Source: Pedosphaera parvula Ellin514
Lineage (GTDB): Bacteria > Verrucomicrobiota > Verrucomicrobiia > Limisphaerales > Pedosphaeraceae
Assembly: GCF_000172555.1 (NCBI RefSeq)
Contig: NZ_ABOX02000007.1
Span: 62,001-126,000 of the forward strand
Reading direction: 5' to 3'
Length of the DNA stretch: 64,000 nt
Below, one piece after another: positions 1 through 64,000 of the stretch (position 1 is the stretch's first letter; the number at the start of each line of letters is the position of its first letter). The notes beneath the pieces are model-generated. The model was not told the DNA's origin. It did no database searches and saw nothing but the letters and a program-made list of their open reading frames with translations. The position numbers were made by a program, and so were the translations under genes.

Positions 1-2
1 AT

Positions 3-95
3 TATAAGAGCTATCTTACGAATGCCCCCCCAGACACAGACGAGGTAAAGCAGGTCGAGTCCCGTTTAAAAGAGCTGGGAGCCGGATCCCCATAA
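3..95 (+). CDS. C-terminal end of a TPR-type protein (partial)
   Basis: An open frame enters from the left edge and stops at a TAA two bases before the next start. It encodes 30 residues. The phrase SYLTNAPPDTDEVKQVESRL is typical of the last helix pair of tetratricopeptide proteins (alanine/proline turn, then a charged helix ending in a conserved leucine). The tight spacing to the following glycosyltransferase suggests one transcript, so this may be a TPR protein of an exopolysaccharide or cell-envelope cluster. Only the tail is visible, so the family call is tentative. Confidence 0.5.
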   Translation, partial: YKSYLTNAPPDTDEVKQVESRLKELGAGSP

Positions 96-97
96 GC

Positions 98-1282
98 GTG
101 AAGCCCAGGATGCGTGTTACCCACGTCATCACGAGATTGATAGTGGGTGGAGCCCAGGAGAACACCATTTCCTCGGTGCTCGGGCTTCAGCAACGACCGG
201 ATTTACTGGTGGATTTGATTTCCGGACCTTCCACTGGACCTGAAGGATCACTCGAAATGTGCTTTTCCAGCCAGCCAAAAGCTCTAACCACCATCCCCGA
301 ATTGGTGCGTCCAATTCATCCCTGGAAGGATTGGATCGCCTTCCGAAAGTTAACGAACTGGTTTCACCAAAAACAGCCTTCAATCGTTCATACTCACAGC
401 GGAAAGGCTGGAATTCTAGGACGGCTTGCCGCCGCTCAGGCAAAGGTTCCAACCATTATTCATACCATCCACGGTCCTTCCTTTGGACCGTTTCAAGGCC
501 CTGCCTCGAATTGGATGTTTCGCCAGGCGGAACGCAGGGCGGGCAGGGTTACGACACATTTTGTAACTGTGGCCGATGCAATGCGTGATCAATATCTCGC
601 GGCGGGCATTGGCAAAATGGAGCAATACACCAGAATTTTCAGCGGCTTTGCCCTGGAACCCTTTTTATCCTCCACAAATGACGCAACCATTCGCGCACGT
701 TGGGGGATTGCTGCCGAGAGTATTGTCATCGGAAAAATTGGACGCTTGTTTGAACTAAAGGGACATGACGATCTTTTTTCGATAGCTCCGGTACTGGTCG
801 CAAGGTTTCCGGAGATTAAGTTTCTTCTGGTTGGAGACGGTCCCTGGCGCGCTCGATTCGAAGCCAGGGCAAAAGAGTTAAACCTGGAGAACAGTTTCAT
901 TTTTACCGGACTGGTTCTTCCGTCAGAAATTCCCGGGCTGGTGGGAATAATGGATTTGTTGGTGCATCTCTCCTTGAGAGAAGGTCTGCCCCGGGCTCTT
1001 CCTCAGGCTCTCGCAGCCGCGCGCCCGGTAATCGCACACGATTGCGATGGGGCGAGGGAAGTTTGCTTCAACGGTAAAACCGGATTTTTAGTTCGTCCCA
1101 ATGATCATGAAACTTTAATCAGACAGATACTGCTGCTGGTGAGTGATGAACCATTGAGACGCAGGCTGGGGCAACAAGGACAGGACTTTGTGCGCGAGCG
1201 ATTCGGCGTTGAACGCATGGTCAGTGATTTATACGCTCTCTACCTGCAACTGACGACCGACAGCCGAAAGCTGAAAAAGTGA
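98..1282 (+). CDS. Glycosyltransferase family 4
   Basis: A 394-residue cytosolic or membrane-associated GT-B glycosyltransferase of the GT4 type, which moves a sugar from a nucleotide donor to a lipid- or saccharide-linked acceptor. The N-terminal half begins with the acceptor-domain strand and the GGAQ loop. The C-terminal donor domain shows GKIGRLFELKG, LLVGDGPWR and, near residues 294-316, the REGLPRALPQALAAARPVIA segment, which corresponds to the EGFGLxxxEAxAxGxPV donor site. The second Glu of that motif is Gln here. The start is GTG at 98; an in-frame ATG at 110 would drop four residues. It overlaps the next gene by 4 bp (GTGA), so the two are translationally coupled, probably for polysaccharide synthesis. 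Confidence 0.88.
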   Translation: MKPRMRVTHVITRLIVGGAQENTISSVLGLQQRPDLLVDLISGPSTGPEGSLEMCFSSQPKALTTIPELVRPIHPWKDWIAFRKLTNWFHQKQPSIVHTHSGKAGILGRLAAAQAKVPTIIHTIHGPSFGPFQGPASNWMFRQAERRAGRVTTHFVTVADAMRDQYLAAGIGKMEQYTRIFSGFALEPFLSSTNDATIRARWGIAAESIVIGKIGRLFELKGHDDLFSIAPVLVARFPEIKFLLVGDGPWRARFEARAKELNLENSFIFTGLVLPSEIPGLVGIMDLLVHLSLREGLPRALPQALAAARPVIAHDCDGAREVCFNGKTGFLVRPNDHETLIRQILLLVSDEPLRRRLGQQGQDFVRERFGVERMVSDLYALYLQLTTDSRKLKK

Positions 1283-2274
1283 AATTTCCTTTTAACGTGT
1301 ATCTAGCGACATTGCTGGGCGCCTTCCTGGTTTCCATTGGAGCGCTTCCAGTATGGCGCAGAATCTGCATCCGCAACGGTCTGGTGGATGATCCCGGACA
1401 TCGTAAAATTCATGGTATCCCCATTCCCCTCGCTGGTGGATTATCCGTGCTGACTGGAATTCTTTTTCCGCTTTTATTCGGCTTGGCGGTTTTGCATGCG
1501 CGTGTAATCAGTTTTGAAGACGTAACCAGTCTGTTAAGTTACGGATTTAATCGCCGCATCACGGAATTGATTGTGATATTTGTTGGGGCGATTGGAATGA
1601 TAGTGATCGGTTGGTTGGATGACAAGTTTGAGCTTCCACCGCTCGTTAAATTCGGTGGACAACTGGTTATTGCCTCGCTGGTGGCCTTGGCGAACGTCCG
1701 GATAACGTTATTTATCCATAACACCGTGTTTAGCTATGGCATAACCATTCTGTGGATTCTTACCATGATCAATGCCTTTAATTTCATGGACAACATGAAT
1801 GGCCTTTGCACGGGACTGGGTGCGATTGCCTCGGGCTACTTCGGAATAATTTCTGCCATCGAAGGTCAGTATCTAGTCGCCCTCCTGGCATTGCTCTCAC
1901 TGGGCGCATTGCTCGGATTTCTCCCGTACAACTTCCCCAAAGCCAGCGCTTTTCTTGGCGATGCCGGAAGCCATCTTGTGGGATTCCTCCTCGCTGTAAT
2001 GGCCATCCTGCCGCACTTTTATACCCCAAAACATCCACATCCCTGGGCGGTACTCACGCCGCTTTTTGTTCTGGCGGTTCCACTGGGTGATCTGATTTGC
2101 GTGGTCCTGATCCGCTCGAGTCATGGCCAGCCTTTCTACATTGGTGATAACAATCACCTCTCCCATCGTCTGGTGAGGAAAGGATTGAGTCACCGAAACG
2201 CAGTCCTGCTCATTTGGGCCCTGGCCGCACTTATAGGAGCGGTGCCTGTGCTGCTGCTGCTAAGTTCAGGTTAA
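1279..2274 (+). CDS. Undecaprenyl-phosphate sugar-1-phosphate transferase (WecA/MraY type)
   Basis: A 331-residue polytopic membrane enzyme of the polyprenyl-phosphate N-acetylhexosamine-1-phosphate transferase family, which loads the first sugar phosphate onto undecaprenyl phosphate. Family signatures appear in order: DDPGHRKIHG near residue 37, the catalytic Asp pair in GWLDDKFE near 110, NAFNFMDNMNGL near 164 and FLGDAGSH near 224. Around ten hydrophobic segments are visible. The GTG start overlaps the glycosyltransferase stop by 4 bp. With a GT4 gene upstream and no murein genes nearby, a WecA/TagO-like role in exopolysaccharide or O-antigen initiation fits better than MraY. Its 3' end overlaps the convergent ClC gene by 9 bp. 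Confidence 0.88.
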   Translation: MKFPFNVYLATLLGAFLVSIGALPVWRRICIRNGLVDDPGHRKIHGIPIPLAGGLSVLTGILFPLLFGLAVLHARVISFEDVTSLLSYGFNRRITELIVIFVGAIGMIVIGWLDDKFELPPLVKFGGQLVIASLVALANVRITLFIHNTVFSYGITILWILTMINAFNFMDNMNGLCTGLGAIASGYFGIISAIEGQYLVALLALLSLGALLGFLPYNFPKASAFLGDAGSHLVGFLLAVMAILPHFYTPKHPHPWAVLTPLFVLAVPLGDLICVVLIRSSHGQPFYIGDNNHLSHRLVRKGLSHRNAVLLIWALAALIGAVPVLLLLSSG

Positions 2275-4110
2275 CTCTGAGGGGCCCTTGCTCTGTCCTC
2301 TGGCGGCAATGGCTTCTGAAAGGAGGCCGAGAACTTCAGCCCGGACTATCGCTCCCACCAGGCGGTTTTCAGACAACGAATTTACCACCGGAACGTTTCT
2401 TTGCTCGCTCGAAAGCATTATGGGAAGCGTGTCCAAAAGAAGTTGATCTGGAGTGACACATGAGGGAGCAGGCCTCATGACGTCATATGCGATTACCGCT
2501 CCCATCTCCGCTCCAGCATTGAGATACTCTTTGAGATCCTGCAAAGCCACTATACCGATGAGTTGATACTTCGAATCCACGACTGGCAGAAAGTTGTTGG
2601 AACTGGTGAGAAAGCGATCAGCGATTTCTTGCAATGTTGCCGTCTCACGCAAGGGTGGCACGGGAGCTCGCATCAGATCACCTACCGTCTGCTCCGTCGC
2701 CGAACCCGACCGTAGATTCTCCCGATTCACCAGCAATCCCTTTTTCCGAAGCGGCTCCGTGTAGATGGAGTCGGGGTAAAGCCTCCGTGCCATCAATGTG
2801 GAAACGACACACGCCAGCATAAGAGGAGGCATCAGAGAATAGTTCAATGAAACCTCGAAAACCATGATCATCGCGAGCAATGGAGATCGAGTTGTAGCTG
2901 CCAACATACTACCCATCCCCACCAGAGTGAATACCGAAGTCGGCAGTACCATCCCCTGTCCCGCATCATGCAGACCGGCGCCAAAAATATAACCCAGCCC
3001 AGCGCCCAGGAAAAGCGTTGGAGTAAATACTCCACCCACGGCGCCAGATCCCACCGTGGCAAGTGTTGCGAGGAGTTTCGCAAGGAACAATCCGATCAGA
3101 AAAATGAGCGGTGACGATTCATTCAGGAACTGTTCGTGAAGAATCCGGTTCGTAATTCCATAGCCGTTCCCCCAAACTTGGGGGAATGCCATTGCCAGGC
3201 AGCCGGCAAAGAACCCACCCAGGGCAAGACGGACGTATACCGGCGCCGGAACTCTTTTAAATATCTCCTCACTCCATGCCAGCATCTTAAGAAAAACTGC
3301 CCCCATGACACCCGTTACAATTCCGAGCAGTAGAAACCACGGTAGTTGCGTTAAACTTTTGAAATCAAACTGGGTTACCTCATACCATGGTTTCAATCCA
3401 AAAAAGCTGCGAGAAACCATGGATGCCACCACGGAGGAGAAAACGAGAGGCGCAAACAAGTTCATTGAGAAATTTCCCAGCACAATCAGGGCGGCAAAAA
3501 CGGCACCTGCAATCGGTGCATTATAGGCAGCAGAAATTCCTGAAGCCGCGCCACACGCAACCAACAAACGCAATCGATAAGGTTGCCAGCGGCATAATTG
3601 TCCCCACTTCGATGCAAAGGTGGCGGCCAGATTCGTAATGGCGCCCTCTCGCCCGATGGACGCACCGCTGCCAATGCTCAGCAGCGAAGAAATGGCTTTA
3701 ACAATTGTCGTCCTAAACGGCAGCCTGCCGTCACTCGCCACTACTACTTCCAGGATGTTGCTCGATCCCTGTTTTCCGACCAACCGCAGTCCCCAGTAAA
3801 GCACGACACCCGCCAATAACGCGCCAACGGTTGAAATCACAAGCCTTTCCAAGGGGGGCACTTTCTCTGCTACCGCCACAATGTCGCCGCTGCGATGCAG
3901 GAATAGCTGCTGCGAAATGTCGATGCCATAATGGAAGACAAGGTTGACAAAACCTCCAATTACACCCACGCCGCCAGCCAAAACGAGATGAAAAGCTTCT
4001 TCACTGAAGCGAAACTTCTCGCGTATCTGCAGGGCGCGTTGCCAGTGTCGACGTAGTAATGCGTGAATAGTCGATGACAACTGGCGTAAGGTATCCAAAC
4101 TTAACTGCAC
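2266..4110 (-). CDS. ClC-type chloride channel/antiporter with CBS domain pair
   Basis: A 614-residue ClC-family protein: about 450 residues of membrane domain followed by a cytoplasmic CBS pair (roughly 470-600). The selectivity-filter signature is present as GSGASIGREGA (residues about 146-156). The gating glutamate of GxEGP is kept and the usual Pro is Ala. The later GSGAVGGVFTP segment matches the third ClC signature. Retention of the external glutamate favours a proton-coupled antiporter over a passive channel. The CBS pair probably senses an adenine nucleotide, as known for the family. It is transcribed alone, convergent with the WecA-like gene and divergent from metG. Confidence 0.9.
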   Translation of the reverse strand: MQLSLDTLRQLSSTIHALLRRHWQRALQIREKFRFSEEAFHLVLAGGVGVIGGFVNLVFHYGIDISQQLFLHRSGDIVAVAEKVPPLERLVISTVGALLAGVVLYWGLRLVGKQGSSNILEVVVASDGRLPFRTTIVKAISSLLSIGSGASIGREGAITNLAATFASKWGQLCRWQPYRLRLLVACGAASGISAAYNAPIAGAVFAALIVLGNFSMNLFAPLVFSSVVASMVSRSFFGLKPWYEVTQFDFKSLTQLPWFLLLGIVTGVMGAVFLKMLAWSEEIFKRVPAPVYVRLALGGFFAGCLAMAFPQVWGNGYGITNRILHEQFLNESSPLIFLIGLFLAKLLATLATVGSGAVGGVFTPTLFLGAGLGYIFGAGLHDAGQGMVLPTSVFTLVGMGSMLAATTRSPLLAMIMVFEVSLNYSLMPPLMLACVVSTLMARRLYPDSIYTEPLRKKGLLVNRENLRSGSATEQTVGDLMRAPVPPLRETATLQEIADRFLTSSNNFLPVVDSKYQLIGIVALQDLKEYLNAGAEMGAVIAYDVMRPAPSCVTPDQLLLDTLPIMLSSEQRNVPVVNSLSENRLVGAIVRAEVLGLLSEAIAARGQSKGPSELT

Positions 4111-4117
4111 TCTCTTA

Positions 4118-4195
4118 ATGTTACGGATTCCTGCTTGTTTGACGAGAAGGTAATTTTAATTCCATTTTCCATAATCAACGTAACATACGTAACAT
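4118..4195. promoter_or_regulatory. Repeated ACGTAACAT motif in the ClC/metG divergent region
   Basis: The 9-mer ACGTAACAT occurs twice in perfect tandem at 4178-4195. An inverted 8-bp copy, ATGTTACG, lies at 4118-4125, just outside the ClC start. Clustered copies in a 229-bp divergent promoter region suggest a binding site for a regulator, but the regulator is unknown and chance is not excluded. Confidence 0.35.
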
Positions 4196-4339
4196 TGTAC
4201 AGTTGCTCTCCTCACTGGAATCGTGGAGAAATTTTCAACTTATCTTTCATTCCGACCTGTCTGTTTGCCTGCCGGAGATCGAATTCGATATCCAGTCTTC
4301 TAGTTGCCAACCGACCGTCTCTCCGCCAAACTACCGTAG

Positions 4340-5893
4340 ATGAGTAAATGTTTTTACATCACAACTGCAATTTATTACGTCAATGGGGAAGCACATTTGG
4401 GCCATGCCTATGAAATGGTGATTGCCGATGTCATCGCACGGTCAAGGAGGAGCCTCGGCACAGAGGTATTCTTCCTGACTGGATTGGACGAACATGGGCA
4501 GAAGGTGCAACAAGCGGCACAATTCAAGGGCCTGAGTCCGCAGCAGTACTGTGACGAACTCTCCTTAATCTGGAGAACCATGGCGCAAAAACTCGAACTC
4601 ACCATCGATGATTTTGTTCGCACAACCGAACCGCGTCATAAGGAGGTGGTCCAGGCAATCCTTTCCAAGCTCAATAACGAGGGACATTTTTACAAGGCGG
4701 CCTATAAAGGTTACTACTCCACCAGGGAGGAAACTTTTCTCACGGAAAAGGACCGTCTGCCCGACGGCAACTTCCCCGCTTCTTATGGTGAAGTCACTGA
4801 ACTACAGGAGGAGAACTATTATTTTAAACTCAAGGATCACCAACAATGGTTGATTGATTATATTGAGTCGACTCCCTCTTTCATCCAACCGGAGTACCGA
4901 CGAAATGAAGTCCTCGGTTTTCTGAAGAACAATACCCTTGAAGACTTGTGTATCACCCGTCCGATAAATCGGTTAAATTGGGGGATTCCGGTTCCTTTTG
5001 ATACAAACTTTGTGACCTATGTGTGGTTCGATGCGCTGGTAAACTACATTAGCATTCCAGCGGCTCACGGCGATCCGGTTGTACTTTCTGCACTCGGCAG
5101 AACAGGCCAAGGCCTTCCCCTATGGCCGGCAGACACTCATGTCATCGGCAAGGACATTCTCAAATTTCATTCCGTGTACTGGCCCATCATGCTCAAAGCA
5201 ATGGGACTGCCGTTGCCCCGGCAGCTTCTCGTTCATGGGTGGTGGCAGAAGGATGGTCAGAAACTTAGCAAAACCACCGGGAATGTCGTCGACCCGCTTG
5301 CGGTTGTTAATGAGTGGGGAATCGATGCCTTTCGCTTTTATGTAGTACGCGAACTGGCCATTGGTCCTGATGGAAACTGGACCGACGGAGGCTTTCAGGC
5401 TCGCTATCAGGCAGAATTGGCCAATGGACTGGGTAACCTTGTAAATCGCTCGCTGTCCATGCTCAAGCGCTATCGTAATGGCATTGTTCCGGAGCGTTCA
5501 GATGAACTGGCACCGGAAGCCGGCAAGGTAATAGCGGAAACCCGTGCGCATCTCGAACAAAACGGACTACAAGCAGCCCTGTTAAGTATTTGGGAATTGG
5601 TGAATCGTGCCAACCAATACGTGGATCAAACCGCCCCCTTCAGACTCGCAAAGGATCCCGCTCAATCCAAACGCCTCGACGAAGTCCTTTACAACCTTGC
5701 CGAGTCTTGCCGGATTTTGGCTATCTTACTCGCTCCTTTCATACCCGGAACTTCCGAGCGAATTTACAACCAACTCGGTTTGAGCAGCGCACCTGAAGGA
5801 ATTTCCACAGCCGCATGGGGCGGTCTTGCTGCAGGTCATACCATTGGCGAACCTGCAGCCTTGTTCCCACGAAAAGATAAGCCCCCGGTTTAG
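4340..5893 (+). CDS. metG: Methionyl-tRNA synthetase
   Basis: A 517-residue class I aminoacyl-tRNA synthetase that charges tRNA-Met with methionine. The HIGH motif reads HLGH at residues 19-22 and the KMSKS loop reads KLSKT near residues 308-312. The segment between about residues 120 and 160 lacks the Cys pairs of the zinc knuckle, so this is the short, zinc-free knuckle form. The C-terminal tRNA-binding (EMAP-like) extension found in longer MetG proteins is also absent; the protein ends with the anticodon-binding helices. The gene stands alone behind the divergent region with the ClC gene. An exported hydrolase gene follows 14 bp after its stop and may be co-transcribed. Confidence 0.95.
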   Translation: MSKCFYITTAIYYVNGEAHLGHAYEMVIADVIARSRRSLGTEVFFLTGLDEHGQKVQQAAQFKGLSPQQYCDELSLIWRTMAQKLELTIDDFVRTTEPRHKEVVQAILSKLNNEGHFYKAAYKGYYSTREETFLTEKDRLPDGNFPASYGEVTELQEENYYFKLKDHQQWLIDYIESTPSFIQPEYRRNEVLGFLKNNTLEDLCITRPINRLNWGIPVPFDTNFVTYVWFDALVNYISIPAAHGDPVVLSALGRTGQGLPLWPADTHVIGKDILKFHSVYWPIMLKAMGLPLPRQLLVHGWWQKDGQKLSKTTGNVVDPLAVVNEWGIDAFRFYVVRELAIGPDGNWTDGGFQARYQAELANGLGNLVNRSLSMLKRYRNGIVPERSDELAPEAGKVIAETRAHLEQNGLQAALLSIWELVNRANQYVDQTAPFRLAKDPAQSKRLDEVLYNLAESCRILAILLAPFIPGTSERIYNQLGLSSAPEGISTAAWGGLAAGHTIGEPAALFPRKDKPPV

Positions 5894-5907
5894 GCATTTT
5901 ATCAGGC

Positions 5908-7737
5908 ATGAAACAGCTCTGGCGAACACTGCTGCTTTTGTTCCTTTGGCAAACTGTCCATGCTCAAAAGCTGGAACTTCCTTCCCGTTCTCCTGACGCC
6001 ATGGGAGGAAGCGAATTTGCCGAGTCCATTTCCAAACTGGATCGCACTGAACGCGAGGAGAAGATTTACGAACAAATTGCGCAGGGAAACGTGCCTGCGT
6101 TTTTGCGCCAATTAATTCCAATCAAGGTCACAGCCCCATCCAATGGGAAAACCAACACTTCCACTTATTATGTGACTCCTGATTACCTTGCGGTAGGCTC
6201 GGATCAGGATTACTTCCTATGCCCGTTATCACCAATTACCGCGCAGAAAGTGGCGGATCTGCTGCACTGCAGTCTGCCCACAAGAAAAATGGTGGATGAT
6301 ATATATTCGACTGCCACACTGAAGCTTGCCCCTTCCCCCATTCCCCCCAGTCCGGTGATGGCCACGATGCCAATCTTTTTAGAACATAATCAGACCGTCT
6401 GGCAGCAGCGGAAGGAACATCTTGCCGAGTCTCCGTTGGGGACACTGGTTGGTGGTCACAAGAAGGACGTGGTTATTTCGAACAAACTCCAGGCAACACC
6501 AGGCAAGGTTGCAATTTACGGGTGGCATCGACCCGATGGAAAACCCATCCAACCTCTTTTTACTGGCCACGGTGATAACTACGCTGATTACAGTCACGGC
6601 ATTCGCCTCGTTCAACTCTCGATGGAGGTCAACGGCGATCCCAGGACGGTGCCGCAAGTGCTCGCAAATCCAGAGTGGGCTGGACTCCTAAGTGATGAAG
6701 GAGTAATTTCAATACCGCGCTATCCCAAATCGGCATACGCTGCGCCGCCCTCAAATAATGGCAATTCATTGATTGAAACAGCTGGCAAAAAACTGACTTT
6801 GGCGGATTTCCAACCTGGCTCCTTTGGAGAGCGAACACTTTCCTATGTCCTAAATCCCGATATCAAAGTCCACATCAACGCACCGGCTGAATACGATCCG
6901 CATAAGAAACTACAATTAATCTTTTTCGCGCTGCCTAACGGAAACTCAACTGAACAAACCATTGGGAGGCAAATGGAAAAGGGGGATGACTGGCATTACG
7001 ACATCCAGCACATCGGCGCACAAACGCGGTTCCTCCGCGAGACATTAAAGGATTCCAACCTGGTGGTTGTCTATTTGGAAGCGTCTGAAAAAAGCTGGCC
7101 TGCCTGGCGCAAAAAGCATGCGGATCTTCCAAAGCGAATTCCGGATGTCGTTGACTCAATAAAGGAAATCTTCCACGGAAACGATGTCGGAATAACTCTT
7201 AGTGGACACAGCGGTGGAGGAAGCTTCATTTTTGGATATTTGAACGGCATGAAAGAGATTCCCAATGACGTGGAACGTATCGCATTCCTTGATGGGAACT
7301 ATGCCTATGATGCTTTACAGGGGCACCCCGACAAAATCGCGAAATGGCTCAAAGCCTCTGACCACCATTACCTTTCTGTCCTGGCTTACAACGACGCCGT
7401 GGCACTTTTGAATGGCACAAATTTCGTATCAAGTGCGGGCGGAACGTGGGGAAGGAGTCATCAAATGATTCAGGATCTCTCACCCGAGTTTCGTTTTACG
7501 AGGAGCACTAATACGGAATTCGAAAGTTACTCCGCGTTGCAGGGACGGGTGAAATTCCTGCTTAAGGAAAACCCCGGGAAGAAAATTTTCCACACCGTTC
7601 AGGTGGAAAGGAATGGATTTATCCAAAGCCTGCTCTCAGGAACAACCCTTGAGTCTCAAGGCTATAACTACTTTGGCGACCGGGCATACACCAACTGGAT
7701 CGACACAGATCAGACGGTTAATCGGAGGCTGAAATAG
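5908..7737 (+). CDS. Exported alpha/beta-hydrolase-like protein, function unknown
   Basis: A 609-residue protein with a clear signal peptide (positively charged start, LLLLFLW core, probable cleavage after VHA), so it acts outside the cytoplasm. The C-terminal third contains SGHSGGGSF around residues 432-440, a GxSxG nucleophile elbow of the alpha/beta hydrolase type, preceded by a strand and by DSIKEIF. A downstream FLDGNYAYD could supply the acid. The N-terminal 300 residues are not recognised. An esterase or peptidase activity is plausible but the substrate cannot be inferred. It lies 14 bp after metG. Its stop overlaps the convergent small gene by 20 bp. Confidence 0.6.
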   Translation: MKQLWRTLLLLFLWQTVHAQKLELPSRSPDAMGGSEFAESISKLDRTEREEKIYEQIAQGNVPAFLRQLIPIKVTAPSNGKTNTSTYYVTPDYLAVGSDQDYFLCPLSPITAQKVADLLHCSLPTRKMVDDIYSTATLKLAPSPIPPSPVMATMPIFLEHNQTVWQQRKEHLAESPLGTLVGGHKKDVVISNKLQATPGKVAIYGWHRPDGKPIQPLFTGHGDNYADYSHGIRLVQLSMEVNGDPRTVPQVLANPEWAGLLSDEGVISIPRYPKSAYAAPPSNNGNSLIETAGKKLTLADFQPGSFGERTLSYVLNPDIKVHINAPAEYDPHKKLQLIFFALPNGNSTEQTIGRQMEKGDDWHYDIQHIGAQTRFLRETLKDSNLVVVYLEASEKSWPAWRKKHADLPKRIPDVVDSIKEIFHGNDVGITLSGHSGGGSFIFGYLNGMKEIPNDVERIAFLDGNYAYDALQGHPDKIAKWLKASDHHYLSVLAYNDAVALLNGTNFVSSAGGTWGRSHQMIQDLSPEFRFTRSTNTEFESYSALQGRVKFLLKENPGKKIFHTVQVERNGFIQSLLSGTTLESQGYNYFGDRAYTNWIDTDQTVNRRLK

Positions 7738-7915
7738 ACGCCTCAGTTCTTTCAGCTTCCAGCCGTTCAAACCTTTCCTCCAACCGGCATAGTCCCTCAG
7801 CGAGCAGAGCCAATCCCCGATATAGGTTGGCTTTTTCCTTGTCTTGTCTGACATCTCCAAAGCTCATCTCGTTCTCCCTGAACAAGGAAGCCGCATCTTC
7901 CAAAAGTGATTTCAT
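7718..7915 (-). CDS. Small acidic helical protein, unknown
   Basis: A 65-residue protein starting MKSLLEDAASLFRENEMSFG, chosen because GAGGGA sits about 9 bases upstream of this ATG; a longer frame reaches back to 7984 without such a site. The sequence is rich in Leu, Glu and Arg with heptad-like spacing (LLAEGLCRLEERFERLEAE), suggesting a short coiled coil. No family is recognised. It follows the DUF5069 gene on the same strand. It overlaps the 3' end of the exported hydrolase on the other strand by 20 bp, a normal convergent arrangement. Confidence 0.5.
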   Translation of the reverse strand: MKSLLEDAASLFRENEMSFGDVRQDKEKANLYRGLALLAEGLCRLEERFERLEAERTEASISASD

Positions 7916-7950
7916 ATGATATTCCCTCGATATATTGATCTCATTTGAAT

Positions 7951-8244
7951 TTATGCTCGTGCATTTGCATGTTCCCTGATCCACGCATCTACTTCTTTAT
8001 CAGTTGCGCCAGTCGCCACATAATCTTTGAATTCTTGAACATCCAGACCAGTGTCATCAAGGAATTCTCGATCCATCGGACATCCATACTTGAAATCACC
8101 CTGCCATCCAACAAGGGTTGCACGGCATTTATCCAGGCAACGCGCCGCCAGTTGATGCCCTCCTAGTTCCGCGTCTGGCGAGCGGGGTTCCTCCTGGCGT
8201 AAATCTCGGGCCATTTTTTTCACTTTATCGAGATTTGCATTCAT
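7951..8244 (-). CDS. DUF5069 domain protein
   Basis: The protein from the ATG at 8244 is 97 residues. It matches the DUF5069 pattern as I know it: LAARCLDKCRATLVGWQGDF, then CPMDREFLDDTGLD and a terminal helix with WIREHA. The frame stays open upstream to an ATG at 8388, but those 48 residues do not look like the family, and an ATG at 8262 is the only other close choice. DUF5069 proteins are common in Verrucomicrobiota and have no established function. The small helical protein lies just downstream on the same strand. Confidence 0.72.
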   Translation of the reverse strand: MNANLDKVKKMARDLRQEEPRSPDAELGGHQLAARCLDKCRATLVGWQGDFKYGCPMDREFLDDTGLDVQEFKDYVATGATDKEVDAWIREHANARA

Positions 8245-8499
8245 ATTTCCATAATTTTGCATCCAAACTAAATGTCCAAATTCAATATAAATTACTCCCT
8301 CACCAAATTTCTTCAACGCGGGCCACACCTCCATGCGGGTTCCTAATATTATGCCAGCATCGGGTAGGTTATCTCCCCATTGCAACAACCAGTCAAAAGA
8401 GTAATAAATCAGAGGACGAGCCCTTGTTCGAGCACGCTATTGAAGTTCAATTCCTGATTACGGGCTGCAGCCGAATTTCAAAATTCAACGACCCTGCTT

Positions 8500-8775
8500 A
8501 TGTTGGCAACGCATGAAAACAAATGGAATCAATCACCTTGGTTTAAAGAATGGCTCTACCTCGCCAGAGACAGGGAAATGAGCAATGGGAAGACAGCCTA
8601 CCTATCTCCTGAACACAAAAGGACGGAAGCTACCCAGGCTCCGGATAGGAATCTCAATTGGAATTTTTCAGCACAGGAGAACGCCGCACTAAATCTTCCA
8701 AATATCAGTTCGCATTTGGAATCTGGCCCTGATTCCCGCAAATATATGGATGCACCCCATGCCTCTACCGGTTAA
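8500..8775 (+). CDS. Doubtful ORF in the 8245-8784 gap
   Basis: A 91-residue frame rich in Asn, Ser, Pro and His, with no recognisable motif, signal peptide or membrane segment. It is the only plus-strand frame of note in this roughly 500-bp stretch between the DUF5069 gene and ggt. It ends 10 bp before the convergent ggt stop. Composition looks non-coding and I see no clear ribosome binding site. The rest of the gap shows no structured feature. Confidence 0.2.
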   Translation: MLATHENKWNQSPWFKEWLYLARDREMSNGKTAYLSPEHKRTEATQAPDRNLNWNFSAQENAALNLPNISSHLESGPDSRKYMDAPHASTG

Positions 8776-8784
8776 GGTGACAAG

Positions 8785-10488
8785 TTACCAGCCTTGAGCC
8801 TTGCCGGATACACGGGGATCAGCCACCCCCACGAATCCGTCGCCATCCTGGTTCCTTGCGACAATCTGTGATACTCCGATGGTTTGCTTTACCTCCAAAC
8901 GATGGCCCATCGCTTCGAGGGCTTTTTGCACCTTCTGAGGCAGGCTTTTTTCGACGGAAAGCTGGGCCGGATACCATTGGTGATGAATGCGCGGCTGGGC
9001 TATTGCCACCTCGGGAGGCATGCCAAGATCGAGCATACATACCAACTCCAACGCCACCTGTGAAATGATGGTAGGACCACCTGCGGCTCCCAACGCCACA
9101 ATTGGTTTTCCGTTTTTTAATACAATCGTTGGGCTCATGCTGGAAAGTGGCCGTTTTCCTGGGGCCACAGCATTTGCTTTCGCTCCGACCAGGCCAAAGA
9201 AATTTGTCGCTCCGGGTTGCGTGGAAAAATCATCCATCTCATTGTTCATGATGACTCCCGTGCCAGGAATCACCACTTTTGACCCAAACCCCGTATTCAC
9301 AGTCGCTGTGCAAGCAACCCAGTTTCCTTCAGCATCAGCCACCGAAAAATGAGTGGTATGCTTTTTAAATAAATTGTTTTGCCAATCGTCTGGCGTCCCG
9401 TGCGTCTCCACCATCGTGACACGCTTGAGATCGATTTTGCCGGCAAGATCAGCGGCATACTTTTTATCAACCAGCCCAACCGGCACTTTCACAAAGTCCG
9501 GATCACCCAACCAGAAAGCGCGATCAGCGAAGGCCAGTTTCATCGCTTCGGCAATGACGTGCAGACGAGTGGCTTCATCCATGGATTTCAAATCAAAATG
9601 TTCCAGGATATTTAGAATTTCGGTAACATGCACACCGCCCGAACTCGGCGGCGGAAAGGAAACGACGTTGAATTGATGATAAGGTGATTGAATCGCATCT
9701 CTGAGCACAATGCGATAATTAGCCAGATCTTTGGCGGTCATGATGCCGCCGTTGCGTTGCATCCAATTTTCAACGGCTTCTCCGAAAGCTCCATGATAAA
9801 ACCAGTCCACCCCCTGCCCGGCTATGCTTCGGTAACTGGTGGCCAAGTCAGGTTGTTTTAGCAGATCGCCTTCGCCAAGCACCTGGCCATCTGGTTTGAA
9901 AAACACCGCTTTACTGGATTCGAAGCGTCCCAAATATTTTGCTGATCCCCTAAGTCTGGCGGCGTAGTGCTCATCCAGTTTGAACCCTCTTTCTGCAATG
10001 TCGGCAGCTGGCAGCAATAATTCCTTCAGCTTCTTCCGACCGTATTTCGTTTCCGCATAATCATAAGCTGCCAACGCACCAGGTACGCCGCTGGCTAGAG
10101 CACCCATTTGACTCAGCTCGGTATCCGCTTTTCCGTTCCGGATGAACATGTCGCGGCTCGCCGCAGCCGGCGCCATCTCGCGACCATCAATGGCTACGAT
10201 GGTCCCATTGGTGCGGTAAATCAACATGAAGCATCCCCCACCAATGCCCGAGTTATCGCCGTCCACCACCCCCAAGGTCAAAGCGACCGCCACTGCTGCA
10301 TCAATCGCATTGCCGCCGCTCTTGAGCACATTCACTCCTGCCTGCGTCGCAATCGGATTCACGCTTGCCACCATTCCATTGGTCCCGTGCGCGGCTGCCG
10401 CAGCCAGGCTGACACGACAGGTCAGCAACGTAATAACCAAAGGGATTATCTGGGAGGTCAGTACGATTAATGGTCGAGTTAGTTTCAT
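8785..10488 (-). CDS. ggt: Gamma-glutamyltransferase
   Basis: A 567-residue exported N-terminal-nucleophile hydrolase that cleaves gamma-glutamyl bonds (glutathione and similar) or transfers the glutamyl group. A signal peptide covers about residues 1-30. The autoprocessing site is THFSVADAEGNW, with the nucleophile Thr near residue 377. Substrate-binding signatures include GIGGGCFM, MNNEMDDFS and PGKRPLSSMSPTIV, all conserved in the family. Length and domain order are normal. Downstream on the other strand nothing is coupled. Upstream, 33 bp away and co-directional, is the glutamate carrier gltS, so the pair could release glutamate in the periplasm and then import it. Confidence 0.93.
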   Translation of the reverse strand: MKLTRPLIVLTSQIIPLVITLLTCRVSLAAAAAHGTNGMVASVNPIATQAGVNVLKSGGNAIDAAVAVALTLGVVDGDNSGIGGGCFMLIYRTNGTIVAIDGREMAPAAASRDMFIRNGKADTELSQMGALASGVPGALAAYDYAETKYGRKKLKELLLPAADIAERGFKLDEHYAARLRGSAKYLGRFESSKAVFFKPDGQVLGEGDLLKQPDLATSYRSIAGQGVDWFYHGAFGEAVENWMQRNGGIMTAKDLANYRIVLRDAIQSPYHQFNVVSFPPPSSGGVHVTEILNILEHFDLKSMDEATRLHVIAEAMKLAFADRAFWLGDPDFVKVPVGLVDKKYAADLAGKIDLKRVTMVETHGTPDDWQNNLFKKHTTHFSVADAEGNWVACTATVNTGFGSKVVIPGTGVIMNNEMDDFSTQPGATNFFGLVGAKANAVAPGKRPLSSMSPTIVLKNGKPIVALGAAGGPTIISQVALELVCMLDLGMPPEVAIAQPRIHHQWYPAQLSVEKSLPQKVQKALEAMGHRLEVKQTIGVSQIVARNQDGDGFVGVADPRVSGKAQGW

Positions 10489-10521
10489 GACAGAGTTACT
10501 GAACGATTAGCATTAGATGGC

Positions 10522-11814
10522 CTACTTAAACAAATTAATAAATCCATTGATGGTTAAGGCATTGGTAAAATCAATCAAAAATGCCCCAACAATGGGCACA
10601 ACCAGAAATGCCTGTGGTGACGGACCGAACGATTCGACGAGCGATTTCATGTTCGCAACCGCGTTCGGAGTGATTCCCAGGCCAAAACCAATATGGCCTG
10701 CAGTCATTATGGCAGCGTCATAATCTCTGCCCATGATCGGAAAGGTCACGTAACGCGCAAAAACAATCATTAGCACAATTTGTGCCAAAAGAATCACAGT
10801 CATAGGCAGCGCAGTGCCAGCCAGCTTTGCAAGATTCAAACTCATCATCGCCATGGCGATAAACAACGCGAGCAAAACCGAATCCATCCGGCTGATAACA
10901 CGCGGGTCAATGATTCTCCATCCGCTGAAATCAATGACGTTACGCAAGACCATGCCAACGATCATTGCTCCCATATAAACGGGAAAAGTCAGATGCGCCT
11001 GCCGCATAAAATAGCTCAGCCATGCCCCTGTCTTGATGGCAAGGAACAGAAGCAACAGGTGTACGAAAAACATCCAGCCCAGGCCCGCAAGTGTCCGCAG
11101 GTCGCCTATGAAGCTCGAAGGCACTGGAGGTGTTGTCATCGTCAATTCGCCGCCACTTGCCCGGACTTGGAGGTTCTTGGAGCGAATCAAACGACTGCCG
11201 ACGGGCCCTCCGATCAAACTGGAAACAAATATCCCGAATGTAGCCGCTACAATGGCGATCACGGCGGCATCGGCCACACCGGCTTCCGCCAGTGTCGGCG
11301 CAAAACCCAGTGCCGTGCCTGGTCCTCCGGTCAGCGTCAGGCTGCCACAAATCACCCCCATCAAGGGCGGGACGTGCAGACCATAAGCCAAGGTAATTCC
11401 TAGAATATTTTGCAGGATGGCCAGCACTGTCGCCAGCACCAGCAGCACAATCACCTGCACCCCGCCACGGCGCACCAACTGCCAGCTCGCGTTCAATCCT
11501 ATACAGGTAAAAAACCCAACCAGGAAGGGCAGTTGCACGTCGATCATCGGGGCTTTTCTCCACTCGGTTTCCGGAGTCACCAGCCATGTCCACCAGCGCG
11601 CATCCACTTTCGTCGCAAATTGAATTTTCCCATGGCCTGACGCATTAGCCGAAACATTGAGGCCCAGCACCATTAATGCAATCAGCATGCCTCCAACCAC
11701 TGGGATGGGAATATTGAAGTGCGAAAGAAACTTAACCCGGCGAAACAGAAACTCACCCACCAGGATCACCGGAACGGCAAACAGCAACAAAACCCATGCC
11801 GAAATGCTGTTCAT
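10522..11814 (-). CDS. gltS: Sodium/glutamate symporter GltS
   Basis: A 430-residue inner-membrane carrier of the ESS (GltS) family, importing glutamate with sodium. Hydrophobic segments run throughout. Repeat signatures of the family are seen: IPIPVVGGMLIAL near the N-terminus, GGPGTALGFAPTL in the first half, and GHIGFGLGITPNAVANM near the C-terminus. It is placed immediately upstream of ggt on the same strand, which supports glutamate salvage. The start is ATG at 11814, with a GGAGG stretch upstream in the reverse complement. Confidence 0.93.
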   Translation of the reverse strand: MNSISAWVLLLFAVPVILVGEFLFRRVKFLSHFNIPIPVVGGMLIALMVLGLNVSANASGHGKIQFATKVDARWWTWLVTPETEWRKAPMIDVQLPFLVGFFTCIGLNASWQLVRRGGVQVIVLLVLATVLAILQNILGITLAYGLHVPPLMGVICGSLTLTGGPGTALGFAPTLAEAGVADAAVIAIVAATFGIFVSSLIGGPVGSRLIRSKNLQVRASGGELTMTTPPVPSSFIGDLRTLAGLGWMFFVHLLLLFLAIKTGAWLSYFMRQAHLTFPVYMGAMIVGMVLRNVIDFSGWRIIDPRVISRMDSVLLALFIAMAMMSLNLAKLAGTALPMTVILLAQIVLMIVFARYVTFPIMGRDYDAAIMTAGHIGFGLGITPNAVANMKSLVESFGPSPQAFLVVPIVGAFLIDFTNALTINGFINLFK

Positions 11815-11962
11815 GCAGCGAGTTGGAGGGAGGAACCGTTCATGATTGATATTCGTCTGACGGACAAGTGTTTAGCTGAAACCGTGGCACTTTGCAAAGG
11901 GTGGTTTGAGTTTTCTTATCTTCTTGCCTGCCAGCCTCGTTCTCGTAAACATCTCGCCCGTC

Positions 11963-12961
11963 ATGAGCAAAAAGATTAAAGTTGCGCAGTATGGCTTGGG
12001 ACCCATCGGTATCGAATCCTTGAAGCTCGCTGCTTCGAAATCCTGGATTGAAATTGTCGGCGGGATCGATATCGATCCCAACAAGGTCGGCAAGGATTTG
12101 GGTGAGATAACAAAAATCGAAAACCTTAAAGGCCGCCTGGTTTATCGTTCATTGGATGAACTCATTGCCGGGAATAAGCCAGACGTGGTGTTCCACACCA
12201 CTGTTTCGAAATTTAAAGCTGCCTACGATCAATTGGAACCGCTTGCACGCCATGGCATCAGCGTCGTCTCTACCTGCGAAGAACTGCTCTATCCTCAATT
12301 GCTCAATGCGGACCTGGCTGCCAGGCTGGACAAAATCGCCAGGGATAATCACTCCCGCATCATCGGCACAGGTGTGAATCCCGGATTCGTCATGGATGTT
12401 CTTCCAGTCTGCATGACTGGGGTAAGCCGCGACGTGCGCGAGATTCATGTGCAACGCGTCGTGAATGCCTCCACCCGTCGCGAGCCGTTGCAACGGAAGA
12501 TCGGCAGCGGATGGACGCCGGAAGAGTTTCGTCAACGATTCAAGGAAGGCAAGGCTGGGCACGCAGGCCTTAAGGAATCATTAGCCTTGATCGCCCATTG
12601 CATGAATTGGAAATATACCGATTTAACCGAAGTCGGTGACGCGATGGTGGCGGATGCCGACATCAAGACTCAATTTCTCGAGGTAAAAAAAGGCCAGTGC
12701 TGCGGCCTGCATCAACGTGCGGAAGCCAAAGTAAATGGCAAAGTGGCGCTTACCCTCGACTTAAAAATGTACTTGGACGCCAAAAACCCTCACGATGCCA
12801 TCCAGATCGAAGGTGAACCGCCTCTCGATGTGGTTGTAAACGGCGGTGTTGCTGGCGACCACGCCACAGTTGCCGCCTTGATCAACACTGCTGGCCGCAT
12901 CCAGAAGGCACCTGCCGGTTTGTTGCTGATGACTGACCTGCCCGTTCCCGTCTGGCGCTGA
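11963..12961 (+). CDS. DapB-like NAD(P)-dependent dehydrogenase (diaminopentanoate dehydrogenase type)
   Basis: A 332-residue protein with an N-terminal Rossmann fold (QYGLGPIG, residues 8-15, then GGIDIDPNKVGKDLG). It has the layout of the dihydrodipicolinate reductase N-terminal family that includes 2,4-diaminopentanoate dehydrogenase. GTGVNPGFVMDVLP in the middle and NGGVAGDHATVAALIN at the end fit that subgroup. I start at the ATG of MSKKIKVAQ; the frame is open back to 11906 but that extension is hydrophobic and does not belong to the fold. It is divergent from gltS/ggt, so an amino-acid catabolic role is possible. The true substrate is not evident. Confidence 0.72.
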   Translation: MSKKIKVAQYGLGPIGIESLKLAASKSWIEIVGGIDIDPNKVGKDLGEITKIENLKGRLVYRSLDELIAGNKPDVVFHTTVSKFKAAYDQLEPLARHGISVVSTCEELLYPQLLNADLAARLDKIARDNHSRIIGTGVNPGFVMDVLPVCMTGVSRDVREIHVQRVVNASTRREPLQRKIGSGWTPEEFRQRFKEGKAGHAGLKESLALIAHCMNWKYTDLTEVGDAMVADADIKTQFLEVKKGQCCGLHQRAEAKVNGKVALTLDLKMYLDAKNPHDAIQIEGEPPLDVVVNGGVAGDHATVAALINTAGRIQKAPAGLLLMTDLPVPVWR

Positions 12962-14227
12962 TCACGGTTTTGCTTCAGGCATTAGCTCGAAGCAAGTCAA
13001 TTTCCACGCGCGGTTCAATCCCTCGCGGACGTAGAGCTTTCCCCCGGCATATGCCGGAGAACTCCAGGTTTTGCCGCAGTCTTGCACGCGACCGAGTTCC
13101 TTGTATTGAGTCGAATCAGCCGCAATCATTACCAGTTCACCTTTATCCGTCTGGATCAGCAGGTTTTTTCCCATTCCGATCGTGGCCGAGAATTTGTCAC
13201 CAAAGCCTTCCTGTTTCCACATTTCCTTGCCACTGAGTGCATCCACGCAAACATAATCCTTCCCCTGCCCCTGACAGTAGAGGTAATGATCGACTCGAAC
13301 CGGCGTGGCAATATTGATCTTTAAATTCTTGTTTGCCCAAAGCTCCGTGAGCTTTTGCCCGTCTCCGTCCTTTTCTATTTTGAAGCAAACCAGGCCAATC
13401 GTTTGTGAATTAACAGTTACCGTATCGCCCAAAATAACTGGTGTGCAGGCATGACGTTTTGCCCCCGTGTGAAGCGGGACGCGCCAGAGAAGTTTGCCAT
13501 CACTTACATTCAATCCCATCAAAGCTTCGGCGCTCAAATAAACCACCTGTTTAATCCCCGCCAGTGTGGCCACCATCAATGATGAATATGCAGCTTCATC
13601 CGCTTGCGATTTCCACAAAACCTTTCCATTCATCTTATCAAAACAAACCAGAGAGGCACCCGCAGTGCTGCCAACCGGAACGAAAACCCGGTTGCCGTCG
13701 ATCACGCCTGACCCATTGTTGCCGCGGCGGCTCGCGGTCCCTTCGCCTGCCTTGCTGCCGACGAATTTTACACTGAAATCCTTTTCAAAGCTGGTGCCCC
13801 AGATCACTTTTCCGTCAGCCAGGTTGAGGCAGCGAAATTCGCCGTTGCAGGATTGGACGTAAGCGCGCTCATCATCAATGATTGGTGTGCTGCGTGGGCC
13901 GGGCCCCCATTCATCTTCAAACATATCCGCATAGGGAACTGCCCATAACTCCTTCCCGGATTTCGCATCAACCAGGTGCGCCACCTCCTTGTCGTTTTGT
14001 GCATCGAGATAAAGCAGCTTCCCTTTGGCAACAATTGGAGAGGAAAATCCGCCACCTATGTCCATCTTCCAAACCACCTTTGGATCACTTGGCAGGGAGG
14101 CCGGAATCACGGAGCCCGCAGGGACCACACCATTTCTATCCGGACCGCGCCATTGAGGCCAATCAGCTGCCTGCACAAAAACAGCAGCGATCAAGCTCAA
14201 ACCTGAAGCAAGCACCAGTGGTTTCAT
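12962..14227 (-). CDS. Exported PQQ-like beta-propeller protein
   Basis: A 421-residue protein with a signal peptide ending near VQAADWPQWRGP. The DWPQWRGPDRNG opening is characteristic of a large exported propeller family in Planctomycetota and Verrucomicrobiota. Blade repeats with the PQQ-type pattern (xDAxxGKELW, LADGKVIWG, KMNGKVLWK, LNVSDGKLLWR, VDALSGKEMWK) recur about every 50 residues. Whether it binds pyrroloquinoline quinone is unknown; many such proteins are scaffolds. I prefer the ATG at 14227 because it gives a clean signal peptide; an upstream start at 14260 would add eleven residues. It is convergent with the DapB-like gene, the stops being adjacent. Confidence 0.82.
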   Translation of the reverse strand: MKPLVLASGLSLIAAVFVQAADWPQWRGPDRNGVVPAGSVIPASLPSDPKVVWKMDIGGGFSSPIVAKGKLLYLDAQNDKEVAHLVDAKSGKELWAVPYADMFEDEWGPGPRSTPIIDDERAYVQSCNGEFRCLNLADGKVIWGTSFEKDFSVKFVGSKAGEGTASRRGNNGSGVIDGNRVFVPVGSTAGASLVCFDKMNGKVLWKSQADEAAYSSLMVATLAGIKQVVYLSAEALMGLNVSDGKLLWRVPLHTGAKRHACTPVILGDTVTVNSQTIGLVCFKIEKDGDGQKLTELWANKNLKINIATPVRVDHYLYCQGQGKDYVCVDALSGKEMWKQEGFGDKFSATIGMGKNLLIQTDKGELVMIAADSTQYKELGRVQDCGKTWSSPAYAGGKLYVREGLNRAWKLTCFELMPEAKP

Positions 14228-14340
14228 GGATTGTAGGGTAATTAATTTTATAACTCGCACAACAGGTTTCTAACAACCTTTTGGGCGCGTAAGCACAATC
14301 AAATTCCCGATCACCGGTGAAATCACTTGTCAAAACAGCC

Positions 14341-14365
14341 TCTTAGTGTCATAATAACACTAAGA
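14341..14365. promoter_or_regulatory. 25-bp palindrome over the pncB start, candidate NAD-regulator operator
   Basis: TCTTAGTGT and ACACTAAGA form perfect 9-bp arms around a 7-base centre, ending on the A of the pncB ATG. Size, symmetry and position fit an operator. NrtR-type Nudix regulators use palindromic operators of about 21 bp upstream of NAD genes, but the assignment to NrtR is inference, since no regulator gene is in the window. As RNA it would form a hairpin covering the initiation codon, so translational control is an alternative. Confidence 0.6.
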
Positions 14366-15843
14366 TGAAACTTGAACATGTTCCATTATCGGCCGCAGGC
14401 AACAACCTGGTCCTGCTGACCGATCTTTACCAACTCACGATGGCTTACAGCTACTGGAAAACGGGGAACGCCGAACGTGAAGCGGTTTTTCATCTCTCTT
14501 TTCGCAATAACCCATTTCATGGCGGTTTTAGTGTGGCTTGTGGCCTGGCACAGGCTGCTGAGTTTATAAAAGCCTTCAAATTCTCCGAGGGTGACCTCAG
14601 CTATCTCGCAGAAATGCGAGGCAACGATGACAAACCTCTGTTTGAAACCGCCTTCTTTGATTATCTGCGAAACCTCAGGCTGGCCTGTGACCTGGATGCA
14701 ATTCTGGAAGGCACGGTAGTGTTTGGACACGAACCGCTGCTCAGGGTGAGAGGGCCGTTGCTCCAGTGTCAATTGCTGGAAACGGTGCTTCTCAACATCA
14801 TTAACTTCCAGACCCTTATCGCCACCAAGGCAGCGCGGGTCTGTCTGGCAGCCAAAGGTGATCCGGTCATCGAGTTCGGCTTGCGGCGCGCACAGGGAAA
14901 TACCGGAGCGCTCATTGCCAGCCGCGCCTGCTACGTCGGCGGATGTGAAGGGACGTCAAATGTTTTGGCAGGCAGGATTTATGATATTCCCGTAAAGGGC
15001 ACTCACGCACATAGCTGGGTGATGGCTTTTGACGATGAGCTTACTGCCTTCAGGGCCTACGCCGCAGCGATGCCGAATAACTGCATCTTTCTGGTCGATA
15101 CTTACAACAGCTTGGAAGGCATAAAAAATGCCATCAAGGTTGGCCTGGAAATGCGCCAACGTGGACACGAGATGATTGGAATTCGCCTGGATTCAGGCGA
15201 TCTCGCCTACCTGAGCATCGAGGCTCGGAAGTTGCTGGATGACGCCGGCTTTCCGAACGCCCGCATCTTGGCAAGCAATGACCTGGATGAACACATCATA
15301 GCCAGTTTGAAAGAGCAAGGCTCAAAGGTGGACATTTGGGGCGTTGGCACGAAGCTGGTTACGGCGTACGACCAACCGGCACTTGGTGGCGTATATAAGT
15401 TATCGGCTTTGCGAAATGCCGAGGGCGAATGGGATTATAAACTTAAACTGTCGGAACAGGTGGCGAAGGTTTCAACACCAGGTATTCACCAGGTCCGACG
15501 TTTCCATAATGAAGATGGGTTCATCGGAGATGTTATTTACGATTGCGAGTCGCCGTTGCCTGATGAAGTGGTGATCGTGGACCCAACCGATTTCATCAGA
15601 CGCAAACACATCCCCGCCGGGACGCCTGGGGAAGACTTGCTGCAACCGATTTTCAGGAAAGGCCGGTTGATTACAGATTTGCCCGGCATCCATGACAGCA
15701 GGGAAAGAACCAAAGCTCAATTGAATGCACTCCACCCCGGAATTAAACGCTTCGTGAATCCTCATGACTACCCGGCCGGCCTGGAATTAGGATTGCATGA
15801 ACTAAAGACACAATTGATTTTGAAAGCCCGTGGAGAGGCATAA
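14365..15843 (+). CDS. pncB: Nicotinate phosphoribosyltransferase
   Basis: A 492-residue cytosolic enzyme that converts nicotinate and PRPP to nicotinate mononucleotide, the entry step of the Preiss-Handler NAD salvage route. Characteristic segments are [16 protein letters not shown] near the N-terminus, EFGLRRAQG and GTHAHSWVM in the core, and [13 protein letters not shown] followed by ILASNDLDE in the phosphate-binding barrel. Length matches the long bacterial form. It opens a three-gene operon with nadE (38 bp gap) and an ADP-ribosylglycohydrolase. A perfect palindrome ends at its start codon and is the likely control site. Confidence 0.95.
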
Positions 15844-15880
15844 ATGATTTATCGCGTATCAGAAAACTTTCCACAATCGC

Positions 15881-17896
15881 ATGAAACTAATCAAGGTAGC
15901 TGCAGCGGTGTTGAATCAGACTCCCCTGGACTGGCCCCATAACAAGCAAAACATTCTGGCAGCCATCGACACCGCGCGGGCGCAACACGTCAGCGTACTC
16001 TGCCTGCCTGAATTGTGCGTCACAGGTTACGGCTGTGAAGATGCCTTCCAATCCGCGAACACTCAGCGGATGGCCTGGCGCATGCTCCAGGAAATTCTCG
16101 TTTCCACCCGGGGAATGATCGTATCACTGGGTCTGCCAATCTTTCATCAAAACAACCTTTTCAATTGTGCCTGTTTGATTTCCAATGGGAAAATCCTCGG
16201 GTTTGTCGCCAAAAAATTTCTCGCCGGAGACGGAATTCACTATGAACCACGCTGGTTTAAGCCCTGGCCATCAGGGGTGCGCAACACGCTTACGACTGAA
16301 ACTGGCGAAACCTTCCCGATTGGCGATCTTTACTTCGATTGCGGCGGGTTGAAAATCGGTTTTGAAATATGTGAAGATGCCTGGGCGGCCAATCGACCGG
16401 GCGCAGCTCTCGCCTTGCACGGTGTCGACATGATTCTGAATCCGAGCGCAAGTCATTTTGCTTTCGGAAAAATCGAAATCCGAAAGCGATTTGTGCTCGA
16501 AGGCTCAAGAGCCTTTGGAGTCACTTATATATATGCCAACCTGCTCGGGAACGAGGCTGGCAGGGCCATCTATGATGGAGGAGCCTTGATTGCATCGGCA
16601 GGAAAACTTTTGGCTGAGGGGAACCGATTTAGTTTCGCTGATTTCCAGATTACGACCGCTCTGATAGATGTGGACATCACCAGAATGGCGCAGGCGCGTC
16701 TGGCCAGTTTGAAGCCTCAACTCGAAGAAGCGGAACGAGGAAGCATTCGTGCTCCCTTTGTTTATCCACCGTTGGATCCTCAACCAACTGAGATCAATTT
16801 GGCGACTTGGGAGAACAGCCTGCAATTGAAGGCGGAGGAGTTTACCCGGGCGGAGGCTCTGGCGCTTTTCGACTATTTGCGGAAAAGCCGTTCACAGGGC
16901 TTTGTCGTGTCGCTCAGTGGTGGTGTAGATTCCGCAACGGTTTCATGTCTGGTGGCAATCATGGTTCATTTAGGCATTGGGGAACTTGGATTGGAGACCT
17001 TCGTTCGTAAGTTGGATTATATTCCAAATATTGCTGATCGCAGGACACCGCGCGAACTCATCAAGCGACTGCTTACTTGTGTCTATCAATCAACCGCCAA
17101 CAGTTCTGAGACCACTCGCGAGGCAGCGAAAAAGGTTGCTAAAGCGCTGGGAGCACAGTTTCTGGAGTTTGACGTCGAACACCTTCGTGAGGCCTACGTC
17201 GCAATTGCAAGCAAGGCGCTTGGGCGGGAACTTAACTGGGCCGAGGACGACATTGCTTTACAGAATGTCCAGGCTCGCGTGCGTTCACCAGGAGTTTGGC
17301 TCCTGGTGAACGTGCAGAATGCATTGTTGCTTTCCACGAGCAATCGTTCGGAAGCTGCCGTCGGTTATGCCACAATGGATGGTGACACCAGCGGCGGGCT
17401 CAGCCCGATTGCCGGGATAGACAAAGCTTTTCTGCAAGGATGGCTCAGGTGGCTGGAGCGGGAGGGACCAATTGGTTTTGGGGCAATTCCGGCGCTGGCA
17501 GCCGTCAATTGCCAGACTCCAACCGCGGAATTGCGCCCGCAAGAAAGCAGCCAGACAGATGAGGCAGATTTGATGCCCTACCCGGTTCTGGATGCGATCG
17601 AGCGAGCCGGTATTCGGGACAAACAATCACCCTTGGAAATCTATCGGCTGATGAGAGTCCAATTTCCTCAATATACCGGAGATCAAATGTTCATCTGGGT
17701 GGATCGTTTTTTTCGATTGTGGAGCCGTAACCAGTGGAAACGTGAGCGTTATGCTCCCAGTTTCCATTTGGATGACGAAAATCTGGATCCGAAAACCTGG
17801 TGCAGATTTCCCATCCTGTCAGGAGGATTCGCAACTGAACTGCTGGAATTGAGAGATTACGTTACTAGGGAGAAATCAAATGAATATGGAAAATGA
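15881..17896 (+). CDS. nadE: Glutamine-dependent NAD+ synthetase
   Basis: A 671-residue two-domain enzyme that amidates nicotinic acid adenine dinucleotide to NAD+, with ammonia from glutamine. The N-terminal nitrilase-type glutaminase shows the Glu in CLPELCVTGYG (near residue 45) and the nucleophile Cys in GFEICEDAW (near residue 163). The C-terminal synthetase has the ATP pyrophosphatase loop SLSGGVDSAT near residue 345 and STSNRSEAAVGYAT. Domain order and length are those of the long glutamine-using form. It follows pncB and its stop overlaps the next gene by 17 bp, so all three NAD-related genes are coupled. Confidence 0.95.
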   Translation: MKLIKVAAAVLNQTPLDWPHNKQNILAAIDTARAQHVSVLCLPELCVTGYGCEDAFQSANTQRMAWRMLQEILVSTRGMIVSLGLPIFHQNNLFNCACLISNGKILGFVAKKFLAGDGIHYEPRWFKPWPSGVRNTLTTETGETFPIGDLYFDCGGLKIGFEICEDAWAANRPGAALALHGVDMILNPSASHFAFGKIEIRKRFVLEGSRAFGVTYIYANLLGNEAGRAIYDGGALIASAGKLLAEGNRFSFADFQITTALIDVDITRMAQARLASLKPQLEEAERGSIRAPFVYPPLDPQPTEINLATWENSLQLKAEEFTRAEALALFDYLRKSRSQGFVVSLSGGVDSATVSCLVAIMVHLGIGELGLETFVRKLDYIPNIADRRTPRELIKRLLTCVYQSTANSSETTREAAKKVAKALGAQFLEFDVEHLREAYVAIASKALGRELNWAEDDIALQNVQARVRSPGVWLLVNVQNALLLSTSNRSEAAVGYATMDGDTSGGLSPIAGIDKAFLQGWLRWLEREGPIGFGAIPALAAVNCQTPTAELRPQESSQTDEADLMPYPVLDAIERAGIRDKQSPLEIYRLMRVQFPQYTGDQMFIWVDRFFRLWSRNQWKRERYAPSFHLDDENLDPKTWCRFPILSGGFATELLELRDYVTREKSNEYGK

Positions 17897-18810
17897 AACA
17901 AGCGTATTGCCCCCTGATCATCCACAGCAATTGGATCGGGCATTACTTTCCCTTGAGGGATTATCGGCCGGCGATGCTTTTGGACAGTGCTTTTTTTGTG
18001 ATCGGTTACTCGTTGAAGGTCGATTGGAAGGACGCCACGCTCCCCCTGCTCCATGGTTCTTTACCGATGATACCGTGATGGCAATCTCCATCGTGCGAAA
18101 CCTTCAACAATATGGTGGTATCAATCAGGACGCCTTGGCTGGGATGTTCGTTTCCGAGTATGTGAAGGACCCACGCCGTGGATACGGTGGCACCGCGCAT
18201 TCAATTCTCCAGCGGATCAGCAACGGAGTTTCATGGCAACTTGCATCACGAGAGGTATTCGATGGAATGGGCTCGATGGGCAACGGCGGGGCGATGCGGG
18301 CGGCGCCTATTGGAGCTTATTTTGCGGATGATATTTCCAAAGCCATCGAGCACGCACGGCTTTCAGCCGAGGTCACGCATGCTCATGCCGAAGGCCAGGC
18401 TGGAGCAATTGCCATTGCGGTTGCTGCCGCATGGGCCTTTACACACAGAGACAAACCAAACATCGGCAACCGTGAACTCATCGAGTATGTTGCTGATCAC
18501 ACCCCCTGATGGAGAGACACGCCGCGGTTTGTACAAAGCATTGCGGCTTCCAGTTGAATGTTCAGTTCAAATGGCCGCGGTTACGCTGGGCAATGGCTCT
18601 CAAGTAATCTCGTCAGACACCGTTCCATTCACCCTTTGGTGTGCAGCGCGGTATTTGCATGACTATCAGGAAGCTCTTTGGACGACAGTTGCCGGGTACG
18701 GCGATCGCGATACGACCTGCGCGATTGTCGGCGGAATAGTCAATTTGAGCACAGATGCGACGAGCATTCCTGCGGAATGGCGCGATGCACGCGAACCGTT
18801 ATTCTTGTGA
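17880..18810 (+). pseudogene. ADP-ribosylglycohydrolase family gene, split by a frameshift
   Basis: The first frame (17880-18509, 209 residues) carries the family signature WFFTDDTVMA (TDDT near residues 62-65) and a helical bundle. It then stops at TGA directly after a run of five C at 18502-18506. The missing C-terminus is read in the next frame up to 18810. It contains LGNGSQVISSDTVPFTLW and GYGDRDTTCAIVGGI, the second metal-binding Asp cluster. Removing one C rejoins the two into a normal protein of about 310 residues. So this is either a real single-base insertion or a sequencing or assembly error in the C run. Such enzymes remove ADP-ribose from proteins or other targets, which fits an operon for NAD turnover. 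Confidence 0.8.
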
Positions 18811-18911
18811 GATATAACTCCTGAAGGCCGCTGCCAGCCATTTACCTTTAACTCCGCCGATTCCGCTCGAGTTGACATAACAGGCGAGGGTCTTTGGCGG
18901 TTAAGCTTTTG

Positions 18912-18977
18912 ATGCTCATTCTCGCGTTCAGTTCAATGTGGGCGGCGCAATCGCAAACTGGTGCAGCCCTAACATAA
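18912..18977 (+). other. Short signal-peptide-like frame in an otherwise empty gap
   Basis: The 208-bp gap 18811-19018 holds a 21-codon frame reading MLILAFSSMWAAQSQTGAAL, which looks like a secretion leader with an AxA-type cleavage site followed at once by a stop. A TTGACA lies at 18872-18877, but no good -10 is spaced from it. This may be the truncated 5' end of a lost exported protein or chance. Nothing else is visible in the gap. Confidence 0.2.
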
Positions 18978-19018
18978 GTTGCTGTGACTGGTCTCCTATC
19001 ACAGACGGGTTATAGATT

Positions 19019-19693
19019 TCACATGGTGAAGAAGGTAGTGCTGTTTTGATCTTTGGAGAAGTTCGCCCTCTTTAAGTAGACCAGCCTAAGCCCCGCCACA
19101 CCTAGTCCAAAACCAGTCAAAACATCCAGCAGATGATGTTGATGAGTAAGAAGGGTTGAAGCCGCAATGGCGATTGCCCAAGACCATAAAAGGACTTTAC
19201 CGATGCCTGCAATTCGCAGCGCAAATGCGCCAATGCATACCACGCTGAGCGCAACATGCAAGGAAGGCATGAGATTATAGGTAAGATTCAGGGCGTCGGC
19301 TAATCGAAACATTCCAGGAAGGTATCCAATGTTTTTAGGCACGGCATAAGCCAGTTCAGCTGGAAACAGGAGGAATCCGATGCCACCCACGAGCACAACC
19401 AGATTAAGTGTCATGGCAAGTGCCAGAATTTCTTCACATCGCCGTAGGATGAAGGGAACTGCCAGGAAAAGCAGGTAGATCGACATGTAGATCACAACCA
19501 TCTCCGGGACGAAAGGAATGGCCAACTCGGCATCCAGATGCACCCGAATCCGCAAAGTACGATGTGCCGTCAATGCGTCTGAACCACCATACACGATTAC
19601 AAACCAAAGCAACGTGATTCCAGAGAGCAACCAAGCGAAGCGCAGATGAGGCCACCCGGGCCACTTGAAGAAAGGCTCGGAACTATGAGTCAT
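19019..19693 (-). CDS. PAP2-family membrane phosphatase
   Basis: A 224-residue integral membrane protein with about six hydrophobic segments. The phosphatase signatures are NLMPSLHVALS (motif 2 with its His) and HQHHLLDVLTGFGLG (motif 3 with His and Asp). This places it with the PAP2_3/inositolphosphotransferase-like branch, which hydrolyses lipid phosphates or transfers head groups on the outer face of the membrane. The classical KxxxxxxRP motif 1 is not obvious. Its ATG overlaps the stop of the upstream desaturase gene by 4 bp, so both act in one lipid-related unit. That unit is divergent from the large radical SAM/fatty-acid cluster. Confidence 0.78.
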   Translation of the reverse strand: MTHSSEPFFKWPGWPHLRFAWLLSGITLLWFVIVYGGSDALTAHRTLRIRVHLDAELAIPFVPEMVVIYMSIYLLFLAVPFILRRCEEILALAMTLNLVVLVGGIGFLLFPAELAYAVPKNIGYLPGMFRLADALNLTYNLMPSLHVALSVVCIGAFALRIAGIGKVLLWSWAIAIAASTLLTHQHHLLDVLTGFGLGVAGLRLVYLKRANFSKDQNSTTFFTM

Positions 19694-20670
19694 TTACCTG
19701 CCAGAAGGGGTTCGGGAGATGAAACAACAGGAGCTGGTTCGGTATTAGGCCTCGGCCCCAACCATTGGCGCAGGTATTGCTTTAAGTAACCGGGCCTCAC
19801 CTCAGCCGGCGAGGATAGACGCGGGAGATAATACCAGGATACGTCCGGACGCCGATGATGATTCTTATCCCATTCGCCGTTCAATAATATCAAACTCATC
19901 AGTCGGGTGTGCCGCAAATTCCACGCTCCCTCCATAATATCTCGTTTGCTAAAGGCATGGCCAACATATTGCCTGGTGGACCAATTAACAGAAAAGCAAC
20001 CGTAGAGCACCAGGGTATGGAGCCAATGCAATTTCAGCAACCAATGCAGCGTGAAGAAAAAAAGAATGATCAGAAGCATTTCCATGCGGACAGACCAAAT
20101 ACCTGAGTGCTGGATGCCATTCATGAGATAACCTGCAGGTTTAAATCTCGCCAAATATTTGTCTCTGATCACACGTGGCGAAATCGAAAAGAGAACCGCT
20201 CCGACAGGCACGAGGGGCCAGAACAGACCACAAAGAATCCCATACCAGCGCACAGTCTGCACCAATCTATTTTCACCTGGATAATAAAGGTCGAACATTT
20301 CAACATCGGTGCGATTGTGCACGTGATGCCCTTGATGCGTGCTGCGCATCACGCTAAAGGGCATGGGAAACAAAACCCCCGCCATGACTCCCAGCCAATA
20401 GTTGCGGCGTGGACTTAATTGAAGATTCTCGTGGCTCGCTTCATGCAGAAGAGCGTAGTTGGTCAGCATTAAGTAGGAAAAAGCGATGCCCACGAGTATC
20501 ACAGCATACCATGGCTTTACCAACGAACCCAGCCACAACAATGCCAGTGCGCCAGCCCAGATGCTCAGGATCAGGATCAGATTCAAACGATCAGGAATCG
20601 GCATATCCGGCGGTGTGGAAAAAGCTTTAAGCTCATGTCTGGTGCCGTATGGAATTTCCTCTGAGAGCAT
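19690..20670 (-). CDS. Membrane fatty acid desaturase/hydroxylase
   Basis: A 326-residue di-iron membrane enzyme of the fatty acid desaturase superfamily. The three His boxes are HEASH (near 75-79), HQGHH (near 111-115) and HHRRP (near 268-272), each flanked by hydrophobic helices. Such enzymes insert a double bond or hydroxyl into acyl or carotenoid chains using oxygen. It is translationally coupled to the PAP2 gene (4-bp overlap). It is transcribed away from the lipid-type cluster starting at 20813, and the shared 142-bp promoter region suggests common regulation and possibly tailoring of the same product. Confidence 0.85.
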   Translation of the reverse strand: MLSEEIPYGTRHELKAFSTPPDMPIPDRLNLILILSIWAGALALLWLGSLVKPWYAVILVGIAFSYLMLTNYALLHEASHENLQLSPRRNYWLGVMAGVLFPMPFSVMRSTHQGHHVHNRTDVEMFDLYYPGENRLVQTVRWYGILCGLFWPLVPVGAVLFSISPRVIRDKYLARFKPAGYLMNGIQHSGIWSVRMEMLLIILFFFTLHWLLKLHWLHTLVLYGCFSVNWSTRQYVGHAFSKRDIMEGAWNLRHTRLMSLILLNGEWDKNHHRRPDVSWYYLPRLSSPAEVRPGYLKQYLRQWLGPRPNTEPAPVVSSPEPLLAGK

Positions 20671-20701
20671 GCGGAAAGTTTAATTGGCAAGCAGACGAAT
20701 G

Positions 20702-20735
20702 CAAGGGCTTACTGAATCTCCGAAGATAAGCCTTG
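20702..20735. promoter_or_regulatory. Bulged inverted repeat between desaturase and Rieske genes
   Basis: CAAGGGCTTA (20702-20711) and TAAGCCTTG (20727-20735) pair over nine bases with one extra G in the left arm. It lies in the divergent 142-bp region that must hold the promoters for both the desaturase/PAP2 unit and the long plus-strand cluster. A TTGTCA overlaps its right end. It is a candidate operator; no regulator is known. Confidence 0.3.
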
Positions 20736-20812
20736 TCAATCGCGCCATGGTATCTAAGGTTTGAAGCCACGAGCGTTGTTCATATGCCTCTTCGAAGGAG
20801 AGGATTTTAGTC

Positions 20813-21928
20813 ATGGTAAATAGCACAATCGAGCAAGGATTGAATCAACCACAGTCGGTTGCAAACAAAGCTCCGCTGAGCACTTGCTTTCCCATTTATC
20901 CCGCATCCTGGTATCTATTTTGCCATGAACGCGAATTGGCCAGTGGACCAGTTTCAAGGTCCATCCTTGGCAGGCGGCTGACTGCCTTCCAGACCGACAG
21001 CCGAAAGGTGGCGGTCATCGATGCACACTGTTCTCATTTGGGAGCCGATCTCGGTTGCGGGAAAGTCCTCGGTGAAACGATCCAGTGTCCATTTCACAAC
21101 TGGCGATACGAGTTGGATGGCCGTTGCAGCCATATTCCCAGCCAGGTTGAAATTCCAGCTTTCGCGCGACAAAAAACCTATCCTGTAGTCCGGCGTCACG
21201 GATACATATTTTTCTTCAATGGCCCGGAAGCTTTATTCCCCCTGCCCTTTTTTGCAAACTGCGAACCAGCAGATTATACCGCCGCCAACCCATTTCGTTT
21301 TGTCGCACACTGCACATGGTATATGACCGCGGCTCAGGGTTTCGATACCCAACATTATGAAGCAGTCCATGAGCGCAGATTATTGTCGCGCCCCGTCGTG
21401 GATACTCCCAGTCCATTGCTCCGTCGCAATCGTTATCGCGCAGAAGTAATCGGCCAAAGCATATTCGATCGCTTACTACGTCAGTTCGCTGGAGCCACAG
21501 TGGACATCACCATCGAGAACTGGGGAGGAACATTTATTTGTGTATCCGCCCTGTTCGAACGTGCGCACAGTCGCTTCATTGCCATTGGCCAACCCCTCGA
21601 GAATGGCACATCGCAAATTGAAGTAATTACCTACGCCTCGCGCGGCAGGAATCCTCTCAGCCGCAACCTGCTCGACCCATTGAGCCTTCGCTTGCGCAGA
21701 CTCTTTACGCATGCCCATTTAACCGGAGAAGCCAAACAGGTAATGCACACCCAATATCGCCCGGCAAATCTCATTTCAAGCGATGAGGATATGCTTCAGT
21801 GCTTCCAATGGCTGGCATCATTGCCGCAAAATAGGCACACACCATCGAAGAGCTTGACGCCAGCAAAAGCAGACATCCCGGCGCTTGATGAATCATTTGT
21901 TCACCGCAGCAAGATCCCCTTAACCTGA
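20813..21928 (+). CDS. Rieske [2Fe-2S] oxygenase-type protein
   Basis: A 371-residue protein with an N-terminal Rieske domain. The cluster ligands are in CSHLGADLG and CPFHNWRYELDG (Cys-x-His ... Cys-x2-His, near residues 72-95). The C-terminal part resembles the catalytic domain of ring-hydroxylating oxygenases, with DTQHYEAVHERRL as the likely mononuclear-iron segment (two His and an acidic residue). It would hydroxylate, desaturate or demethylate a lipid or aromatic substrate with oxygen and an external reductase; no reductase is encoded nearby. It is the first gene of the long plus-strand cluster, with GGAGAGG about 10 bases before the ATG. Confidence 0.82.
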   Translation: MVNSTIEQGLNQPQSVANKAPLSTCFPIYPASWYLFCHERELASGPVSRSILGRRLTAFQTDSRKVAVIDAHCSHLGADLGCGKVLGETIQCPFHNWRYELDGRCSHIPSQVEIPAFARQKTYPVVRRHGYIFFFNGPEALFPLPFFANCEPADYTAANPFRFVAHCTWYMTAAQGFDTQHYEAVHERRLLSRPVVDTPSPLLRRNRYRAEVIGQSIFDRLLRQFAGATVDITIENWGGTFICVSALFERAHSRFIAIGQPLENGTSQIEVITYASRGRNPLSRNLLDPLSLRLRRLFTHAHLTGEAKQVMHTQYRPANLISSDEDMLQCFQWLASLPQNRHTPSKSLTPAKADIPALDESFVHRSKIPLT

Positions 21929-21942
21929 GAACGCAAACCATT

Positions 21943-22548
21943 ATGAAGAGAATTCTTTTTTTTCTGATATTAGCCCTCACTTGCCTTGGAATCCCAAATC
22001 TCCGGTCTCAGCCCAACCTTTCTGTCGGTCGGGAAGATCCAGCGCACGCTGAGTTACGCCTGCTCCGTGATGGCTTGCTTGCAGCCATAAACAAAGGGGA
22101 TCTGGATGGCGTCCTCACCTACTTACATACCAATGTGGTTATCACCTGGCAAAACGCCGAGGTAAGCCGGGGGCATGCCGGCGTAAGGGCGTATTATGAG
22201 AGGGTCATGACGGGTCCAAATAAAATTGTCGAAAGTTTCAAATGCAACGTGAAGGTCGACGAACTGACCCGGCTTTATGGCACCAACACCGGAATTTGCT
22301 TCGGCAGCTCTGATGAGCACTACAAATTAACCAGCGGCATGGCCATGGACTTGAAAGGCCGCTGGACGGCGACACTCATCAGGGAGAACGGACGTTGGCT
22401 GGTTGCAAGCCTGCATGCTTCAACAAATCTTTTCGACAATCCCGTCCTGAACATGGCGAGGAAGTCAATTTATTTAAGTGGCGGCATCTGCTTGGTGATA
22501 GGCGTGTTGGTGGGATGGCTGGTGGGGCGCAAACGAAAGTCCACTTAA
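21943..22548 (+). CDS. Membrane-anchored SnoaL/NTF2-like protein
   Basis: A 201-residue protein with an N-terminal signal sequence (RILFFLILALTCLGIP) and a C-terminal transmembrane helix (ICLVIGVLVGWLVG) followed by basic residues. Between them is a SnoaL-like domain of about 120 residues: GLLAAINKGDLDGVLTYL, then NVVITW, RGHAGVRAYYERVM and RWTATLIRENGRWLV. The fold forms a cone-shaped pocket used by polyketide cyclases, isomerases and binding proteins. Topology puts the domain outside the cytoplasm. It lies 14 bp after the Rieske gene and overlaps no other real gene. Role in the cluster unknown. Confidence 0.7.
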   Translation: MKRILFFLILALTCLGIPNLRSQPNLSVGREDPAHAELRLLRDGLLAAINKGDLDGVLTYLHTNVVITWQNAEVSRGHAGVRAYYERVMTGPNKIVESFKCNVKVDELTRLYGTNTGICFGSSDEHYKLTSGMAMDLKGRWTATLIRENGRWLVASLHASTNLFDNPVLNMARKSIYLSGGICLVIGVLVGWLVGRKRKST

Positions 22549-22562
22549 CAAACAAACGACCA

Positions 22563-23600
22563 ATGTTTTTGGCAGGAAAAGCGGCTGAGGAAAGTGAAGA
22601 AACCATTCTTCTTCACGCCGAACAATGGCTCCAAAAGAGTGATCATGCCGAAATTACGACCAGGAACCTGCGGCAAATTTCCGAGATCCAAGGTATCGAT
22701 TTCGCCACTGCATTGCTTTACAAGCACATCGCACATTCGCCTCAGCATCGAGAGTTCGTCGCGCAAATCAATGCTCTACGCCAAGAGCCAATCAATGCTT
22801 CCAAAAAAGGTCATGCAACCCTCGCAGTTGTCCCCGGAGCTTTCTACGTCGAGCGTCCCGAAACGGGCGGCGATGGACGCTGGTTAATGGAGGGAGCTGA
22901 GACCCTCGGTTTGCAGTTTAAACGAATTCCTCTTTTAAGCGTCGGAACACTTAACGAAAATGCTGATATCTTATTACGTTGGCTCCGTGAACAGGCGGAC
23001 GAAAAAATCATTCTCATTTCGCTGAGCAAGGGCGGCGCGGACGTAAAGGCGGCTCTTCGCCGTCCAAATGCAGCTGAAGCTTTTAGCAGGGTTATCGCGT
23101 GGGTGAATGTTTGCGGGACGTTGAATGGCTCTCCCGCAGCAGATTGGCTTCTCGCACGCCCAATGTGGAAGCTGGTCTTCCGCTTCCTATACTGGCGGCG
23201 TAAGCGCGATTTTCAATTTATCCACGACCTTCGCCATCAAGTGGGCAGCCCTTTGGATTTCCAGCTCATCCCGCCCGTCGGAATGAGAATGATTAGCATC
23301 ATTGGCTTCCCATTACGTCGTCATCTGAGCCATGCCTATGCCCGACGATGCCACCATTCCATTTCAGCTCTTGGACCAAACGACAGCACGGTGCTGTTGG
23401 CAGATACTCTTTCATGGCCGGGGGTAATCTATCCCGTTTGGGGAGCAGACCACTATCTGCAACCAGAGCATAACACCCGCAATTTGATTTCGACGATCCT
23501 ACAGCATTTGGGTGACAAACTCGATTTGTTCACACCACAGCCGGGGAATGGAACAGCAGGCTCTTTAACCTCGAATCCTGAAATGGTGAATTCTCCATAA
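22563..23600 (+). CDS. Alpha/beta-hydrolase-like protein of the cluster
   Basis: A 345-residue protein starting MFLAGKAAEE. The frame is open further upstream but overlaps the previous gene without family-like sequence. The middle shows IILISLSKGGADVKAAL, a strand-nucleophile-helix arrangement of alpha/beta hydrolases (SLSKGG instead of GxSxGG), preceded by LAVVPGAFYVERPETGGDG. Near the end is VIYPVWGADHYLQPE, which would provide the catalytic His region. It may act as a thioesterase or esterase for the cluster product. The altered elbow glycine makes catalysis less certain. It sits 14 bp after the SnoaL-like gene. Confidence 0.55.
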   Translation: MFLAGKAAEESEETILLHAEQWLQKSDHAEITTRNLRQISEIQGIDFATALLYKHIAHSPQHREFVAQINALRQEPINASKKGHATLAVVPGAFYVERPETGGDGRWLMEGAETLGLQFKRIPLLSVGTLNENADILLRWLREQADEKIILISLSKGGADVKAALRRPNAAEAFSRVIAWVNVCGTLNGSPAADWLLARPMWKLVFRFLYWRRKRDFQFIHDLRHQVGSPLDFQLIPPVGMRMISIIGFPLRRHLSHAYARRCHHSISALGPNDSTVLLADTLSWPGVIYPVWGADHYLQPEHNTRNLISTILQHLGDKLDLFTPQPGNGTAGSLTSNPEMVNSP

Positions 23601-23751
23601 CAGACTCGTAGTCAGGATGAGCGATGCTGCCGATGATCTGAACATCGAAATAATTTCGTGCTCCATCAAAATAATCGAATGCCCTTCCGCCGTATTCCTC
23701 TTGATGCGTCGAAAGCAAAGCTTGTAACTTCCTTTCGTAACAAGAAGCCAT
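23530..23751 (-). CDS. Doubtful small divergent ORF
   Basis: A 73-residue minus-strand frame in the only sizeable gap (149 bp) of the cluster. It begins at an ATG that shares its bases with the first radical SAM gene's ATG. The residues RAFDYFDGARNYFDVQIIGS look protein-like, but the frame runs 71 bp into the hydrolase gene on the other strand and has no recognised family. It could be a remnant or chance. No cobalamin-riboswitch-like element was seen in this gap. Confidence 0.2.
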   Translation of the reverse strand: MASCYERKLQALLSTHQEEYGGRAFDYFDGARNYFDVQIIGSIAHPDYESVMENSPFQDSRLKSLLFHSPAVV

Positions 23752-25153
23752 GCAGGCCCAACGAAAACTCAGAATAGCCCTGGTCTCACCAAAGGGACCA
23801 CTCTATCGGCATCGTGGAGGCATTTTTAAAAAATCGCTTCGCTATCAGCCTCTCACCCTGACAACCTTGGCGGCATTGATTCCCGCAGAGCTAAACATGG
23901 AGGTTACACTTTTCGACGAAGGCATTTCTGATTTGCCGCTTGACCTTGACGTCGATCTCGTGGGCCTGACAGTGATTACAGGCACAGCGAAACGCGCATA
24001 CGAACTCGCCGACCATTTTCGGCAAAGGAGCATAATCGTGGTCATGGGCGGACCGCATGTCACCCTGATTCCCGAAGATGCTCAGCCTCACGCCGATGCC
24101 ATCGTGATAGGTTACGCGGAAGATACCTGGCCGCAGTTGCTGCGCGACTTTGCCGCGGGTTGTCTGGCTCCCCGCTACGATCAGGCACCGCAACTTAATC
24201 TGGCTGACCGCCCATTTCCGCGTCGGGACCTGTTACCCAGCCAGCGCTACCTAACCAACAATGTCTTTGAAGCGACTCGCGGCTGTGTGCACAGCTGTGA
24301 CTTCTGCGTTGTCCCGTCAGCCTGGGGGCGTAAACCATACCAAAAGCCTGTCGCGGATATCATCGCCGACATTCGCCAGCACGGCGCGCGCAAACTCATT
24401 TTCGTGGATCTAAACCTCATCGCCGATCGCGGCTATGCGCTGGAGTTGTTCGCAGCACTGATTCCCCTGCGTTTACAATGGTACGGTTTAGCCACCGTAT
24501 TGCTCGCAGAGGATCCGGAACTTCTAGAATTGGCTGCCCGCAGTGGTTGCAAGGGATTATTGATGGGCCTCGAGTCCATTTCCACGGCCAACCTGCGTCA
24601 AAGCCGCAAAGGATTTAACTCGCCTGACAAATTCTTTAACCTCGTCGAATCGCTCCATCAGCACGGCATAGCGCTGCAAGGATGCTTTGTTTTTGGACTG
24701 GATCATGATGAACCGGATGTTTTTCTGAAAACCGCCGAATTTGCCGTTCAAGCCCGCATTGACCTTCCCCGCTTTGCCATAGTCACTCCATTTCCCAATA
24801 CCAGTCTTTACAAAAGGTTGTTGGCCGAAGGGCGTATAGTCACCAAAAATTGGGAGTTGTACGATGGTCAGCACGTTGTCTTTCGGCCATTGCGTATGGG
24901 CGCAGAGGAGCTGCAAAAAGGAACTGAAGCAGCCTGGAAGCATACTTATAGCGCTCGCTCAATCGTCCGACGCATTCGCCACTCACCGGCTCCATGGCCG
25001 GTAAAGTTAGGCACCAACCTCGGCTATCGCTTCTACGCGCACAATCTTAGTCGCTTTTACAACTGCGACTGGATTATTGGTCAGACGGATGCGCCAATCA
25101 CCAAGGTGGCTTCCCCGACTGGTTCCCTTATAGCCACCCCCGATAGGCCATGA
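23750..25153 (+). CDS. B12-binding-type radical SAM protein 1
   Basis: A 467-residue protein with the N-terminal Rossmann-like domain of B12-binding radical SAM enzymes (residues about 8-140; LRIALVSPKGPL, DLVGLTVITGTA, VVMGGPHVTLIPED). The radical SAM barrel follows with TRGCVHSCDFCVV (Cys-x3-Cys-x2-Cys, near 179-186). Later strands show LIFVDLNLIADR, LLMGLESIS and FVFGLDHDEPDVF. The family does methylations, ring contractions and carbon-carbon couplings on unactivated carbons. It is the first of two such genes separated by 13 bp, and 149 bp follow the hydrolase gene. No obvious DxHxxG cobalamin His motif is seen, so B12 may bind base-off or not at all. Confidence 0.87.
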   Translation: MQAQRKLRIALVSPKGPLYRHRGGIFKKSLRYQPLTLTTLAALIPAELNMEVTLFDEGISDLPLDLDVDLVGLTVITGTAKRAYELADHFRQRSIIVVMGGPHVTLIPEDAQPHADAIVIGYAEDTWPQLLRDFAAGCLAPRYDQAPQLNLADRPFPRRDLLPSQRYLTNNVFEATRGCVHSCDFCVVPSAWGRKPYQKPVADIIADIRQHGARKLIFVDLNLIADRGYALELFAALIPLRLQWYGLATVLLAEDPELLELAARSGCKGLLMGLESISTANLRQSRKGFNSPDKFFNLVESLHQHGIALQGCFVFGLDHDEPDVFLKTAEFAVQARIDLPRFAIVTPFPNTSLYKRLLAEGRIVTKNWELYDGQHVVFRPLRMGAEELQKGTEAAWKHTYSARSIVRRIRHSPAPWPVKLGTNLGYRFYAHNLSRFYNCDWIIGQTDAPITKVASPTGSLIATPDRP

Positions 25154-25166
25154 GCCGCCATCCCTA

Positions 25167-26522
25167 ATGCGCTTAACGATTGTTCATCCATGCATCGGCA
25201 GACGTCCGGGACAGAGTTACATTCGCACCTGGCAAATGGAGCCATTGCCAGCGGCTACGCTCGCTGGATTAACGCCGAAGGATGTTGAAATACGTTTCTA
25301 CGATGATCGTATGGAGTCGATTCCTTACGATGAGCCCACCGACCTTGTAGCTCTCAGCGTGGAAACGTATACAGCAAAACGGGCGTATCAAATCGCGACG
25401 GAATATCGGAGGCGCAAGGTGCCAGTTGTCATGGGTGGATTTCACGCCAGTCTCTGTCCGGAGGAGGTGACACGTTACGCTGAGTCTGTTGTCTGCGGGG
25501 AGGCAGAACGGATATGGCCGCAGGTCATTGATGATGCGCGACACGGCTGTTTGCAAAAGCTCTATCAGCAAACCGGCCGCCCTTCGCTATCCGGTTTGCG
25601 GCCAAACAGAGCCATATTCCGGGGAAAACGGTATTTACCCATTGGACTGGTGGAAGCTGGACGAGGTTGTCATTTCAAATGCGAATTTTGCGCCGTACAA
25701 ACCGTATTTAACTCCAACCAAACTCGCCGTCCCATCGATGAAATCCTCGAGGAAATCAGGACGTTAAAGAACGAAAAGAAGCTGTTCTTTTTCGTGGACG
25801 ATAACATCACTTCCAACCTGGCCGAAGCCAAGGAGTTCTTTCGCGCACTTATCCCACTGAACATCCGTTGGGTCAGCCAGTCGAGTATCAATGCGGCGCA
25901 TGACGATGAGTTTCTGGAGTTGCTTGTGCGTAGCGGTTGCCAGGGTGTACTGATAGGTTTCGAAAGCCTAAACCCTGCGAACCTGCGCAAAATGAACAAG
26001 AGTTTCAACACGATGCGAGGTGGCTTTGAGCAGGCATTGGCGAATTTGCGCCGTCACCGTGTTCGGGTTTACGGCACGTTTGTCTTCGGTTACGACGGTG
26101 ACACTCCGGAGAGTTTTGGAGAAACAGTTGAATTTGCCCAAAGACACGCACTCTATATCGCCGCGTTTAATCATCTCACGCCATTTCCCGGCACACCGCT
26201 ATATCAGCGCCTGCAGGCAGAAGATCGTTTGCTTTATGAGGCATGGTGGCTCGATGACAATTACAGCTATAACAAAATACCGTTTCGCCCAATCGGCATG
26301 ACTCCGGAAGCATTGCAAAAAAACTGTCTTGCCGCCCGGCGCAAATTCTATTCATGGCCCAGCATTCTCAAACGCAGCTGCGACCAGGTGAACAGGGATA
26401 ACTGGTTTATGTGGCGAAACTTTTATCTCATCAACGGACTGCATCGGAACGATGTCAGCCTGCGCGACCATTATCCATTGGGAGACGAATCATGGCAGGG
26501 ACAATTATTGCTGGCGCAGTAA
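25167..26522 (+). CDS. B12-binding-type radical SAM protein 2
   Basis: A 451-residue relative of the preceding protein with the same layout: N-terminal B12-binding-like domain (MRLTIVHPCIGRRPG, LVALSVETYTAKRAY, VVMGGFHASLCPEEV), then the cluster motif AGRGCHFKCEFCAVQ near residues 165-176, FFVDDNITSN and LIGFESLNPANL. The similar length and architecture suggest a tandem duplication that has diverged. Each copy may act on a different position of the chain or they may form a pair. The 3' end overlaps the next gene by 31 bp, indicating translational coupling within the cluster. Confidence 0.87.
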   Translation: MRLTIVHPCIGRRPGQSYIRTWQMEPLPAATLAGLTPKDVEIRFYDDRMESIPYDEPTDLVALSVETYTAKRAYQIATEYRRRKVPVVMGGFHASLCPEEVTRYAESVVCGEAERIWPQVIDDARHGCLQKLYQQTGRPSLSGLRPNRAIFRGKRYLPIGLVEAGRGCHFKCEFCAVQTVFNSNQTRRPIDEILEEIRTLKNEKKLFFFVDDNITSNLAEAKEFFRALIPLNIRWVSQSSINAAHDDEFLELLVRSGCQGVLIGFESLNPANLRKMNKSFNTMRGGFEQALANLRRHRVRVYGTFVFGYDGDTPESFGETVEFAQRHALYIAAFNHLTPFPGTPLYQRLQAEDRLLYEAWWLDDNYSYNKIPFRPIGMTPEALQKNCLAARRKFYSWPSILKRSCDQVNRDNWFMWRNFYLINGLHRNDVSLRDHYPLGDESWQGQLLLAQ

Positions 26523-27673
26523 AGCCCAAAATCACTCAAGGCGTCACATTTTTTCTGGCTGCTAAAAGTGATGACGCAGAAATCCGCCAATTATTGCGTG
26601 AGACCGCGATGAATGGCGAGGTGCAACTCTCGCTTGAACGCGAACCGGATTTTTTCGAAGACATTCCGTATCTTGGCGAGCAGAAAACGACCGTTATCGC
26701 TCGCGAGGGAAATCGACTGGTGTGCGTGGGCAGTTGCTCAATCCGTTCCCGCTTTGTAAATGGAAAACCGCAACGTGTTGGTTATCTCACGGGATTGCGC
26801 CTTAACGCCAAATCTGCCGGTCGTTTTGATGTGTTACGGCGCGGCTACCGCTTCTTTTCTGAACTTCAAAAATCCGAACAAGCCGACTGCTACTTCACCA
26901 GCATTGCGGAGGGAAATGAACGGGCCATTCAATTTCTCGAGCGCGGTCTGCCCGGCATGCCGGTCTATAAGTTTCTATGCGGCTTTGCAACACTCTTAAT
27001 TCCAGTTCCCCGCGGTGTAAAAGGTCAAAGCAAAGCGAACGCCAAATCGCAATTCTTCACCGGAGGGAATGGCTGGCAGATCAGCCCGGGACAAGAACAG
27101 GATGTAGCTGAACTTTGCGCAGGCCTGAACTCTCAGGCTCACGATTATCAACTTTCCCCCTGCTGGACTCCCGACAATATCGCCGCGTTAAAACATTTGG
27201 GACTTGGGTTGAAGGACTTTTGCATTGTCCGGGAAAATCAACGAATGATTGCCTGTGCAGCGGTTTGGGACCAGCGCTCGTTTAAACAGACCGTGGTTCG
27301 TGGTTATAGTCGGAGACTTGCTTTCATCAGGCCTTGGATAAACGCAGCGGCATTTATGGCTGGTCGTCCAGGGATGCCTTCAGTCGGTTTAACTTTGGCG
27401 CACGCCCCGGTTTGTCATCTGATGGTTGCTGAAGACCAACCAGCCATTTTAGTCGCTTTAATCAAGGAGCTTTTTCTAAAGGCTGCGAGCAAACAAATCG
27501 AGTTTTTGACTCTCGGCTTCGCAGCGGGCGATCCAAGATTGCAAACTGTCCTTTCCAACTTTCCTCATCATCAATACAAGAGCCGCCTTTACACTGTGCG
27601 CTGGCCCGGAACTGACAGGGCAGAGCCTTCTCCCATTGATGGCCGACTCAGCCCGGAGGTGGCATTGCTATGA
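26492..27673 (+). CDS. GNAT-fold acyltransferase-like protein
   Basis: A 393-residue protein starting MAGTIIAGAVKPK; an earlier in-frame ATG at 26411 lies deep inside the radical SAM gene. The N-terminal half reads as a GNAT domain: FFLAAKSDDAEIRQLLRE, then VIAREGNRLVCVG, the strand YLTGLRLNAKSAGRF with the turn expected before the CoA-binding helix, and TSIAEGNERAIQFLERG. The C-terminal half (about 200-393) looks like a second, degenerate copy. This two-GNAT arrangement occurs in uncharacterised proteins. It probably transfers an acyl or aminoacyl group to a lipid intermediate, but the substrate is unknown. It overlaps both neighbours. Confidence 0.6.
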   Translation: MAGTIIAGAVKPKITQGVTFFLAAKSDDAEIRQLLRETAMNGEVQLSLEREPDFFEDIPYLGEQKTTVIAREGNRLVCVGSCSIRSRFVNGKPQRVGYLTGLRLNAKSAGRFDVLRRGYRFFSELQKSEQADCYFTSIAEGNERAIQFLERGLPGMPVYKFLCGFATLLIPVPRGVKGQSKANAKSQFFTGGNGWQISPGQEQDVAELCAGLNSQAHDYQLSPCWTPDNIAALKHLGLGLKDFCIVRENQRMIACAAVWDQRSFKQTVVRGYSRRLAFIRPWINAAAFMAGRPGMPSVGLTLAHAPVCHLMVAEDQPAILVALIKELFLKAASKQIEFLTLGFAAGDPRLQTVLSNFPHHQYKSRLYTVRWPGTDRAEPSPIDGRLSPEVALL

Positions 27674-28404
27674 AGGCCATGAAATCTGAAATAGCGCATG
27701 AAGTTGTCTCGCGAGCAGCTCTAACACGAGTTCAAACGCAGGGAATGTACGATTTGCTAGCTTCGTATTTCGAAGGAGTATCTCCTGAACAATTCGCGTT
27801 TGATCTCGCGGAAAAAAACTGGGTCATCTTGCTTATGCGCGGTCCCCGTCTCGTCGGTTTCTCGACCTTGCTGGTGTATGAGACCACGTTTGAGCAGGAA
27901 CCGCTCAGTGTGGTTTATTCAGGGGATACGATTGTAGCCCCCGAAGCTTGGGGAAGCATGGCCCTGCCCCGCATCTGGATCGCATCAATAAATCAACTTC
28001 GAAAAGTGTTTCCGCGAGGACGTTATTACTGGTTACTCCTCACTTCCGGCTTTCGCACCTACCGATTTCTTCCAGTGTTCTGGCGGGAATTTTACCCACG
28101 TTTTGATTATCCGACGCCGAGAAATCCAAAAGCCCTCCTTGACCACCTCGCCCGCGAACGGTTTGGCACACAATATGATTCTCAACTGGGCATCGTTCGG
28201 TTTGCCCATCCGCAACAACTGCGGGGCGAAATGAATCAAATACCCAAAGCCAGAATGACAGATCCACATGTCGTATTCTTCTCGCATCGCAATACCGGCT
28301 ACGGGCGTGGAGATGAATTGGTGTGCCTGACTGAACTTGCTTCAGCAAATCTAACCGCAGCAGGGCACCGCATGGTTGATTCGAAACTTTTGTGCATCCC
28401 ATAG
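27670..28404 (+). CDS. Uncharacterised GNAT-like protein of the cluster
   Basis: A 244-residue protein, not firmly recognised. It starts 4 bp inside the previous gene (ATGA overlap) and ends 13 bp inside the GH3 gene, so it is coupled to both. Segments such as NWVILLMRGPRLVGFSTLLV, then VYSGDTIVAPEAWGSMALP and YYWLLLTSGFRTYRFLPVFW look like the central sheet of an acyltransferase with a substrate-dependent helix. The C-terminus (DPHVVFFSHRNTGYGRGDEL) is hydrophilic. No signal or membrane helix. An acyltransferase role is only a guess from fold impression and from the neighbouring GNAT gene. Confidence 0.45.
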   Translation: MKAMKSEIAHEVVSRAALTRVQTQGMYDLLASYFEGVSPEQFAFDLAEKNWVILLMRGPRLVGFSTLLVYETTFEQEPLSVVYSGDTIVAPEAWGSMALPRIWIASINQLRKVFPRGRYYWLLLTSGFRTYRFLPVFWREFYPRFDYPTPRNPKALLDHLARERFGTQYDSQLGIVRFAHPQQLRGEMNQIPKARMTDPHVVFFSHRNTGYGRGDELVCLTELASANLTAAGHRMVDSKLLCIP

Positions 28405-30032
28405 CCACAATAGCAAATTCAATCTGGAGCGTTACCAATATTCCGTCATATTGGCGGTTTCGCGAGGCGCTCTACCATCCGGGAGCAGTGCAGCAAAAAC
28501 GTTTAAATTTTTATCTGCGCCGAAGTATGCACACAGCTTTCGGCAAAGCTCATGGTTTCCAGGATATACAGAGTTATACCGACTTTGCGGAGAAGGTGCC
28601 GCTCACGGACTATGATGCGCTGCTTCCGTGGATTGACCGCATCCGCCAGGGCGAACAATGCGTACTGACGAACGAACCAGTTACTCACCTTGTACCCACC
28701 AGCGGAACCACGGGTGCGCGGAAGCTCATTCCATTCACGAAAGGATTACAACGCGAATTTAATGCGGCGATCGGCCCCTGGCTCATCGACCTGCAATCCC
28801 AGGCTCCAGGACTGCTCGGCGGCCCCGCTTACTGGTCCATAACACCTGCGATCCGTCCCAAACAGGCTGAAACTTCTGTTGTTCCGATCGGTTTTGAAGC
28901 CGATACCGCCTATCTTGGCGGAATTAGGAAGAAACTGGTGGATGCCGTGATGGCTGTCGGCTCGTGGGTGCAGCATGCCGATTCAATTGAAGCCTTCCGC
29001 TACATTACGCTGCTCGCCTTGCTCCGTTGCCCCGAGTTGCGACTTATTTCCATTTGGCACCCTTCATTTCTTTCATTGTTACTGGATGGTCTTCCGAGCC
29101 AGTGGGAAACTTTACTCACCGATCTGGAACAAGGAACCTGTAAATACGCCGAGGCTTTGCCACCAGAAATGCGGCGCGCTTGTTTTTCACATCCCCTTCC
29201 CAAACATGCGCGAGACTTACGCCGCACGAATCCACTATGCCCCAGGGAAATCTGGCCAAAGCTGTGTGTAATCAGTTGCTGGGCCAACGGAGCATCTGAA
29301 TTAGCCGCAAAGGAACTCGGAAAACGTTTCCCAGGCTTGCTGTTGCAGCCGAAAGGCTTGATTGCTTCGGAAGCTTTCGTCACGCTACCTTTCGGCTCGT
29401 ACCAACCATTGGCAATCCACTCTCATTTCTTTGAGTTCATCGATGCAGATGGCCGAATCCTTCTCGTGGACACTTTAAAGGAGGGGGAAACTTACGAGGT
29501 TGTCGTGACAACGGCGGGAGGACTTTGGCGCTATCGCCTGGGAGATCGCGTGCAGGTTTCTGGATTCGTCGGAAAAACTCCATCGCTACGTTTCCTCGGT
29601 CGGTCAGGAAATATCTCAGATCGCTTTGGAGAAAAACTTTCAGAAGCTTTCGTCGCACAGGCTATTCATGAATGCTTTGATGAGCACACATTACCACGAT
29701 TTGTCCTGCTTGCTCCAGAGGAGGACGCTCATGGCTGCCGATATACGATTTACGTGGAAGGTGTAATCCAAACCAACCAGGTAGAAAAACTCGAGCATCT
29801 GTTGCGCCAAAATCCTCATTATGCTTACTGCCGTGACTTGGGGCAACTTCTGTCCCTTCGTGCATTCATTATTAACAAAAACGGATACGAGCTTTATGTC
29901 GAGCGACTGGCAGCGCCCGGTGCGCGGCTGGGCGATATTAAACCCGTGATCCTCAGTTCTCTATCGGGCTGGCAGAACGTCTTTCCTGGAGCACACATCG
30001 AGGCTCTCTCCAATGTGGACGCATCAAAATAA
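28392..30032 (+). CDS. GH3-family acyl-acid amido synthetase-like ligase
   Basis: A 546-residue member of the GH3 branch of adenylate-forming enzymes. The nucleotide loop is VPTSGTTGARKLIPFTKG near residue 103. SEAFVTLPFGSYQPLAIHSHFFEFID and LWRYRLGDRVQVSGF are further adenylation motifs, followed by FLGRSGNISDRFGEKLSE before the mobile C-terminal domain. GH3 enzymes activate a carboxylate as acyl-AMP and join it to an amine. In this cluster it could activate a fatty acid for amide formation or load it onto a carrier. It overlaps the previous gene by 13 bp and is followed 23 bp later by a ketosynthase gene. Confidence 0.85.
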   Translation: MHPIATIANSIWSVTNIPSYWRFREALYHPGAVQQKRLNFYLRRSMHTAFGKAHGFQDIQSYTDFAEKVPLTDYDALLPWIDRIRQGEQCVLTNEPVTHLVPTSGTTGARKLIPFTKGLQREFNAAIGPWLIDLQSQAPGLLGGPAYWSITPAIRPKQAETSVVPIGFEADTAYLGGIRKKLVDAVMAVGSWVQHADSIEAFRYITLLALLRCPELRLISIWHPSFLSLLLDGLPSQWETLLTDLEQGTCKYAEALPPEMRRACFSHPLPKHARDLRRTNPLCPREIWPKLCVISCWANGASELAAKELGKRFPGLLLQPKGLIASEAFVTLPFGSYQPLAIHSHFFEFIDADGRILLVDTLKEGETYEVVVTTAGGLWRYRLGDRVQVSGFVGKTPSLRFLGRSGNISDRFGEKLSEAFVAQAIHECFDEHTLPRFVLLAPEEDAHGCRYTIYVEGVIQTNQVEKLEHLLRQNPHYAYCRDLGQLLSLRAFIINKNGYELYVERLAAPGARLGDIKPVILSSLSGWQNVFPGAHIEALSNVDASK

Positions 30033-30055
30033 TGTGAGATGAATTCCAACAACAA

Positions 30056-31486
30056 ATGATGAACATTGGAATATCTTCCGTTGGACTGGCCAGTGCACAG
30101 GGCAGCGTGGCGGATATTTTGCAATCGGCTTCGCTCAACAAGGCCAGCAATTTGCCCTGGGAGTCAGGTCCATGGACCACTTGCCGACTCTGCCGTCCTG
30201 CTCGCGACATCGATGCCTCGCTCTCGGGCAAAGCGCGTTGGCAAAGACTTGCCAGGCTCGCTCTGCGGGATTGTCTCAACGGGAACTCGGTGGTATCTGG
30301 AACTCCTCTCATTGTGGCGTCAAGCAATGGTGCAGCCGATAAACTTGAAGACACAATCTGGAATAATTCTTTTGTAACAAACGGTCTGTTCCAGGATACG
30401 CCATGGGAAGGTCAGCGCTTGCCGATGATCAGTGGCTCCTGCGCCTCGGGATTACAAGCACTGTGCATAGCCAGCCGTTTACTTGAAAGTGGCCACGAGC
30501 AGGTGTTCGTACTTGCGACAGATATTCTGTCACGGGCAAATCATGAAAATTTTGAAGCATTGCGCGTACTTCACTCGCAACCAACACCCTGGCAATCCAC
30601 CAATGCCGGTTTCATTCCAGGTGAAGCCGCGGTGGCTTTGCAGCTTACAAAATATTCGGGTAACACGGCCCTGCTCTCTGGTCCTGCACTTGGCCAGGAG
30701 GAAGGTTTATCCAGCACTCTCGGAGCAGTCTCTACCCCCACGCCAGAATTGATAATCGGCCAGGGAAGTGGTCCGGCACTAACCGACAATTTTGAATTGA
30801 ATGAGGTTAAATGCCACGTGAATATGCAGGTGCCTTTAACCACCCCCCTCTTGCATTTTGGGCATACCAACGGTGCCTCGGGATTGCTCTCGATCGCCCT
30901 TGCAGCATTAATGCATAAAACCTCAACCAGGCTTCCGGTACTCTCCATGGAACATCCGACTGCCAGCGATGGAAGATCGCTCGCAAATCACGCCGCCTCG
31001 CGCGACACCATGGTTATCTGCCGTGCTTTGAGTGGTGCTTGTGCCGCAGCGCGAGTTGGAGGCGCAGCTCTGACCACGACAGCCAACAACCCGAATGGGA
31101 AGAACTGGGCAACCTTGAGCACAAGAACGCCTCTGATAAATCCAATCCTGCGACAGATTGCTGAGAAAGCAGCGCAGCATCGCCCTCTGCAGCCCCCAGA
31201 CCTTCTTTTGGTGAGACTGGAAAGGCCCATTCTCCCACTGAAAACGGCACAGATTGGAGGCAGACTTCTTCCAAGTGCCATCCTTGAAATTACACCGGGA
31301 TTTATTCCCCAACTAATCGCGCGCTGCTGGGGATTCCTGGGAGCTGCGATCTGTGTTGTTGGTGACGAAGACACCGAGACGGCTGCAAATGAAATGATAC
31401 AGGCTTGTCGCGCTTCAGGTCTCATGGTTTGCTTGGTGGAAATTCGTGGGAGCGGAGAAAAACGTCATGTCCATTGGAATATCTGA
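30056..31486 (+). CDS. Ketosynthase-type protein with altered triad (KS1)
   Basis: A 476-residue thiolase-fold ketosynthase. The nucleophile region is SGSCASGLQALCIA (Cys near residue 129). The position of the usual HGTGT histidine reads GQGSGPALTD near residue 235, so the first catalytic His appears replaced by Gln. The second His is kept in LLHFGHTNGASGL near residue 268. The C-terminal 150 residues extend past the fold and are unrecognised. The enzyme may therefore use a Cys/Gln/His set, condense with altered chemistry, or only transfer acyl groups. Its end overlaps the following reductase gene by 20-41 bp. ATG codons at 30056 and 30059 are both possible. Confidence 0.75.
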   Translation: MMNIGISSVGLASAQGSVADILQSASLNKASNLPWESGPWTTCRLCRPARDIDASLSGKARWQRLARLALRDCLNGNSVVSGTPLIVASSNGAADKLEDTIWNNSFVTNGLFQDTPWEGQRLPMISGSCASGLQALCIASRLLESGHEQVFVLATDILSRANHENFEALRVLHSQPTPWQSTNAGFIPGEAAVALQLTKYSGNTALLSGPALGQEEGLSSTLGAVSTPTPELIIGQGSGPALTDNFELNEVKCHVNMQVPLTTPLLHFGHTNGASGLLSIALAALMHKTSTRLPVLSMEHPTASDGRSLANHAASRDTMVICRALSGACAAARVGGAALTTTANNPNGKNWATLSTRTPLINPILRQIAEKAAQHRPLQPPDLLLVRLERPILPLKTAQIGGRLLPSAILEITPGFIPQLIARCWGFLGAAICVVGDEDTETAANEMIQACRASGLMVCLVEIRGSGEKRHVHWNI

Positions 31487-32243
31487 AAATAGATTTAAAG
31501 GTTTACTGACCGGGAAAAGGATTTTGGTCACCGGCGGTTCCGGTGGAATTGGCAAAGGTATTTGTGAAGTCCTTGCCCGCGAAGGGGCTCAGGTGGCGTT
31601 CACATGGAATGGTAATTCCACAAACGCGGCGGCGACTGAGTCGCTGATCCTTCAACAAGGAAACGAATGCCTGAGCTTGCAGGAGGATTTGCGTGAAGGT
31701 GCGGCTGCAGAACGTGTCGTTAAAGCAGTCGAAGACAAATGGGGTGGGATCGATGGCCTTGTGAATAATGCTGCTGTCAGCGAAGCAATCCCCTTCGTGC
31801 TCATCGAGGATACAGATATCGCTGACCTGATGGAGTTAAATTTCTTTGCGACATTTCGCCTGTGCAAAGCCGCCCTCCGCAGAATGATCCGCCAAAAGAA
31901 CGGCCGCATCGTCAACATCAGTTCAATCGCGGGCACCAGGACGATTCCAGGTCCGGTTCATTATGCCGCGAGTAAAGGAGCCCTTGAAGGATTGACCCGT
32001 AGTCTCGCACACGAGGTAGGCCCTTACGGCGTGTTGGTGAATGCGGTGGCAGCTGGAATCTTTGAAGGCGGACTTCGCTCCACGATCCCTGAGCACCATC
32101 AGAAGCGTTACGTGGATGCGTGTTCGCTCTCCCGCATCGGACAACCAACCGAGTGCGGTGAACTGGTCGCCTGGCTGCTTTCGGACCGTAATACTTACAT
32201 GAATGGCAACGTCCTCTTTCTTGAGGGAGGCACGCTCGCGTAA
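31467..32243 (+). CDS. 3-oxoacyl-ACP reductase-like SDR
   Basis: A 258-residue short-chain dehydrogenase/reductase, FabG type. The cofactor loop is VTGGSGGIGKGI. The NNA strand motif is VNNAAVSEA. Catalytic Ser, Tyr and Lys are in NISSIAGTRT and HYAASKGALEG. The Gly-rich turn and acidic residue pattern do not decide between NADH and NADPH. It would reduce the beta-keto group made by the ketosynthases of the cluster. ATG at 31467 is preferred; one at 31446 would add seven residues. It overlaps KS1 and lies 28 bp before the Tes-like radical SAM gene. Confidence 0.88.
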   Translation: MSIGISENRFKGLLTGKRILVTGGSGGIGKGICEVLAREGAQVAFTWNGNSTNAAATESLILQQGNECLSLQEDLREGAAAERVVKAVEDKWGGIDGLVNNAAVSEAIPFVLIEDTDIADLMELNFFATFRLCKAALRRMIRQKNGRIVNISSIAGTRTIPGPVHYAASKGALEGLTRSLAHEVGPYGVLVNAVAAGIFEGGLRSTIPEHHQKRYVDACSLSRIGQPTECGELVAWLLSDRNTYMNGNVLFLEGGTLA

Positions 32244-32271
32244 TGCTTTCCAAAACAGATCATAAACAAAC

Positions 32272-33798
32272 ATGAATTTCTCCCTGCCACCTCTCACGAA
32301 GCAAGATCGCGACGCCTCATTCCTTTCTTACACGCGCTCGATCTGCCCGGAGTGCAAACGCAATATTGATGCTCACATCGTCTTGCGTGGTGATAAAATC
32401 CTCATGCAAAAGCGATGTCCGCAACATGGTTTCTTCGAAGTCGAAACCTCCAGCGACGCCGATTACTACATCAATTCACTCACTTACACAAAACCAGGAA
32501 CCATGCCGTTGCAATTCGCCACAAAGGTGGAACATGGTTGTCCTTCCGATTGCGGGCTCTGCCAGGATCACCAGCAGCATACCTGTTCGCCCATCATCGA
32601 GATCAATGACGTGTGCGACCTCACCTGCCCGGTTTGCATCGTGCGCAACCAACAGCGCTATGCAATGACCTTCGATGAATTTAAGGCTGCCGTGGACGCC
32701 ATCGTTGCCGCCGAAGGTGAGTTGCCTATCTTACTGCTCTCCGGCGGAGAACCCACCTTGCACAAACAGTTCTTCGAATTTTGCGACTATGTTCTACGGG
32801 GACCGCATGCCGGAAAGATCAAGCGTCTATTGATCTCCACTCATGGCCGCAAGCTCGCCAACAATCGTGAATTCGCGGAGCGTTTCAAGGCTGGCGGCAT
32901 GTACGCTTCGCTGCAATTTGATTCGTTGAAGACGGGCGTATATCCAAAGATCCGTGGCGTTGAACTTTTCGACATGAAGATGAAATGCATCGAGGTCATC
33001 AAGGAACTGGATATTCTGACCGTATTAGTGCCTACGATTTCGAAGGGAGACAATAGTGATGAACTCGGTGCTTTGCTGGAGTTCGGCCTGGCAATGAATC
33101 AGGTTTCAAGCATAGTCATCCAACCGATGGCGCATACGGGTAATGGTGGTGATTTCTATCACAAGAATCCCGCAGGTCATCGGCTCACCATGCCCGAAGT
33201 ACATCAACTCATTGAAGAACAAACCGGCTGGTTCAAGCGCAAATACTTTCATCCAGTCCCCTGCTCGCACCCAAGCTGTTACACCGCCACCTATCTTTTT
33301 CGCATGAATGATGGGCGGTTCGTGCCGCTCCCTGAATTCGTCAACATCCGTCAATACCTGGATGCCATGGCCAACCGCACCGTCCTGCGCACTGATAGTG
33401 CTTTGGAAAAAATGCTGTTCGATTCCATTACCAATCTCTGGTCCACGAGCAAGGTCGGTGATGAATCGCAGATCATTCTCGACTCATTGAAAAGCTTCCT
33501 GAAGGAAACTTTCAATTCCCGCAATCCCCTCGCCCACGATCAGATCGAAAGAATTGCTGAAGCGAGGTGCAAGGCCATCTTCATCCATGCGTTTATGGAT
33601 GCGTGGGACCTCGACGTGACGCGTTTGAAGAAATGTTGCACCAGCTATGTCCTGCCCGATGGCAGGATCATGCCCGGTTGCTCTTACAACAATCTTTACC
33701 GGCACAAGGACAAGCGTTTCTTTCCGCTTGCCTCGCCGGTTGTGCCGGAGCCAATCCGCGTCAACGGTAATTCCATCTCAACGCCGGATAAAAGTTAA
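32272..33798 (+). CDS. Tes/MJ0619-like radical SAM protein
   Basis: A 508-residue radical SAM protein with three Cys-rich parts. First is an N-terminal CPEC ... CPQHGFF pair (near residues 25-53), like a small metal-binding knuckle. Next is GCPSDCGLCQDHQQHTC (near 88-104), followed by the SAM cluster motif INDVCDLTCPVC (Cys-x3-Cys-x2-Cys, near 115-122). Two Cys-rich segments follow near the C-terminus (CSHPSCY, then CCTSYVLPDGRIMPGCSYNN), probably for auxiliary clusters. This arrangement is that of the family containing tetraether lipid synthase, which joins carbons of two lipid tails, and its bacterial relatives. Placement between a ketoreductase and a carrier protein supports a lipid-chain substrate. 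The exact reaction is unknown. Confidence 0.8.
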   Translation: MNFSLPPLTKQDRDASFLSYTRSICPECKRNIDAHIVLRGDKILMQKRCPQHGFFEVETSSDADYYINSLTYTKPGTMPLQFATKVEHGCPSDCGLCQDHQQHTCSPIIEINDVCDLTCPVCIVRNQQRYAMTFDEFKAAVDAIVAAEGELPILLLSGGEPTLHKQFFEFCDYVLRGPHAGKIKRLLISTHGRKLANNREFAERFKAGGMYASLQFDSLKTGVYPKIRGVELFDMKMKCIEVIKELDILTVLVPTISKGDNSDELGALLEFGLAMNQVSSIVIQPMAHTGNGGDFYHKNPAGHRLTMPEVHQLIEEQTGWFKRKYFHPVPCSHPSCYTATYLFRMNDGRFVPLPEFVNIRQYLDAMANRTVLRTDSALEKMLFDSITNLWSTSKVGDESQIILDSLKSFLKETFNSRNPLAHDQIERIAEARCKAIFIHAFMDAWDLDVTRLKKCCTSYVLPDGRIMPGCSYNNLYRHKDKRFFPLASPVVPEPIRVNGNSISTPDKS

Positions 33799-33810
33799 GG
33801 AAGCTGATCC

Positions 33811-34095
33811 TTGAACACATCAGATTTAACGAACGAATTGAGGGAATTAATCCTCCGCTCGGCGCCGGATCCAAACCAAGCTGCTGCTGTTGAATCCTGC
33901 GGCGCAGATGAGCCTTTGGATACATTGATTCCTTTCTCCTCCGTTATCGTTCTGGGACTCATCATCGCCGTCGAGGATCGTTATGAGGTCAAAGTGACCC
34001 GCAAAGCCTTCGTGGATGCGCTTGCCGGTGGAGCAACACTGAACAAACTAGCCACGATGGTCAGAGAACTTAAAGCAACATCGGATGAAAATTGA
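33811..34095 (+). CDS. Acyl carrier protein-like (ACP1)
   Basis: A 94-residue four-helix carrier-type protein beginning at a TTG with AAGG about 10 bases upstream. The segment IPFSSVIVLGLIIAVEDRY aligns with the DSLxxVELVMxLEEEF helix II of acyl carrier proteins. The second Ser is at the phosphopantetheine position, but the usual Asp before it is Ser. Length and acidic helix III fit. It likely carries the growing chain to the surrounding radical SAM and FAS-type enzymes. It overlaps the third B12-type radical SAM gene by 11 bp, which makes that enzyme the best candidate for acting on its cargo. Confidence 0.72.
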   Translation: MNTSDLTNELRELILRSAPDPNQAAAVESCGADEPLDTLIPFSSVIVLGLIIAVEDRYEVKVTRKAFVDALAGGATLNKLATMVRELKATSDEN

Positions 34096-35404
34096 TATCA
34101 TCCATCCAGCTCATTACCGCGACGATGGCACAGTGGTTCAAGCCAAGGGCTGGATCGACCGTCTGGGTGCTTACCTTCCTCATTTGGGTCCGCCGTTGTT
34201 GGCCGCATTGACCCCAGACCGTCATGAAGTCCGACTGACGGAGGAATATCTCGAGGACATAGATTTTGAAAGCGATGCGGATGTGGTGGCCCTTTCCGGT
34301 CAGATCATGCAGTTTGATCGCTGCAAGGATATCTCTGCAAAATTCCGCGCTCGTGGAAAAAAGACCGTGCTCGGTGGATATCTTCCTTCAATGCTGCCGG
34401 ATCGAGTGGAAGGGTTTTTCGATGCCATTGTCCTGGGAGAAGGCGACGAAATCTGGCCGGAAATCTTGAATGACATCGAACAGGGAAAACTGAAGAAACG
34501 CTATCAATCCACTCGATCGGTCGATATCAGCAACCTGCCAATCCCCCGCTATGACTTGATCAAGAAAGATCGTTTGGTGGTTTATCCGGTTCAAGCCACG
34601 CGCGGCTGCCCGTTTACCTGTAACTACTGCTCCATTGCCGCCGTGCATCAGGGGGCGCATCGTAAACGTCCCGTCGAGCAGATCCTCCGTGACATCGACG
34701 CCACCGGTAGCCGCAACATCAACATCTGCGACGATAACCTATGTGAAGACATCCGCTTTGCTGACCGACTTTTCACTGCCATGGCCGGAAGCCCAGTCCG
34801 CTGGGGAACGCAAACCACCATCAATGTCGCCCGGCATCCCGGATTGCTGCAAAAAGCACGGGCGTCTGGCTGCACCCTCATGGCGCTCGGCGTGGAAACA
34901 TTTTCCGTAAAGAACCTCGAGGACGTAAACAAGACCTTTCACGCCGTCGACAAATATGCCGAAGGATTCCGCCGCATCATGGATGCCGGCATCAGCCCTC
35001 ATGCGCTTATCATTTTCGGACTGCCAGACGATAAGCCCGATACTTTTAAGAAAACGGTCGATTACCTGGAAAATCTTAAAGTGCCGGTTGCTCAAATTTT
35101 TATTCTCACCCCTTATCCCGGCACGCCGATGGGAGATCGGATTCATCGAACGGGAAATGTTTTTGATCAGGAACTCAGTCATCTTCGCGAGCCCTACGTG
35201 GTCTTTAAACCCGACGTGCTGACACCAGACCAGCTCAAGGAAGGCTGGTGGGGCGCCTTGGAACAATTCTATTCCCTCCGTTCCATCTTCAAGCGCATCA
35301 TCATGCGTCGGACTCCAAATAATCTTTTGGTCAATCTTGCTACAAATCTTTACTACTGGTCAAAAGTAAAACGTGGCATTCATCCAGTCTACTTCGGGTT
35401 CTAA
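34085..35404 (+). CDS. B12-binding-type radical SAM protein 3
   Basis: A 439-residue protein with the same two-part design as the two earlier genes: N-terminal B12-binding-like domain (MKIDIIHPAHYRDDG, DVVALSGQIMQFDRC, TVLGGYLPSMLPD) and a radical SAM barrel with ATRGCPFTCNYCSIAA (cluster Cys near 174-181), ICDDNLCEDIRFA and MALGVETFSVKNLEDV. It is the shortest of the three and separated from them by seven genes, so it is probably an independent step and not part of the tandem. The C-terminal helices (FKRIIMRRTPNNLLVNLATN) resemble the other two. Its end overlaps the possible longer start of KS2. Confidence 0.87.
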   Translation: MKIDIIHPAHYRDDGTVVQAKGWIDRLGAYLPHLGPPLLAALTPDRHEVRLTEEYLEDIDFESDADVVALSGQIMQFDRCKDISAKFRARGKKTVLGGYLPSMLPDRVEGFFDAIVLGEGDEIWPEILNDIEQGKLKKRYQSTRSVDISNLPIPRYDLIKKDRLVVYPVQATRGCPFTCNYCSIAAVHQGAHRKRPVEQILRDIDATGSRNINICDDNLCEDIRFADRLFTAMAGSPVRWGTQTTINVARHPGLLQKARASGCTLMALGVETFSVKNLEDVNKTFHAVDKYAEGFRRIMDAGISPHALIIFGLPDDKPDTFKKTVDYLENLKVPVAQIFILTPYPGTPMGDRIHRTGNVFDQELSHLREPYVVFKPDVLTPDQLKEGWWGALEQFYSLRSIFKRIIMRRTPNNLLVNLATNLYYWSKVKRGIHPVYFGF

Positions 35405-35444
35405 ACCGTGCTCTCGAAACCTCTCAATATATCCAGGCAATAGG

Positions 35445-36182
35445 ATGTGCTATCTCGTCGCCTCAACAATAGTTGAAAGCATCGCCCCAGTGCAGGAAAG
35501 CGATCCGGAGCTTTGGCGTCAGATTCGTCGATATAATCTGCCAGTCCAGTTGGCTTTGACTGCCGCTCATGAAACCGCGAAGACCGCTGAAAATCCAGCG
35601 AGCGCTGCCTTGTTCTCGTTGGCTCCATGCCAATCTGGCTCCCTGGATTTGCATCGCTGGACGCGCCTCGCGGCAACTGCCGGGCAGGACGGGCATATCG
35701 GCCATCTCCGGGTCAATCCAACCCACACCCTCCATGCCGTAGATAATCTGGCTCTATCCGCTTTCGCCATCATGCATCGCAATCATGAACACTGCCTTGG
35801 ATTGGGCGGTGCTGCAGGCCAGGCCTGGTGCGGACTGGAAGCCTTGCACGAGCGCCTCAGGGATGGAAACGAAACCGAAGCATTTTTGATCGCCGGAGAT
35901 CAGGCAGATGACCAGGGCACAACCGGCTCGGGTATTGCCCTGCTCTTCTCCAAAAGTCCAAAACCTTATGTTCCACTCGGACGTTTGGTAAAGCTGGTCG
36001 CGGTGCAACGGGTTCGCCTGGACACACCAGCCGCACTGGAACCCCATGCTGCGGCAGGCCTGATTTCTCTTGTTGCTGTTATTGGCAACCACAAAACCGG
36101 CCGGCTCTCCTACACCGTTCCTTCGAATCACGGCAACGGCATGGACTTGATAACTGTCGAGATGGAGTTCTCACGATCATGA
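35445..36182 (+). CDS. Truncated ketosynthase-like protein without active-site Cys (KS2)
   Basis: A 245-residue protein matching only the N-terminal half of a ketosynthase (the 'ketoacyl-synt_2' type seen in aryl polyene clusters). The expected ACASG region reads GLGGAAGQAWCG, so the catalytic Cys is missing at its normal place, and the HGTGT and GHxxGAxG half is absent. The family layout (LALTAAHETA, RLAATAG, HTLHAVDNL, FLIAGDQADDQG) is otherwise clear. Such proteins act as chain-length-factor-like partners of an active ketosynthase. The active partner would be KS3, which starts 4 bp inside this gene. The start is the ATG at 35445. Confidence 0.72.
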   Translation: MCYLVASTIVESIAPVQESDPELWRQIRRYNLPVQLALTAAHETAKTAENPASAALFSLAPCQSGSLDLHRWTRLAATAGQDGHIGHLRVNPTHTLHAVDNLALSAFAIMHRNHEHCLGLGGAAGQAWCGLEALHERLRDGNETEAFLIAGDQADDQGTTGSGIALLFSKSPKPYVPLGRLVKLVAVQRVRLDTPAALEPHAAAGLISLVAVIGNHKTGRLSYTVPSNHGNGMDLITVEMEFSRS

Positions 36183-37327
36183 TTGCGAACCGCGTTTTCA
36201 TCACCGGCACAGGCGCTATCTCTGCATTGGGAACGAGCACCGACGCGTTGTGGAACGGGCTTCTCTCGAGTCGCAGCGGTGTGCGAAGTCTTCCTCGATT
36301 TGTTGTCGCCGGGCTGCCCATGACAACCGGCGGTGAAGTGGATGCAGCGTCCCATGATCAGATTAACCGTGATGAAGTCATCGCGGGCCTTGTTATCGAT
36401 GAGGCTCTCTCAGTTGCCGGTTTGCAATCTGATTCAGTCGGATTCGTATGGGCAACCGGCCTGGATACCTTTCAAATCGGCTCGGAGGGGCTCGCTCTTC
36501 GTTCTGCAGGAGCTTGTTTCAATGCTCTTGCCCGGAGGTTCTGCGCACCTCGACGCATGATTGCTACCGCATGTGCGTCGGGCACCCAGGCCATTGGTGA
36601 AGCATTCCAAATTTTACGACGCGGACACTGCGACGCCATTGTCGCTGGCGGCTCAAGCGTCATGCTCACCCCGTTCTATTTGATTGGCTTCGCTGGTCTG
36701 CAGGCAATCGCTGTGGATCAACCAGGAGAAGATCCGGTTACTGCCTGTCGCCCTTTCGACAAGCGGCGCCGAGGATTTGCTCTGGGAGATGGAGCAGGAG
36801 CGCTGGTTCTGGAGACTCTCGCTTCAGCCCGAAAACGCGGCGCGACTTTGCTGGCTGAAATCACCGGATTCGGCACCAGCCAGGACGCCTTTGATTTGAA
36901 CCGCCCTCCTGAAAATGGTGCCGGGGCTGAACTCAGCATGCGACGCGCCCTGGAGGATGCCTGTCTTCGCCCTGCCGACATCGGAGCCATCAATGCGCAT
37001 GGCACCGGAACCTTTGCCGGCGATCTTGCCGAAGCTGCTGCCTTGCGAAGTCTCTTTGGCAATAACCGTGTCCCGGTTTCCAGCGTTAAGGGAGCCATCG
37101 GTCATACCATGGCCGCGGCCGGTGCGTTGGAGGCCATTGTGGCACTTAAGACTTGCACCACGGGCATCATTCCTCCCACGGTTAATCTAACTGAACCGGG
37201 CGAAGGCTGCGAACTTCACCATGTGATCGGCAAACCCATCAGTGCCGCAGCCCAAACTGTTTTGTCGGTTTCCTTTGGGATGGGCGGGCAGAATGCAGCG
37301 CTTATACTTGCGAATGTATCGAGTTGA
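36179..37327 (+). CDS. Beta-ketoacyl-ACP synthase, canonical triad (KS3)
   Basis: A 382-residue FabF/FabB-type condensing enzyme with a complete Cys-His-His triad: TACASGTQAIGEA (Cys near 132), NAHGTGTFAGDLAE (His near 274) and VKGAIGHTMAAAGALEAI (His near 308). It extends acyl chains by two carbons from malonyl-ACP. Translation is coupled to the Cys-less KS2 (ATGA overlap), and a carrier protein starts immediately after its stop. This is the KS/partner/ACP order of heterodimeric type II systems. Most likely the catalytic condensing unit of the cluster. Confidence 0.9.
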   Translation: MIANRVFITGTGAISALGTSTDALWNGLLSSRSGVRSLPRFVVAGLPMTTGGEVDAASHDQINRDEVIAGLVIDEALSVAGLQSDSVGFVWATGLDTFQIGSEGLALRSAGACFNALARRFCAPRRMIATACASGTQAIGEAFQILRRGHCDAIVAGGSSVMLTPFYLIGFAGLQAIAVDQPGEDPVTACRPFDKRRRGFALGDGAGALVLETLASARKRGATLLAEITGFGTSQDAFDLNRPPENGAGAELSMRRALEDACLRPADIGAINAHGTGTFAGDLAEAAALRSLFGNNRVPVSSVKGAIGHTMAAAGALEAIVALKTCTTGIIPPTVNLTEPGEGCELHHVIGKPISAAAQTVLSVSFGMGGQNAALILANVSS

Positions 37328-37750
37328 ATGGATATGAAAGACCAAAACATTTTGGATGTCGTTTCGGCATCGGTTCGCACCACACTCGGCCTCAGAGATA
37401 ACGAACCGGTCCGACCTGACCAACTGCTCTTTTATGACTTTGCCTTCACCTCCATGGACATGCTCGATTTGATGTTCCGGATGGAGGAACATTTCAAAAT
37501 CATGATTCCTGAAGAAACCTTATATGGATTGGCAAAAGGTGATCTCGCAGAAAATGAGTTTGCCAATGAAGGAGTGCTGACAACAACGGGCCGGGAACGT
37601 TTGATGAGTCTTTTGCACGATTCGCCTCGGGAGATTTTTCCAGAGCGCATCCATGTGAAAACTTTTCCCCGATATTGCACCGTCGGGGCCATGGTCCGAC
37701 TGGTGGAACATCAAATTACAATCAAAGAACAAGTCAGATGTTCGAGTTGA
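37328..37750 (+). CDS. Acyl carrier protein with C-terminal extension (ACP2)
   Basis: A 140-residue protein. The first 80 residues are an acyl carrier domain with the attachment Ser in FAFTSMDMLDLMFRMEEHF (near residue 42; the usual Asp before Ser is Thr). A 55-residue extension follows, rich in charged residues (GRERLMSLLHDSPREIFPERIH), which is uncommon for stand-alone carriers. It starts one base after the KS3 stop and overlaps the dehydratase gene by 13 bp. The extension may dock to a partner; similar long carriers are known in other type II clusters, but I cannot assign a partner. Confidence 0.78.
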   Translation: MDMKDQNILDVVSASVRTTLGLRDNEPVRPDQLLFYDFAFTSMDMLDLMFRMEEHFKIMIPEETLYGLAKGDLAENEFANEGVLTTTGRERLMSLLHDSPREIFPERIHVKTFPRYCTVGAMVRLVEHQITIKEQVRCSS

Positions 37751-38196
37751 TTCAATCCATCTCCGTCCAAGCTGAAGCAGGCAGAGCCTCCGGCAAGGCG
37801 TCCGTGCCTGCCGATCATCCGTTGTTGGCCGATCATTTTCCCGGCATGCCGATCCTGCCGGGTTCATTTCTCGTGGAGTTGGCTTCGCAGATTGCCGGCC
37901 CGCTGGCAGAAGAGGTGGTCAAGCTTCATCATGGCTTTGATCGTTGGGCCATTCCCGGAATGATTCGGAATCTAAAATTCCTCGGTCCGTCCAGCTTGCC
38001 TTCCCAACTTTCAATTTCCGTAGCAGTCCTCCGCCATGAGGCCTCGAATGTCCTGCTTGATGTTACGGCGGAACAAAATTCCGAGCTGATTCTGCGGGGC
38101 GAATTGGTCATGATGATGATTGAAACTTCTTCAGCCTGGGACGAAGCAATCACGGCACGCAACAATCGCTTGGCGAAATGGAAAGCTGCCTCATGA
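37738..38196 (+). CDS. FabZ/ApeI-like 3-hydroxyacyl-ACP dehydratase
   Basis: A 152-residue hotdog-fold dehydratase. The active-site segment is LLADHFPGMPILPGSFLVELASQIAG, described by its His in DHFPG (near residue 34) and Glu in VELASQ (near residue 47), both of the FabZ type. It would dehydrate the hydroxyacyl chain made by the SDR. The ATG at 37738 is chosen; earlier in-frame starts lie inside ACP2. It completes an elongation module (KS2, KS3, ACP2, dehydratase) and overlaps the next acyltransferase gene by 4-19 bp. No enoyl reductase of the FabI type is present, so products may stay unsaturated. Confidence 0.83.
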   Translation: MFELIQSISVQAEAGRASGKASVPADHPLLADHFPGMPILPGSFLVELASQIAGPLAEEVVKLHHGFDRWAIPGMIRNLKFLGPSSLPSQLSISVAVLRHEASNVLLDVTAEQNSELILRGELVMMMIETSSAWDEAITARNNRLAKWKAAS

Positions 38197-39521
38197 CCGG
38201 CACAAAACCAATCCAACATCCCCTTTCACCTGCAGATGCCTTTTTTGTGGCCTATCAGCAAGGCTCGGGAATCCTCATGCAACTCGGCTTTGAACTGGAA
38301 CTTGAGGGCGCGATAAGACGAACGGACCTGGAAGGCATGCTTCTACATCTGGTTGGCCGCTGGCCACAATTAGGACAGAAAGTTCGCCATCAAGGTCTGG
38401 GACTTGTCTGGGATGGCGCTTGTCATGTGGAAGAAATGTTGAATGTGGCATCGGATGAGGCGCTGCTGAAAGAATGGCGCAATCTGCCGTTGGACCCATT
38501 TTGTGAACCGCCCTTTCAACTTCTATGGTTCGCTAACAGCCAAACACATCGACTGGTGGTGCGCGCCCACCATGCCGTGATGGATGGTGAAGCAATGTTG
38601 ACAGTATATTTGGAAATGATGAGATTTTTGTCTCGTTCAGTGGGGGGACAGTCCTTGCTTCCCCCAGTGGCAGTACTACCTGCAAAACCGATGAGCGCGG
38701 TCGAGTTACTCGCTCCGCTTTGTTCTTCAGAAGCGTGGGATCACCTCCGACGCATGTCCAGGCAAGCAAAAGCTAATGTCTCAGCTCGCCTTGCCGTACG
38801 CAGCTACGCTCCCGGACCGACTGCCACCTGCGAGCGGTTGTTGGAGGGAGAGGGTCTCAAAATGCTGTCAGAGTTGGCTGCGATCAACCGAACCCAACCA
38901 CTCTGGCTCTGCGCCGCAGCCTGGATGCGATCGCTCAATGGTTGGAATCGAGCCTCCAACAAAGGATCCAATCCAATCATTTCTTTGGAGTTTCCAGTGA
39001 GCTTGCGCCGCCACAAGGCTTCCCGTGAACTTCTCGGAAATCTGGTTTCCCCGTTGATTCTGTCTGGCGATGCGACCCAATGCGTGGGCACGCTTGCCAA
39101 CGCGCTTAAGCGGCAGTTCATCGGCGCGATTCGTCAACGTCAGCATCTGGCGTTGCCGCAGCTTATGTGTCCGTTGCGCTTTTTGCCTTGGACATTGTTT
39201 CGTCGCCTGGTCATGACACCCCTCGCCACCGGCGCGGCCACCAGCCACTTTACATGGCACGAAAATGAAAACGATCGCTCCTCCAATGTATCGGAATGGT
39301 CCCATGGCCGCCTGCAAATCACAAATCGTCGTATCTACACACCGGTCTGCCTGCATATGGGAACCGCCCTCGTAGTGGTATCCACAAATAATTCGCTGCT
39401 ATTCTCCATCACGTATCGGCTGAGCGCACTTTCTGCTGAAGATGCCGACAAACTCGCCGACTTGCTACAGGCCGAACTCATGCGCTCACCCATGGCACTG
39501 ACACACCAGGATGCAAACTAA
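38193..39521 (+). CDS. Condensation-fold (HHxxxDG) acyltransferase
   Basis: A 442-residue member of the CoA-dependent acyltransferase/condensation superfamily. The catalytic motif is HHAVMDGEAML near residues 126-136. The opening (HPLSPADAFFVAYQ) recalls wax ester synthase/diacylglycerol acyltransferase and Pap-type enzymes. It would move an acyl group from carrier or CoA to an alcohol or amine, so it is a candidate for the final esterification of the cluster lipid. The ATG at 38193 gives the family-like N-terminus; one at 38178 adds five residues. It overlaps the dehydratase gene and, by 11 bp, the flavin enzyme gene. Confidence 0.8.
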   Translation: MTGTKPIQHPLSPADAFFVAYQQGSGILMQLGFELELEGAIRRTDLEGMLLHLVGRWPQLGQKVRHQGLGLVWDGACHVEEMLNVASDEALLKEWRNLPLDPFCEPPFQLLWFANSQTHRLVVRAHHAVMDGEAMLTVYLEMMRFLSRSVGGQSLLPPVAVLPAKPMSAVELLAPLCSSEAWDHLRRMSRQAKANVSARLAVRSYAPGPTATCERLLEGEGLKMLSELAAINRTQPLWLCAAAWMRSLNGWNRASNKGSNPIISLEFPVSLRRHKASRELLGNLVSPLILSGDATQCVGTLANALKRQFIGAIRQRQHLALPQLMCPLRFLPWTLFRRLVMTPLATGAATSHFTWHENENDRSSNVSEWSHGRLQITNRRIYTPVCLHMGTALVVVSTNNSLLFSITYRLSALSAEDADKLADLLQAELMRSPMALTHQDAN

Positions 39522-40590
39522 GCGTCAGTCGCATGTCATCATCATTGGCGCCGGCCCGGCGGGGCTCGGAGTTGCCGCTTGTCTCGCCCGGAAGGATATC
39601 CCATTTACACTGCTGGAACGCGGTCCCGCCATCCTCACTGGACTCCGACAGGTAGATCCGGCGATGACTCTTCTCTCCCCTGCCCGACTTTCCCGCTTGC
39701 CTGGTATGGAATTGGAAAAGGGAACTCCAACCTATCTAAGATTCAGTGATCTGCTGAGTGAACTGCAATGCTACGTCCAGCAAAACAATCTTTCAGTTCG
39801 CACAGATTCCGAGGTCGTTTCAATCCGGCATGGTTCCGAAGGTTTTTCGGTGCAACTCAGAAGCTCGGCCGGCATCACCGAAAGCATCCTTGGTAGCCAT
39901 GTTATTAACGCCACGGGAATCATCAGTGCCCCACAACTCCCTGAAAACTTTAATCCCGCAGAATGTTCCTTTCGCTGGCTGCACAGTTTGGAAACCCGCA
40001 TCTCGCATCTCAAATCTTCCCGTCGTCTCCTCGTCGTTGGCGGGGGTCCATCAGCGGCTGAGGTGCTGAACAACTGGCTCGAAGTAAGACGTGATGAAGA
40101 TCGCACCTGGCTTTCCTTGCGCTCCCCACTGGTTGCCCTGCCGCACCGGGTCTTTGGCATCGATGTGCATTACTTCGGCTGGCTGCCGGAACACTTTCCA
40201 ACCCGGTTTCTTGGAAATCGATCCATTACGGTTCGGGAACCAATGCTTGGCCGTGAGATTCCGCGCGCCATCAACCGCGGCCGGATCAGCCGTGTAGCAG
40301 CCGTTCTACGCTATGAGGGCAGCGGAGTAATCATGAAAGATGCCACTCAATTAGAACCCGACCTGGTGGTATTTGCCACCGGCTTTAGTTACTCATCCAG
40401 CCACTTGGGCGACCTCGTTGATTACAATGCATTGGGACAACCCATTGCGCGCGCTTGTGAAAGCACCCGCACGCGACGCCTTTACCTTTTGGGGCTTCCC
40501 CGTGGAAGAACTTTTGCCTCGCACTATCTGCGTGGGACCGCACGCGATTCTGAATACGTGGCCAAACGCATCATGAAGGATCAACCATGA
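39511..40590 (+). CDS. FAD-dependent monooxygenase-like oxidoreductase
   Basis: A 359-residue flavoprotein with two nucleotide-binding loops: IIIGAGPAGLGVAACLARKD for FAD at the N-terminus and LLVVGGGPSAAEVLNNW near residue 175 for NAD(P)H, then VFATGFSYSSSH, the ATG motif of flavin monooxygenases. It belongs to the broad class of FMO, Baeyer-Villiger and N-hydroxylating enzymes; the substrate is unknown. Overlapping start and end codons with both neighbours (11 and 4 bp) tie it to the cluster. Oxygenation or epoxidation of the lipid chain is a fair guess. Confidence 0.82.
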   Translation: MQTKRQSHVIIIGAGPAGLGVAACLARKDIPFTLLERGPAILTGLRQVDPAMTLLSPARLSRLPGMELEKGTPTYLRFSDLLSELQCYVQQNNLSVRTDSEVVSIRHGSEGFSVQLRSSAGITESILGSHVINATGIISAPQLPENFNPAECSFRWLHSLETRISHLKSSRRLLVVGGGPSAAEVLNNWLEVRRDEDRTWLSLRSPLVALPHRVFGIDVHYFGWLPEHFPTRFLGNRSITVREPMLGREIPRAINRGRISRVAAVLRYEGSGVIMKDATQLEPDLVVFATGFSYSSSHLGDLVDYNALGQPIARACESTRTRRLYLLGLPRGRTFASHYLRGTARDSEYVAKRIMKDQP

Positions 40591-41552
40591 AAACGGCTCA
40601 GGTAATCGGCTTTGGGGGAGTGGACCGAATTCAAATCATTGATGTGCCCGCTCCCAAGCCGGGCATAGGTGAGGTGCTGATCCGTATCAAAGCATGTGGT
40701 CTCAATGGTTCCGACATTTTGCAGCGTGAAGGAATTTATCCTGGCGGACCGAAGCCCCCCTTCTTTCCGGGATCAGAGGCGGCTGGCATCGTGGAGATGC
40801 ATGGCAGCGGCGTAAATGGGCCACCAATTGGAACAGCAGTCACCTTTCTGACCAGCGGTGGAGCGCACGCCGAGTTCGCAACGGTCAAAGCTGATAGCTG
40901 CATTCCATTGCCGGAAACGTTGACCTTCGTCGAAGGGGCTGCGTTTCCTGTTCACTATCTGACAGCCTATCATGCGCTCACTACCGTGGCTCATGCCAAA
41001 CCGGGAGAAACTGTTGTAATCCACGCTGCTGCGGGTGGCTTGGGTACGGCAGCTGTCCAGATCGCCCGGATATTAGGGCTCAAAATCCTCGCCACTGCCT
41101 CCACTCCTGAAAAACGCAGACGTGTAGTCGAACTCGGTGCCGACTTAGCGGTCGATTACTCAGACTTCGAATCCGCATGCCGCGATCTGACAGGCGGGAA
41201 CGGCCCGGCACTTATCCTCGACTCCATTGGTGGTGATATCTTTCGCCGCAGTCTCGCACTCCTGCCTCCGCTTGGCCGTTTAGTGGTGATGAGTATTTCC
41301 AGCAATGAAACACCAAAAATTGACGCGGCATCATTATTGTTCCGCTCCAAGTCGGTCTCCGGTATTCACCTGAGTGCATTGCTGACTCAACGCGAGTTAA
41401 TCCGCAGATCGTTGGAAGAACTGATGAATTGGATTGGCGCAGGAAAAATAAGGATTCAAGTTGGACACACCCTGCCATTGGCTTCTCTCCGTGAAGCCCA
41501 CACGCTTCTGGCCAGCCGCAAAAGCTATGGGAAAATTGTTCTAACGACCTGA
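40587..41552 (+). CDS. Quinone-oxidoreductase-type MDR reductase
   Basis: A 321-residue medium-chain dehydrogenase/reductase without the zinc-ligand cysteines, so of the quinone oxidoreductase/enoyl reductase kind. Visible motifs are IKACGLNGSDILQREGIYPG near the N-terminus, FFPGSEAAGIV, and the NADPH loop HAAAGGLGTAAVQIA near residues 149-163. In polyketide and fatty-acid pathways related MDR enzymes reduce enoyl groups, so this may fill the missing enoyl-reductase step. It is the last gene of the block, overlapping the flavin enzyme by 4 bp. After its stop the cluster gives way to a decayed integrase region. Confidence 0.85.
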   Translation: MKTAQVIGFGGVDRIQIIDVPAPKPGIGEVLIRIKACGLNGSDILQREGIYPGGPKPPFFPGSEAAGIVEMHGSGVNGPPIGTAVTFLTSGGAHAEFATVKADSCIPLPETLTFVEGAAFPVHYLTAYHALTTVAHAKPGETVVIHAAAGGLGTAAVQIARILGLKILATASTPEKRRRVVELGADLAVDYSDFESACRDLTGGNGPALILDSIGGDIFRRSLALLPPLGRLVVMSISSNETPKIDAASLLFRSKSVSGIHLSALLTQRELIRRSLEELMNWIGAGKIRIQVGHTLPLASLREAHTLLASRKSYGKIVLTT

Positions 41553-41748
41553 GGCATGGAGCATCTTGGTTGACAAAAGACGGCGAGAACCAGGAGCCGA
41601 AGCTCGAAGGCTCCAACTTAGCACTGTTCCAATCAAGTTTGGCGAAAATCCAAGGGCGTTTTGTCGTGGGAAGTCCTGGGCGGTTGCTCGATGTGTTTCA
41701 GTTGAGAAATTCAGAAAGTTGAGAAACGGAATATCTTCTCGCGCAAAG

Positions 41749-42160
41749 TGAAATTTCGCCCCCTTCCAGTTCACCTGGTTGGGATAGCTGATATGTTCGG
41801 CGGAAAGATTCATTACACCCCGCTCTTTCTGGATCATTTCTGGCCGCATCCTTCACGTTATCGAATTAGGCAAGGTAACAGTCTGCGTAGTTGATAAACT
41901 GAGGTGTGCGCTTCAGCACAGGAAGATCATTTCGAGTTCTGCCCATCTGTAATGTCTTTGGTGCCTCCTGAGCTTGGGACATCGTCTCAACCTTCACCAA
42001 GGCACCCAGCGAGTTCTTTTGATTACGTCCTGATCCTCAACGTTGAGACGGGCGATAAAATGCCATTGCGTTCCCAGAGACGACGAATTGCCTGCTTGCG
42101 CCCATCCAAAACCTTCTTATACTTATACCGCGAATGAGACTTGCGAACATGAGCAGCGGC
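41749..42160 (-). pseudogene. Degraded tyrosine integrase (N-terminal part)
   Basis: Reading the minus strand from 42160 gives KYKKVLDGRKQAIRRLWERN, then IARLNVED and RTRWVP. After a one-base frameshift near 42000, VETMSQAQEAPKTLQMGRT, RNDLPVLKRTP and NYADCYLA follow, ending at a TAA at 41866. A second shift continues with PEMIQKERGVMNL and AEHI to about 41750. This is the N-terminal arm-binding and core-binding region of a tyrosine recombinase family that I know from Verrucomicrobiota genomes. The catalytic domain is missing. It sits 113 bp from tRNA-Leu, a classic integration target. The rest of the 41553-42272 gap shows no gene. Confidence 0.72.
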
Positions 42161-42170
42161 TTAAATGTTA

Positions 42171-42379
42171 CTATTGGTTGTATTGGCTTGCATACCATAG
42201 CATTGTCGCAATTAGTGTCGCAAAGCCAAGTTGGGTTTGAAAAATCTGCTAAACCCCAATGAATTAACGGTTGCCGGTGTGGCGAAATGGCAGACGCACA
42301 GGACTTAAAATCCTGGGACCTTAAACAGTCGTGTCGGTTCGAGTCCGACCACCGGCACCACCTTCATTACAACCAATAG
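42171..42379. repeat. 12-bp inverted repeat flanking tRNA-Leu
   Basis: CTATTGGTTGTA at 42171-42182 is the exact reverse complement of TACAACCAATAG at 42368-42379. The two arms bracket the tRNA gene and lie close to the integrase remnant. A direct repeat TGTCGCAA (42204-42211 and 42216-42223) lies just inside the left arm. They may be recombinase binding arms or leftovers of an attachment region; chance is possible for arms this short. Confidence 0.4.
42273..42360 (+). tRNA. tRNA-Leu(UAA)
   Basis: An 88-nt tRNA with the encoded CCA end. The acceptor stem pairs GCCGGTG with CACCGGC. The anticodon stem CAGGA/TCCTG frames the loop CTTAAAA, giving anticodon TAA. A long variable arm (between TCCTG and the T arm) marks a class II tRNA, and the T loop reads GGTTCGAGTCC. 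Leucine tRNAs often serve as integration sites, which fits the broken integrase just upstream. Confidence 0.95.
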
Positions 42380-42802
42380 AATCAAAGGTTTTGTCACTTT
42401 TCCACCTGTAAAATATACCAAATTGTATGTAGAAAGTGGATAAACGCACTATTGTTCATCCCCGTTCAAACAGGCACACTTTCGCAAATGAGTAAGCAAC
42501 CCAATGCCCCCGACCACTGGTTTAGGGATAAAGTTCTGCTTGTCCTGCTACTCCCTGCAATTTCCTCACTGATCACAACGTGCATTCCTGGTGGATGGAA
42601 ATGGGTAAGTGGGAAAATTGTTAGACCCCAACATCAAGCCCGGCATCTACTGGTGGGAAGCGATGGCGAACATAAGCAAGGCATTCGGTAAAATTGTGCG
42701 CGAGATTAGCCCTGAGCGGGGTTGATTTCCTGAATGGCCAGTTCCAGAAATGGGGCCGGTCTTTTTGATTGCCAACATAAGATAGGATGACACCATTTGG
42801 TT
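42361..42802. other. Gap after tRNA-Leu with no convincing gene
   Basis: This 442-bp stretch holds a plus-strand frame from ATG 42488 to 42691 with one hydrophobic segment (VLLVLLLPAISSLITT). Continuing in another frame is IKPGIYWWEAMANISKAFGK up to about 42725. The pair could be a frameshifted remnant of a small membrane protein, but I recognise no family and see no terminator or repeat. Confidence 0.25.
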
Positions 42803-42997
42803 ATGATAAAGATTCTAGTACACTTTCCAACCAAATCAGTTGAGCTAGCACCAGGAGAATATTCCGTTCCAGCGTTACCAAGAAAGGGCGACTCCTTAAA
42901 ATTGCAAAAAGGCTCCTATTCTGTGGCTGAAGTTTCTTTTCATGAAGATGCTGTTAATTTGTGTTCGGTCCATGTTTACGTGGAAAAAATCCAATAG
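42803..42997 (+). CDS. Small hypothetical protein
   Basis: A 64-residue protein starting MIKILVHFPTKSVELAPGEY. It has alternating hydrophobic residues suggesting a small beta-rich domain (KILVHF, KLQKGSYSVAEVSF, SVHVYVEKI). A TTG two codons upstream is an alternative start. No known family. It is isolated between the integration scar and a decayed propeller gene, and could be accessory DNA carried in with the lost element. Confidence 0.4.
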   Translation: MIKILVHFPTKSVELAPGEYSVPALPRKGDSLKLQKGSYSVAEVSFHEDAVNLCSVHVYVEKIQ

Positions 42998-43070
42998 GTA
43001 TTGATTACAGCCGCTTTGATTTTGGGCGAGGCGGGAAGATGGTCAAATCCTCCCACCCTCTAAAGGCGGG

Positions 43071-44000
43071 TTAATTGCTTCCATCGTAAATCCAGCGCAA
43101 CGCAGAGCCTTTGTAATGAAACCGTAAAACGATTGGACCGCTGCCCGTTATTGTCACATCTGCGCCAGTGCGGGTAAGTATCCGGTTAGCTGGCGTCAGC
43201 TCGGCTCCAGAGGCATTAGCCACGGTCACGTCGTAGCCCAATGCGCTTTCAATCATTAAAACCCTGCCAGCGCAGTTCCAGCTTCATGCCATTGTCCTGT
43301 AGCTGAGCGCGCATCCAGCCGTTGGGTTTTCCCGCAGCGAAAACTTGGGCGGTCGGAGGGAGGTTCACCAGCGGCACCGCTGACGCTGCGCCAAAGTTGG
43401 GGAATCGAAACACTTCTCCTGTAATGGTCCTGGCCCATACGGCCCCGGTGTTGTCCAACGCGAAGGTCGAACTAAGATTCTGCCACGCTTGATTGGTGGC
43501 CAGCTTGGCGACTGGCGTGCCTCCACCCGAAGCCACCCTTTCCGGCAGATATCGTGTGCGGAACTCACCCTCGAACAACCGGGAAATCAACCCGGATTCA
43601 CTGGCAATCCAGAGACCACCTCGACGATCCGTCAGCAACCCCACACGCTGGAATCATGCAGTGGATTACCGCCTCCCGTCTCAATCCTCTTGAAACTTTC
43701 GCCGTCAAACCGGGCCAGACCTTTGCGCGTTCCCACCCACAAATAGCCGTCGGGAGTTTGCGCCGGTGAGGTGACTGTGCTATCCGGCAAGCCATTCTCG
43801 ACGTACCAGTTTCGCACCTGAAAATCCTGCGCTGCAACGCCAAGCTGCATCGCTAATACCACCGCCGCGATTCGGCCAAAGATTGTCACCGCCGGACAGC
43901 TCGAACCGACAACAGGCAGCGCCGAATTACCAAAGCAAAAAGTCCGTATTGAAAGAGCCAAACTACAGCAGATTCTTGCAACAACAGACCAAGCATTCAT
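43071..44000 (-). pseudogene. Decayed two-component-regulator-type propeller protein
   Basis: The N-terminal piece (from about 44000) has an export leader ending near GVAAQDFQVRNWYVENGLPD, then TPDGYLWVGTRKGLARFDG, the blade consensus of regulator-propeller (Reg_prop) proteins. It stops at 43632. A one-base loss in a GGGG run near 43643 restores the frame as LLTDRRGGLWIASESGLISR, down to a stop at 43249. After another single-base shift the frame continues as IESALGYDVTVANASGAELT to 43071. Intact relatives are long proteins, often ending in a histidine kinase; only a short part of the propeller remains. So this is a dead fragment with two frameshifts. Confidence 0.7.
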
Positions 44001-44149
44001 GTTCAGCCTTACAATGTATGAACTCCATTCCTTGTCACAAGTCAAAACGGTTTTATCCAAGGTGCATCCGCCAGCCACATCCAGACGCAAGAGGGAACCT
44101 CCATTACACGAGAAAATGTTAAACCGTTTCGGCCCCTCAGAATCCCTCG

Positions 44150-45493
44150 ATGCTAACTGCCTTTGCACGATGGATTTGGGAGCAGTCACGAAGAAAAGAG
44201 ACCCAGTCTGAACACCATGGTGGCAAAGCCGTAATTCGAGCTTTAAGGAAGACTTGCGTTTTTTTCCGCCTCGTGTGTCCTATCCGCGTGCAGAAAGCAA
44301 TTCGTCGGTCGGAATACACTGAATTGGCGGCGCTCTTCGGCCTGCAATTCATGGCCTTGGGCATTTGGGTCGTGCCGTTAAGTGCGGTGCTTTATGCACA
44401 CCAACTTCAAGACATTCGCCCTTATGCCTTTGCAACTTCTGCTGTGGCCGCCTTCGTTTCGCCTCTGATTTTTGGCGCCATGGCCGATCACCACGCCTCG
44501 CCTGTGAAAGTTTTGCGTTGGTTATCTGTCGCCAGCGCCGCCGCCATGCTGATCGTTGCCTGGAGCATTCAGAACGGTTGGCCAGGGGGATTAGTCTTGC
44601 TGTTGATTCAACTCTACGCGCTTTGTTCCGCACCTACGGCCAGCATCAGCACAGCCATTATTTTCTCCCGGCTGGGAAACTCCCGTAGCGAATATGGGCC
44701 AGTCCGGGCGGGAGCTACCTTTGGCTGGATGTGCGGCTGCTGGTTGATCAGCGCATTGCATGCCGATGCCTCCACTCTCGCCCAATACATCGGGGCAGCA
44801 GTTTGGCTGACGATGGCGGCGTTCACTCTCCTCTTGCCGAGCGTGAACCCACCCATGCCCACACATCGGTTGAGCTGGAAGCAGCGCCTGGGCTGGGACG
44901 CGCTCACGCTTCTCAGAAATCCCGATCATCGCGTGGTATTTATCACAGCTGCTTTGTACAGCATTCCTTTGGCGGCCTTTTATGCCTTCACGCCGCCACA
45001 CCTGCAGCAACTCGGCTTTCACCGTCTTTCCGCCTGGATGACCTTGGGCCAGATCATGGAAATTCTTACCTTGCTAGCCTTGGGTCGTGTCTTGCTGCGC
45101 TGGCGATTGAAATGGATTTTCCTCACGGCACTGGGGTTTGGTGTGGTGCGTTTCGCTCTCTGTGCGTTGAATAACCGGGCGGGGCTGTTAGCGGGCATCC
45201 TCCTGCATGGACTTTGCTACGCCCTGTATTTCATTACCGCACAAATCTACCTCGACGAGCGGGTGGAAGTCGCATGGCGTGCACGCGCGCAAGCGCTCAT
45301 GTCCTTGATGACAAGTGGCGTGGGTAACTTGATTGGCTATCTGGGAACTGGCTGGTGGCTTAATGCCTGCACGCAATCCAATGGTGTGCAGTGGACGCTC
45401 TTTTGGGGCGGTCTGTCGACAGCGGTGGGTGGAGTAATGATTTACTTCCTGAGCGCGTATCGCGGAAAAAGGGCTGGCGGTGAGACACAATAG
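44150..45493 (+). CDS. MFS transporter, nucleoside-permease (NupG-like) type
   Basis: A polytopic membrane protein of up to 447 residues with about twelve hydrophobic segments. The sequence LQFMALGIWVVPLSAVLYA early on, SPLIFGAMADHHASPVKVL between segments 2 and 3, and QIYLDERVEVAWRARAQALM before segment 10 match the nucleoside:H+ symporter/MFS_1-like group. The first roughly 45 residues from the ATG at 44150 are not family-like. A downstream start (GTG at about 44270 or 44288) would begin close to the first helix. It stands alone, convergent with the NAGPA-type gene, and the substrate is a guess (nucleoside or sugar). Confidence 0.78.
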   Translation: MLTAFARWIWEQSRRKETQSEHHGGKAVIRALRKTCVFFRLVCPIRVQKAIRRSEYTELAALFGLQFMALGIWVVPLSAVLYAHQLQDIRPYAFATSAVAAFVSPLIFGAMADHHASPVKVLRWLSVASAAAMLIVAWSIQNGWPGGLVLLLIQLYALCSAPTASISTAIIFSRLGNSRSEYGPVRAGATFGWMCGCWLISALHADASTLAQYIGAAVWLTMAAFTLLLPSVNPPMPTHRLSWKQRLGWDALTLLRNPDHRVVFITAALYSIPLAAFYAFTPPHLQQLGFHRLSAWMTLGQIMEILTLLALGRVLLRWRLKWIFLTALGFGVVRFALCALNNRAGLLAGILLHGLCYALYFITAQIYLDERVEVAWRARAQALMSLMTSGVGNLIGYLGTGWWLNACTQSNGVQWTLFWGGLSTAVGGVMIYFLSAYRGKRAGGETQ

Positions 45494-45538
45494 GTTACTT
45501 TAAGGATTTTCTTAGAAACATACCGGCTCCCGAACGGG

Positions 45539-46741
45539 TTAATTCGCGGCTTTTTGGAGAGGATTTTGCGCGCCTGGATCAGACCTGTGTTGCATAATGA
45601 TCAATGCATTCGCCACTGAACGCTCGTGCCTGTCGGACGGAGAGTTCACAACTTTACCGTCCAGCCAGAAAGTGGTGGAGCCACCGCCATCCAAATTCAT
45701 GGCCTCGGTACAGCCGAGCGTGCTCATAAAATGAGCCAACTCCTGCGAACTCATACCCATCGATAACTCCTTCTGACGGCCATCCACCACCACCAGGAAA
45801 AAATACCGGGCATTCCAACCCAAGGCCGTACGCGGATGTCGTACGATTGTGGCAGCATTATTACCCTTTTGCTTTGAAGTTTCGAGTTCCTTTCCATGGA
45901 CAAGAAGCAATGGTCTGCCCCCGACCGCTGTATCTGCCTTGGCAATGTCTCTGCTGGTACCCGTGGAAAAATGCAAAATCGTCCCTGGCTGAATACCAGC
46001 AAAACGGCTTGCGAGCTTGGGATCGATTGAAATGATCATCTTGTCTTCTGCCAAGGGAGAATCACCCGTCGTCCTCACCTCCTGAACCCTGGCTTCATAG
46101 CTTCTATCTGCGTGCAGCGGCAGCCATGCTTTTCCTTCAACTTTCTCCAGGATAAATTCCCACCCGTTAGTGGTCCTGGTCGAAGGACCGAAAGCAGGTG
46201 TAAAAAGCACCGCCTTGCTGGTCTGCCGTTGCTCATTTAACCCGAACGGAATCTTTTCACCTTTTGGAAGCAAGATTGAAAACTTCGATTGAACATTATC
46301 CAGGAAAAGATTCCCTTCAGCATCCTTCCAGAAGCTGGCGCCATTGGGAGCACTGACCAATTCACCATTAAGAATTTGCAACCCCAAGGGATCACCCTGG
46401 TAAGGCCCTTTCGCAATGACAAAAAAGTCACCGTTCACTGCCACCAGCGGCTTGCCGCTCCCTGCGGGAAACGTCTTGACCTGGTTCGCCACGCTGCTCA
46501 AGCCCACAATCTTTCCCTGCGCCAAAGTTGAAACAAGGTCCAGCTCCTTGTGCGAACGCTCGAGTCGCGCAACGTGAATCGACCATGGGTGATTGGTTTC
46601 AGTGATGTGGGCGTAGTCCAAACCGGGCACAAGTGAGGAAAAAATCGGAGTCAATTCCGCTCTGGCATGGATCGAAACCAATACGAACAGGCTGGTTAAG
46701 ATGAAACGCCTGCCGACATCAATGCTAGCTTTCATTTGCAA
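45539..46741 (-). CDS. Exported phosphodiester glycosidase (NAGPA/DUF2233 type)
   Basis: A 400-residue exported protein with a signal peptide ending near HARAEL. The C-terminal domain carries the NAGPA family core: NGDFFVIA near the first third, RHPRTALGWNARYFFLVVVD, SSQELAHFMSTLGCTEAMNL and DGGGSTTFWLDGKVVN. The family includes the enzyme that uncovers mannose-6-phosphate in animals and bacterial enzymes that release sugars from phosphodiester or exopolysaccharide links. Substrate unknown. It is transcribed alone, 169 bp downstream of the pseudopilin gene. Confidence 0.82.
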   Translation of the reverse strand: MQMKASIDVGRRFILTSLFVLVSIHARAELTPIFSSLVPGLDYAHITETNHPWSIHVARLERSHKELDLVSTLAQGKIVGLSSVANQVKTFPAGSGKPLVAVNGDFFVIAKGPYQGDPLGLQILNGELVSAPNGASFWKDAEGNLFLDNVQSKFSILLPKGEKIPFGLNEQRQTSKAVLFTPAFGPSTRTTNGWEFILEKVEGKAWLPLHADRSYEARVQEVRTTGDSPLAEDKMIISIDPKLASRFAGIQPGTILHFSTGTSRDIAKADTAVGGRPLLLVHGKELETSKQKGNNAATIVRHPRTALGWNARYFFLVVVDGRQKELSMGMSSQELAHFMSTLGCTEAMNLDGGGSTTFWLDGKVVNSPSDRHERSVANALIIMQHRSDPGAQNPLQKAAN

Positions 46742-46831
46742 AGTGAACGCAAATTAGAAGAAAAGCCCTAAAACTCAAGCTTAGATGCGATCACAATGAA
46801 ATACATACGGCACGACTCTCAATATAGCAGA

Positions 46832-46856
46832 CAGCCGGCTGACAAGCAGTCGGCTG
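46832..46856 (-). terminator. Hairpin downstream of the pseudopilin gene
   Basis: CAGCCGGCTG and CAGTCGGCTG form a 10-bp stem (one G-T pair) around a 5-base loop, 55 bp past the pseudopilin stop on the minus strand. No U-run follows, so it is not a canonical intrinsic terminator. It may end or stabilise the transcript. Confidence 0.4.
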
Positions 46857-46910
46857 AAATTGAACTTGCGAATATGACGCGCGCCGTGTGCTAAAAAGAA
46901 TCAAAGAAGC

Positions 46911-47624
46911 CTATTGTTCTTTAACGAATTCAACGTGCCAATCAAAGAACACCTTATTTCTGCCAGCTCCGTGAACCTCCTTCGGAGGAAGCGCCGGTGC
47001 ATACAAACCGCCAACCGAATTCATAGCATCCACATCCGCCATCGCCCACTCGGTTGCGGGGTTGGCAATCTCTTGAAGCTTATGAGGCGGATCGTCCGGT
47101 TGGCTATTCACATTACCGCTGGTCCATGGATATCCAAACGGATTTGAGATAGTTTCTGTGGGGGAATTGATTATCTTGACTGACAGACGATAACTTACAC
47201 CATAAAAAAGAGGATTGGGAGTAGTGGTTCTTATACTTTGAATAACTGAAGCAGGACATGTCGCTACCAATGCAGTACGCACGGTTGCGGATGGAACAGG
47301 CTGTCCCAAATAAGTAGCCAACGGGCACAACAAGCCAGCCTTTAAAGCCGTGACACTATCATATTGTCCGTAAACCCCTTGAAAAGCGGCACCTGCCAAT
47401 CGGCCTGCATTATCATCGGTGTACATTTGGTTGGCGTAGGAAAACTGCTTTAAATTGCTCATGCAATTGATTTTGTAAGCTTTTTCCTTGGCCTTCGCCA
47501 GCGCAGGCAGTAACAGTCCCGCCAGGATCACTATGATAGCAATCACGACCAGGAGTTCGATAAGCGTAAATGCTTTAGGTTGGCTGCAGTGTTTTGCACC
47601 TCTGGATTTCATTATATTATTCAA
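46911..47624 (-). CDS. Type II secretion-like pseudopilin with prepilin leader
   Basis: A 237-residue protein with a class III leader: basic start, then [20 protein letters not shown], cleaved after the residue before Phe and N-methylated by prepilin peptidase. The C-terminus [15 protein letters not shown] resembles the tail of the very large H-x9-DG pseudopilin family of Verrucomicrobiota and Planctomycetota. A GGAGGAGGG lies 4 bases before the TTG at 47624, so I take that TTG as start; an ATG at 47612 is too far from it. It probably forms part of a secretion or surface filament, but no gsp/pil genes are nearby. Confidence 0.85.
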
Positions 47625-47851
47625 TTGTCCCTCCTCCGATGTACAGTTTTTAGTTTGGAAACGAGCGCTGCGATACTACCTAAAAATGTGATTCGGGCCT
47701 GGCCAATTCTCCAAAGGACTTGCAGATAGCGTGAATTCCACCTGATAATATCAAGTGGCTCCAACCGCGCATTTGGCGCATTTCTATTTATCATGGCTTC
47801 AATATTCACAATCGTTAGATGGATGATGTCTGCCCGCACGACGTAAGAAAG

Positions 47852-47995
47852 TCAGCTTTTAAGCTTACCTAATGTTTTGGGACGCAATTCCTGTGCCTCA
47901 TCCAAAATGAGGATTAGAAGAGGATGCTCAGCATGAATTGGCCAAATCGCAGTGAGTCGCCAAGTCGGAAGGGAAAGCGCCAGATCATGAGTTAT
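47852..47995 (-). pseudogene. Remnant of an AAA ATPase of the transposition/ExeA type
   Basis: A 47-codon minus-strand frame between stops reads, in its second half, HPLLILILDEAQELRPKTLG. That is the Walker B strand with the DEAQ motif and following helix of the TniB/ExeA-type ATPases that travel with transposases. No Walker A or start codon remains and the frame ends at once. The remainder of the 420-bp gap 47625-48044 shows nothing recognisable. This is a scar of a mobile element. Confidence 0.6.
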
Positions 47996-48044
47996 TCAAC
48001 CCGGAAACGCACAAGAAGATGAAAATAAACAGGGAGCGTTAGCG

Positions 48045-48806
48045 TTACAGCAGGAACTCTTCCACGATTTTGATGAATTCTATTGGCTTTTCCGCGTGTA
48101 ACCAATGAGCCGCATTAGGGATGGTACGAAACTGCGCTTTGGGGAAACAGTGTCTTATCAAGTTGGCATCACTGTCCAATATATAGTCTGATTGCTCCCC
48201 TTTGATGAAAAGGACTGGTCCAGTAAAAGTTCCAACTCCAGACACTGGCGCGTTCAAACGACTGTAGTTCCTGTAAATGGATTGAAGGTCGATTTTCCAG
48301 CGATAGGTACCATCGGGGTTCGTAGCAAGGTTCTTAAGAAGAAACTGGCGGAGCGCAGTTTCTGGTATCGAGACCGCCAGGGCATCGTCAATTTGTTTGC
48401 GACTGCGGTACTGGGTGAGCTCCAAGGATAGTAACGCCTCAAAAATAGGTATGTGCCAAGGCGGGTAGGCCTTGGGTGCAATATCCGCCACGATTAGCTT
48501 TTCCACTTTTCCAGGGTAAGACAGAGCAAATTGCATCGCGGTCTTTCCACCCATCGAATGTCCAAGTAAATGGGCTTTAGTGAGACCATTCGATTCCATG
48601 ACTTCGAAAAGATCCTCAGCCATGACCTGGTAATTAAAATCATCACTGTGAGGTGAACCTCCGTGGTTGCGCTGATCGATCGCGAAGATTTGAAAATGCT
48701 CCGCCAGCTTGCGGGATATTGTCTGCCAGTTGTCCAGGGAACCGAACAGGCCGTGCAAGATAATTAATGGGAACCCGGTCCCGTATGACTGCAGATTCAG
48801 TCGCAT
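48045..48806 (-). CDS. Alpha/beta hydrolase, YbfF-type esterase
   Basis: A 253-residue cytosolic hydrolase from the ATG of MRLNLQSYG; a further ATG at 48854 adds 16 residues of unlikely sequence. Motifs are ILHGLFGSLDNWQ (oxyanion strand), DQRNHGGSPHSD, LGHSMGGKTAMQFA (nucleophile Ser) and NAAHWLHAEKP (catalytic His). The pattern is closest to the YbfF/abhydrolase esterases, which cleave short acyl esters, including acyl-CoA-like substrates. It is divergent from the SGNH lipoprotein gene with 102 bp between starts. Confidence 0.86.
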   Translation of the reverse strand: MRLNLQSYGTGFPLIILHGLFGSLDNWQTISRKLAEHFQIFAIDQRNHGGSPHSDDFNYQVMAEDLFEVMESNGLTKAHLLGHSMGGKTAMQFALSYPGKVEKLIVADIAPKAYPPWHIPIFEALLSLELTQYRSRKQIDDALAVSIPETALRQFLLKNLATNPDGTYRWKIDLQSIYRNYSRLNAPVSGVGTFTGPVLFIKGEQSDYILDSDANLIRHCFPKAQFRTIPNAAHWLHAEKPIEFIKIVEEFLL

Positions 48807-48908
48807 ACAACTGTTTTGGAAGGAACCGACCGGTTCTTCAATATAATAAATCACGGCAGGCGACTTACCGAATTGATTTCAGGCATCCACAACCTATAAA
48901 ATCACCTC

Positions 48909-50033
48909 ATGCCTCAACCACCCTGCTCCTCGTCAAGACTGCTAAACCGCCTTCTGCGGTCTCTGCAATTGCGCTCCTCTGTTTTGGTGATGGCAGTAAT
49001 TGGACTGGGCTTGCTTCCGGCTTGTTCCAGCACACATCCAGACAATTCCGAAAAGGATACCGCTCATTTCCAGACCGGAGAGTCGGCTGTGCTCGCCGGC
49101 GAACATCCTGCAAATCTCGTTTTTCAGCCGTCGCATTCTCCCCACGTCACGGTACGTAGCACCTATCTGGAGAAAACTCCTGGAACAATCGTCTACCAGG
49201 AAGGACAGGATTACCTGCTCGATTATCAAGCTGCGACCATTCAACGAACCGCTGGCTCGCGCATTCCCGATTTTTCAACGAATCTCCTTTATGGAAAGGT
49301 TGACTTCGACCACTCCAAGTTTCCGGGTTACGGCAACAAACCGTTCATTGTTTATATCGACTACGCACACAAACAGAAGGTAGATTGGTCCACTCAAACA
49401 CCACAGAAAGGCCTTTTGGCTGAAACTGTCAAAAAGCTAAAGAACGGTGACAAATTAAAGATTGTTGCTTTCGGGGACAGCATTACCGCTGGAGGCGAGG
49501 CGTCTCAAACCAATCTCATCTACTGGCAACGCTGGGCGGATGCTCTACAAAACAAATACCCCAGAGCCAAAATCGAAGCCATTAACGGCGCTACAGGTGG
49601 CGATACCACCCGGAATGGACTCGAACGGTTACAAACCAAGGTGATAAATGAGCAACCAGATTTGGTCCTGATCGGCTTCGGCATGAACGATCAAAACATT
49701 CAGCCATTCGGCGTTCCTCTCGACCAATTTAAGGAGAATCTTCGCAAGATGATCAACCGGATCCGCTCTACAACGAAAGCGGACGTGATTCTTCTGTCTG
49801 CTTTTCCACCGAATCCACAATGGCATTTTGGCTCACACCAAATGGATAAATACGCGCAAGCCACCCAGGAAGTGGCACGAGAAGAAAATTGCGCTTACGC
49901 TAATGTTTACCATCGCTGGGTTTCAATCGCTACAAACAAGAAACCGGAGGATCTATTGGGTAACAACATCAATCATCCCAACGATTTCGGTCATTGGATC
50001 TATTTTCGGGTTTTGAAACAATTGGAGCTGTAG
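48909..50033 (+). CDS. SGNH/GDSL hydrolase lipoprotein
   Basis: A 374-residue lipoprotein. The N-terminal signal ends with the lipobox LLPACSS, so the mature protein is anchored by a diacylglyceryl-Cys. The catalytic part starts at VAFGDSITAGGEA (nucleophile Ser), then NGATGGDTTRNG (oxyanion Gly), GFGMNDQN (Asn) and NINHPNDFGH near the end, carrying the Asp and His. Residues about 50-160 are an extra N-terminal beta-type domain. It would deacetylate or hydrolyse an ester on carbohydrate at the envelope. Confidence 0.88.
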   Translation: MPQPPCSSSRLLNRLLRSLQLRSSVLVMAVIGLGLLPACSSTHPDNSEKDTAHFQTGESAVLAGEHPANLVFQPSHSPHVTVRSTYLEKTPGTIVYQEGQDYLLDYQAATIQRTAGSRIPDFSTNLLYGKVDFDHSKFPGYGNKPFIVYIDYAHKQKVDWSTQTPQKGLLAETVKKLKNGDKLKIVAFGDSITAGGEASQTNLIYWQRWADALQNKYPRAKIEAINGATGGDTTRNGLERLQTKVINEQPDLVLIGFGMNDQNIQPFGVPLDQFKENLRKMINRIRSTTKADVILLSAFPPNPQWHFGSHQMDKYAQATQEVAREENCAYANVYHRWVSIATNKKPEDLLGNNINHPNDFGHWIYFRVLKQLEL

Positions 50034-50217
50034 GCGTTCTTTTCCCGCGCATAGCCAGAGAGTGGTCCGCCTTCCCGGCGAACTGGAAATGAAAATTAAA
50101 ACCAAAGCGTCTGCGGCTCCAGGCATGGCCATTCCACAGTTTAACCGACCTTCACCATCGAACTTCGATCCAATACGAAGTTCTTGATACGAGGATCGAT
50201 TCCTAAACAATTCCCGT

Positions 50218-51267
50218 TTACTTGCCCTTTTCAGAACTTGCCAACTTACGTTTGGTAAGTTCCGAACGGAGAAAGGTATCAGTGGGCGCTTGTTGCCAGG
50301 CAGTGTACCAGAGGTTTCCGAGCATTTGCCCACCCTTTACCAACTGACCGGTGATAAACTCCTTCCCTTGCAAACCAACGTCACCTTCGCCAGAAAACTT
50401 TCCGGCTTTTTCCATCTGGTAAAGCGGTTCCACCAGCTTTTCCTGCTCCAAAATGTATTCCAAAATGATTCCAAAAGTATCGCCGGCTTTCTCTTTCGGA
50501 TAGGAAATGGATACCAGTTGCGCCGGATGAACAAAGCTCTGGACATTGCTCAATTTGATCCCCCCCACCTTTCGGATATACCCGCCATCGATTAAGGAAT
50601 GAATACCGGATTCGGTGCTGTATCCATGCGGGTTCTCACCCACCCAGCCATGATGGTGCTTGGTCGCATGCAGCGGCTGTGAGCCATCACCGACGTAATG
50701 CCCCATTACTCCCATGGTGTAGATGATATTTTCTTGAGCGTTGGCAATCTCTTCCGGAGTGCCACCGAATTCCTGGAAGGTTTTCAGATAAGAAAACTCC
50801 GACTTTAACTTGCTAAAATTCTCGATGATCGCCCATGGAAGAAAGCCTACAAGTTGTCGGGAATGGTCTGCATTCTTGGCCGCATCGATCGCCGGAAACT
50901 TGTCTGGGTGTGCGGCACGGGCAAGAGCAAGTTGCGCAGTAAAATCATAGCGGAACGGAGTCAGGGAATGCACGTCGATCCCATAAGGTTCATCCAGTTC
51001 CTCCATGTCAATATAATGATCAGGACCATTACAATGCTTCAGTGCGACTTCGGTGGTGTTTCTCCAACGGTCCGGTTCTCCCGCCAGAAAGGCAATTCTC
51101 TCCCTGGCGGCAGGAATCATCAGAAACGATGGAAAATTGGTTGGAAGTGAGGTGAGTGCCAGTTGATTCACCAATCGATGTCCTTCGTAATCCCAAGCCA
51201 GGCTTGAAGTTGGACAAAGAGCTAAAGAGAGGATTGTTCCGAATGCCAGGAGGAAAAGCTTTTTCAT
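50218..51267 (-). CDS. S1/P1-type zinc nuclease
   Basis: A 349-residue exported enzyme with a signal peptide cleaved near SSLAWD. Mature Trp1 is the expected first zinc ligand (AWDYEGHRLVNQLA). His and Asp ligands follow in FLAGEPDRWRN, HYIDMEELDE, GVMGHYVGDGSQPLHATKHH and PHGYST. This pattern is that of S1/P1 nucleases and phospholipase C relatives, which hydrolyse single-stranded nucleic acids and 3'-phosphates. It is larger than average because of insertions. A perfect palindrome lies 18 bp upstream of its start. Confidence 0.88.
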   Translation of the reverse strand: MKKLFLLAFGTILSLALCPTSSLAWDYEGHRLVNQLALTSLPTNFPSFLMIPAARERIAFLAGEPDRWRNTTEVALKHCNGPDHYIDMEELDEPYGIDVHSLTPFRYDFTAQLALARAAHPDKFPAIDAAKNADHSRQLVGFLPWAIIENFSKLKSEFSYLKTFQEFGGTPEEIANAQENIIYTMGVMGHYVGDGSQPLHATKHHHGWVGENPHGYSTESGIHSLIDGGYIRKVGGIKLSNVQSFVHPAQLVSISYPKEKAGDTFGIILEYILEQEKLVEPLYQMEKAGKFSGEGDVGLQGKEFITGQLVKGGQMLGNLWYTAWQQAPTDTFLRSELTKRKLASSEKGK

Positions 51268-51284
51268 GACTCAATTTTTATTCC

Positions 51285-51303
51285 GACCACTGTATCAGTG
51301 GTC
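51285..51303. promoter_or_regulatory. Perfect 19-bp palindrome upstream of the nuclease gene
   Basis: GACCACTG and CAGTGGTC are exact complementary arms around TAT, 18 bp before the nuclease ATG in the 163-bp divergent region shared with the histone-deacetylase-like gene. It could be an operator or a 5'-UTR hairpin for the nuclease transcript. No U-run follows on either strand, so a terminator is unlikely. Confidence 0.5.
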
Positions 51304-51430
51304 AAACAAAACAAAAGTGGAATTATACGGTTCAGGAATGGTGAAAATTCTGGATGAAAGCGTTTTGGACCATTAAATTGGATGGTGAACAGACTCTTCA
51401 GCATTACAGCCGGGCAACTCCAATAAAATA

Positions 51431-52294
51431 ATGAAAATTATCACTGATGAACGTTGCACCAGTTACTCACGGCCCGGTCATCCGGAACGCCCCAGCCGCA
51501 TAAGTGGCACACTGGCCAGGCTTCGCTCACAATCCGAAATGGCCCTGTCCTGGGCTGAACCAACAGAAGCAAAAGATGCTCCCATTCTTCGTGCGCACTC
51601 ACCTGAATTACTTGCTTCTTTGGATAAGCCTTATGACTTTGATGCCGATACGCCTTATTATCTGGAGATTGCCGCACATGCCCGGCGTTCGGTCGGTGGT
51701 GCTTTGGAGGCGCTGAAATCGGCGCGTGCCGGTGAACCAGCTTTTAGTCTTATGCGCCCTCCTGGTCATCATGCCACCCGCAATCAGGCGATGGGGTTCT
51801 GCTATTTGAATTCCATCGCCATTGCCACGCTGGAAGCGCATGCCACCGGCGCGAAACGAGTGGCGGTTTACGACTTTGACGTTCACCATGGAAATGGAAC
51901 GGAAGCCATTCTGAAGGATACACCTGGCGCTGCATTCTTTTCGATTCATCAGTTCCCCTGTTATCCGGGAACTGGCAGCAAGAACGTTGGCAACAATTGC
52001 TTCAACTTCCCCGTGGCTCCTGGCACTCCTCGAATGGAATATCGCCGCATTTTAACCGAAGCGCTCGAAGGTCTAAAGAGGTTCGAGCCCGACATCATTG
52101 CCGTATCAGCAGGTTTTGATGCTTATGCGCGCGATCCTTTGGCGAACGGGACGCTTGAAGCGGAAGATTACTTCTGGTTGGGGGAATCTTTTCGCAAGCT
52201 GGGAATCCCCTTTTTCAGCATTTTGGAAGGCGGTTACAGTGACGACTTGCCCGAACTGATTTTTGCTTATTTGAAGGGTATCGATGGAAAGTAA
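51431..52294 (+). CDS. Histone deacetylase family protein (acetylpolyamine/AcuC-like)
   Basis: A 287-residue zinc-dependent deacetylase of the arginase/deacetylase superfamily. Family motifs are LMRPPGHHATRNQAMGFCYL (two active-site His), VAVYDFDVHHGNGTEAI (zinc ligands Asp and His), IAVSAGFDAYARDP (zinc Asp) and ILEGGYSDDLPEL (Tyr). Bacterial members deacetylate acetylpolyamines, acetoin-pathway proteins or small amides. The substrate is not evident. Start ATG at 51431. An uncharacterised protein follows 81 bp downstream in the same direction. Confidence 0.92.
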   Translation: MKIITDERCTSYSRPGHPERPSRISGTLARLRSQSEMALSWAEPTEAKDAPILRAHSPELLASLDKPYDFDADTPYYLEIAAHARRSVGGALEALKSARAGEPAFSLMRPPGHHATRNQAMGFCYLNSIAIATLEAHATGAKRVAVYDFDVHHGNGTEAILKDTPGAAFFSIHQFPCYPGTGSKNVGNNCFNFPVAPGTPRMEYRRILTEALEGLKRFEPDIIAVSAGFDAYARDPLANGTLEAEDYFWLGESFRKLGIPFFSILEGGYSDDLPELIFAYLKGIDGK

Positions 52295-52375
52295 TTCAGA
52301 CGTTCACAATCCGAACTCACTTGAGCCAACTTCATTTCTGCACTCCAATTTTATTAATTACCCCGCAGGAACCGT

Positions 52376-53158
52376 GTGGTGAATCGGTATCGGCAACAAG
52401 TCATGAAATCAGTAGTTGGTTTAATGCAAATGAAAGAAGACTTTAAGATCGGGGACACAACCATCCACGCCATCGTCCATCGCAAGCACGTCGACCAACC
52501 AACGATGCTCAATGTCCACGATGATGAAAACACCGCGGTGGAGGCAGGCAAGGTGAGCCTGATTGATGATGGTGGACGAATTATCGAACTGGTCCATTCA
52601 GGCAAGCGACTCATCACTTTCACCTTGGGCGAAACGAATTACACCTTTGATCCGAATCGTATTTTTTCTGATCCGGGCATTATTGCCACGTTAAAAAGGC
52701 ACGGCAGCTACTCCGAGGAGGCGCATAAGGAGATTGCAGCGTTTGCAAATCAATACTTGAACCGATTCCGCCTTGACCAGGAACCAGTGATTATCGCACT
52801 GCATAATGTTTCCGACAAAACCTTTTCAATCGAATCCTTCGCTGCAGGAGGATGGCTCTGTGCAGGCATTGCTGAAATACATATAAATCCTTCCCACAGT
52901 AAATTTGATTTCTTTTTTGTGACAGACAAAAGATTTCACACCTATTTGAAGGAACGCGACTTTAATGTCGTTTTACAGGACAACGACCAGGTCCCGGATG
53001 ACGGCTCACTTTCGGTTTACTTCGCGCACAAAAATATTCCGTATATTAATGTCGAAGCAGAAATGGGGCATCTGGAAAGCCAGATCGAGATGCTCAAAGC
53101 AGTTCGAGGAATGCTACGGACTTTGAGACTGGAGAATTACCGGGATTTCGACCTGTAG
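52376..53158 (+). CDS. Conserved-looking uncharacterised protein
   Basis: A protein of about 260 residues with a GTG start at 52376; an ATG at 52403 is an alternative. It shows MLNVHDDENTAVEAGKVSLI near the beginning, a His-Asp-Asp-Glu segment that could be a metal site, then TFDPNRIFSDPGI and FFVTDKRFHTYLKERDFNVV. I have the impression of a metal-dependent amidohydrolase-like fold but cannot name a family. No signal peptide or membrane helix is obvious. Its stop is 3 bp from the convergent RidA-like gene stop. Confidence 0.5.
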   Translation: MVNRYRQQVMKSVVGLMQMKEDFKIGDTTIHAIVHRKHVDQPTMLNVHDDENTAVEAGKVSLIDDGGRIIELVHSGKRLITFTLGETNYTFDPNRIFSDPGIIATLKRHGSYSEEAHKEIAAFANQYLNRFRLDQEPVIIALHNVSDKTFSIESFAAGGWLCAGIAEIHINPSHSKFDFFFVTDKRFHTYLKERDFNVVLQDNDQVPDDGSLSVYFAHKNIPYINVEAEMGHLESQIEMLKAVRGMLRTLRLENYRDFDL

Positions 53159-53161
53159 CCA

Positions 53162-54388
53162 CTACTTCGCCACGGCGATCATGTCTACTGTGATGGTATT
53201 GCCTGTACTACCAACCCCTTTGACCATGGCCTTTGACGCAGCCGGCGGACGCAATGGATTATAAAATTCTGGACGAATATCATTCAGTTTTGCGCTCGCT
53301 TCGCTGTCCGAAACATAATAGGTGGCCTTTACCAGATGTTCCAGGTCACTCCCGGTTTCGTTGGCGATCGTCTTAAGTTCATCAAATATTTCACGGACCT
53401 GCTCTGCACCGCTGGTGGATTGCTTCCCATACAAGCCGGACAAGTAAATGCTCTTGCCGTTCCGCACGTGAGCGACGCGGCTGAATACCTTGGAAGTGGT
53501 AAGTTTTGGCGGTGTGCTGAATACAACAGAATCACCCCTTGACTCCTCCGACTTCCCTTCGGAAGCGATCATCTCGATCTCGATGGGAGTATTGGTTGGA
53601 CTGCTCCACTCGACATAGACAACCGGCGGCGCCAACTCACCTTCAAAAAATTTCGCGACTTCCGCTTCCACGATTTCCTTATCAGAGATCGGCTGCATGA
53701 AAGCCTTCAGTTGAACCACGTGCGTTTTGGAAAGGCCTAGAAATTTCAAAGTTTCCTCCAAACTTGCCAGGGTCCCGCGTGTCGCTTCCGTGATGTCCCC
53801 ATTCTTTGCCTGGCCAGAAATGTAGAACTTCCCTCCAGAAGGTAGAATCGCAACCGCAGCAGTCTTATCTTTAAAACCCTGTTGCATGGCCATCCGCTGA
53901 GAGGAACTCTGCGGCTTTTCAGTTTTCACCACCGCAACTGCATCCATCGCCACAAGGGCGTCAGGAGTGGTTAAGTTTCCTGTGACGAAAGTTACTGAAG
54001 GTTTGGCCTTGCCCGAAAAGGTCTGCGCGAGAACCTTCGCAACGCTCTCCACATTTTCATCACGCGAAACATACACGTTGATCTTAACCACATGCGTCCA
54101 ATCGGTGCCGGCCAGAACCAGCGCGCGTTTGAGATTCTCGATGGACTGCTTCGTTTGCTGCGCCACATTCCCCTTACCCACGATTTCCCCCTTCTCACTG
54201 AAGGGCAAAAATTGAGCTGTATGCGCCAGCGGTACATCATCGACAATCACCGCTTTGGAGGCCCATCTTTCCTTTTCAGCAGCAACATACCGGATGCTTT
54301 CAGATTGTGCTGCGTAGGCATTGTTCGCCAGACCATGCACGAACAGCGTCAGAAGGAGCAAGCCTCCAGCCAATGGCTTAATTTTCAT
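53162..54388 (-). CDS. Exported protein with three RidA-like domains
   Basis: A 408-residue protein from the ATG of MKIKPLAGG with a signal peptide ending near NNAYAAQS. Three consecutive YjgF/RidA-type segments of about 120 residues each follow: IENLKRALVLAGTDWTHVVK in the first, LASLEETLKFLGLSKTHVVQ in the second, and IFDELKTIANETGSDLEHLV in the third. The Arg that RidA enzymes use in the PARS motif is absent from all three (the third reads PAASK). So imine deaminase activity is not expected and ligand binding is more likely. It lies 86 bp downstream of cysA on the same strand and may be part of that transcript. Confidence 0.78.
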   Translation of the reverse strand: MKIKPLAGGLLLLTLFVHGLANNAYAAQSESIRYVAAEKERWASKAVIVDDVPLAHTAQFLPFSEKGEIVGKGNVAQQTKQSIENLKRALVLAGTDWTHVVKINVYVSRDENVESVAKVLAQTFSGKAKPSVTFVTGNLTTPDALVAMDAVAVVKTEKPQSSSQRMAMQQGFKDKTAAVAILPSGGKFYISGQAKNGDITEATRGTLASLEETLKFLGLSKTHVVQLKAFMQPISDKEIVEAEVAKFFEGELAPPVVYVEWSSPTNTPIEIEMIASEGKSEESRGDSVVFSTPPKLTTSKVFSRVAHVRNGKSIYLSGLYGKQSTSGAEQVREIFDELKTIANETGSDLEHLVKATYYVSDSEASAKLNDIRPEFYNPLRPPAASKAMVKGVGSTGNTITVDMIAVAK

Positions 54389-54474
54389 ACGTTCAGGAAC
54401 AAAAAAAGCATCAAGCAATCCACATGAAATGTAAATGGGAAAGCGGCAACCACTCTGACTTCCTTGTCGTATGG

Positions 54475-55578
54475 CTAAATGTTTTCCGCGATTGTAGGCT
54501 GGGGCTCGTATTTCGCCTGCATCTCCGGAGGCAATTCGGCATTCTCGCGCGCCAACACACGGTAATTTCGAATCTGCACCGAAACCGCCCGGCCATCTTC
54601 CAGGCCCAACTGAGCATACTCCTCCTTGGTCATGCGGGAACGCAGCATCAAGCCGGACGGTAATTCCAACTCCAACCGCAACATGATTCCCAGGAAGAAG
54701 GTACGCCGTAGCACCGCCTGATATTTGAACTGGGTGAGGTCCGTTGATACCTGGACAGCGTAAGGGCGAAAGCCAATGCGGATGCGCTGGCCGTCTGGCT
54801 GGCCGTCTGCGGGGAATTCCATTTCGTTGATCCTGCCGATTCCATCGCGTACTTGCAGCTCCATCACATTCATCACCCCGATGAATCGCGCCACAAATTC
54901 ATTCACGGGATGATCATAAACCTCCCGTGGCGCGCCAATCTGCTCAAGATGGCCGCGAGAGAAAATCACAATGCGATCCGAGACCTCCATGGCCTCCTCT
55001 TGATCGTGTGTCACAAATAACGTCGTAACATTTAGATCCTTGTGCAAATGCACCAACCACTCGCGCAGTTCCTGTCGAATTTTGGCATCCACCGCGCCGA
55101 AGGGCTCATCCAACAGCAGGACACTCGGCTTGGGCGCCAATGCCCGCGCAATAGCCACGCGCTGCCGTTGACCGCCCGACAATTGGTGTGGGTAACGCTT
55201 TTCCAGCCCTGCGAGTCCTAATAAGGTCAGCAATTCAGCAACTCGGGCTTCGATATCAGTTTTTTTCCACTTCTTGATCTTCAGGCCAAATGCGATGTTC
55301 TTGAACACGGTCATGTTCTTAAACAAGGCATAGTTTTGGAAAACAAATCCTATGTTCCGTTTCTGAACCGAGATGTTGTTCACACGTTCGCCACGGATAA
55401 GAATGTCTCCGCCTGTCGGAACTTCCAAACCGGCAATCATGCGCAGCACAGTGGTTTTGCCGCCTCCACTTGGTCCCAACAATGCCATTAACTCGCCCTC
55501 GCGGACAGAAAAGTTTACATTTTTGACAGCCGCAACTTCACCGAATTCTTTGCTGACATTTTTTAGTTCAATACTCAT
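54475..55578 (-). CDS. cysA: Sulfate/thiosulfate ABC transporter ATPase
   Basis: A 367-residue ATPase subunit. Walker A is GPSGGGKTTVLRM, the signature is LSGGQRQRVAIARAL and Walker B is VLLLDEPFGAVD, followed by the switch His in FVTHDQEEAME. The C-terminal 120 residues form the TOBE-type regulatory domain of the CysA/PotA group. It powers sulfate uptake with CysT and CysW encoded directly upstream (7 bp). This is the last cys gene of the minus-strand operon. Confidence 0.93.
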   Translation of the reverse strand: MSIELKNVSKEFGEVAAVKNVNFSVREGELMALLGPSGGGKTTVLRMIAGLEVPTGGDILIRGERVNNISVQKRNIGFVFQNYALFKNMTVFKNIAFGLKIKKWKKTDIEARVAELLTLLGLAGLEKRYPHQLSGGQRQRVAIARALAPKPSVLLLDEPFGAVDAKIRQELREWLVHLHKDLNVTTLFVTHDQEEAMEVSDRIVIFSRGHLEQIGAPREVYDHPVNEFVARFIGVMNVMELQVRDGIGRINEMEFPADGQPDGQRIRIGFRPYAVQVSTDLTQFKYQAVLRRTFFLGIMLRLELELPSGLMLRSRMTKEEYAQLGLEDGRAVSVQIRNYRVLARENAELPPEMQAKYEPQPTIAENI

Positions 55579-55585
55579 CCAAACC

Positions 55586-56494
55586 TTACATCTCGGAGTT
55601 CAAATCGGCACCCGCACGTTGAGCTAATTCATAGCTTCTGTTTGTTTTCCATTCAACGAACGTTTTAATGCCTAAAGTGACCAGCGCCAGCAGTGCCAGG
55701 AGGCTTGCGACCGCGAAGGCCGCGGCTAGATCCCCACCTTCAAAGAGGGTATCCACTCGCAATGGCATCGTTTCGCTCTGCCCCATGATACGACCCGAGA
55801 CAACCGAAACCGCACCATATTCTCCCATGGCCCGCGCGTTGCACAAAATAACGCCATAAAGCAGTCCCCATTTAACTGAAGGCAATGTGACGTGCCAAAA
55901 TGTCTGCCAACCACTCGCACCCAGAGTTAACGCGGCCTGCTCCTGCTCCGCGCCTGATGCCTGCATTATAGGAATCAACTCACGCGCGACGAACGGGAAT
56001 GTAATAAATAACGTGGCTAGAATCATTCCCGGCACAGCGAAGATGATTTTGATGTCGTGTTCGTCCAGCCACGATCCAAAATATCCCTGCAGACCGAACA
56101 TCAAAACAAAAATCAGACCGGCAACCACCGGCGAAATCGCAAATGGAAGGTCGATCAATGTAATTAAAAAAGATTTGCCCTTGAATTCAAACTTCGCAAT
56201 CGCCCAGGAAGCCGCCAACCCGAAAACAACATTCAGAGGCACAGTGATGGCAGCGATTATGAGAGTCAGCCTGATGGCTGACCACGTGTACTCGTCTTTG
56301 AGTGCGGCAACGTATAAACTCCAACCTTTTTCAAACGCTTGATAAAACACGTTTACCAGAGGCACCAGAAGAAATAGGAAAGCAAATGCCAGCCCAATGC
56401 CGACCAGCAGCCATTTCACAAAGGGAGATTCTTCTGTTCCGCGTCGTGAAGCGCTGCGATTGGCCCCTAAATTTGATTTTAAAGCTCCAGCCAT
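55586..56494 (-). CDS. cysW: Sulfate ABC transporter permease
   Basis: A 302-residue inner membrane permease with about six helices and the EAA-type loop (AREYG-like region MGEYGAVSVVSGRIMGQSET) that contacts the ATPase. The phrases AISPVVAGLIFVLMFG and AALTLGASGWQTFWHVTLPS are typical of CysW. The first 25 residues are basic and cytoplasmic. Spacing of one base from cysT and 7 bp from cysA shows one operon. Confidence 0.92.
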   Translation of the reverse strand: MAGALKSNLGANRSASRRGTEESPFVKWLLVGIGLAFAFLFLLVPLVNVFYQAFEKGWSLYVAALKDEYTWSAIRLTLIIAAITVPLNVVFGLAASWAIAKFEFKGKSFLITLIDLPFAISPVVAGLIFVLMFGLQGYFGSWLDEHDIKIIFAVPGMILATLFITFPFVARELIPIMQASGAEQEQAALTLGASGWQTFWHVTLPSVKWGLLYGVILCNARAMGEYGAVSVVSGRIMGQSETMPLRVDTLFEGGDLAAAFAVASLLALLALVTLGIKTFVEWKTNRSYELAQRAGADLNSEM

Positions 56495-56495
56495 A

Positions 56496-57329
56496 TCAGT
56501 TTGCAGCCTTGTTAAACCTTCCTGCCCATGCCTCCACCCAATTAATCAACGCGAGTATAAGAAATGAAATCACGAGCAACACCGCAGCGATTGCGGTCGC
56601 TCCGCTATAATCGTGCTGATCCAATCTTATTACAATTAACTGCGGAGCAATTTGAGTCTTGCCAGGAATATTTGCAGAGACGAATACAATGGAACCGTAT
56701 TCCCCCATGGCACGTGCAAAAGCGAGAGCGAATCCGGTCACAACGGTGGGAAATATTGTAGGCGCCAGGACACTGACGAAAGTTCGCAATCGGCTGGCTC
56801 CCAATGTTGCCGCGGCCTCTTCCACTTCCTGTTCCAGGTTCTCCAATACCGGCTGCAATGTTCTCACAACAAAGGGCAGGCCAACAAAGGTTAAGGCTAT
56901 GACGACTGCCAGCGGGGTATAAACTGCTTTGATGCCCAGCGGAACAAGGAAGCGGCCGAGCCATCCATTCGCCGCGAACAAATTGCATAAAGTTAATCCC
57001 GCAACGGCAGTCGGCAGGGCAAAAGGAAAATCAATCAGGGCATCGACAAACCGCTTTCCCGGAAAATCGTATCGCGAAAGAATCCATGCCAGCAACGTTC
57101 CAAACACGGCATTTAAAAGCGCGGCAATAAAGGAGGCGCCGAACGTGAGTTTGTAAGCGGCTATTGCGAGCGGGTCGGTCACGATCCTCCAGAAATCATG
57201 CAAGGATAAGTGCGCAGCTTTGAGGAACAATCCGGCGATCGGAATAATAACCAGCAGGCTGAGGTACACGAGCGTATACCCCATCGTCAGCCCAAAACCG
57301 GGCAGAGGGTTAAATCGTTTGTTGGCCAT
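56496..57329 (-). CDS. cysT: Sulfate ABC transporter permease
   Basis: A 277-residue permease (also called CysU) with six hydrophobic segments and the coupling loop EEAAATLGASRLRTFVSVLAP followed by ARAMGEYGSIVFVSAN, matching the CysT half of the sulfate transporter. It pairs with CysW. No periplasmic sulfate- or thiosulfate-binding protein gene is found before it; instead cysK lies 53 bp upstream on the same strand. Confidence 0.92.
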   Translation of the reverse strand: MANKRFNPLPGFGLTMGYTLVYLSLLVIIPIAGLFLKAAHLSLHDFWRIVTDPLAIAAYKLTFGASFIAALLNAVFGTLLAWILSRYDFPGKRFVDALIDFPFALPTAVAGLTLCNLFAANGWLGRFLVPLGIKAVYTPLAVVIALTFVGLPFVVRTLQPVLENLEQEVEEAAATLGASRLRTFVSVLAPTIFPTVVTGFALAFARAMGEYGSIVFVSANIPGKTQIAPQLIVIRLDQHDYSGATAIAAVLLVISFLILALINWVEAWAGRFNKAAN

Positions 57330-57382
57330 TTAGGTTAAGCGCGCAAAAAACTATCTTAATCTAATTCATATTACACGATTGT

Positions 57383-58363
57383 TTATGCTGCTTCAGAATA
57401 AAGATCGCTCAAGGAGTCGCTCTCCACGCCGACATCAGCGAAAAGCCAGGACGATAGATATCGTTCCGAACTGGAAGGCAAAATGGCTACGATCGTCTTG
57501 TCTTTATTTTCTGGTCGTTTCGCGACCTGCAAAGATGCCCAAACCACCGCACCACTCGAAATCCCGATCGGAATACCTTCCTGTCGGTTGATTTCCTTGG
57601 AAATTGGAGCCGAATCCTCCTCTGTGACCTGAATAATTTCGTCCACAACACTTAAGTTCAGGTTGTCCGGCACAAACCCTGCCCCCAGCCCCTGCAATTT
57701 GTGCGGCCCGGGTTTGCCACCAGAAAGCACAGGTGAACCTGCCGGCTCGACCGCTATCGCCCGGAAACTCGGCTTACGTTGCTTGATTACCTCAGCCACC
57801 CCGCTGATGGTGCCGCCCGTTCCCACCCCGGCAACAACTATGTCCACCAATCCATCAGTATCCCGCCATATCTCTTGGGCCGTGGTCCGGCGATGAATCT
57901 CCGGATTGGATGGATTTGAAAATTGTTGCAGGATGACGCTGTTGGGAATTTTCGCATTCAGTTCTTCGGCCTTGGCAATCGCGCCCTTCATCCCTTTCGC
58001 GCCTTCTGTGAGAACCAGACGCGCGCCCAGGATTTTCAACAACTTGCGCCGCTCCAAGGTCATCGTCTCCGGCATGGTCAAAATAATCTTCAAACCTCGC
58101 GCCGCGGCGGCAAATGCAAGTGCAATGCCCGTGTTCCCGCTCGTCGGCTCGATGAGAATTGTATCCTCGTTGATCCGACCGGAACGCAGGGCATCATCAA
58201 TCATCGCCACGCCGATCCGGTCTTTCACGCTGGATAGTGGATTGAAAAATTCCAGCTTAAGCAAAATATTCGCAACTGCTCCATGCAATTTGGCCGTGCG
58301 ATTCAATCGAACCAGCGGCGTATTGCCAATGGTTTCAGTAATATCATTAAAAATGCGTGCCAT
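57383..58363 (-). CDS. cysK: Cysteine synthase A
   Basis: A 326-residue PLP enzyme that makes cysteine from O-acetylserine and sulfide. The cofactor Lys is in [16 protein letters not shown], the substrate loop is [19 protein letters not shown], and the PLP-phosphate glycine loop is [29 protein letters not shown] near the end is typical of CysK. Its place between an M14-like gene and cysT joins sulfur uptake and fixation in one operon. Confidence 0.94.
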
Positions 58364-58377
58364 AGGCTTTCTTGAAT

Positions 58378-59214
58378 TTAGATGTTTGCAGCAATCGCCA
58401 TCAAATAGCGGTACTCCACAAGGATCGTTTGCAGCGCGATTGACAAGGCCTCAACCTGGCGGTGCAAGGGAGCTTTTTGCGGTGTTTCCAAAGTGATTTC
58501 GAACGGTGGCCGTTGCAAATTATGCGGTGCCTTAAGGACGCCGTTGAAGCACTGCGTGATAATTCCATTTTGAGCGGGAAAACCATCAATCTCGGGCTGG
58601 CTGTTGCGGGGCAGGAATTGCTCCGCTTCGCGCAAAGCAGGCTCCAGAAGGTTTTCGGATAAGACCGCCCCGCTCGCATAACCGTACATTCCATCGCTCG
58701 TATCATCCGAGTGCAAGGTCACAATGCCATCAAAAGCATGCGTCCACACTTCCGTCTCGAGCCACCGCACCTCGGGTTCGGGGGAATCCGTCCAGAATTC
58801 GCGATTCAAATCTTTTCCGTTACGTGAAAAGCGGGTGTTGTCCTCGAAACCCGTGGGATTGCAAATAGGATAAATGAACAGGCAATAACCCTTCGCCAAT
58901 TCGGGATTCTTCTCCAGCACGCTCAGGAAGCGAGTAATTGCCAAAGCCCCTTCAGGTTCGTCTCCATGAATCGTGGCAAAAATGCCAAGCCGTATCGTAT
59001 CTCCCCCGCCCTTCGGCCCCATGAACACATAGCGCGGAAGCGAGTAGCTTTTACCCTGACTCTCAAATTCGCCGAACGATTTTTTAACCACGTTCGTGGA
59101 ACCCTCAGCGATCTGGTCCAATTGTGCCAGGAGACGGTCCGCCGGGCGTCGCTGAGGGATGGCTGTATGCCGCTCGTTCAATGCAGGTATGGTCACTTCT
59201 GTTTTCATAGTCAT
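58378..59214 (-). CDS. M14-like zinc carboxypeptidase/succinylglutamate desuccinylase-type protein
   Basis: A 278-residue protein with the zinc-binding pattern of the succinylglutamate desuccinylase/aspartoacylase branch of M14 peptidases: [20 protein letters not shown] (His and Glu), then [19 protein letters not shown] and DLNREFW, and [18 protein letters not shown] with the third ligand His. Such enzymes remove an acyl group from amino acids or cut a C-terminal residue. Being 2 bp after a YezD-type gene and 14 bp before cysK, it may release cysteine or a thiol from an acylated or peptide form. That link is inference. Confidence 0.75.
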
Positions 59215-59216
59215 CC

Positions 59217-59396
59217 CTAATTCTCCTTTTGCTCGATGCGCAGTTTTTCGGTCTTTTCAATCTGAACCACCCTGGAATCGTGCACCACGATTTGCACGAC
59301 ACCAAATCGCAATGAATCGACCTGCTTCTGAACCAGTTCCAGCCAACGCTCTTTCTCGCTGAGGTCGTCAACCTTGTTTGTATTGTTTGTTTTCAT
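59217..59396 (-). CDS. YezD-family (DUF2292) small protein
   Basis: A 59-residue protein starting MKTNNTNKVDDLSEKERWLE. The core (RFGVVQIVVHDSRVVQIEKT, then a basic end) is the DUF2292/YezD pattern, a small protein known to sit with sulfur-assimilation genes. An ATG at 59423 would lie in the predicted -10 region, so the ATG at 59396 is preferred. It is the first gene of the cys operon, 2 bp before the M14-like gene. Function unknown. Confidence 0.78.
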   Translation of the reverse strand: MKTNNTNKVDDLSEKERWLELVQKQVDSLRFGVVQIVVHDSRVVQIEKTEKLRIEQKEN

Positions 59397-59418
59397 TGCA
59401 GCTTCTGATTTCAAATCG

Positions 59419-59446
59419 AGCATAGGCCTAATCTACACTATGTCAA
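59419..59446 (-). promoter_or_regulatory. Predicted promoter of the cys operon
   Basis: On the minus strand a perfect TTGACA (59446-59441) is followed after 16 bases by TATGCT (59424-59419), a good fit to a housekeeping promoter. It would start transcription just before the YezD gene. The -35 overlaps a small dyad, CTATTGACATAG, and is 165 bp from the divergent Rrf2 gene, so the Rrf2 protein may bind here. Confidence 0.5.
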
Positions 59447-59610
59447 TAGACTTTTGTATATTTTATTTTGTTTTCCCAAATGTTTTCAAGTGCCAGCAAA
59501 AGGCTATTTTCCTGTCTACTTAATTCCAAGAACCTTAGCTCGGGCTGACCTGACCCTTTTTCTCGATTCTGCAATCTTGAGTATTTGGCTGGAGATTGTA
59601 AATTCCTTGT

Positions 59611-60072
59611 ATGAAATTGTCTTTGCGAGGGGAATATGCGCTACGGGCGCTAATAGTCTTGGGCTTGAATTACGACCAATCGGTCGTGCGTATTCAGACG
59701 ATTTCAGATCAGCAGAACATTCCAAAACGTTTTCTGGAGCAAATCCTTAACGATCTAAAAACCGCTGGTATCGTGGACAGTAAACGCGGCGTCTCCGGTG
59801 GCTACCGTTTGGGCAAAGCTCCCGATCAAATTACATTGGCCACTGTGATTCGATATATCGAAGGTCCTTTGGCTCCCGTAAGTTGTGTGAGTGAAAAATT
59901 CTACGAAAAGTGCTCCTGCCCGGATGAATCCAAATGCGGGATTCGCAGCATCATGAAGGAAGTGCGCGATGCCATCGTGAAAATTCTTGATGGAGTGACC
60001 GTTGCTGAACTCTGTGATCGTGTGAAGCAACTCCAGGGCAGTCACGCCAACCCGCTGGATTACGTCATCTAG
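59611..60072 (+). CDS. Rrf2-family transcriptional regulator (CymR/IscR-like)
   Basis: A 153-residue winged-helix regulator. The N-terminal domain (SLRGEYALRALIVLGLNYDQ, IPKRFLEQILNDLKTAGIVD, KRGVSGGYRLGKAPDQITL) is the Rrf2 fold. The effector region holds several Cys (SCVSEKFYEKCSCPDESKCG). These could bind an iron-sulfur cluster as in IscR, or act in sulfur sensing as in CymR, which lacks a cluster. Divergent placement from the cys operon favours a CymR-like role in controlling sulfur assimilation. Confidence 0.85.
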   Translation: MKLSLRGEYALRALIVLGLNYDQSVVRIQTISDQQNIPKRFLEQILNDLKTAGIVDSKRGVSGGYRLGKAPDQITLATVIRYIEGPLAPVSCVSEKFYEKCSCPDESKCGIRSIMKEVRDAIVKILDGVTVAELCDRVKQLQGSHANPLDYVI

Positions 60073-60162
60073 CTGGCATGATTAAAAGGATCGAGCCAGC
60101 GTAACCTTTCCAATTAAATTTCCGCCCAGCTGACACGCGGTTATGGTTTCCAGCCTGTTTAA

Positions 60163-61434
60163 CTAACCCTTTTTCCGGGCTTGCGCCTCGGGCACTTTAA
60201 AGCGTGGCCTTATCGCTTCACCTTCCTCAGGCTGCAACTCCACTTTGATCCATCCGGGCTTCCGCTGATCGAAGGCTTTGAAGGCATCAATGGCAGACAT
60301 AAGCGGCTCGCGCTTCGTAAGGATGTTCTCGGGATCAATTTCTTCGCTTTGGACCATGCGAACCAACTTGGGAATATAGCGCCGATGATTGCAGTTGCCC
60401 GCCTGCACTGTAAGATTTCTGTTCATCGCCTGGCCGAACGGAAACCAGATCATCGTTTGCGGATAAACGCCGATAACGGAAATCGTCCCTGCCTTCCGAA
60501 CGCATTCAACCGACCACTGTATCGCCTGCGATGGTGCCTGTCCCGGTTTCCACAACTCCCCTTGAGGTTTGGCCGAGGGCGCAATCTTTTCGATTTCCTC
60601 CTCGAACAGCTCCCGGTACTTGGCCGCCTTTTCTGCCGCCGGACCACGCCTTGGCGGTTCGGCGTCCACCCCCACGGCGTCAATGACACGGTCCGCCCCC
60701 TTCCCGTCAGTCAGTTCCTTGATGGCTTCCACAGGATCTTCTGCATTAAAATCAATTACTTCAGCCCCTTGCTCGCGCGCCATCTCCAATCGATCGGGAA
60801 AAGTATCAACTGCGATCACACGACCAGCATTAAATAAAAGAGCGCTCGCAATGGCAAATTGGCCCACCGGTCCACAACCAAACACCGCGACAATGTCCCC
60901 ATCCTTTATCTGGGCCAGGTCAGCCCCGAAATACCCCGTTGGGAAAATGTCTGATATCATGATGGCCTGATCATCTGTCATCATCTCGGGCAACTTCACC
61001 AGATTTGTATTCGCAAAAGGCACACGTGCAAACTCCGCCTGTAATCCATTAAAAGAACCGGTTTCCTCCGGCCCTCCATAGAAGGCAGTGCCGGCGCTTG
61101 GCCCGTTCGGATTGGCGTTGTCACATTGCGAGTAATAACCATGCCGACAGAACGAGCAACTCCCACAGGCAATGGTTGAACCAATGACCACCCGATCTCC
61201 CTTTTTGAAATTGCGCACTTTGGGCCCCACCTCCTCCACCACTCCCACTCCTTCATGCCCGAGAATTGTTCCCGGCTTCATTGGTGAGAGCGTGCCCCGG
61301 ACCATATGCAAATCCGTGCCACAGATGGCGCTCGCCGTCAGCCGCACAATCGCATCCTGCGGTTGTTCAATCCTGGGTTCCGGAACATTGTCCAGACGAA
61401 TATCCCCAATCCCGTGGAAAACTACTGCTTTCAT
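60163..61434 (-). CDS. Zinc-dependent alcohol dehydrogenase, glutathione-independent FDH-like
   Basis: A 423-residue medium-chain dehydrogenase. Catalytic zinc ligands are in SAICGTDLHMVRG and ILGHEGVGVVEEVG. The structural zinc lobe is GSTIACGSCSFCRHGYYSQC. The NAD loop is VAVFGCGPVGQFAIASALL near residues 180-198. An insert of about 50 residues (PPRRGPAAEKAAKYRELFEE) and the overall length suggest the branch related to glutathione-independent formaldehyde dehydrogenases. It is transcribed alone, convergent with the Rrf2 gene. Substrate is open: an aldehyde or alcohol. Confidence 0.86.
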   Translation of the reverse strand: MKAVVFHGIGDIRLDNVPEPRIEQPQDAIVRLTASAICGTDLHMVRGTLSPMKPGTILGHEGVGVVEEVGPKVRNFKKGDRVVIGSTIACGSCSFCRHGYYSQCDNANPNGPSAGTAFYGGPEETGSFNGLQAEFARVPFANTNLVKLPEMMTDDQAIMISDIFPTGYFGADLAQIKDGDIVAVFGCGPVGQFAIASALLFNAGRVIAVDTFPDRLEMAREQGAEVIDFNAEDPVEAIKELTDGKGADRVIDAVGVDAEPPRRGPAAEKAAKYRELFEEEIEKIAPSAKPQGELWKPGQAPSQAIQWSVECVRKAGTISVIGVYPQTMIWFPFGQAMNRNLTVQAGNCNHRRYIPKLVRMVQSEEIDPENILTKREPLMSAIDAFKAFDQRKPGWIKVELQPEEGEAIRPRFKVPEAQARKKG

Positions 61435-61687
61435 AAATCCTTTCCTCTTCGCGGGTCACTGTCATTAATTAAAATTTTTATTCCAAGGGGTCTTCTGATT
61501 TGTCCCGCACATTTTAAATTCGTTCGCGTTTTGTGCCAGACCATGGGGAATTACCCCAAGCACCCGAGGCTGGGGATTTGTCCTGCTAACTCGACTCATC
61601 CAGACTAGGTAATCCAAAAGGGGAATCTGATTCACACCGGCAAAAAAACTGCGTGCGCAATCTCTCTCAATAAGTTAAGTCAGTGTA

Positions 61688-62227
61688 ATGAGCGGCACAC
61701 GGCAGTTCCATAATATCGCCCTGATAGGTTTCATGGGCACCGGAAAGTCTTCTGTAGGTCACATCGTTGCCGATCAACTACGTTTCAGCTTTCTCGATAC
61801 GGATGAACTTATCGAATCGCGCCGCGGCAAATCAATCAGTGCCATCTTCTCAGAGGAAGGCGAACCCGCCTTCAGGGAATATGAACGAGACCTGGTTCTA
61901 GAACTCGCATCGCGTAATAAAACAGTGATCTCGACCGGAGGCGGTCTGGGTGCAAATACTGCCAATGTCGCTTCACTAAAGGAGTATTCCTTCGTGGTTT
62001 GCCTCTGGGCTTCCCCGGAAAAAATCTGGGATCGGGTGCGAAGTCAAACTCATCGCCCCCTGCTCCGCGAGGCCGATCCTCTCGGCAAAATTCGGCAACT
62101 TCTCGCCGCTCGCGAACCATTTTATAAAGAGGCGGACGTGCTCTTGAACACCGAAGTCCGCTGCCTTAAGGAAGTTGCCCAACAGGTCTTGCATCAATTC
62201 CAGCTTGCGAAAACGTTATATCGGTGA
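61688..62227 (+). CDS. aroK: Shikimate kinase
   Basis: A 179-residue cytosolic kinase that phosphorylates shikimate for chorismate synthesis. The P-loop is LIGFMGTGKSSVGH, the substrate-binding motif is LDTDELIE, Walker B-like ISTGGGLGAN follows, and the lid includes HRPLLREADPLGK. Normal length. Its TGA overlaps the queG start by 4 bp, so the two are coupled though functionally unrelated. A 253-bp gap lies before it with no gene seen. Confidence 0.94.
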   Translation: MSGTRQFHNIALIGFMGTGKSSVGHIVADQLRFSFLDTDELIESRRGKSISAIFSEEGEPAFREYERDLVLELASRNKTVISTGGGLGANTANVASLKEYSFVVCLWASPEKIWDRVRSQTHRPLLREADPLGKIRQLLAAREPFYKEADVLLNTEVRCLKEVAQQVLHQFQLAKTLYR

Positions 62228-63246
62228 AGACGGATATCCAAAAGCGGGCGAAGGAACTTGAATTTGACGATTGTCGGATGACCTCTGCCGCCCCCCCCGC
62301 AACTGCCGAACTGTTTCAACGCTGGCTTGCAGCCGGAAAACACGGCGGAATGAGCTGGCTCGAGCGCAACGCCCACAAACGCATAGACCCCCAACAGGTG
62401 CTCGCGAATGCTAAAAGCATCATCACTCTCGCTGTCTCCTACTCGCCATGCTCAGTCCTCAATCCGCCACGTTCAACCGGTTTGATCGCCCGCTATGCTC
62501 GCTTCGCCGACTACCACGACGTTTTGGCCGGCCGCCTCAAGGCGCTCACCGACTTCCTGAACCAACTCGCTGGCGAAGGCACCCGCTCACTCTGGTATGT
62601 GGACACAGGCCCTCTTTTGGAACGCGATATCGCCCAACGCTCCGGCCTCGGTTTCGTTGGCAAGCACACCAACATCATCAGCCGCCGGCTCGGTAACTGG
62701 ATTTTCCTTTCAGAAATCATCACCACACTCGAACTGGCTCCTGACACCCCGGAACATAATCGCTGCGGTTCCTGCACGCGGTGCCTGACCGCCTGCCCAA
62801 CCAATGCCATTACTGCCCCATTCCAACTCGATGCCCGCCGTTGCATTTCCTATTTAACCATCGAACTCAAAGGCTCCATCCCCGTAGAGCTTCGTCCTCT
62901 CATCGGCAATCGCATTTATGGCTGTGACGATTGCCTCGCCGCGTGCCCATGGAATCGCTTCGCCCAGGAAGGCAGCATGATGAAACCCCATGCCCGACCT
63001 GATCTGGCCACGCCCGATCTGATTGAACTCCTTTCATTGGATGACACCGCCTTCAAACAACGCTTTGCCGGCACTCCCATGCTCCGCACCAAACGTCGCG
63101 GCATCCTCCGCAACGTCTGTGTCGCCTTGGGCAACATCGGCGACGATTCCGCCCTCCCTGTCCTCGAACACGCCGCTCAAGACACCGATCCCATTATCGC
63201 CGAACACGCCCAATGGGCCATGGAACAAATCCGCCAACGTGAATAA
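62224..63246 (+). CDS. queG: Epoxyqueuosine reductase
   Basis: A 340-residue enzyme that reduces epoxyqueuosine in tRNA to queuosine with a cobalamin and two 4Fe-4S clusters. Motifs are DTGPLLERDIAQRSGLGFVG, the ferredoxin-like CGSCTRCLTACPTNAI and GCDDCLAACPWNRFAQ, all typical of QueG. The C-terminus has HEAT-like repeats (GNIGDDSALPVLEHAAQDTD). GTG start overlapping aroK. It is one of the B12-dependent enzymes that imply cobalamin use in this organism. Confidence 0.95.
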   Translation: MKTDIQKRAKELEFDDCRMTSAAPPATAELFQRWLAAGKHGGMSWLERNAHKRIDPQQVLANAKSIITLAVSYSPCSVLNPPRSTGLIARYARFADYHDVLAGRLKALTDFLNQLAGEGTRSLWYVDTGPLLERDIAQRSGLGFVGKHTNIISRRLGNWIFLSEIITTLELAPDTPEHNRCGSCTRCLTACPTNAITAPFQLDARRCISYLTIELKGSIPVELRPLIGNRIYGCDDCLAACPWNRFAQEGSMMKPHARPDLATPDLIELLSLDDTAFKQRFAGTPMLRTKRRGILRNVCVALGNIGDDSALPVLEHAAQDTDPIIAEHAQWAMEQIRQRE

Positions 63247-63337
63247 ATGCGCGCTCAGGCAGCTATTATTTAAGGAGAGATCAGACGCCACTGACCAGTG
63301 AGCGAGTATGGCATATGTGTAAAAACAGATTGGTATA

Positions 63338-63364
63338 ACAAAAAGCCCGGACATGCGTCCGGGC
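63338..63364 (-). terminator. Intrinsic terminator of the cytochrome c gene
   Basis: AGCCCGGAC and GTCCGGGCT make a perfect 9-bp GC-rich stem with a 4-base loop. On the minus strand the stem is followed by TTTTTGTT, and it lies 26 bp past the cytochrome c stop. All features of an intrinsic terminator for the minus-strand gene are present. Confidence 0.85.
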
Positions 63365-63389
63365 TGATAAATCGTTATGGAACTTAATC

Positions 63390-64000
63390 CTATCTGTCCG
63401 GGATGGGTTGGAGCTCAGGGCTGGTATAAGCATCGCCCTTCTGCGCGGTTGCTTCTCTGATCGCTTTCACTTCTTCCGGTTTGACTGGGCCCGCTTTATT
63501 TCCCCAAGCTTGTCTGACGTAAGTGATCACATTGGCAATATCTTCATCTTTCAAGCTATCCCGCCAGGGAACCATCACGTTGTTAAATTGAGCGCCTTTC
63601 ACTTCGACCGGCCCTTGAAAACCATTTAGCACAATCCGGATGATACGGTCAGTCTTCGGTGCCAGCACCCATTCTGATCCCGCCAATGGAGGAAACTGGC
63701 CTGCAACGCCAAGACCATTAGCCTGATGGCAGGGGGAACAGCTTAGGTTGAAAACCTTTTCACCTTTTTTAATCGCATCACCACCGGCAGAGACAGGTTG
63801 TGCATCATCAACTTCCTTGAATGAGGCAAAAGGTGGATAAACTTTGGGATTAAATCCACCAGCATGATTGTTGAGATAAATCATTGCGCAATACAACAAC
63901 ACGGCCAGCAAAACGAACAAAGCCACCGGGGCCGGAGATCGTTCCGCTTTCGGCTCTGCCTCTTCCACTGTTCTGGACAAAGGTTTCTTAGGTTCAGGAC
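63390..64000 (-). CDS. Membrane-anchored cytochrome c (5' end beyond window)
   Basis: At least 196 residues. The frame stays open to the right edge (a TTG at 63980 is the first possible start inside the window, but upstream residues PEPKKP read as protein), so the true start is probably outside. An N-terminal segment with a TM helix (ALFVLLAVLLYCAMIYLN) anchors it. The haem site is NLSCSPCHQANG (CxxCH), with a distal Met probably in NVMVPWRDSLKDED. The domain is a class I cytochrome c near the C-terminus, like those of alternative complex III or haem-copper oxidase assemblies. It faces the periplasm and carries electrons; partner genes must lie to the right. Confidence 0.85.
   Translation of the reverse strand, partial: PEPKKPLSRTVEEAEPKAERSPAPVALFVLLAVLLYCAMIYLNNHAGGFNPKVYPPFASFKEVDDAQPVSAGGDAIKKGEKVFNLSCSPCHQANGLGVAGQFPPLAGSEWVLAPKTDRIIRIVLNGFQGPVEVKGAQFNNVMVPWRDSLKDEDIANVITYVRQAWGNKAGPVKPEEVKAIREATAQKGDAYTSPELQPIPDR

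Follow-up and report, generated by a model that had tools for sequence, protein, structure and literature searches.

Two radical SAM gene modules, very probably of separate histories, adjoin in Pedosphaera parvula Ellin514

In the 64-kb stretch of Pedosphaera parvula Ellin514 DNA analysed here (the window), 20 co-directional open reading frames (ORFs), g01 to g20, lie on the plus strand at 20813-41552 (Table 1). Four of them encode radical SAM enzymes, three B12-binding (g04, g05 and g13) and one Tes-like (g11); on this the ORFs and the family matches agreed with the initial annotation. Most genes had been described as overlapping or within about 30 bp of each other, and at 17 of the 19 internal junctions the genes indeed overlap or lie 0-28 bp apart. 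The other two are a 149-bp gap ahead of g04 and an apparent 154-bp overlap of g02 with g03, which vanishes if g03 starts at a later ATG. The true start of g03 is probably the ATG at 22515 or 22563, and that of g06 is probably 26492. The functional neighbourhood reaches leftward to minus-strand genes for a desaturase and a PAP2 protein; these two genes, as well as g02 and g03, had been omitted from the initial annotation. We refer to 20813-30032 together with the divergent desaturase/PAP2 genes (19019-20670) as module A and to 30056-41552 (g09-g20) as module B. They are separated by 23 bp on the same strand. Scanning 20600-30200 for promoters and terminators yielded hits no more numerous than in shuffled sequence. 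A tRNA-Leu at 42273 was examined as an integration site, and a second copy of its 3′ end was absent within the window.

Table 1. Features of modules A and B, numbered from the first nucleotide of the window. G005 is Pedosphaera sp. RYN_627, a MAG.
Feature	Position	Strand	Assignment	Basis
PAP2	19019..19693	-	PAP2-family lipid phosphatase-like	Pfam PAP2
Desaturase	19690..20670	-	Membrane fatty-acid-desaturase-family oxygenase	Pfam FA_desaturase, 80.7 bits
g01	20813..21928	+	A, accessory: Rieske oxygenase	Pfam Rieske
g02	21943..22548	+	A, accessory: SnoaL/NTF2-fold protein	Pfam SnoaL_2/SnoaL_3
g03	22395..23600	+	A, accessory: alpha/beta-hydrolase-like	Four-homologue profile
g04	23750..25153	+	A, core: B12-binding radical SAM enzyme 1	Pfam B12-binding and Radical_SAM
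g05	25167..26522	+	A, core: B12-binding radical SAM enzyme 2	Pfam
g06	26411..27673	+	A, core: GNAT-family acyltransferase-like	Homologue matches, synteny
g07	27670..28404	+	A, core: second GNAT-like acyltransferase	Pfam Acetyltransf_9, below cut-off
g08	28392..30032	+	A, core: GH3-type acyl-adenylate amide synthetase	Pfam GH3, 161 bits
g09	30056..31486	+	B: ketosynthase-like	hhalign to KS profile, 97% over residues 65-302
g10	31446..32243	+	B: FabG-type ketoreductase	Profile match; 80% identical in G005
g11	32272..33798	+	B: Tes/TrsS-like radical SAM enzyme	Match to 7TOL, E 3e-59
g12	33811..34095	+	B: putative acyl carrier protein	Size, sequence, position
g13	34085..35404	+	B: B12-binding radical SAM enzyme 3	Family profiles; B12 domain below Pfam cut-off
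g14	35373..36182	+	B: 247-269 aa protein, no family match	64% identical in G005
g15	36179..37327	+	B: FabF-type ketosynthase	FabF model, 314 bits
g16	37328..37750	+	B: acyl carrier protein, C-terminal extension	Pfam PP-binding over cut-off; 60% identical in G005
g17	37675..38196	+	B: FabA/FabZ-like dehydratase	Family profiles; 57% identical in G005
g18	38178..39521	+	B: condensation/WS-DGAT-like acyltransferase	Weak Pfam/NCBIfam matches; HHxxxDG present
g19	39511..40590	+	B: flavin monooxygenase-like (ArsO/FMO)	59% identical in G005
g20	40587..41552	+	B: PIG3-type MDR reductase	Family profiles

The core of module A consists of two B12-binding radical SAM enzymes, two GNAT-like proteins and the GH3 protein; no carrier protein is encoded in the module. 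The two radical SAM enzymes are its most conserved products (76-84% identity, against 43-69% for the GNATs and GH3). Orthologs of g04 are 76-83% identical within the order and 59% in Citrobacter, and those of g05 78-84% and 61%, respectively; g05 was found in 13 other genomes of a 289-genome phylum sample. In the tree, where the g04 clade was supported, the g04 and g05 types formed two clades with largely matching branching. The GH3 protein g08 passes the N, M and C domain models of Pfam GH3 (161, 70 and 28 bits; cut-off 23.6), matches plant GH3 structures and, within the order, has homologs of 51% identity or more in 14 further genomes. Profile matches likewise confirmed the Rieske and flavin oxygenases named initially. 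Two proteins had been called GNAT-like, which held for both. For g06 the evidence came through homologs, of which 3 of 11 match GNAT and the Citrobacter one passes Pfam Acetyltransf_1, and the g06 profile matches AAC(6′)-Ih; g07 has homologs in Citrobacter, Burkholderia and Acinetobacter.

Among the accessory proteins, g01 has the Rieske CxH/CxxH and D-x2-H-x4-H iron motifs, with KshA as its closest solved relative, and is syntenic at four other loci (L063, L064, L071 and L116). The g02 product, with a signal-like N-terminus and a hydrophobic anchor at the C-terminus, is syntenic in L064, L071, L116 and Citrobacter. The profile of four g03 homologs, in which SKG, Asp and His are invariant, matches the carboxylesterase MGS0156 (E 1.6e-6) and BlEst2; this hydrolase type is absent from many module A loci. 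Desaturase homologs 63-67% identical lie next to module A in L063, L064, L071 and L078, where the PAP2 gene adjoins both; more distant ones occur in L077, L096, L116 and Citrobacter, whose module also has PAP2.

The complete type II elongation set described initially for the module B region stood for the ketosynthase g15, the ketoreductase, the acyl carrier protein g16, the dehydratase and the MDR reductase, a possible trans-acting enoyl reductase, but g09 proved only ketosynthase-like and g12 family-less. In g15, the Cys-His-Lys-His motifs are complete and the N-terminal half is shortened. In g09 (PRK06147, 43 bits; 60% identical in G005), Cys129 and one His are kept, QGSG replaces HGTGT, and a C-terminal extra part is unmatched. 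Pfam and NCBIfam searches gave no family match for g12, which has a candidate Ser in PFSS and is 66% identical in G005. We found no ketosynthase fold in g14 by hhalign to the ketosynthase profile; as a guess, it is a partner subunit of g15. AlphaFold models from two-sequence alignments (mean pLDDT 42 for g14 and 38 for g09) were too poor for fold searches. The condensation-fold acyltransferase proposed for g18 (60% identical in G005) retained its HHxxxDG motif, but the fold match was weak (20.1 bits for the G005 homolog, cut-off 30.6). The radical SAM enzyme g13 is not orthologous to g04 or g05 and forms an isolated long branch in the tree; its G005 counterpart is 89% identical, hits elsewhere in the order are at 36-37%, and viral contigs gave no match.

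Conserved copies of module A occur in many Verrucomicrobiota, and a Citrobacter plasmid carries one too. Of 16 contigs with a GH3 gene retrieved from the order, 12 had g05-g06-g07-g08 side by side together with all or part of g04, and in ten of the 12 all five core genes were full length. In the phylum sample, g05-g08 were present on 11 of 13 contigs. The core usually occurs with the desaturase and PAP2 genes, and sometimes also with Rieske, SnoaL and alpha/beta-hydrolase genes. The Citrobacter plasmid carries GNAT, GH3, five B12-binding radical SAM, GNAT, PAP2, SnoaL-like and desaturase genes; in Burkholderia and Acinetobacter records, GNAT, GH3 and GNAT remain but the B12-binding radical SAM genes do not. 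A close copy of the Citrobacter module was absent from the E. coli genomes searched. No published description of module A or module B was found. Module A appears to be an undescribed, mobile, phylum-wide radical SAM/GH3 lipid module. Its presence in a cultured Citrobacter strain makes its product directly searchable by mass spectrometry.

Module B, a rare set of dedicated type II elongation genes, has a Tes-like radical SAM enzyme and a third B12-binding one at its centre. A contig scan with two peptide patterns gave one true relative, G005, where g09-g19 are collinear; the contig ends after g19, so that g20 falls beyond it. The radical enzymes of the two genomes are about 90% identical (g11 90%, dN 0.07), while the rest of g09-g19 is 57-80% identical. 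On plasmids, g09 was absent and no close module B was found.

We are confident that the 20-gene run represents two biosynthetic modules with separate histories that now adjoin, because relatives carry either g01-g08 (with desaturase/PAP2) or g09-g20. The initial annotation had treated the run as one cluster. Each module is syntenic in relatives, module B in one, but the whole block was seen in no other genome, and none of the genomes found, besides the window's own, has both modules complete. The congener G001 has the entire module A core with Rieske, SnoaL, hydrolase and desaturase genes and lacks module B; the flanks of its module A share no synteny with those in the window. G005 has module B and lacks module A.

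One integrated pathway, in which both modules jointly make a single lipid or polyketide, seems unlikely. Module B would supply the chain, the Tes-like and three B12-binding enzymes would couple, cyclise or methylate it, and the GH3 and GNAT proteins would cap it. The 23-bp same-strand junction, with overlapping genes on either side, argues for such a pathway, as do three other Verrucomicrobiota loci (L101, L105 and L108) with a distant Tes/HMPTM-like enzyme within the module A region. A further genome, G652, in which module A and the other Tes-like protein that comes closest lie on different contigs, points the same way. The Tes-like enzymes at the three loci are, however, only 22-25% identical to g11. 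All relatives seen with module A lack B, G005 shows the converse, and the adjacency was found in the window only.

Our preferred explanation, which we hold with slightly better than even confidence, is that A is a conserved amino-lipid-type module and B a separate elongation/Tes-like module. Aliphatic-chain chemistry by radical SAM enzymes, as initially proposed, is the best reading of the block. Module A probably makes an amide-linked amino lipid finished by radical enzymes, although we grade the functional steps for both modules from tentative to evenly balanced. In module A, GH3 would convert a fatty or alicyclic carboxylate to its acyl-AMP and couple it to an amino acid or amine through an amide bond. 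More acyl groups might be added by the GNATs and the alpha/beta-hydrolase, a step that OlsI carries out after OlsH (see below). The two B12-binding enzymes would act on unactivated chain carbons, by methylation or another modification, and finishing the lipid would fall to the desaturase, Rieske and PAP2 proteins.

In module B, the ketosynthases, two carriers, ketoreductase, dehydratase and MDR reductase would assemble a dedicated acyl chain. By Tes-type chemistry, the Tes-like enzyme could take hydrogen from its saturated carbons and form a C-C (or C-S) bond. The third B12-binding enzyme could modify this chain too, and its release would be the task of the condensation-like acyltransferase. 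Archaeal tetraethers are known products of Tes chemistry, and membrane-spanning lipids of bacteria are suspected ones. In module B, a Tes-like enzyme that keeps the Cys/His metal ligands stands among dedicated type II elongation genes, which raises the question whether this chemistry also acts on carrier-bound chains. In the window genome, the product may feed the GH3 or GNATs of module A; this functional link rests on one genome and is the least certain step. With still less probability than the integrated pathway in general, A and B together make a new bacterial lipid class, with carrier-built chains joined or cyclised by Tes-type chemistry, methylated by B12-binding radical SAM enzymes and amide-linked by GH3. 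If so, Tes-type sp3-sp3 C-C coupling operates in a dedicated type II synthase, not on finished ether lipids.

Slightly less probable again is that module B is a highly reducing type II PKS for an alicyclic (cyclopentane-type) or polyene acid, conjugated to an amino acid by GH3, with g15-g14 acting like the AmcF-AmcG pair (ketosynthase and cyclisation factor). Like the cispentacin/coronafacic acid PKS (PMC10698177), module B has a short FabF-like ketosynthase beside a protein without known motifs (AmcG there, g14 here) and a dedicated acyl carrier protein. GH3 is a type known for acid-amino acid conjugation, and the alignment of g15 with the AmcF model spans its whole length (g09 is a weak match). 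However, the 217 bits of g15 are below the cut-off of 325 (NF058662) and below its FabF score, hhalign found no ketosynthase fold in g14, and synteny assigns GH3 to module A. We rejected membership; neither an AmcH-type ligase nor an AmcC-type aminotransferase is present, no ligase being found among g09-g20, and module B has, unlike the cispentacin PKS, a full KR/DH/ER-type set and radical enzymes.

The ladderane analogy of the initial annotation proved weak. Although the block, like the anammox candidate clusters, combines FAS-II genes, divergent ketosynthase paralogs and several B12-binding radical SAM genes, a ladderane-like pathway is highly improbable and membership was rejected: the three enzymes match TIGR04072 at 74, 69 and 55 bits against a cut-off of 360, which no protein in the genome exceeds, the phytoene-desaturase-like flavoproteins of anammox/Desulfotalea clusters (PMC2649909) are missing (g19 being the only flavoprotein), the anammox set names neither Tes-like nor GH3 proteins, and an oxygen-dependent Rieske protein and desaturase are at odds with an anaerobic pathway. 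As had been stated, the gene content is not that of a standard FAS, aryl polyene, flexirubin or hopanoid cluster. Aryl polyene and flexirubin clusters carry genes for aryl starter supply, MMPL/LolA-type export and lipid linkage; these are absent from g09-g20, and we rejected this assignment. By eye, genes of aryl polyene/flexirubin type were noticed near module B in G005 only.

Comparisons with OlsH and Tes are more informative than that with ladderanes, although membership in either, as in the ladderane and cispentacin systems, fails the curated cut-offs. OlsH is a bacterial GH3 protein that, with OlsI, yields N-acyl amino acids in the ornithine-lipid pathway of Planctomycetota, which like Verrucomicrobiota are PVC-group bacteria (PMC12493201). 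Against the OlsH model (NF052613, cut-off 620), g08 scored 55.7 bits and its homologs 43-55. The OlsH operon includes the alpha/beta-hydrolase O-acyltransferase OlsI, and module A has the alpha/beta-hydrolase-like g03, missing at many loci. Unlike OlsH/OlsI, module A has two or more B12-binding radical SAM enzymes, two GNATs, a desaturase, PAP2 and Rieske proteins.

Tes (GDGT-MAS; MJ0619, PDB 7TOL) joins archaeal lipid tails by sp3-sp3 C-C bonds (PMC9433317, PMC8941075), and g11 aligns with it over its full length. It carries an HMPTM zinc ribbon and retains the Tes rubredoxin motif C-x2-C-x20-C-x2-H, spacing included, the N-cluster Cys/His, CxxxCxxC, the C-terminal Cys and the catalytic Tyr459. 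Because the labile Met439 of Tes is replaced by His, the auxiliary cluster of g11 may work differently. Its scores are below the cut-offs for both Tes (NF045702; 272 bits, cut-off 450) and TrsS (seleno)proteins (NF045646; 286 bits, cut-off 490), and its gene sits among type II elongation genes rather than ether-lipid genes. Tes/TrsS-like enzymes are paired with FAS-II genes in other Verrucomicrobiota: clusters L032 and L035-L038, with tandem copies beside ketosynthase, ketoreductase and dehydratase genes, resemble module B, which differs in its single copy and its extra B12-binding radical SAM, condensation-like, flavin monooxygenase and MDR genes.

The 20 co-directional, tightly packed genes g01 to g20 in the window, a part of a 7.4-Mb draft genome, were confirmed by a check of their coordinates. 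The initial annotation read them as one lipid/polyketide-type cluster, but the synteny check showed that g01–g08 (module A) and g09–g19 (with g20, module B) occur separately in relatives. The reading as one cluster retains some support within the window, where a gap of only 23 bp between g08 and g09 suggests that these two are co-transcribed.

Most of the family assignments stood. Pfam and NCBIfam confirmed all four radical SAM proteins. A B12-binding domain was recognised in g04, g05 and g13, in one of them below its cut-off. The two databases also backed the GH3, Rieske, ketosynthase, ketoreductase, acyl carrier, dehydratase, MDR and FAD-monooxygenase-like assignments. Others had to be softened: g12 is a putative carrier by size and sequence only, the condensation fold of g18 scored below the cut-off, and g09 is ketosynthase-like, with the catalytic Cys and one His retained but the HGTGT motif gone. 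No family in Pfam or NCBIfam could be assigned to g14. All three GH3 Pfam domains were present in g08. g03 is alpha/beta-hydrolase-like by a profile match to esterase MGS0156 (E 1.6e-6), and SKG, Asp and His are invariant in the alignment of its homologues.

For module A, a search of the order with the GH3 protein g08 identified homologues of at least 51% identity in 14 other genomes and of about 42% in a further two, the genomes compared being drafts and in part samples. The GNAT gene g07 preceded GH3 in 16 of 16 contigs fetched. In 12 of them g05-g06-g07-g08 were contiguous, with the B12-radical SAM gene g04 at least partial (all five full length in ten); the others were truncated by a contig end or lacked g04 (loci L070 and L076). 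None of the 16 carried g09–g20. The congener G001 has the Rieske, SnoaL, hydrolase, desaturase and g04–g07 genes together on a single contig, and g07-GH3 on a second one; module B was not found in this genome. In a 289-genome sample of the phylum, g05 was detected at E < 1e-90 in 13 other genomes, and 11 of the 13 g05 contigs carried g05, g06, g07 and g08. The g04 and g05 proteins formed two supported groups with mostly parallel branching. Within the order, identity was 76–84% for the radical SAM proteins versus 43–69% for the GNATs and GH3, and the radical SAM genes are the most constrained of the module.

The left boundary of module A was drawn too narrowly in the initial annotation, which omitted a minus-strand desaturase/PAP2 pair (see table) 142 bp from the Rieske gene g01. 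The pair accompanies module A in loci L063, L064, L071 and L078, with more distant versions in other loci, and belongs to the system. Near this boundary, two overlapping frames cover consecutive parts of the ADP-ribosylglycohydrolase Pfam profile, which looks like a frameshift or a sequence error.

Coordinates of features in the window and in other genomes
Feature	Sequence	Position	Strand	Description
Desaturase	window	19690-20670	-	co-occurs with module A
PAP2	window	19019-19693	-	co-occurs with module A
Split ADP-ribosylglycohydrolase	window	17880-18810		two overlapping frames
L081	NZ_CP134684.1	11361-23456		Citrobacter portucalensis IncF plasmid; five B12-radical SAM genes, GH3, two GNATs, PAP2, desaturase
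L083	NZ_CP064203.1	6278-13957		Acinetobacter baumannii; EmrA/EmrB - GNAT - GH3 - TolC - GNAT
L005/L006	G005:C149	17000-40000		aryl-polyene/flexirubin-like set, Pedosphaera MAG

Five deeper-branching module A loci (L098, L101, L103, L105 and L108) had one or two copies of another radical SAM family, F7, and some also gained a Tes/HMPTM-like radical SAM protein, an amidohydrolase or an additional transferase-like protein; module A thus seems to grow by acquiring radical enzymes.

Relatives were also found outside the phylum. The plasmid of Citrobacter portucalensis 64A:C, the sole record with this DNA in the plasmid collection searched, carries over about 12 kb GNAT, GH3, two B12-radical SAM genes, GNAT, two more B12-radical SAM genes, PAP2, a SnoaL-like gene, a fifth B12-radical SAM gene and a desaturase. 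One of these B12-radical SAM proteins is 59% identical to g04 and another 61% to g05, and two of the extra ones pair in the tree with copies from one verrucomicrobial locus. With families partly read by eye, a Burkholderia replicon carries two GNAT genes, desaturases, GH3 and Rieske and no B12-radical SAM gene, and in the Acinetobacter record EmrA/EmrB/TolC-like genes accompany GNAT, GH3 and GNAT. Thus, by gene content, GNAT + GH3 + GNAT is the constant part, to which the radical enzymes and those that depend on oxygen seem to have been added for tailoring. The GNATs and the GH3 protein of Acinetobacter are distantly related to g06–g08, and their cluster hints at an exported amide product.

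Module B was collinear (g09–g19, one strand) in G005, a Pedosphaera MAG of the same family with the closest related cluster, on a contig that stops within g19. g01–g08 were not beside it, and the G005 genome gave no match to GH3 or g05. In the B12-radical SAM tree g13 forms a long branch accompanied only by its G005 copy. Between the window and G005, g11 and g13 were about 90% identical (dN 0.07), as against dN 0.14–0.34 in the five further genes of module B that were tested; dS was saturated. About 8 kb from module B, G005 has an aryl-polyene/flexirubin-like set, read by eye as KS, CLF-like, FabZ, MMPL fused to an LpxL-like acyltransferase, LolA-like and AMP ligase genes. In other Verrucomicrobiota (L032, L035–L038), tandem Tes/TrsS-like proteins occur with KS, KR and DH genes and without g13-like B12-radical SAM proteins, so that a Tes-type enzyme with a dedicated type II elongation set is a recurrent combination, judging from these gene sets. 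The tandem genes of L032 and L035–L039 are mostly alongside FAS-II genes. Of the copies read, two have an in-frame stop near the C-terminus, perhaps selenocysteine or merely the gene end.

Support for a functional link between the two modules is thin beyond the window. A distant Tes/HMPTM-like radical SAM protein occurs within three module A regions of other genomes, and another genome, G652, has module A as well as the Tes-like protein that comes closest after these, the two being on separate contigs. Module A may have come to lie next to module B by chance after transfer.

We found no published account of either module in the open-licence literature searched, and all functions given here are inferred from sequence. 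The suggested analogy to ladderane clusters is weak: the B12-radical SAM proteins scored at most 74 bits against the TIGR04072 cut-off of 360, and the phytoene-desaturase-like genes of ladderane clusters (PMC2649909) are missing from g01–g20. Other scores below curated cut-offs were those of g08 for OlsH (55.7 against 620 bits), g15 for AmcF (217 against 325), and g11 for Tes (272 against 450) and TrsS (286 against 490).

OlsH, a bacterial GH3 enzyme, uses ATP to join a fatty acid to ornithine, and OlsI, an alpha/beta-hydrolase, then attaches a second acyl chain to the resulting N-acyl ornithine (PMC12493201). In module A, g08 is a GH3 protein and g03 is alpha/beta-hydrolase-like; an amino lipid with a chain altered by the B12-radical SAM enzymes would fit best as its product. 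For module B, the natural reading is that g09–g20 would build a chain on which radical C–C or C–S chemistry would then act. g11 matches archaeal Tes along its length (7TOL, E 3e-59) and retains the rubredoxin motif C-x2-C-x20-C-x2-H, the N-terminal cluster ligands, CxxxCxxC, the C-terminal cluster cysteines and Tyr459, but the labile Met439 of Tes is His in g11, as in most of its Verrucomicrobiota relatives.

Follow-up and report, generated by a model that had tools for sequence, protein, structure and literature searches.

A tetraether lipid synthase-like radical SAM protein encoded within a type II PKS/FAS-like gene cluster of Pedosphaera parvula

The 64,000-nucleotide stretch of Pedosphaera parvula Ellin514 DNA analysed here (the window) encodes a radical SAM protein related to tetraether lipid synthase (Tes) in the midst of a type II PKS/FAS-like gene cluster. 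The gene (32272-33798, + strand; 508 residues, ATG start) was assigned on the basis of the motifs, the Pfam and PDB matches and the predicted fold of its product. We give somewhat less than an even chance to the reading that this enzyme belongs to a bacterial clade of the Tes superfamily that has specialised to such clusters, where it would act on the acyl product by C-C coupling. Bacterial Tes homologues as such are already known; a search of the open-access literature found no description of Tes-like enzymes tied to carrier-protein clusters.

An earlier note on this DNA had described the reading frame and its motifs, and both are present as given: C25-P-E-C28, C49-P-Q-H52, G89-CPSDCGLC97 and 111-INDVCDLTCPVC-122. 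The motifs are more than chance resemblances, since the protein matches the Pfam families Zn_ribbon_HMPTM (64.4 bits, cut-off 27) and Radical_SAM (55.2 bits, cut-off 29.5), and since Tes from M. jannaschii (7TOL) is its sole sequence relative in the PDB with E <0.01 (E = 3.3e-59). The predicted model (pLDDT 88.6, pTM 0.89) aligns with the Tes structure 7TOM over 441 residues (Z 49.5, 3.4 A), the runner-up structure being MoaA (Z 19.6). As the model covers the entire Tes fold, the helical cap and the two auxiliary domains are predicted to be present. A placement among peptide-modifying or SPASM enzymes was rejected, because the other listed folds reach a Z of at most 19.6, compared to 49.5 for Tes. 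The shared fold, which is a predicted one here, is by itself no proof of function.

Besides the radical SAM cluster, the published structure of Tes contains a rubredoxin iron (C9, C12, C33, H36), an N-cluster (C73, C77, C80 and a His) and a C-cluster, of which Met439 is a labile ligand (PMC9433317). In the alignment, the window protein has a rubredoxin-like site (C25, C28, C49, H52), an N-terminal [4Fe-4S] site (C90, C94, C97, H100), the ligands of the radical SAM cluster (C115, C119, C122) and a C-terminal [4Fe-4S] site (C336, C455, C470), the last three residues being the putative C-cluster ligands. All auxiliary-cluster ligands, whose absence would have spoken against the superfamily assignment of the earlier note, are thus present, and together with the Z of 49.5 to 7TOM they uphold that assignment. 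The position of Met439 is occupied by His, and Tyr459 is retained. In archaea both residues are invariant among 1000 homologues, and an M439A variant of Tes is still active (PMC9433317). The three C-cluster cysteines are found in 37 of the 38 aligned relatives that are linked to a ketosynthase (KS), and His occupies position 439 in 34 of these 38 rows. The change from Met to His may alter the chemistry of the enzyme relative to that of Tes.

The Tes-like gene is one of a run of co-directional, tightly spaced genes (23750-41552, all + strand), the core of which has been conserved in four phyla; the Tes-like protein (76-90% identity) is one of its best-preserved products. Within the same order, a genome of the same family (G458) contains the orthologous operon (Tes-like protein 90% identical), and seven further genomes have two or three Tes-like genes in tandem beside type II FAS/PKS genes, an arrangement seen in many relatives. 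A scan covering 84,980 species genomes yielded near-identical operons in Acidobacteriota (L062; Tes-like 80%), Myxococcota (L063; 76%) and the gammaproteobacterial Candidatus Parabeggiatoa (L064; 77%), next to looser Tes-like/type II clusters in additional phyla. The placement of the host in Verrucomicrobiota agrees with its MetRS, which is 72-80% identical to the enzymes of same-order and same-family genomes and 45-46% identical to those of two named Verrucomicrobia, and reaches at most 42% with the other phyla tested. No close relatives of the Tes-like protein were found when viral contigs were searched.

The core of the cluster starts with a KS-like protein (KSlike1, 30056-31486), which keeps the active-site Cys and a His, has Gln in place of the first His and carries an extra C-terminal domain, followed by a FabG-like SDR ketoreductase (KR, 31446-32243; identity of 70-80% to its counterparts in two sister operons, L050 and L064). 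The Tes-like gene comes next, and then a gene for a small carrier-like protein (ACP1, 33811-34095) of 94 residues with a conserved IPFSS motif, which adjoins the Tes-like gene in L050, L063 and L064 as well. Downstream lies a cobalamin-binding radical SAM enzyme (B12rSAM3, 34085-35404; CPFTCNYC), 72-90% identical in L050, L062 and L064; L063 has no counterpart, and the minimal shared gene set therefore consists of Tes-like protein, KR, CLF-like protein, KS, ACP and dehydratase (DH). The chain-length/cyclization-factor-like (CLF-like) partner (KSlike2, 35445-36182) lacks the KS triad and has a thiolase fold in truncated form; enzymes with a thiolase fold match its predicted structure, one of them being the ishigamide KS/CLF (6kxf_B). 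It is followed by a FabF/AmcF-like type II ketosynthase with a Cys-His-His triad (36179-37327), an acyl carrier protein (ACP2, 37328-37750; 140 residues, PF00550, conserved FTS motif) and, by family assignment, a FabA/FabZ-like dehydratase (37738-38196). The next product (38178-39521) is a putative acyltransferase, condensation- or WS/DGAT-like, with an HHxxxDG motif that is conserved as HHAVMDG in L050 and L062; its match to Pfam Condensation is weak (12.9 bits, under the 30.6 cut-off). The cluster closes with a protein assigned by family as FAD-dependent oxidoreductase/monooxygenase-like (39511-40590) and an MDR-family quinone/enoyl reductase-like protein (40587-41552), which also adjoins the dehydratase in L063.

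The type II PKS/FAS set is encoded, i.e. a KS with its triad, a triad-less partner, an ACP with its Ser motif, KR and DH. The earlier note had placed the Tes-like gene between a ketoreductase and a carrier protein in a FAS-type cluster. The ketoreductase upstream and the PKS/FAS setting stand, but the downstream neighbour ACP1 is carrier-like by motif and size and gave no match when searched against Pfam and NCBIfam; the ACP recognised by Pfam is the one at 37328-37750.

Upstream of the core, two cobalamin-binding radical SAM genes (23750-26522), both with an intact radical SAM Cys motif, precede two small genes (26411-28404; products of 420 residues without a family and of 244 residues, weakly GNAT-like) and a gene assigned to the GH3 family of acyl-adenylating/amide-forming enzymes (28392-30032). 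We rejected this block as part of the cluster core and treat it (23750-30032) as accessory, because the GH3 gene has no counterpart in three of the four genomes with sister operons that were tested, and the match in the remaining one is weak (27%). Immediately upstream, PAP2-like, fatty-acid-desaturase-like, Rieske-type oxygenase and hydrolase-like genes were assigned by eye (19019-23600), which are possible but uncertain members of the same lipid pathway. Past its downstream end, the cluster is closely followed by a gene for tRNA-Leu (TAA anticodon; 42273-42360, + strand). Among phyla, the operon has a patchy distribution. A recent foreign island is not apparent from base composition (GC 51.9-53.5% vs 51% in the surroundings of the cluster), and a search for a repeat of the 3' end of the flanking tRNA found none.

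In a phylogenetic tree of 179 rows of Tes-like proteins, 37 of the 38 rows with a nearby ketosynthase fall into a single clade of 66 rows (SH-aLRT 99) that is distinct from archaeal Tes. The window protein belongs to this clade and not to that of archaeal Tes (SH-aLRT 99-100), and in a reduced tree the split that sets off the KS-linked clade has a support of 98/99 and occurs in 100% of 200 bootstrap trees. A phylogeny had been suggested in the earlier note as a check; the protein stays within the Tes superfamily and does not move to a distant peptide-modifying subfamily. When the count was restricted to loci flanked by at least 8 kb of sequence, a KS was found within 8 kb in 17 of the 24 clade loci vs 1 of the 53 loci outside (Fisher p 1.1e-10), proportions that hold for this sample only, because the clade was partly sampled by its own conserved patterns. 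KS-linked members come from eight phyla, i.e. Verrucomicrobiota, Planctomycetota, Myxococcota, Bdellovibrionota, Acidobacteriota, Pseudomonadota, Muiribacteriota and Riflebacteria. Clade membership is a statement of homology and not proof of an identical reaction; divergence in reaction outcome is common in radical SAM families.

Some members of the tandem clusters deserve separate mention. The third Tes-like paralog of some of them (L052:11372-12787, L053:15088-16503) forms its own long-branched group, and the L052 copy has Met, not His, at position 439. In the tandem cluster L058, an HpnH-like radical SAM gene (8025-9047, + strand; weak DUF3463 match) and a SPASM-type radical SAM gene (9037-10065, - strand; weak match) were also observed, so that the tandem Tes-like clusters are very rich in radical enzymes.

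In Tes, a hydrogen is taken from a saturated tail, and the C-cluster stores the resulting radical through a C-S bond until it is coupled to a second radical (PMC9433317). Since the metal sites are conserved, the window enzyme is likely to take the same first steps on an acyl chain from the neighbouring enzymes. We propose that KS and the CLF-like protein would make a reduced or unsaturated acyl chain together with KR, dehydratase and ACP, after which SAM would be cleaved at the CxxxCxxC cluster of the Tes-like enzyme and an H atom abstracted from an unactivated chain carbon; the intact catalytic motifs, the fold and the conserved gene order all point to these two steps. The retained ligands suggest that the C-terminal [4Fe-4S] cluster would then hold the carbon radical through a C-S bond, as happens in the M. 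jannaschii enzyme. A second radical may attack this carbon, and the resulting C-C bond would either close a ring within one chain or link two chains. Finally, the cobalamin radical SAM enzyme may contribute another radical reaction, and the product may be freed as an ester or amide by the HHxxxDG acyltransferase or an enzyme related to it. The substrate could also be a free lipid instead of an ACP-bound chain. The radical C-C bond step on a carrier- or lipid-bound chain that the earlier note had suggested is thus a plausible one.

The reaction might halt at the C-S stage, with cluster sulfur delivered to the acyl chain as a thiol, thioether or thio-ring; lipoyl synthase and biotin synthase perform sulfur insertion of that kind. 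Such an outcome is the main rival of C-C coupling because Tes itself yields a thiolated lipid when SAM is limiting (PMC9433317), and it would fit a C-cluster that is intact with a non-Cys residue (His439) at its fourth position. We nevertheless consider it unlikely, as the N-cluster and the rubredoxin site are retained too, like in Tes, and as a non-systematic look at the conserved core noticed no dedicated sulfur-relay gene. C-C coupling is regarded as the most likely outcome because the complete Tes metal set has been kept.

Equally doubtful, in our view, is a desaturation, methylation or isomerisation of the acyl chain in which the auxiliary clusters would serve for electron transfer only. 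MJ0619 was originally proposed to be a pterin methylase, a proposal reflected in the Pfam name HMPTM. The cobalamin radical SAM partners are of a type that typically methylates, and related solo clades without a C-cluster imply that other chemistry exists in the family. On the other hand, the C-cluster ligands that the Tes mechanism needs occur in all but one of the 38 KS-linked members.

It is improbable that the window gene encodes a true bacterial Tes that would use acyl chains from the FAS genes to form membrane-spanning, brGDGT-like lipids, even though the superfamily fold and the ligands agree with this and brGDGT production has been proposed for bacterial Tes homologues (Zeng et al., PMC8941075). 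The wording of the earlier note finds no support as far as Tes proper is concerned: the protein scores 272.1 bits with the Tes equivalog model NF045702 (cut-off 450), branches outside the archaeal clade and has His for Met439, and its gene is tightly linked to those for ACP, KS and CLF, not to glycerolipid genes. Moreover, an Acidobacteriota genome with the same operon has two archaeal-type Tes genes of its own (L142, L149). That the Tes-like gene lies among the FAS genes by chance, without a functional connection to them, is very improbable, for although co-occurrence does not by itself prove a shared pathway, the gene order is kept in four phyla and the KS linkage is significant.

Other bacterial Tes homologues fall into different groups. 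L142 and L149 (both from the Pyrinomonadaceae genome G681), L175, L184, L195 and L197 (Planctomycetota) group with archaeal Tes in the tree and are better brGDGT candidates than the window gene; L142 retains Met439 and Tyr459, and G681 additionally carries a PKS-linked Tes-like operon. The genome of the window has a second Tes-like gene (G000:C4:9883-11349, i.e. L030:9883-11349, - strand) beside a candidate lgt-like gene (by eye). This second copy is a member of a solo clade that is widespread in the order; it has lost the N-cluster Cys residues and keeps those of the C-cluster. In a big solo bacterial clade (L076, L081-L087, L091, L094-L096 and other Bacteroidota loci), the C-cluster Cys residues are replaced by Ala, Ser or Glu/Asp, and because of this loss its members can probably not run the Tes mechanism. 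Tes homologues of unknown role had been noted before (Lloyd et al., PMC9433317). The division into archaeal-type, PKS/FAS-linked and solo forms minus a cluster matters for the use of 'Tes homologues' as markers of brGDGT producers.

Coupling of C(sp3) to C(sp3) at inert carbons is among the hardest reactions in biology, and was reportedly first demonstrated for Tes, on finished archaeal lipids. The pairing of Tes-like and type II genes in at least eight phyla points to an unexplored route for C-C (or C-S) bond formation on bacterial acyl chains, with accessible substrates encoded in the cluster, and the clade would make Tes chemistry testable in bacterial lipid and natural-product biosynthesis. 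We further suggest, as a plausible but rather doubtful generalisation, a widespread class of bacterial type II pathways in which one to three Tes-type enzymes would link acyl chains, bound to a carrier or freshly synthesised, at their unactivated carbons to give carbocyclic or cross-linked lipids. Such a reaction would be the bacterial equivalent of the tail-to-tail coupling in archaea, by enzymes in which His takes the labile position of the C-cluster.

Among known systems, Tes / GDGT-MAS (MJ0619; 7TOL, 7TOM; NF045702) shares with the window protein the full-length fold, four metal sites and Tyr459, but differs from it in sequence (28-31% identity, below the equivalog cut-off), clade and residue 439, and acts on isoprenoid ether lipids, whereas the window gene is part of a type II PKS/FAS cluster. 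The top NCBIfam score is that for the radical SAM (seleno)protein TrsS (NF045646; 285.8 bits, residues 20-473), far under its cut-off of 490, and unlike TrsS the window gene has no in-frame stop or Sec codon.

The candidate ladderane clusters of anammox bacteria (Kuenenia; PMC2649909, PMC4790861) are similar in that type II FAS genes with a non-canonical KS and ACPs occur together with several radical SAM enzymes, some of them of the cobalamin type. However, the cobalamin radical SAM enzymes of the window score at most 74 bits with TIGR04072 (cut-off 360), and no phytoene-desaturase homologue was seen in the operon. A link between the Tes-like protein and anammox ladderanes was not supported, as 17 HZS-positive Planctomycetota genomes, whose anammox identity is deduced from HZS_alpha frames of ~810-830 residues, contain no full-length Tes-like protein, with partial radical SAM core matches of at most 75 bits only.

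The type II PKS for cispentacin and coronafacic acid (AmcF-AmcG KS-CYF; PMC10698177) also has a KS and a short CLF-like partner without catalytic motifs; the window KS scores 217 bits with AmcF, under the 325 cut-off. In contrast to the window cluster, which has more tailoring genes, the cispentacin system as described (AmcB-AmcH, seven proteins) includes no radical SAM enzyme. Clusters labelled 'ladderane' have been reported without known function in non-anammox Verrucomicrobiota and Myxococcota (PMC9902471), and some of those tool-labelled clusters could be of the Tes-linked kind described here.
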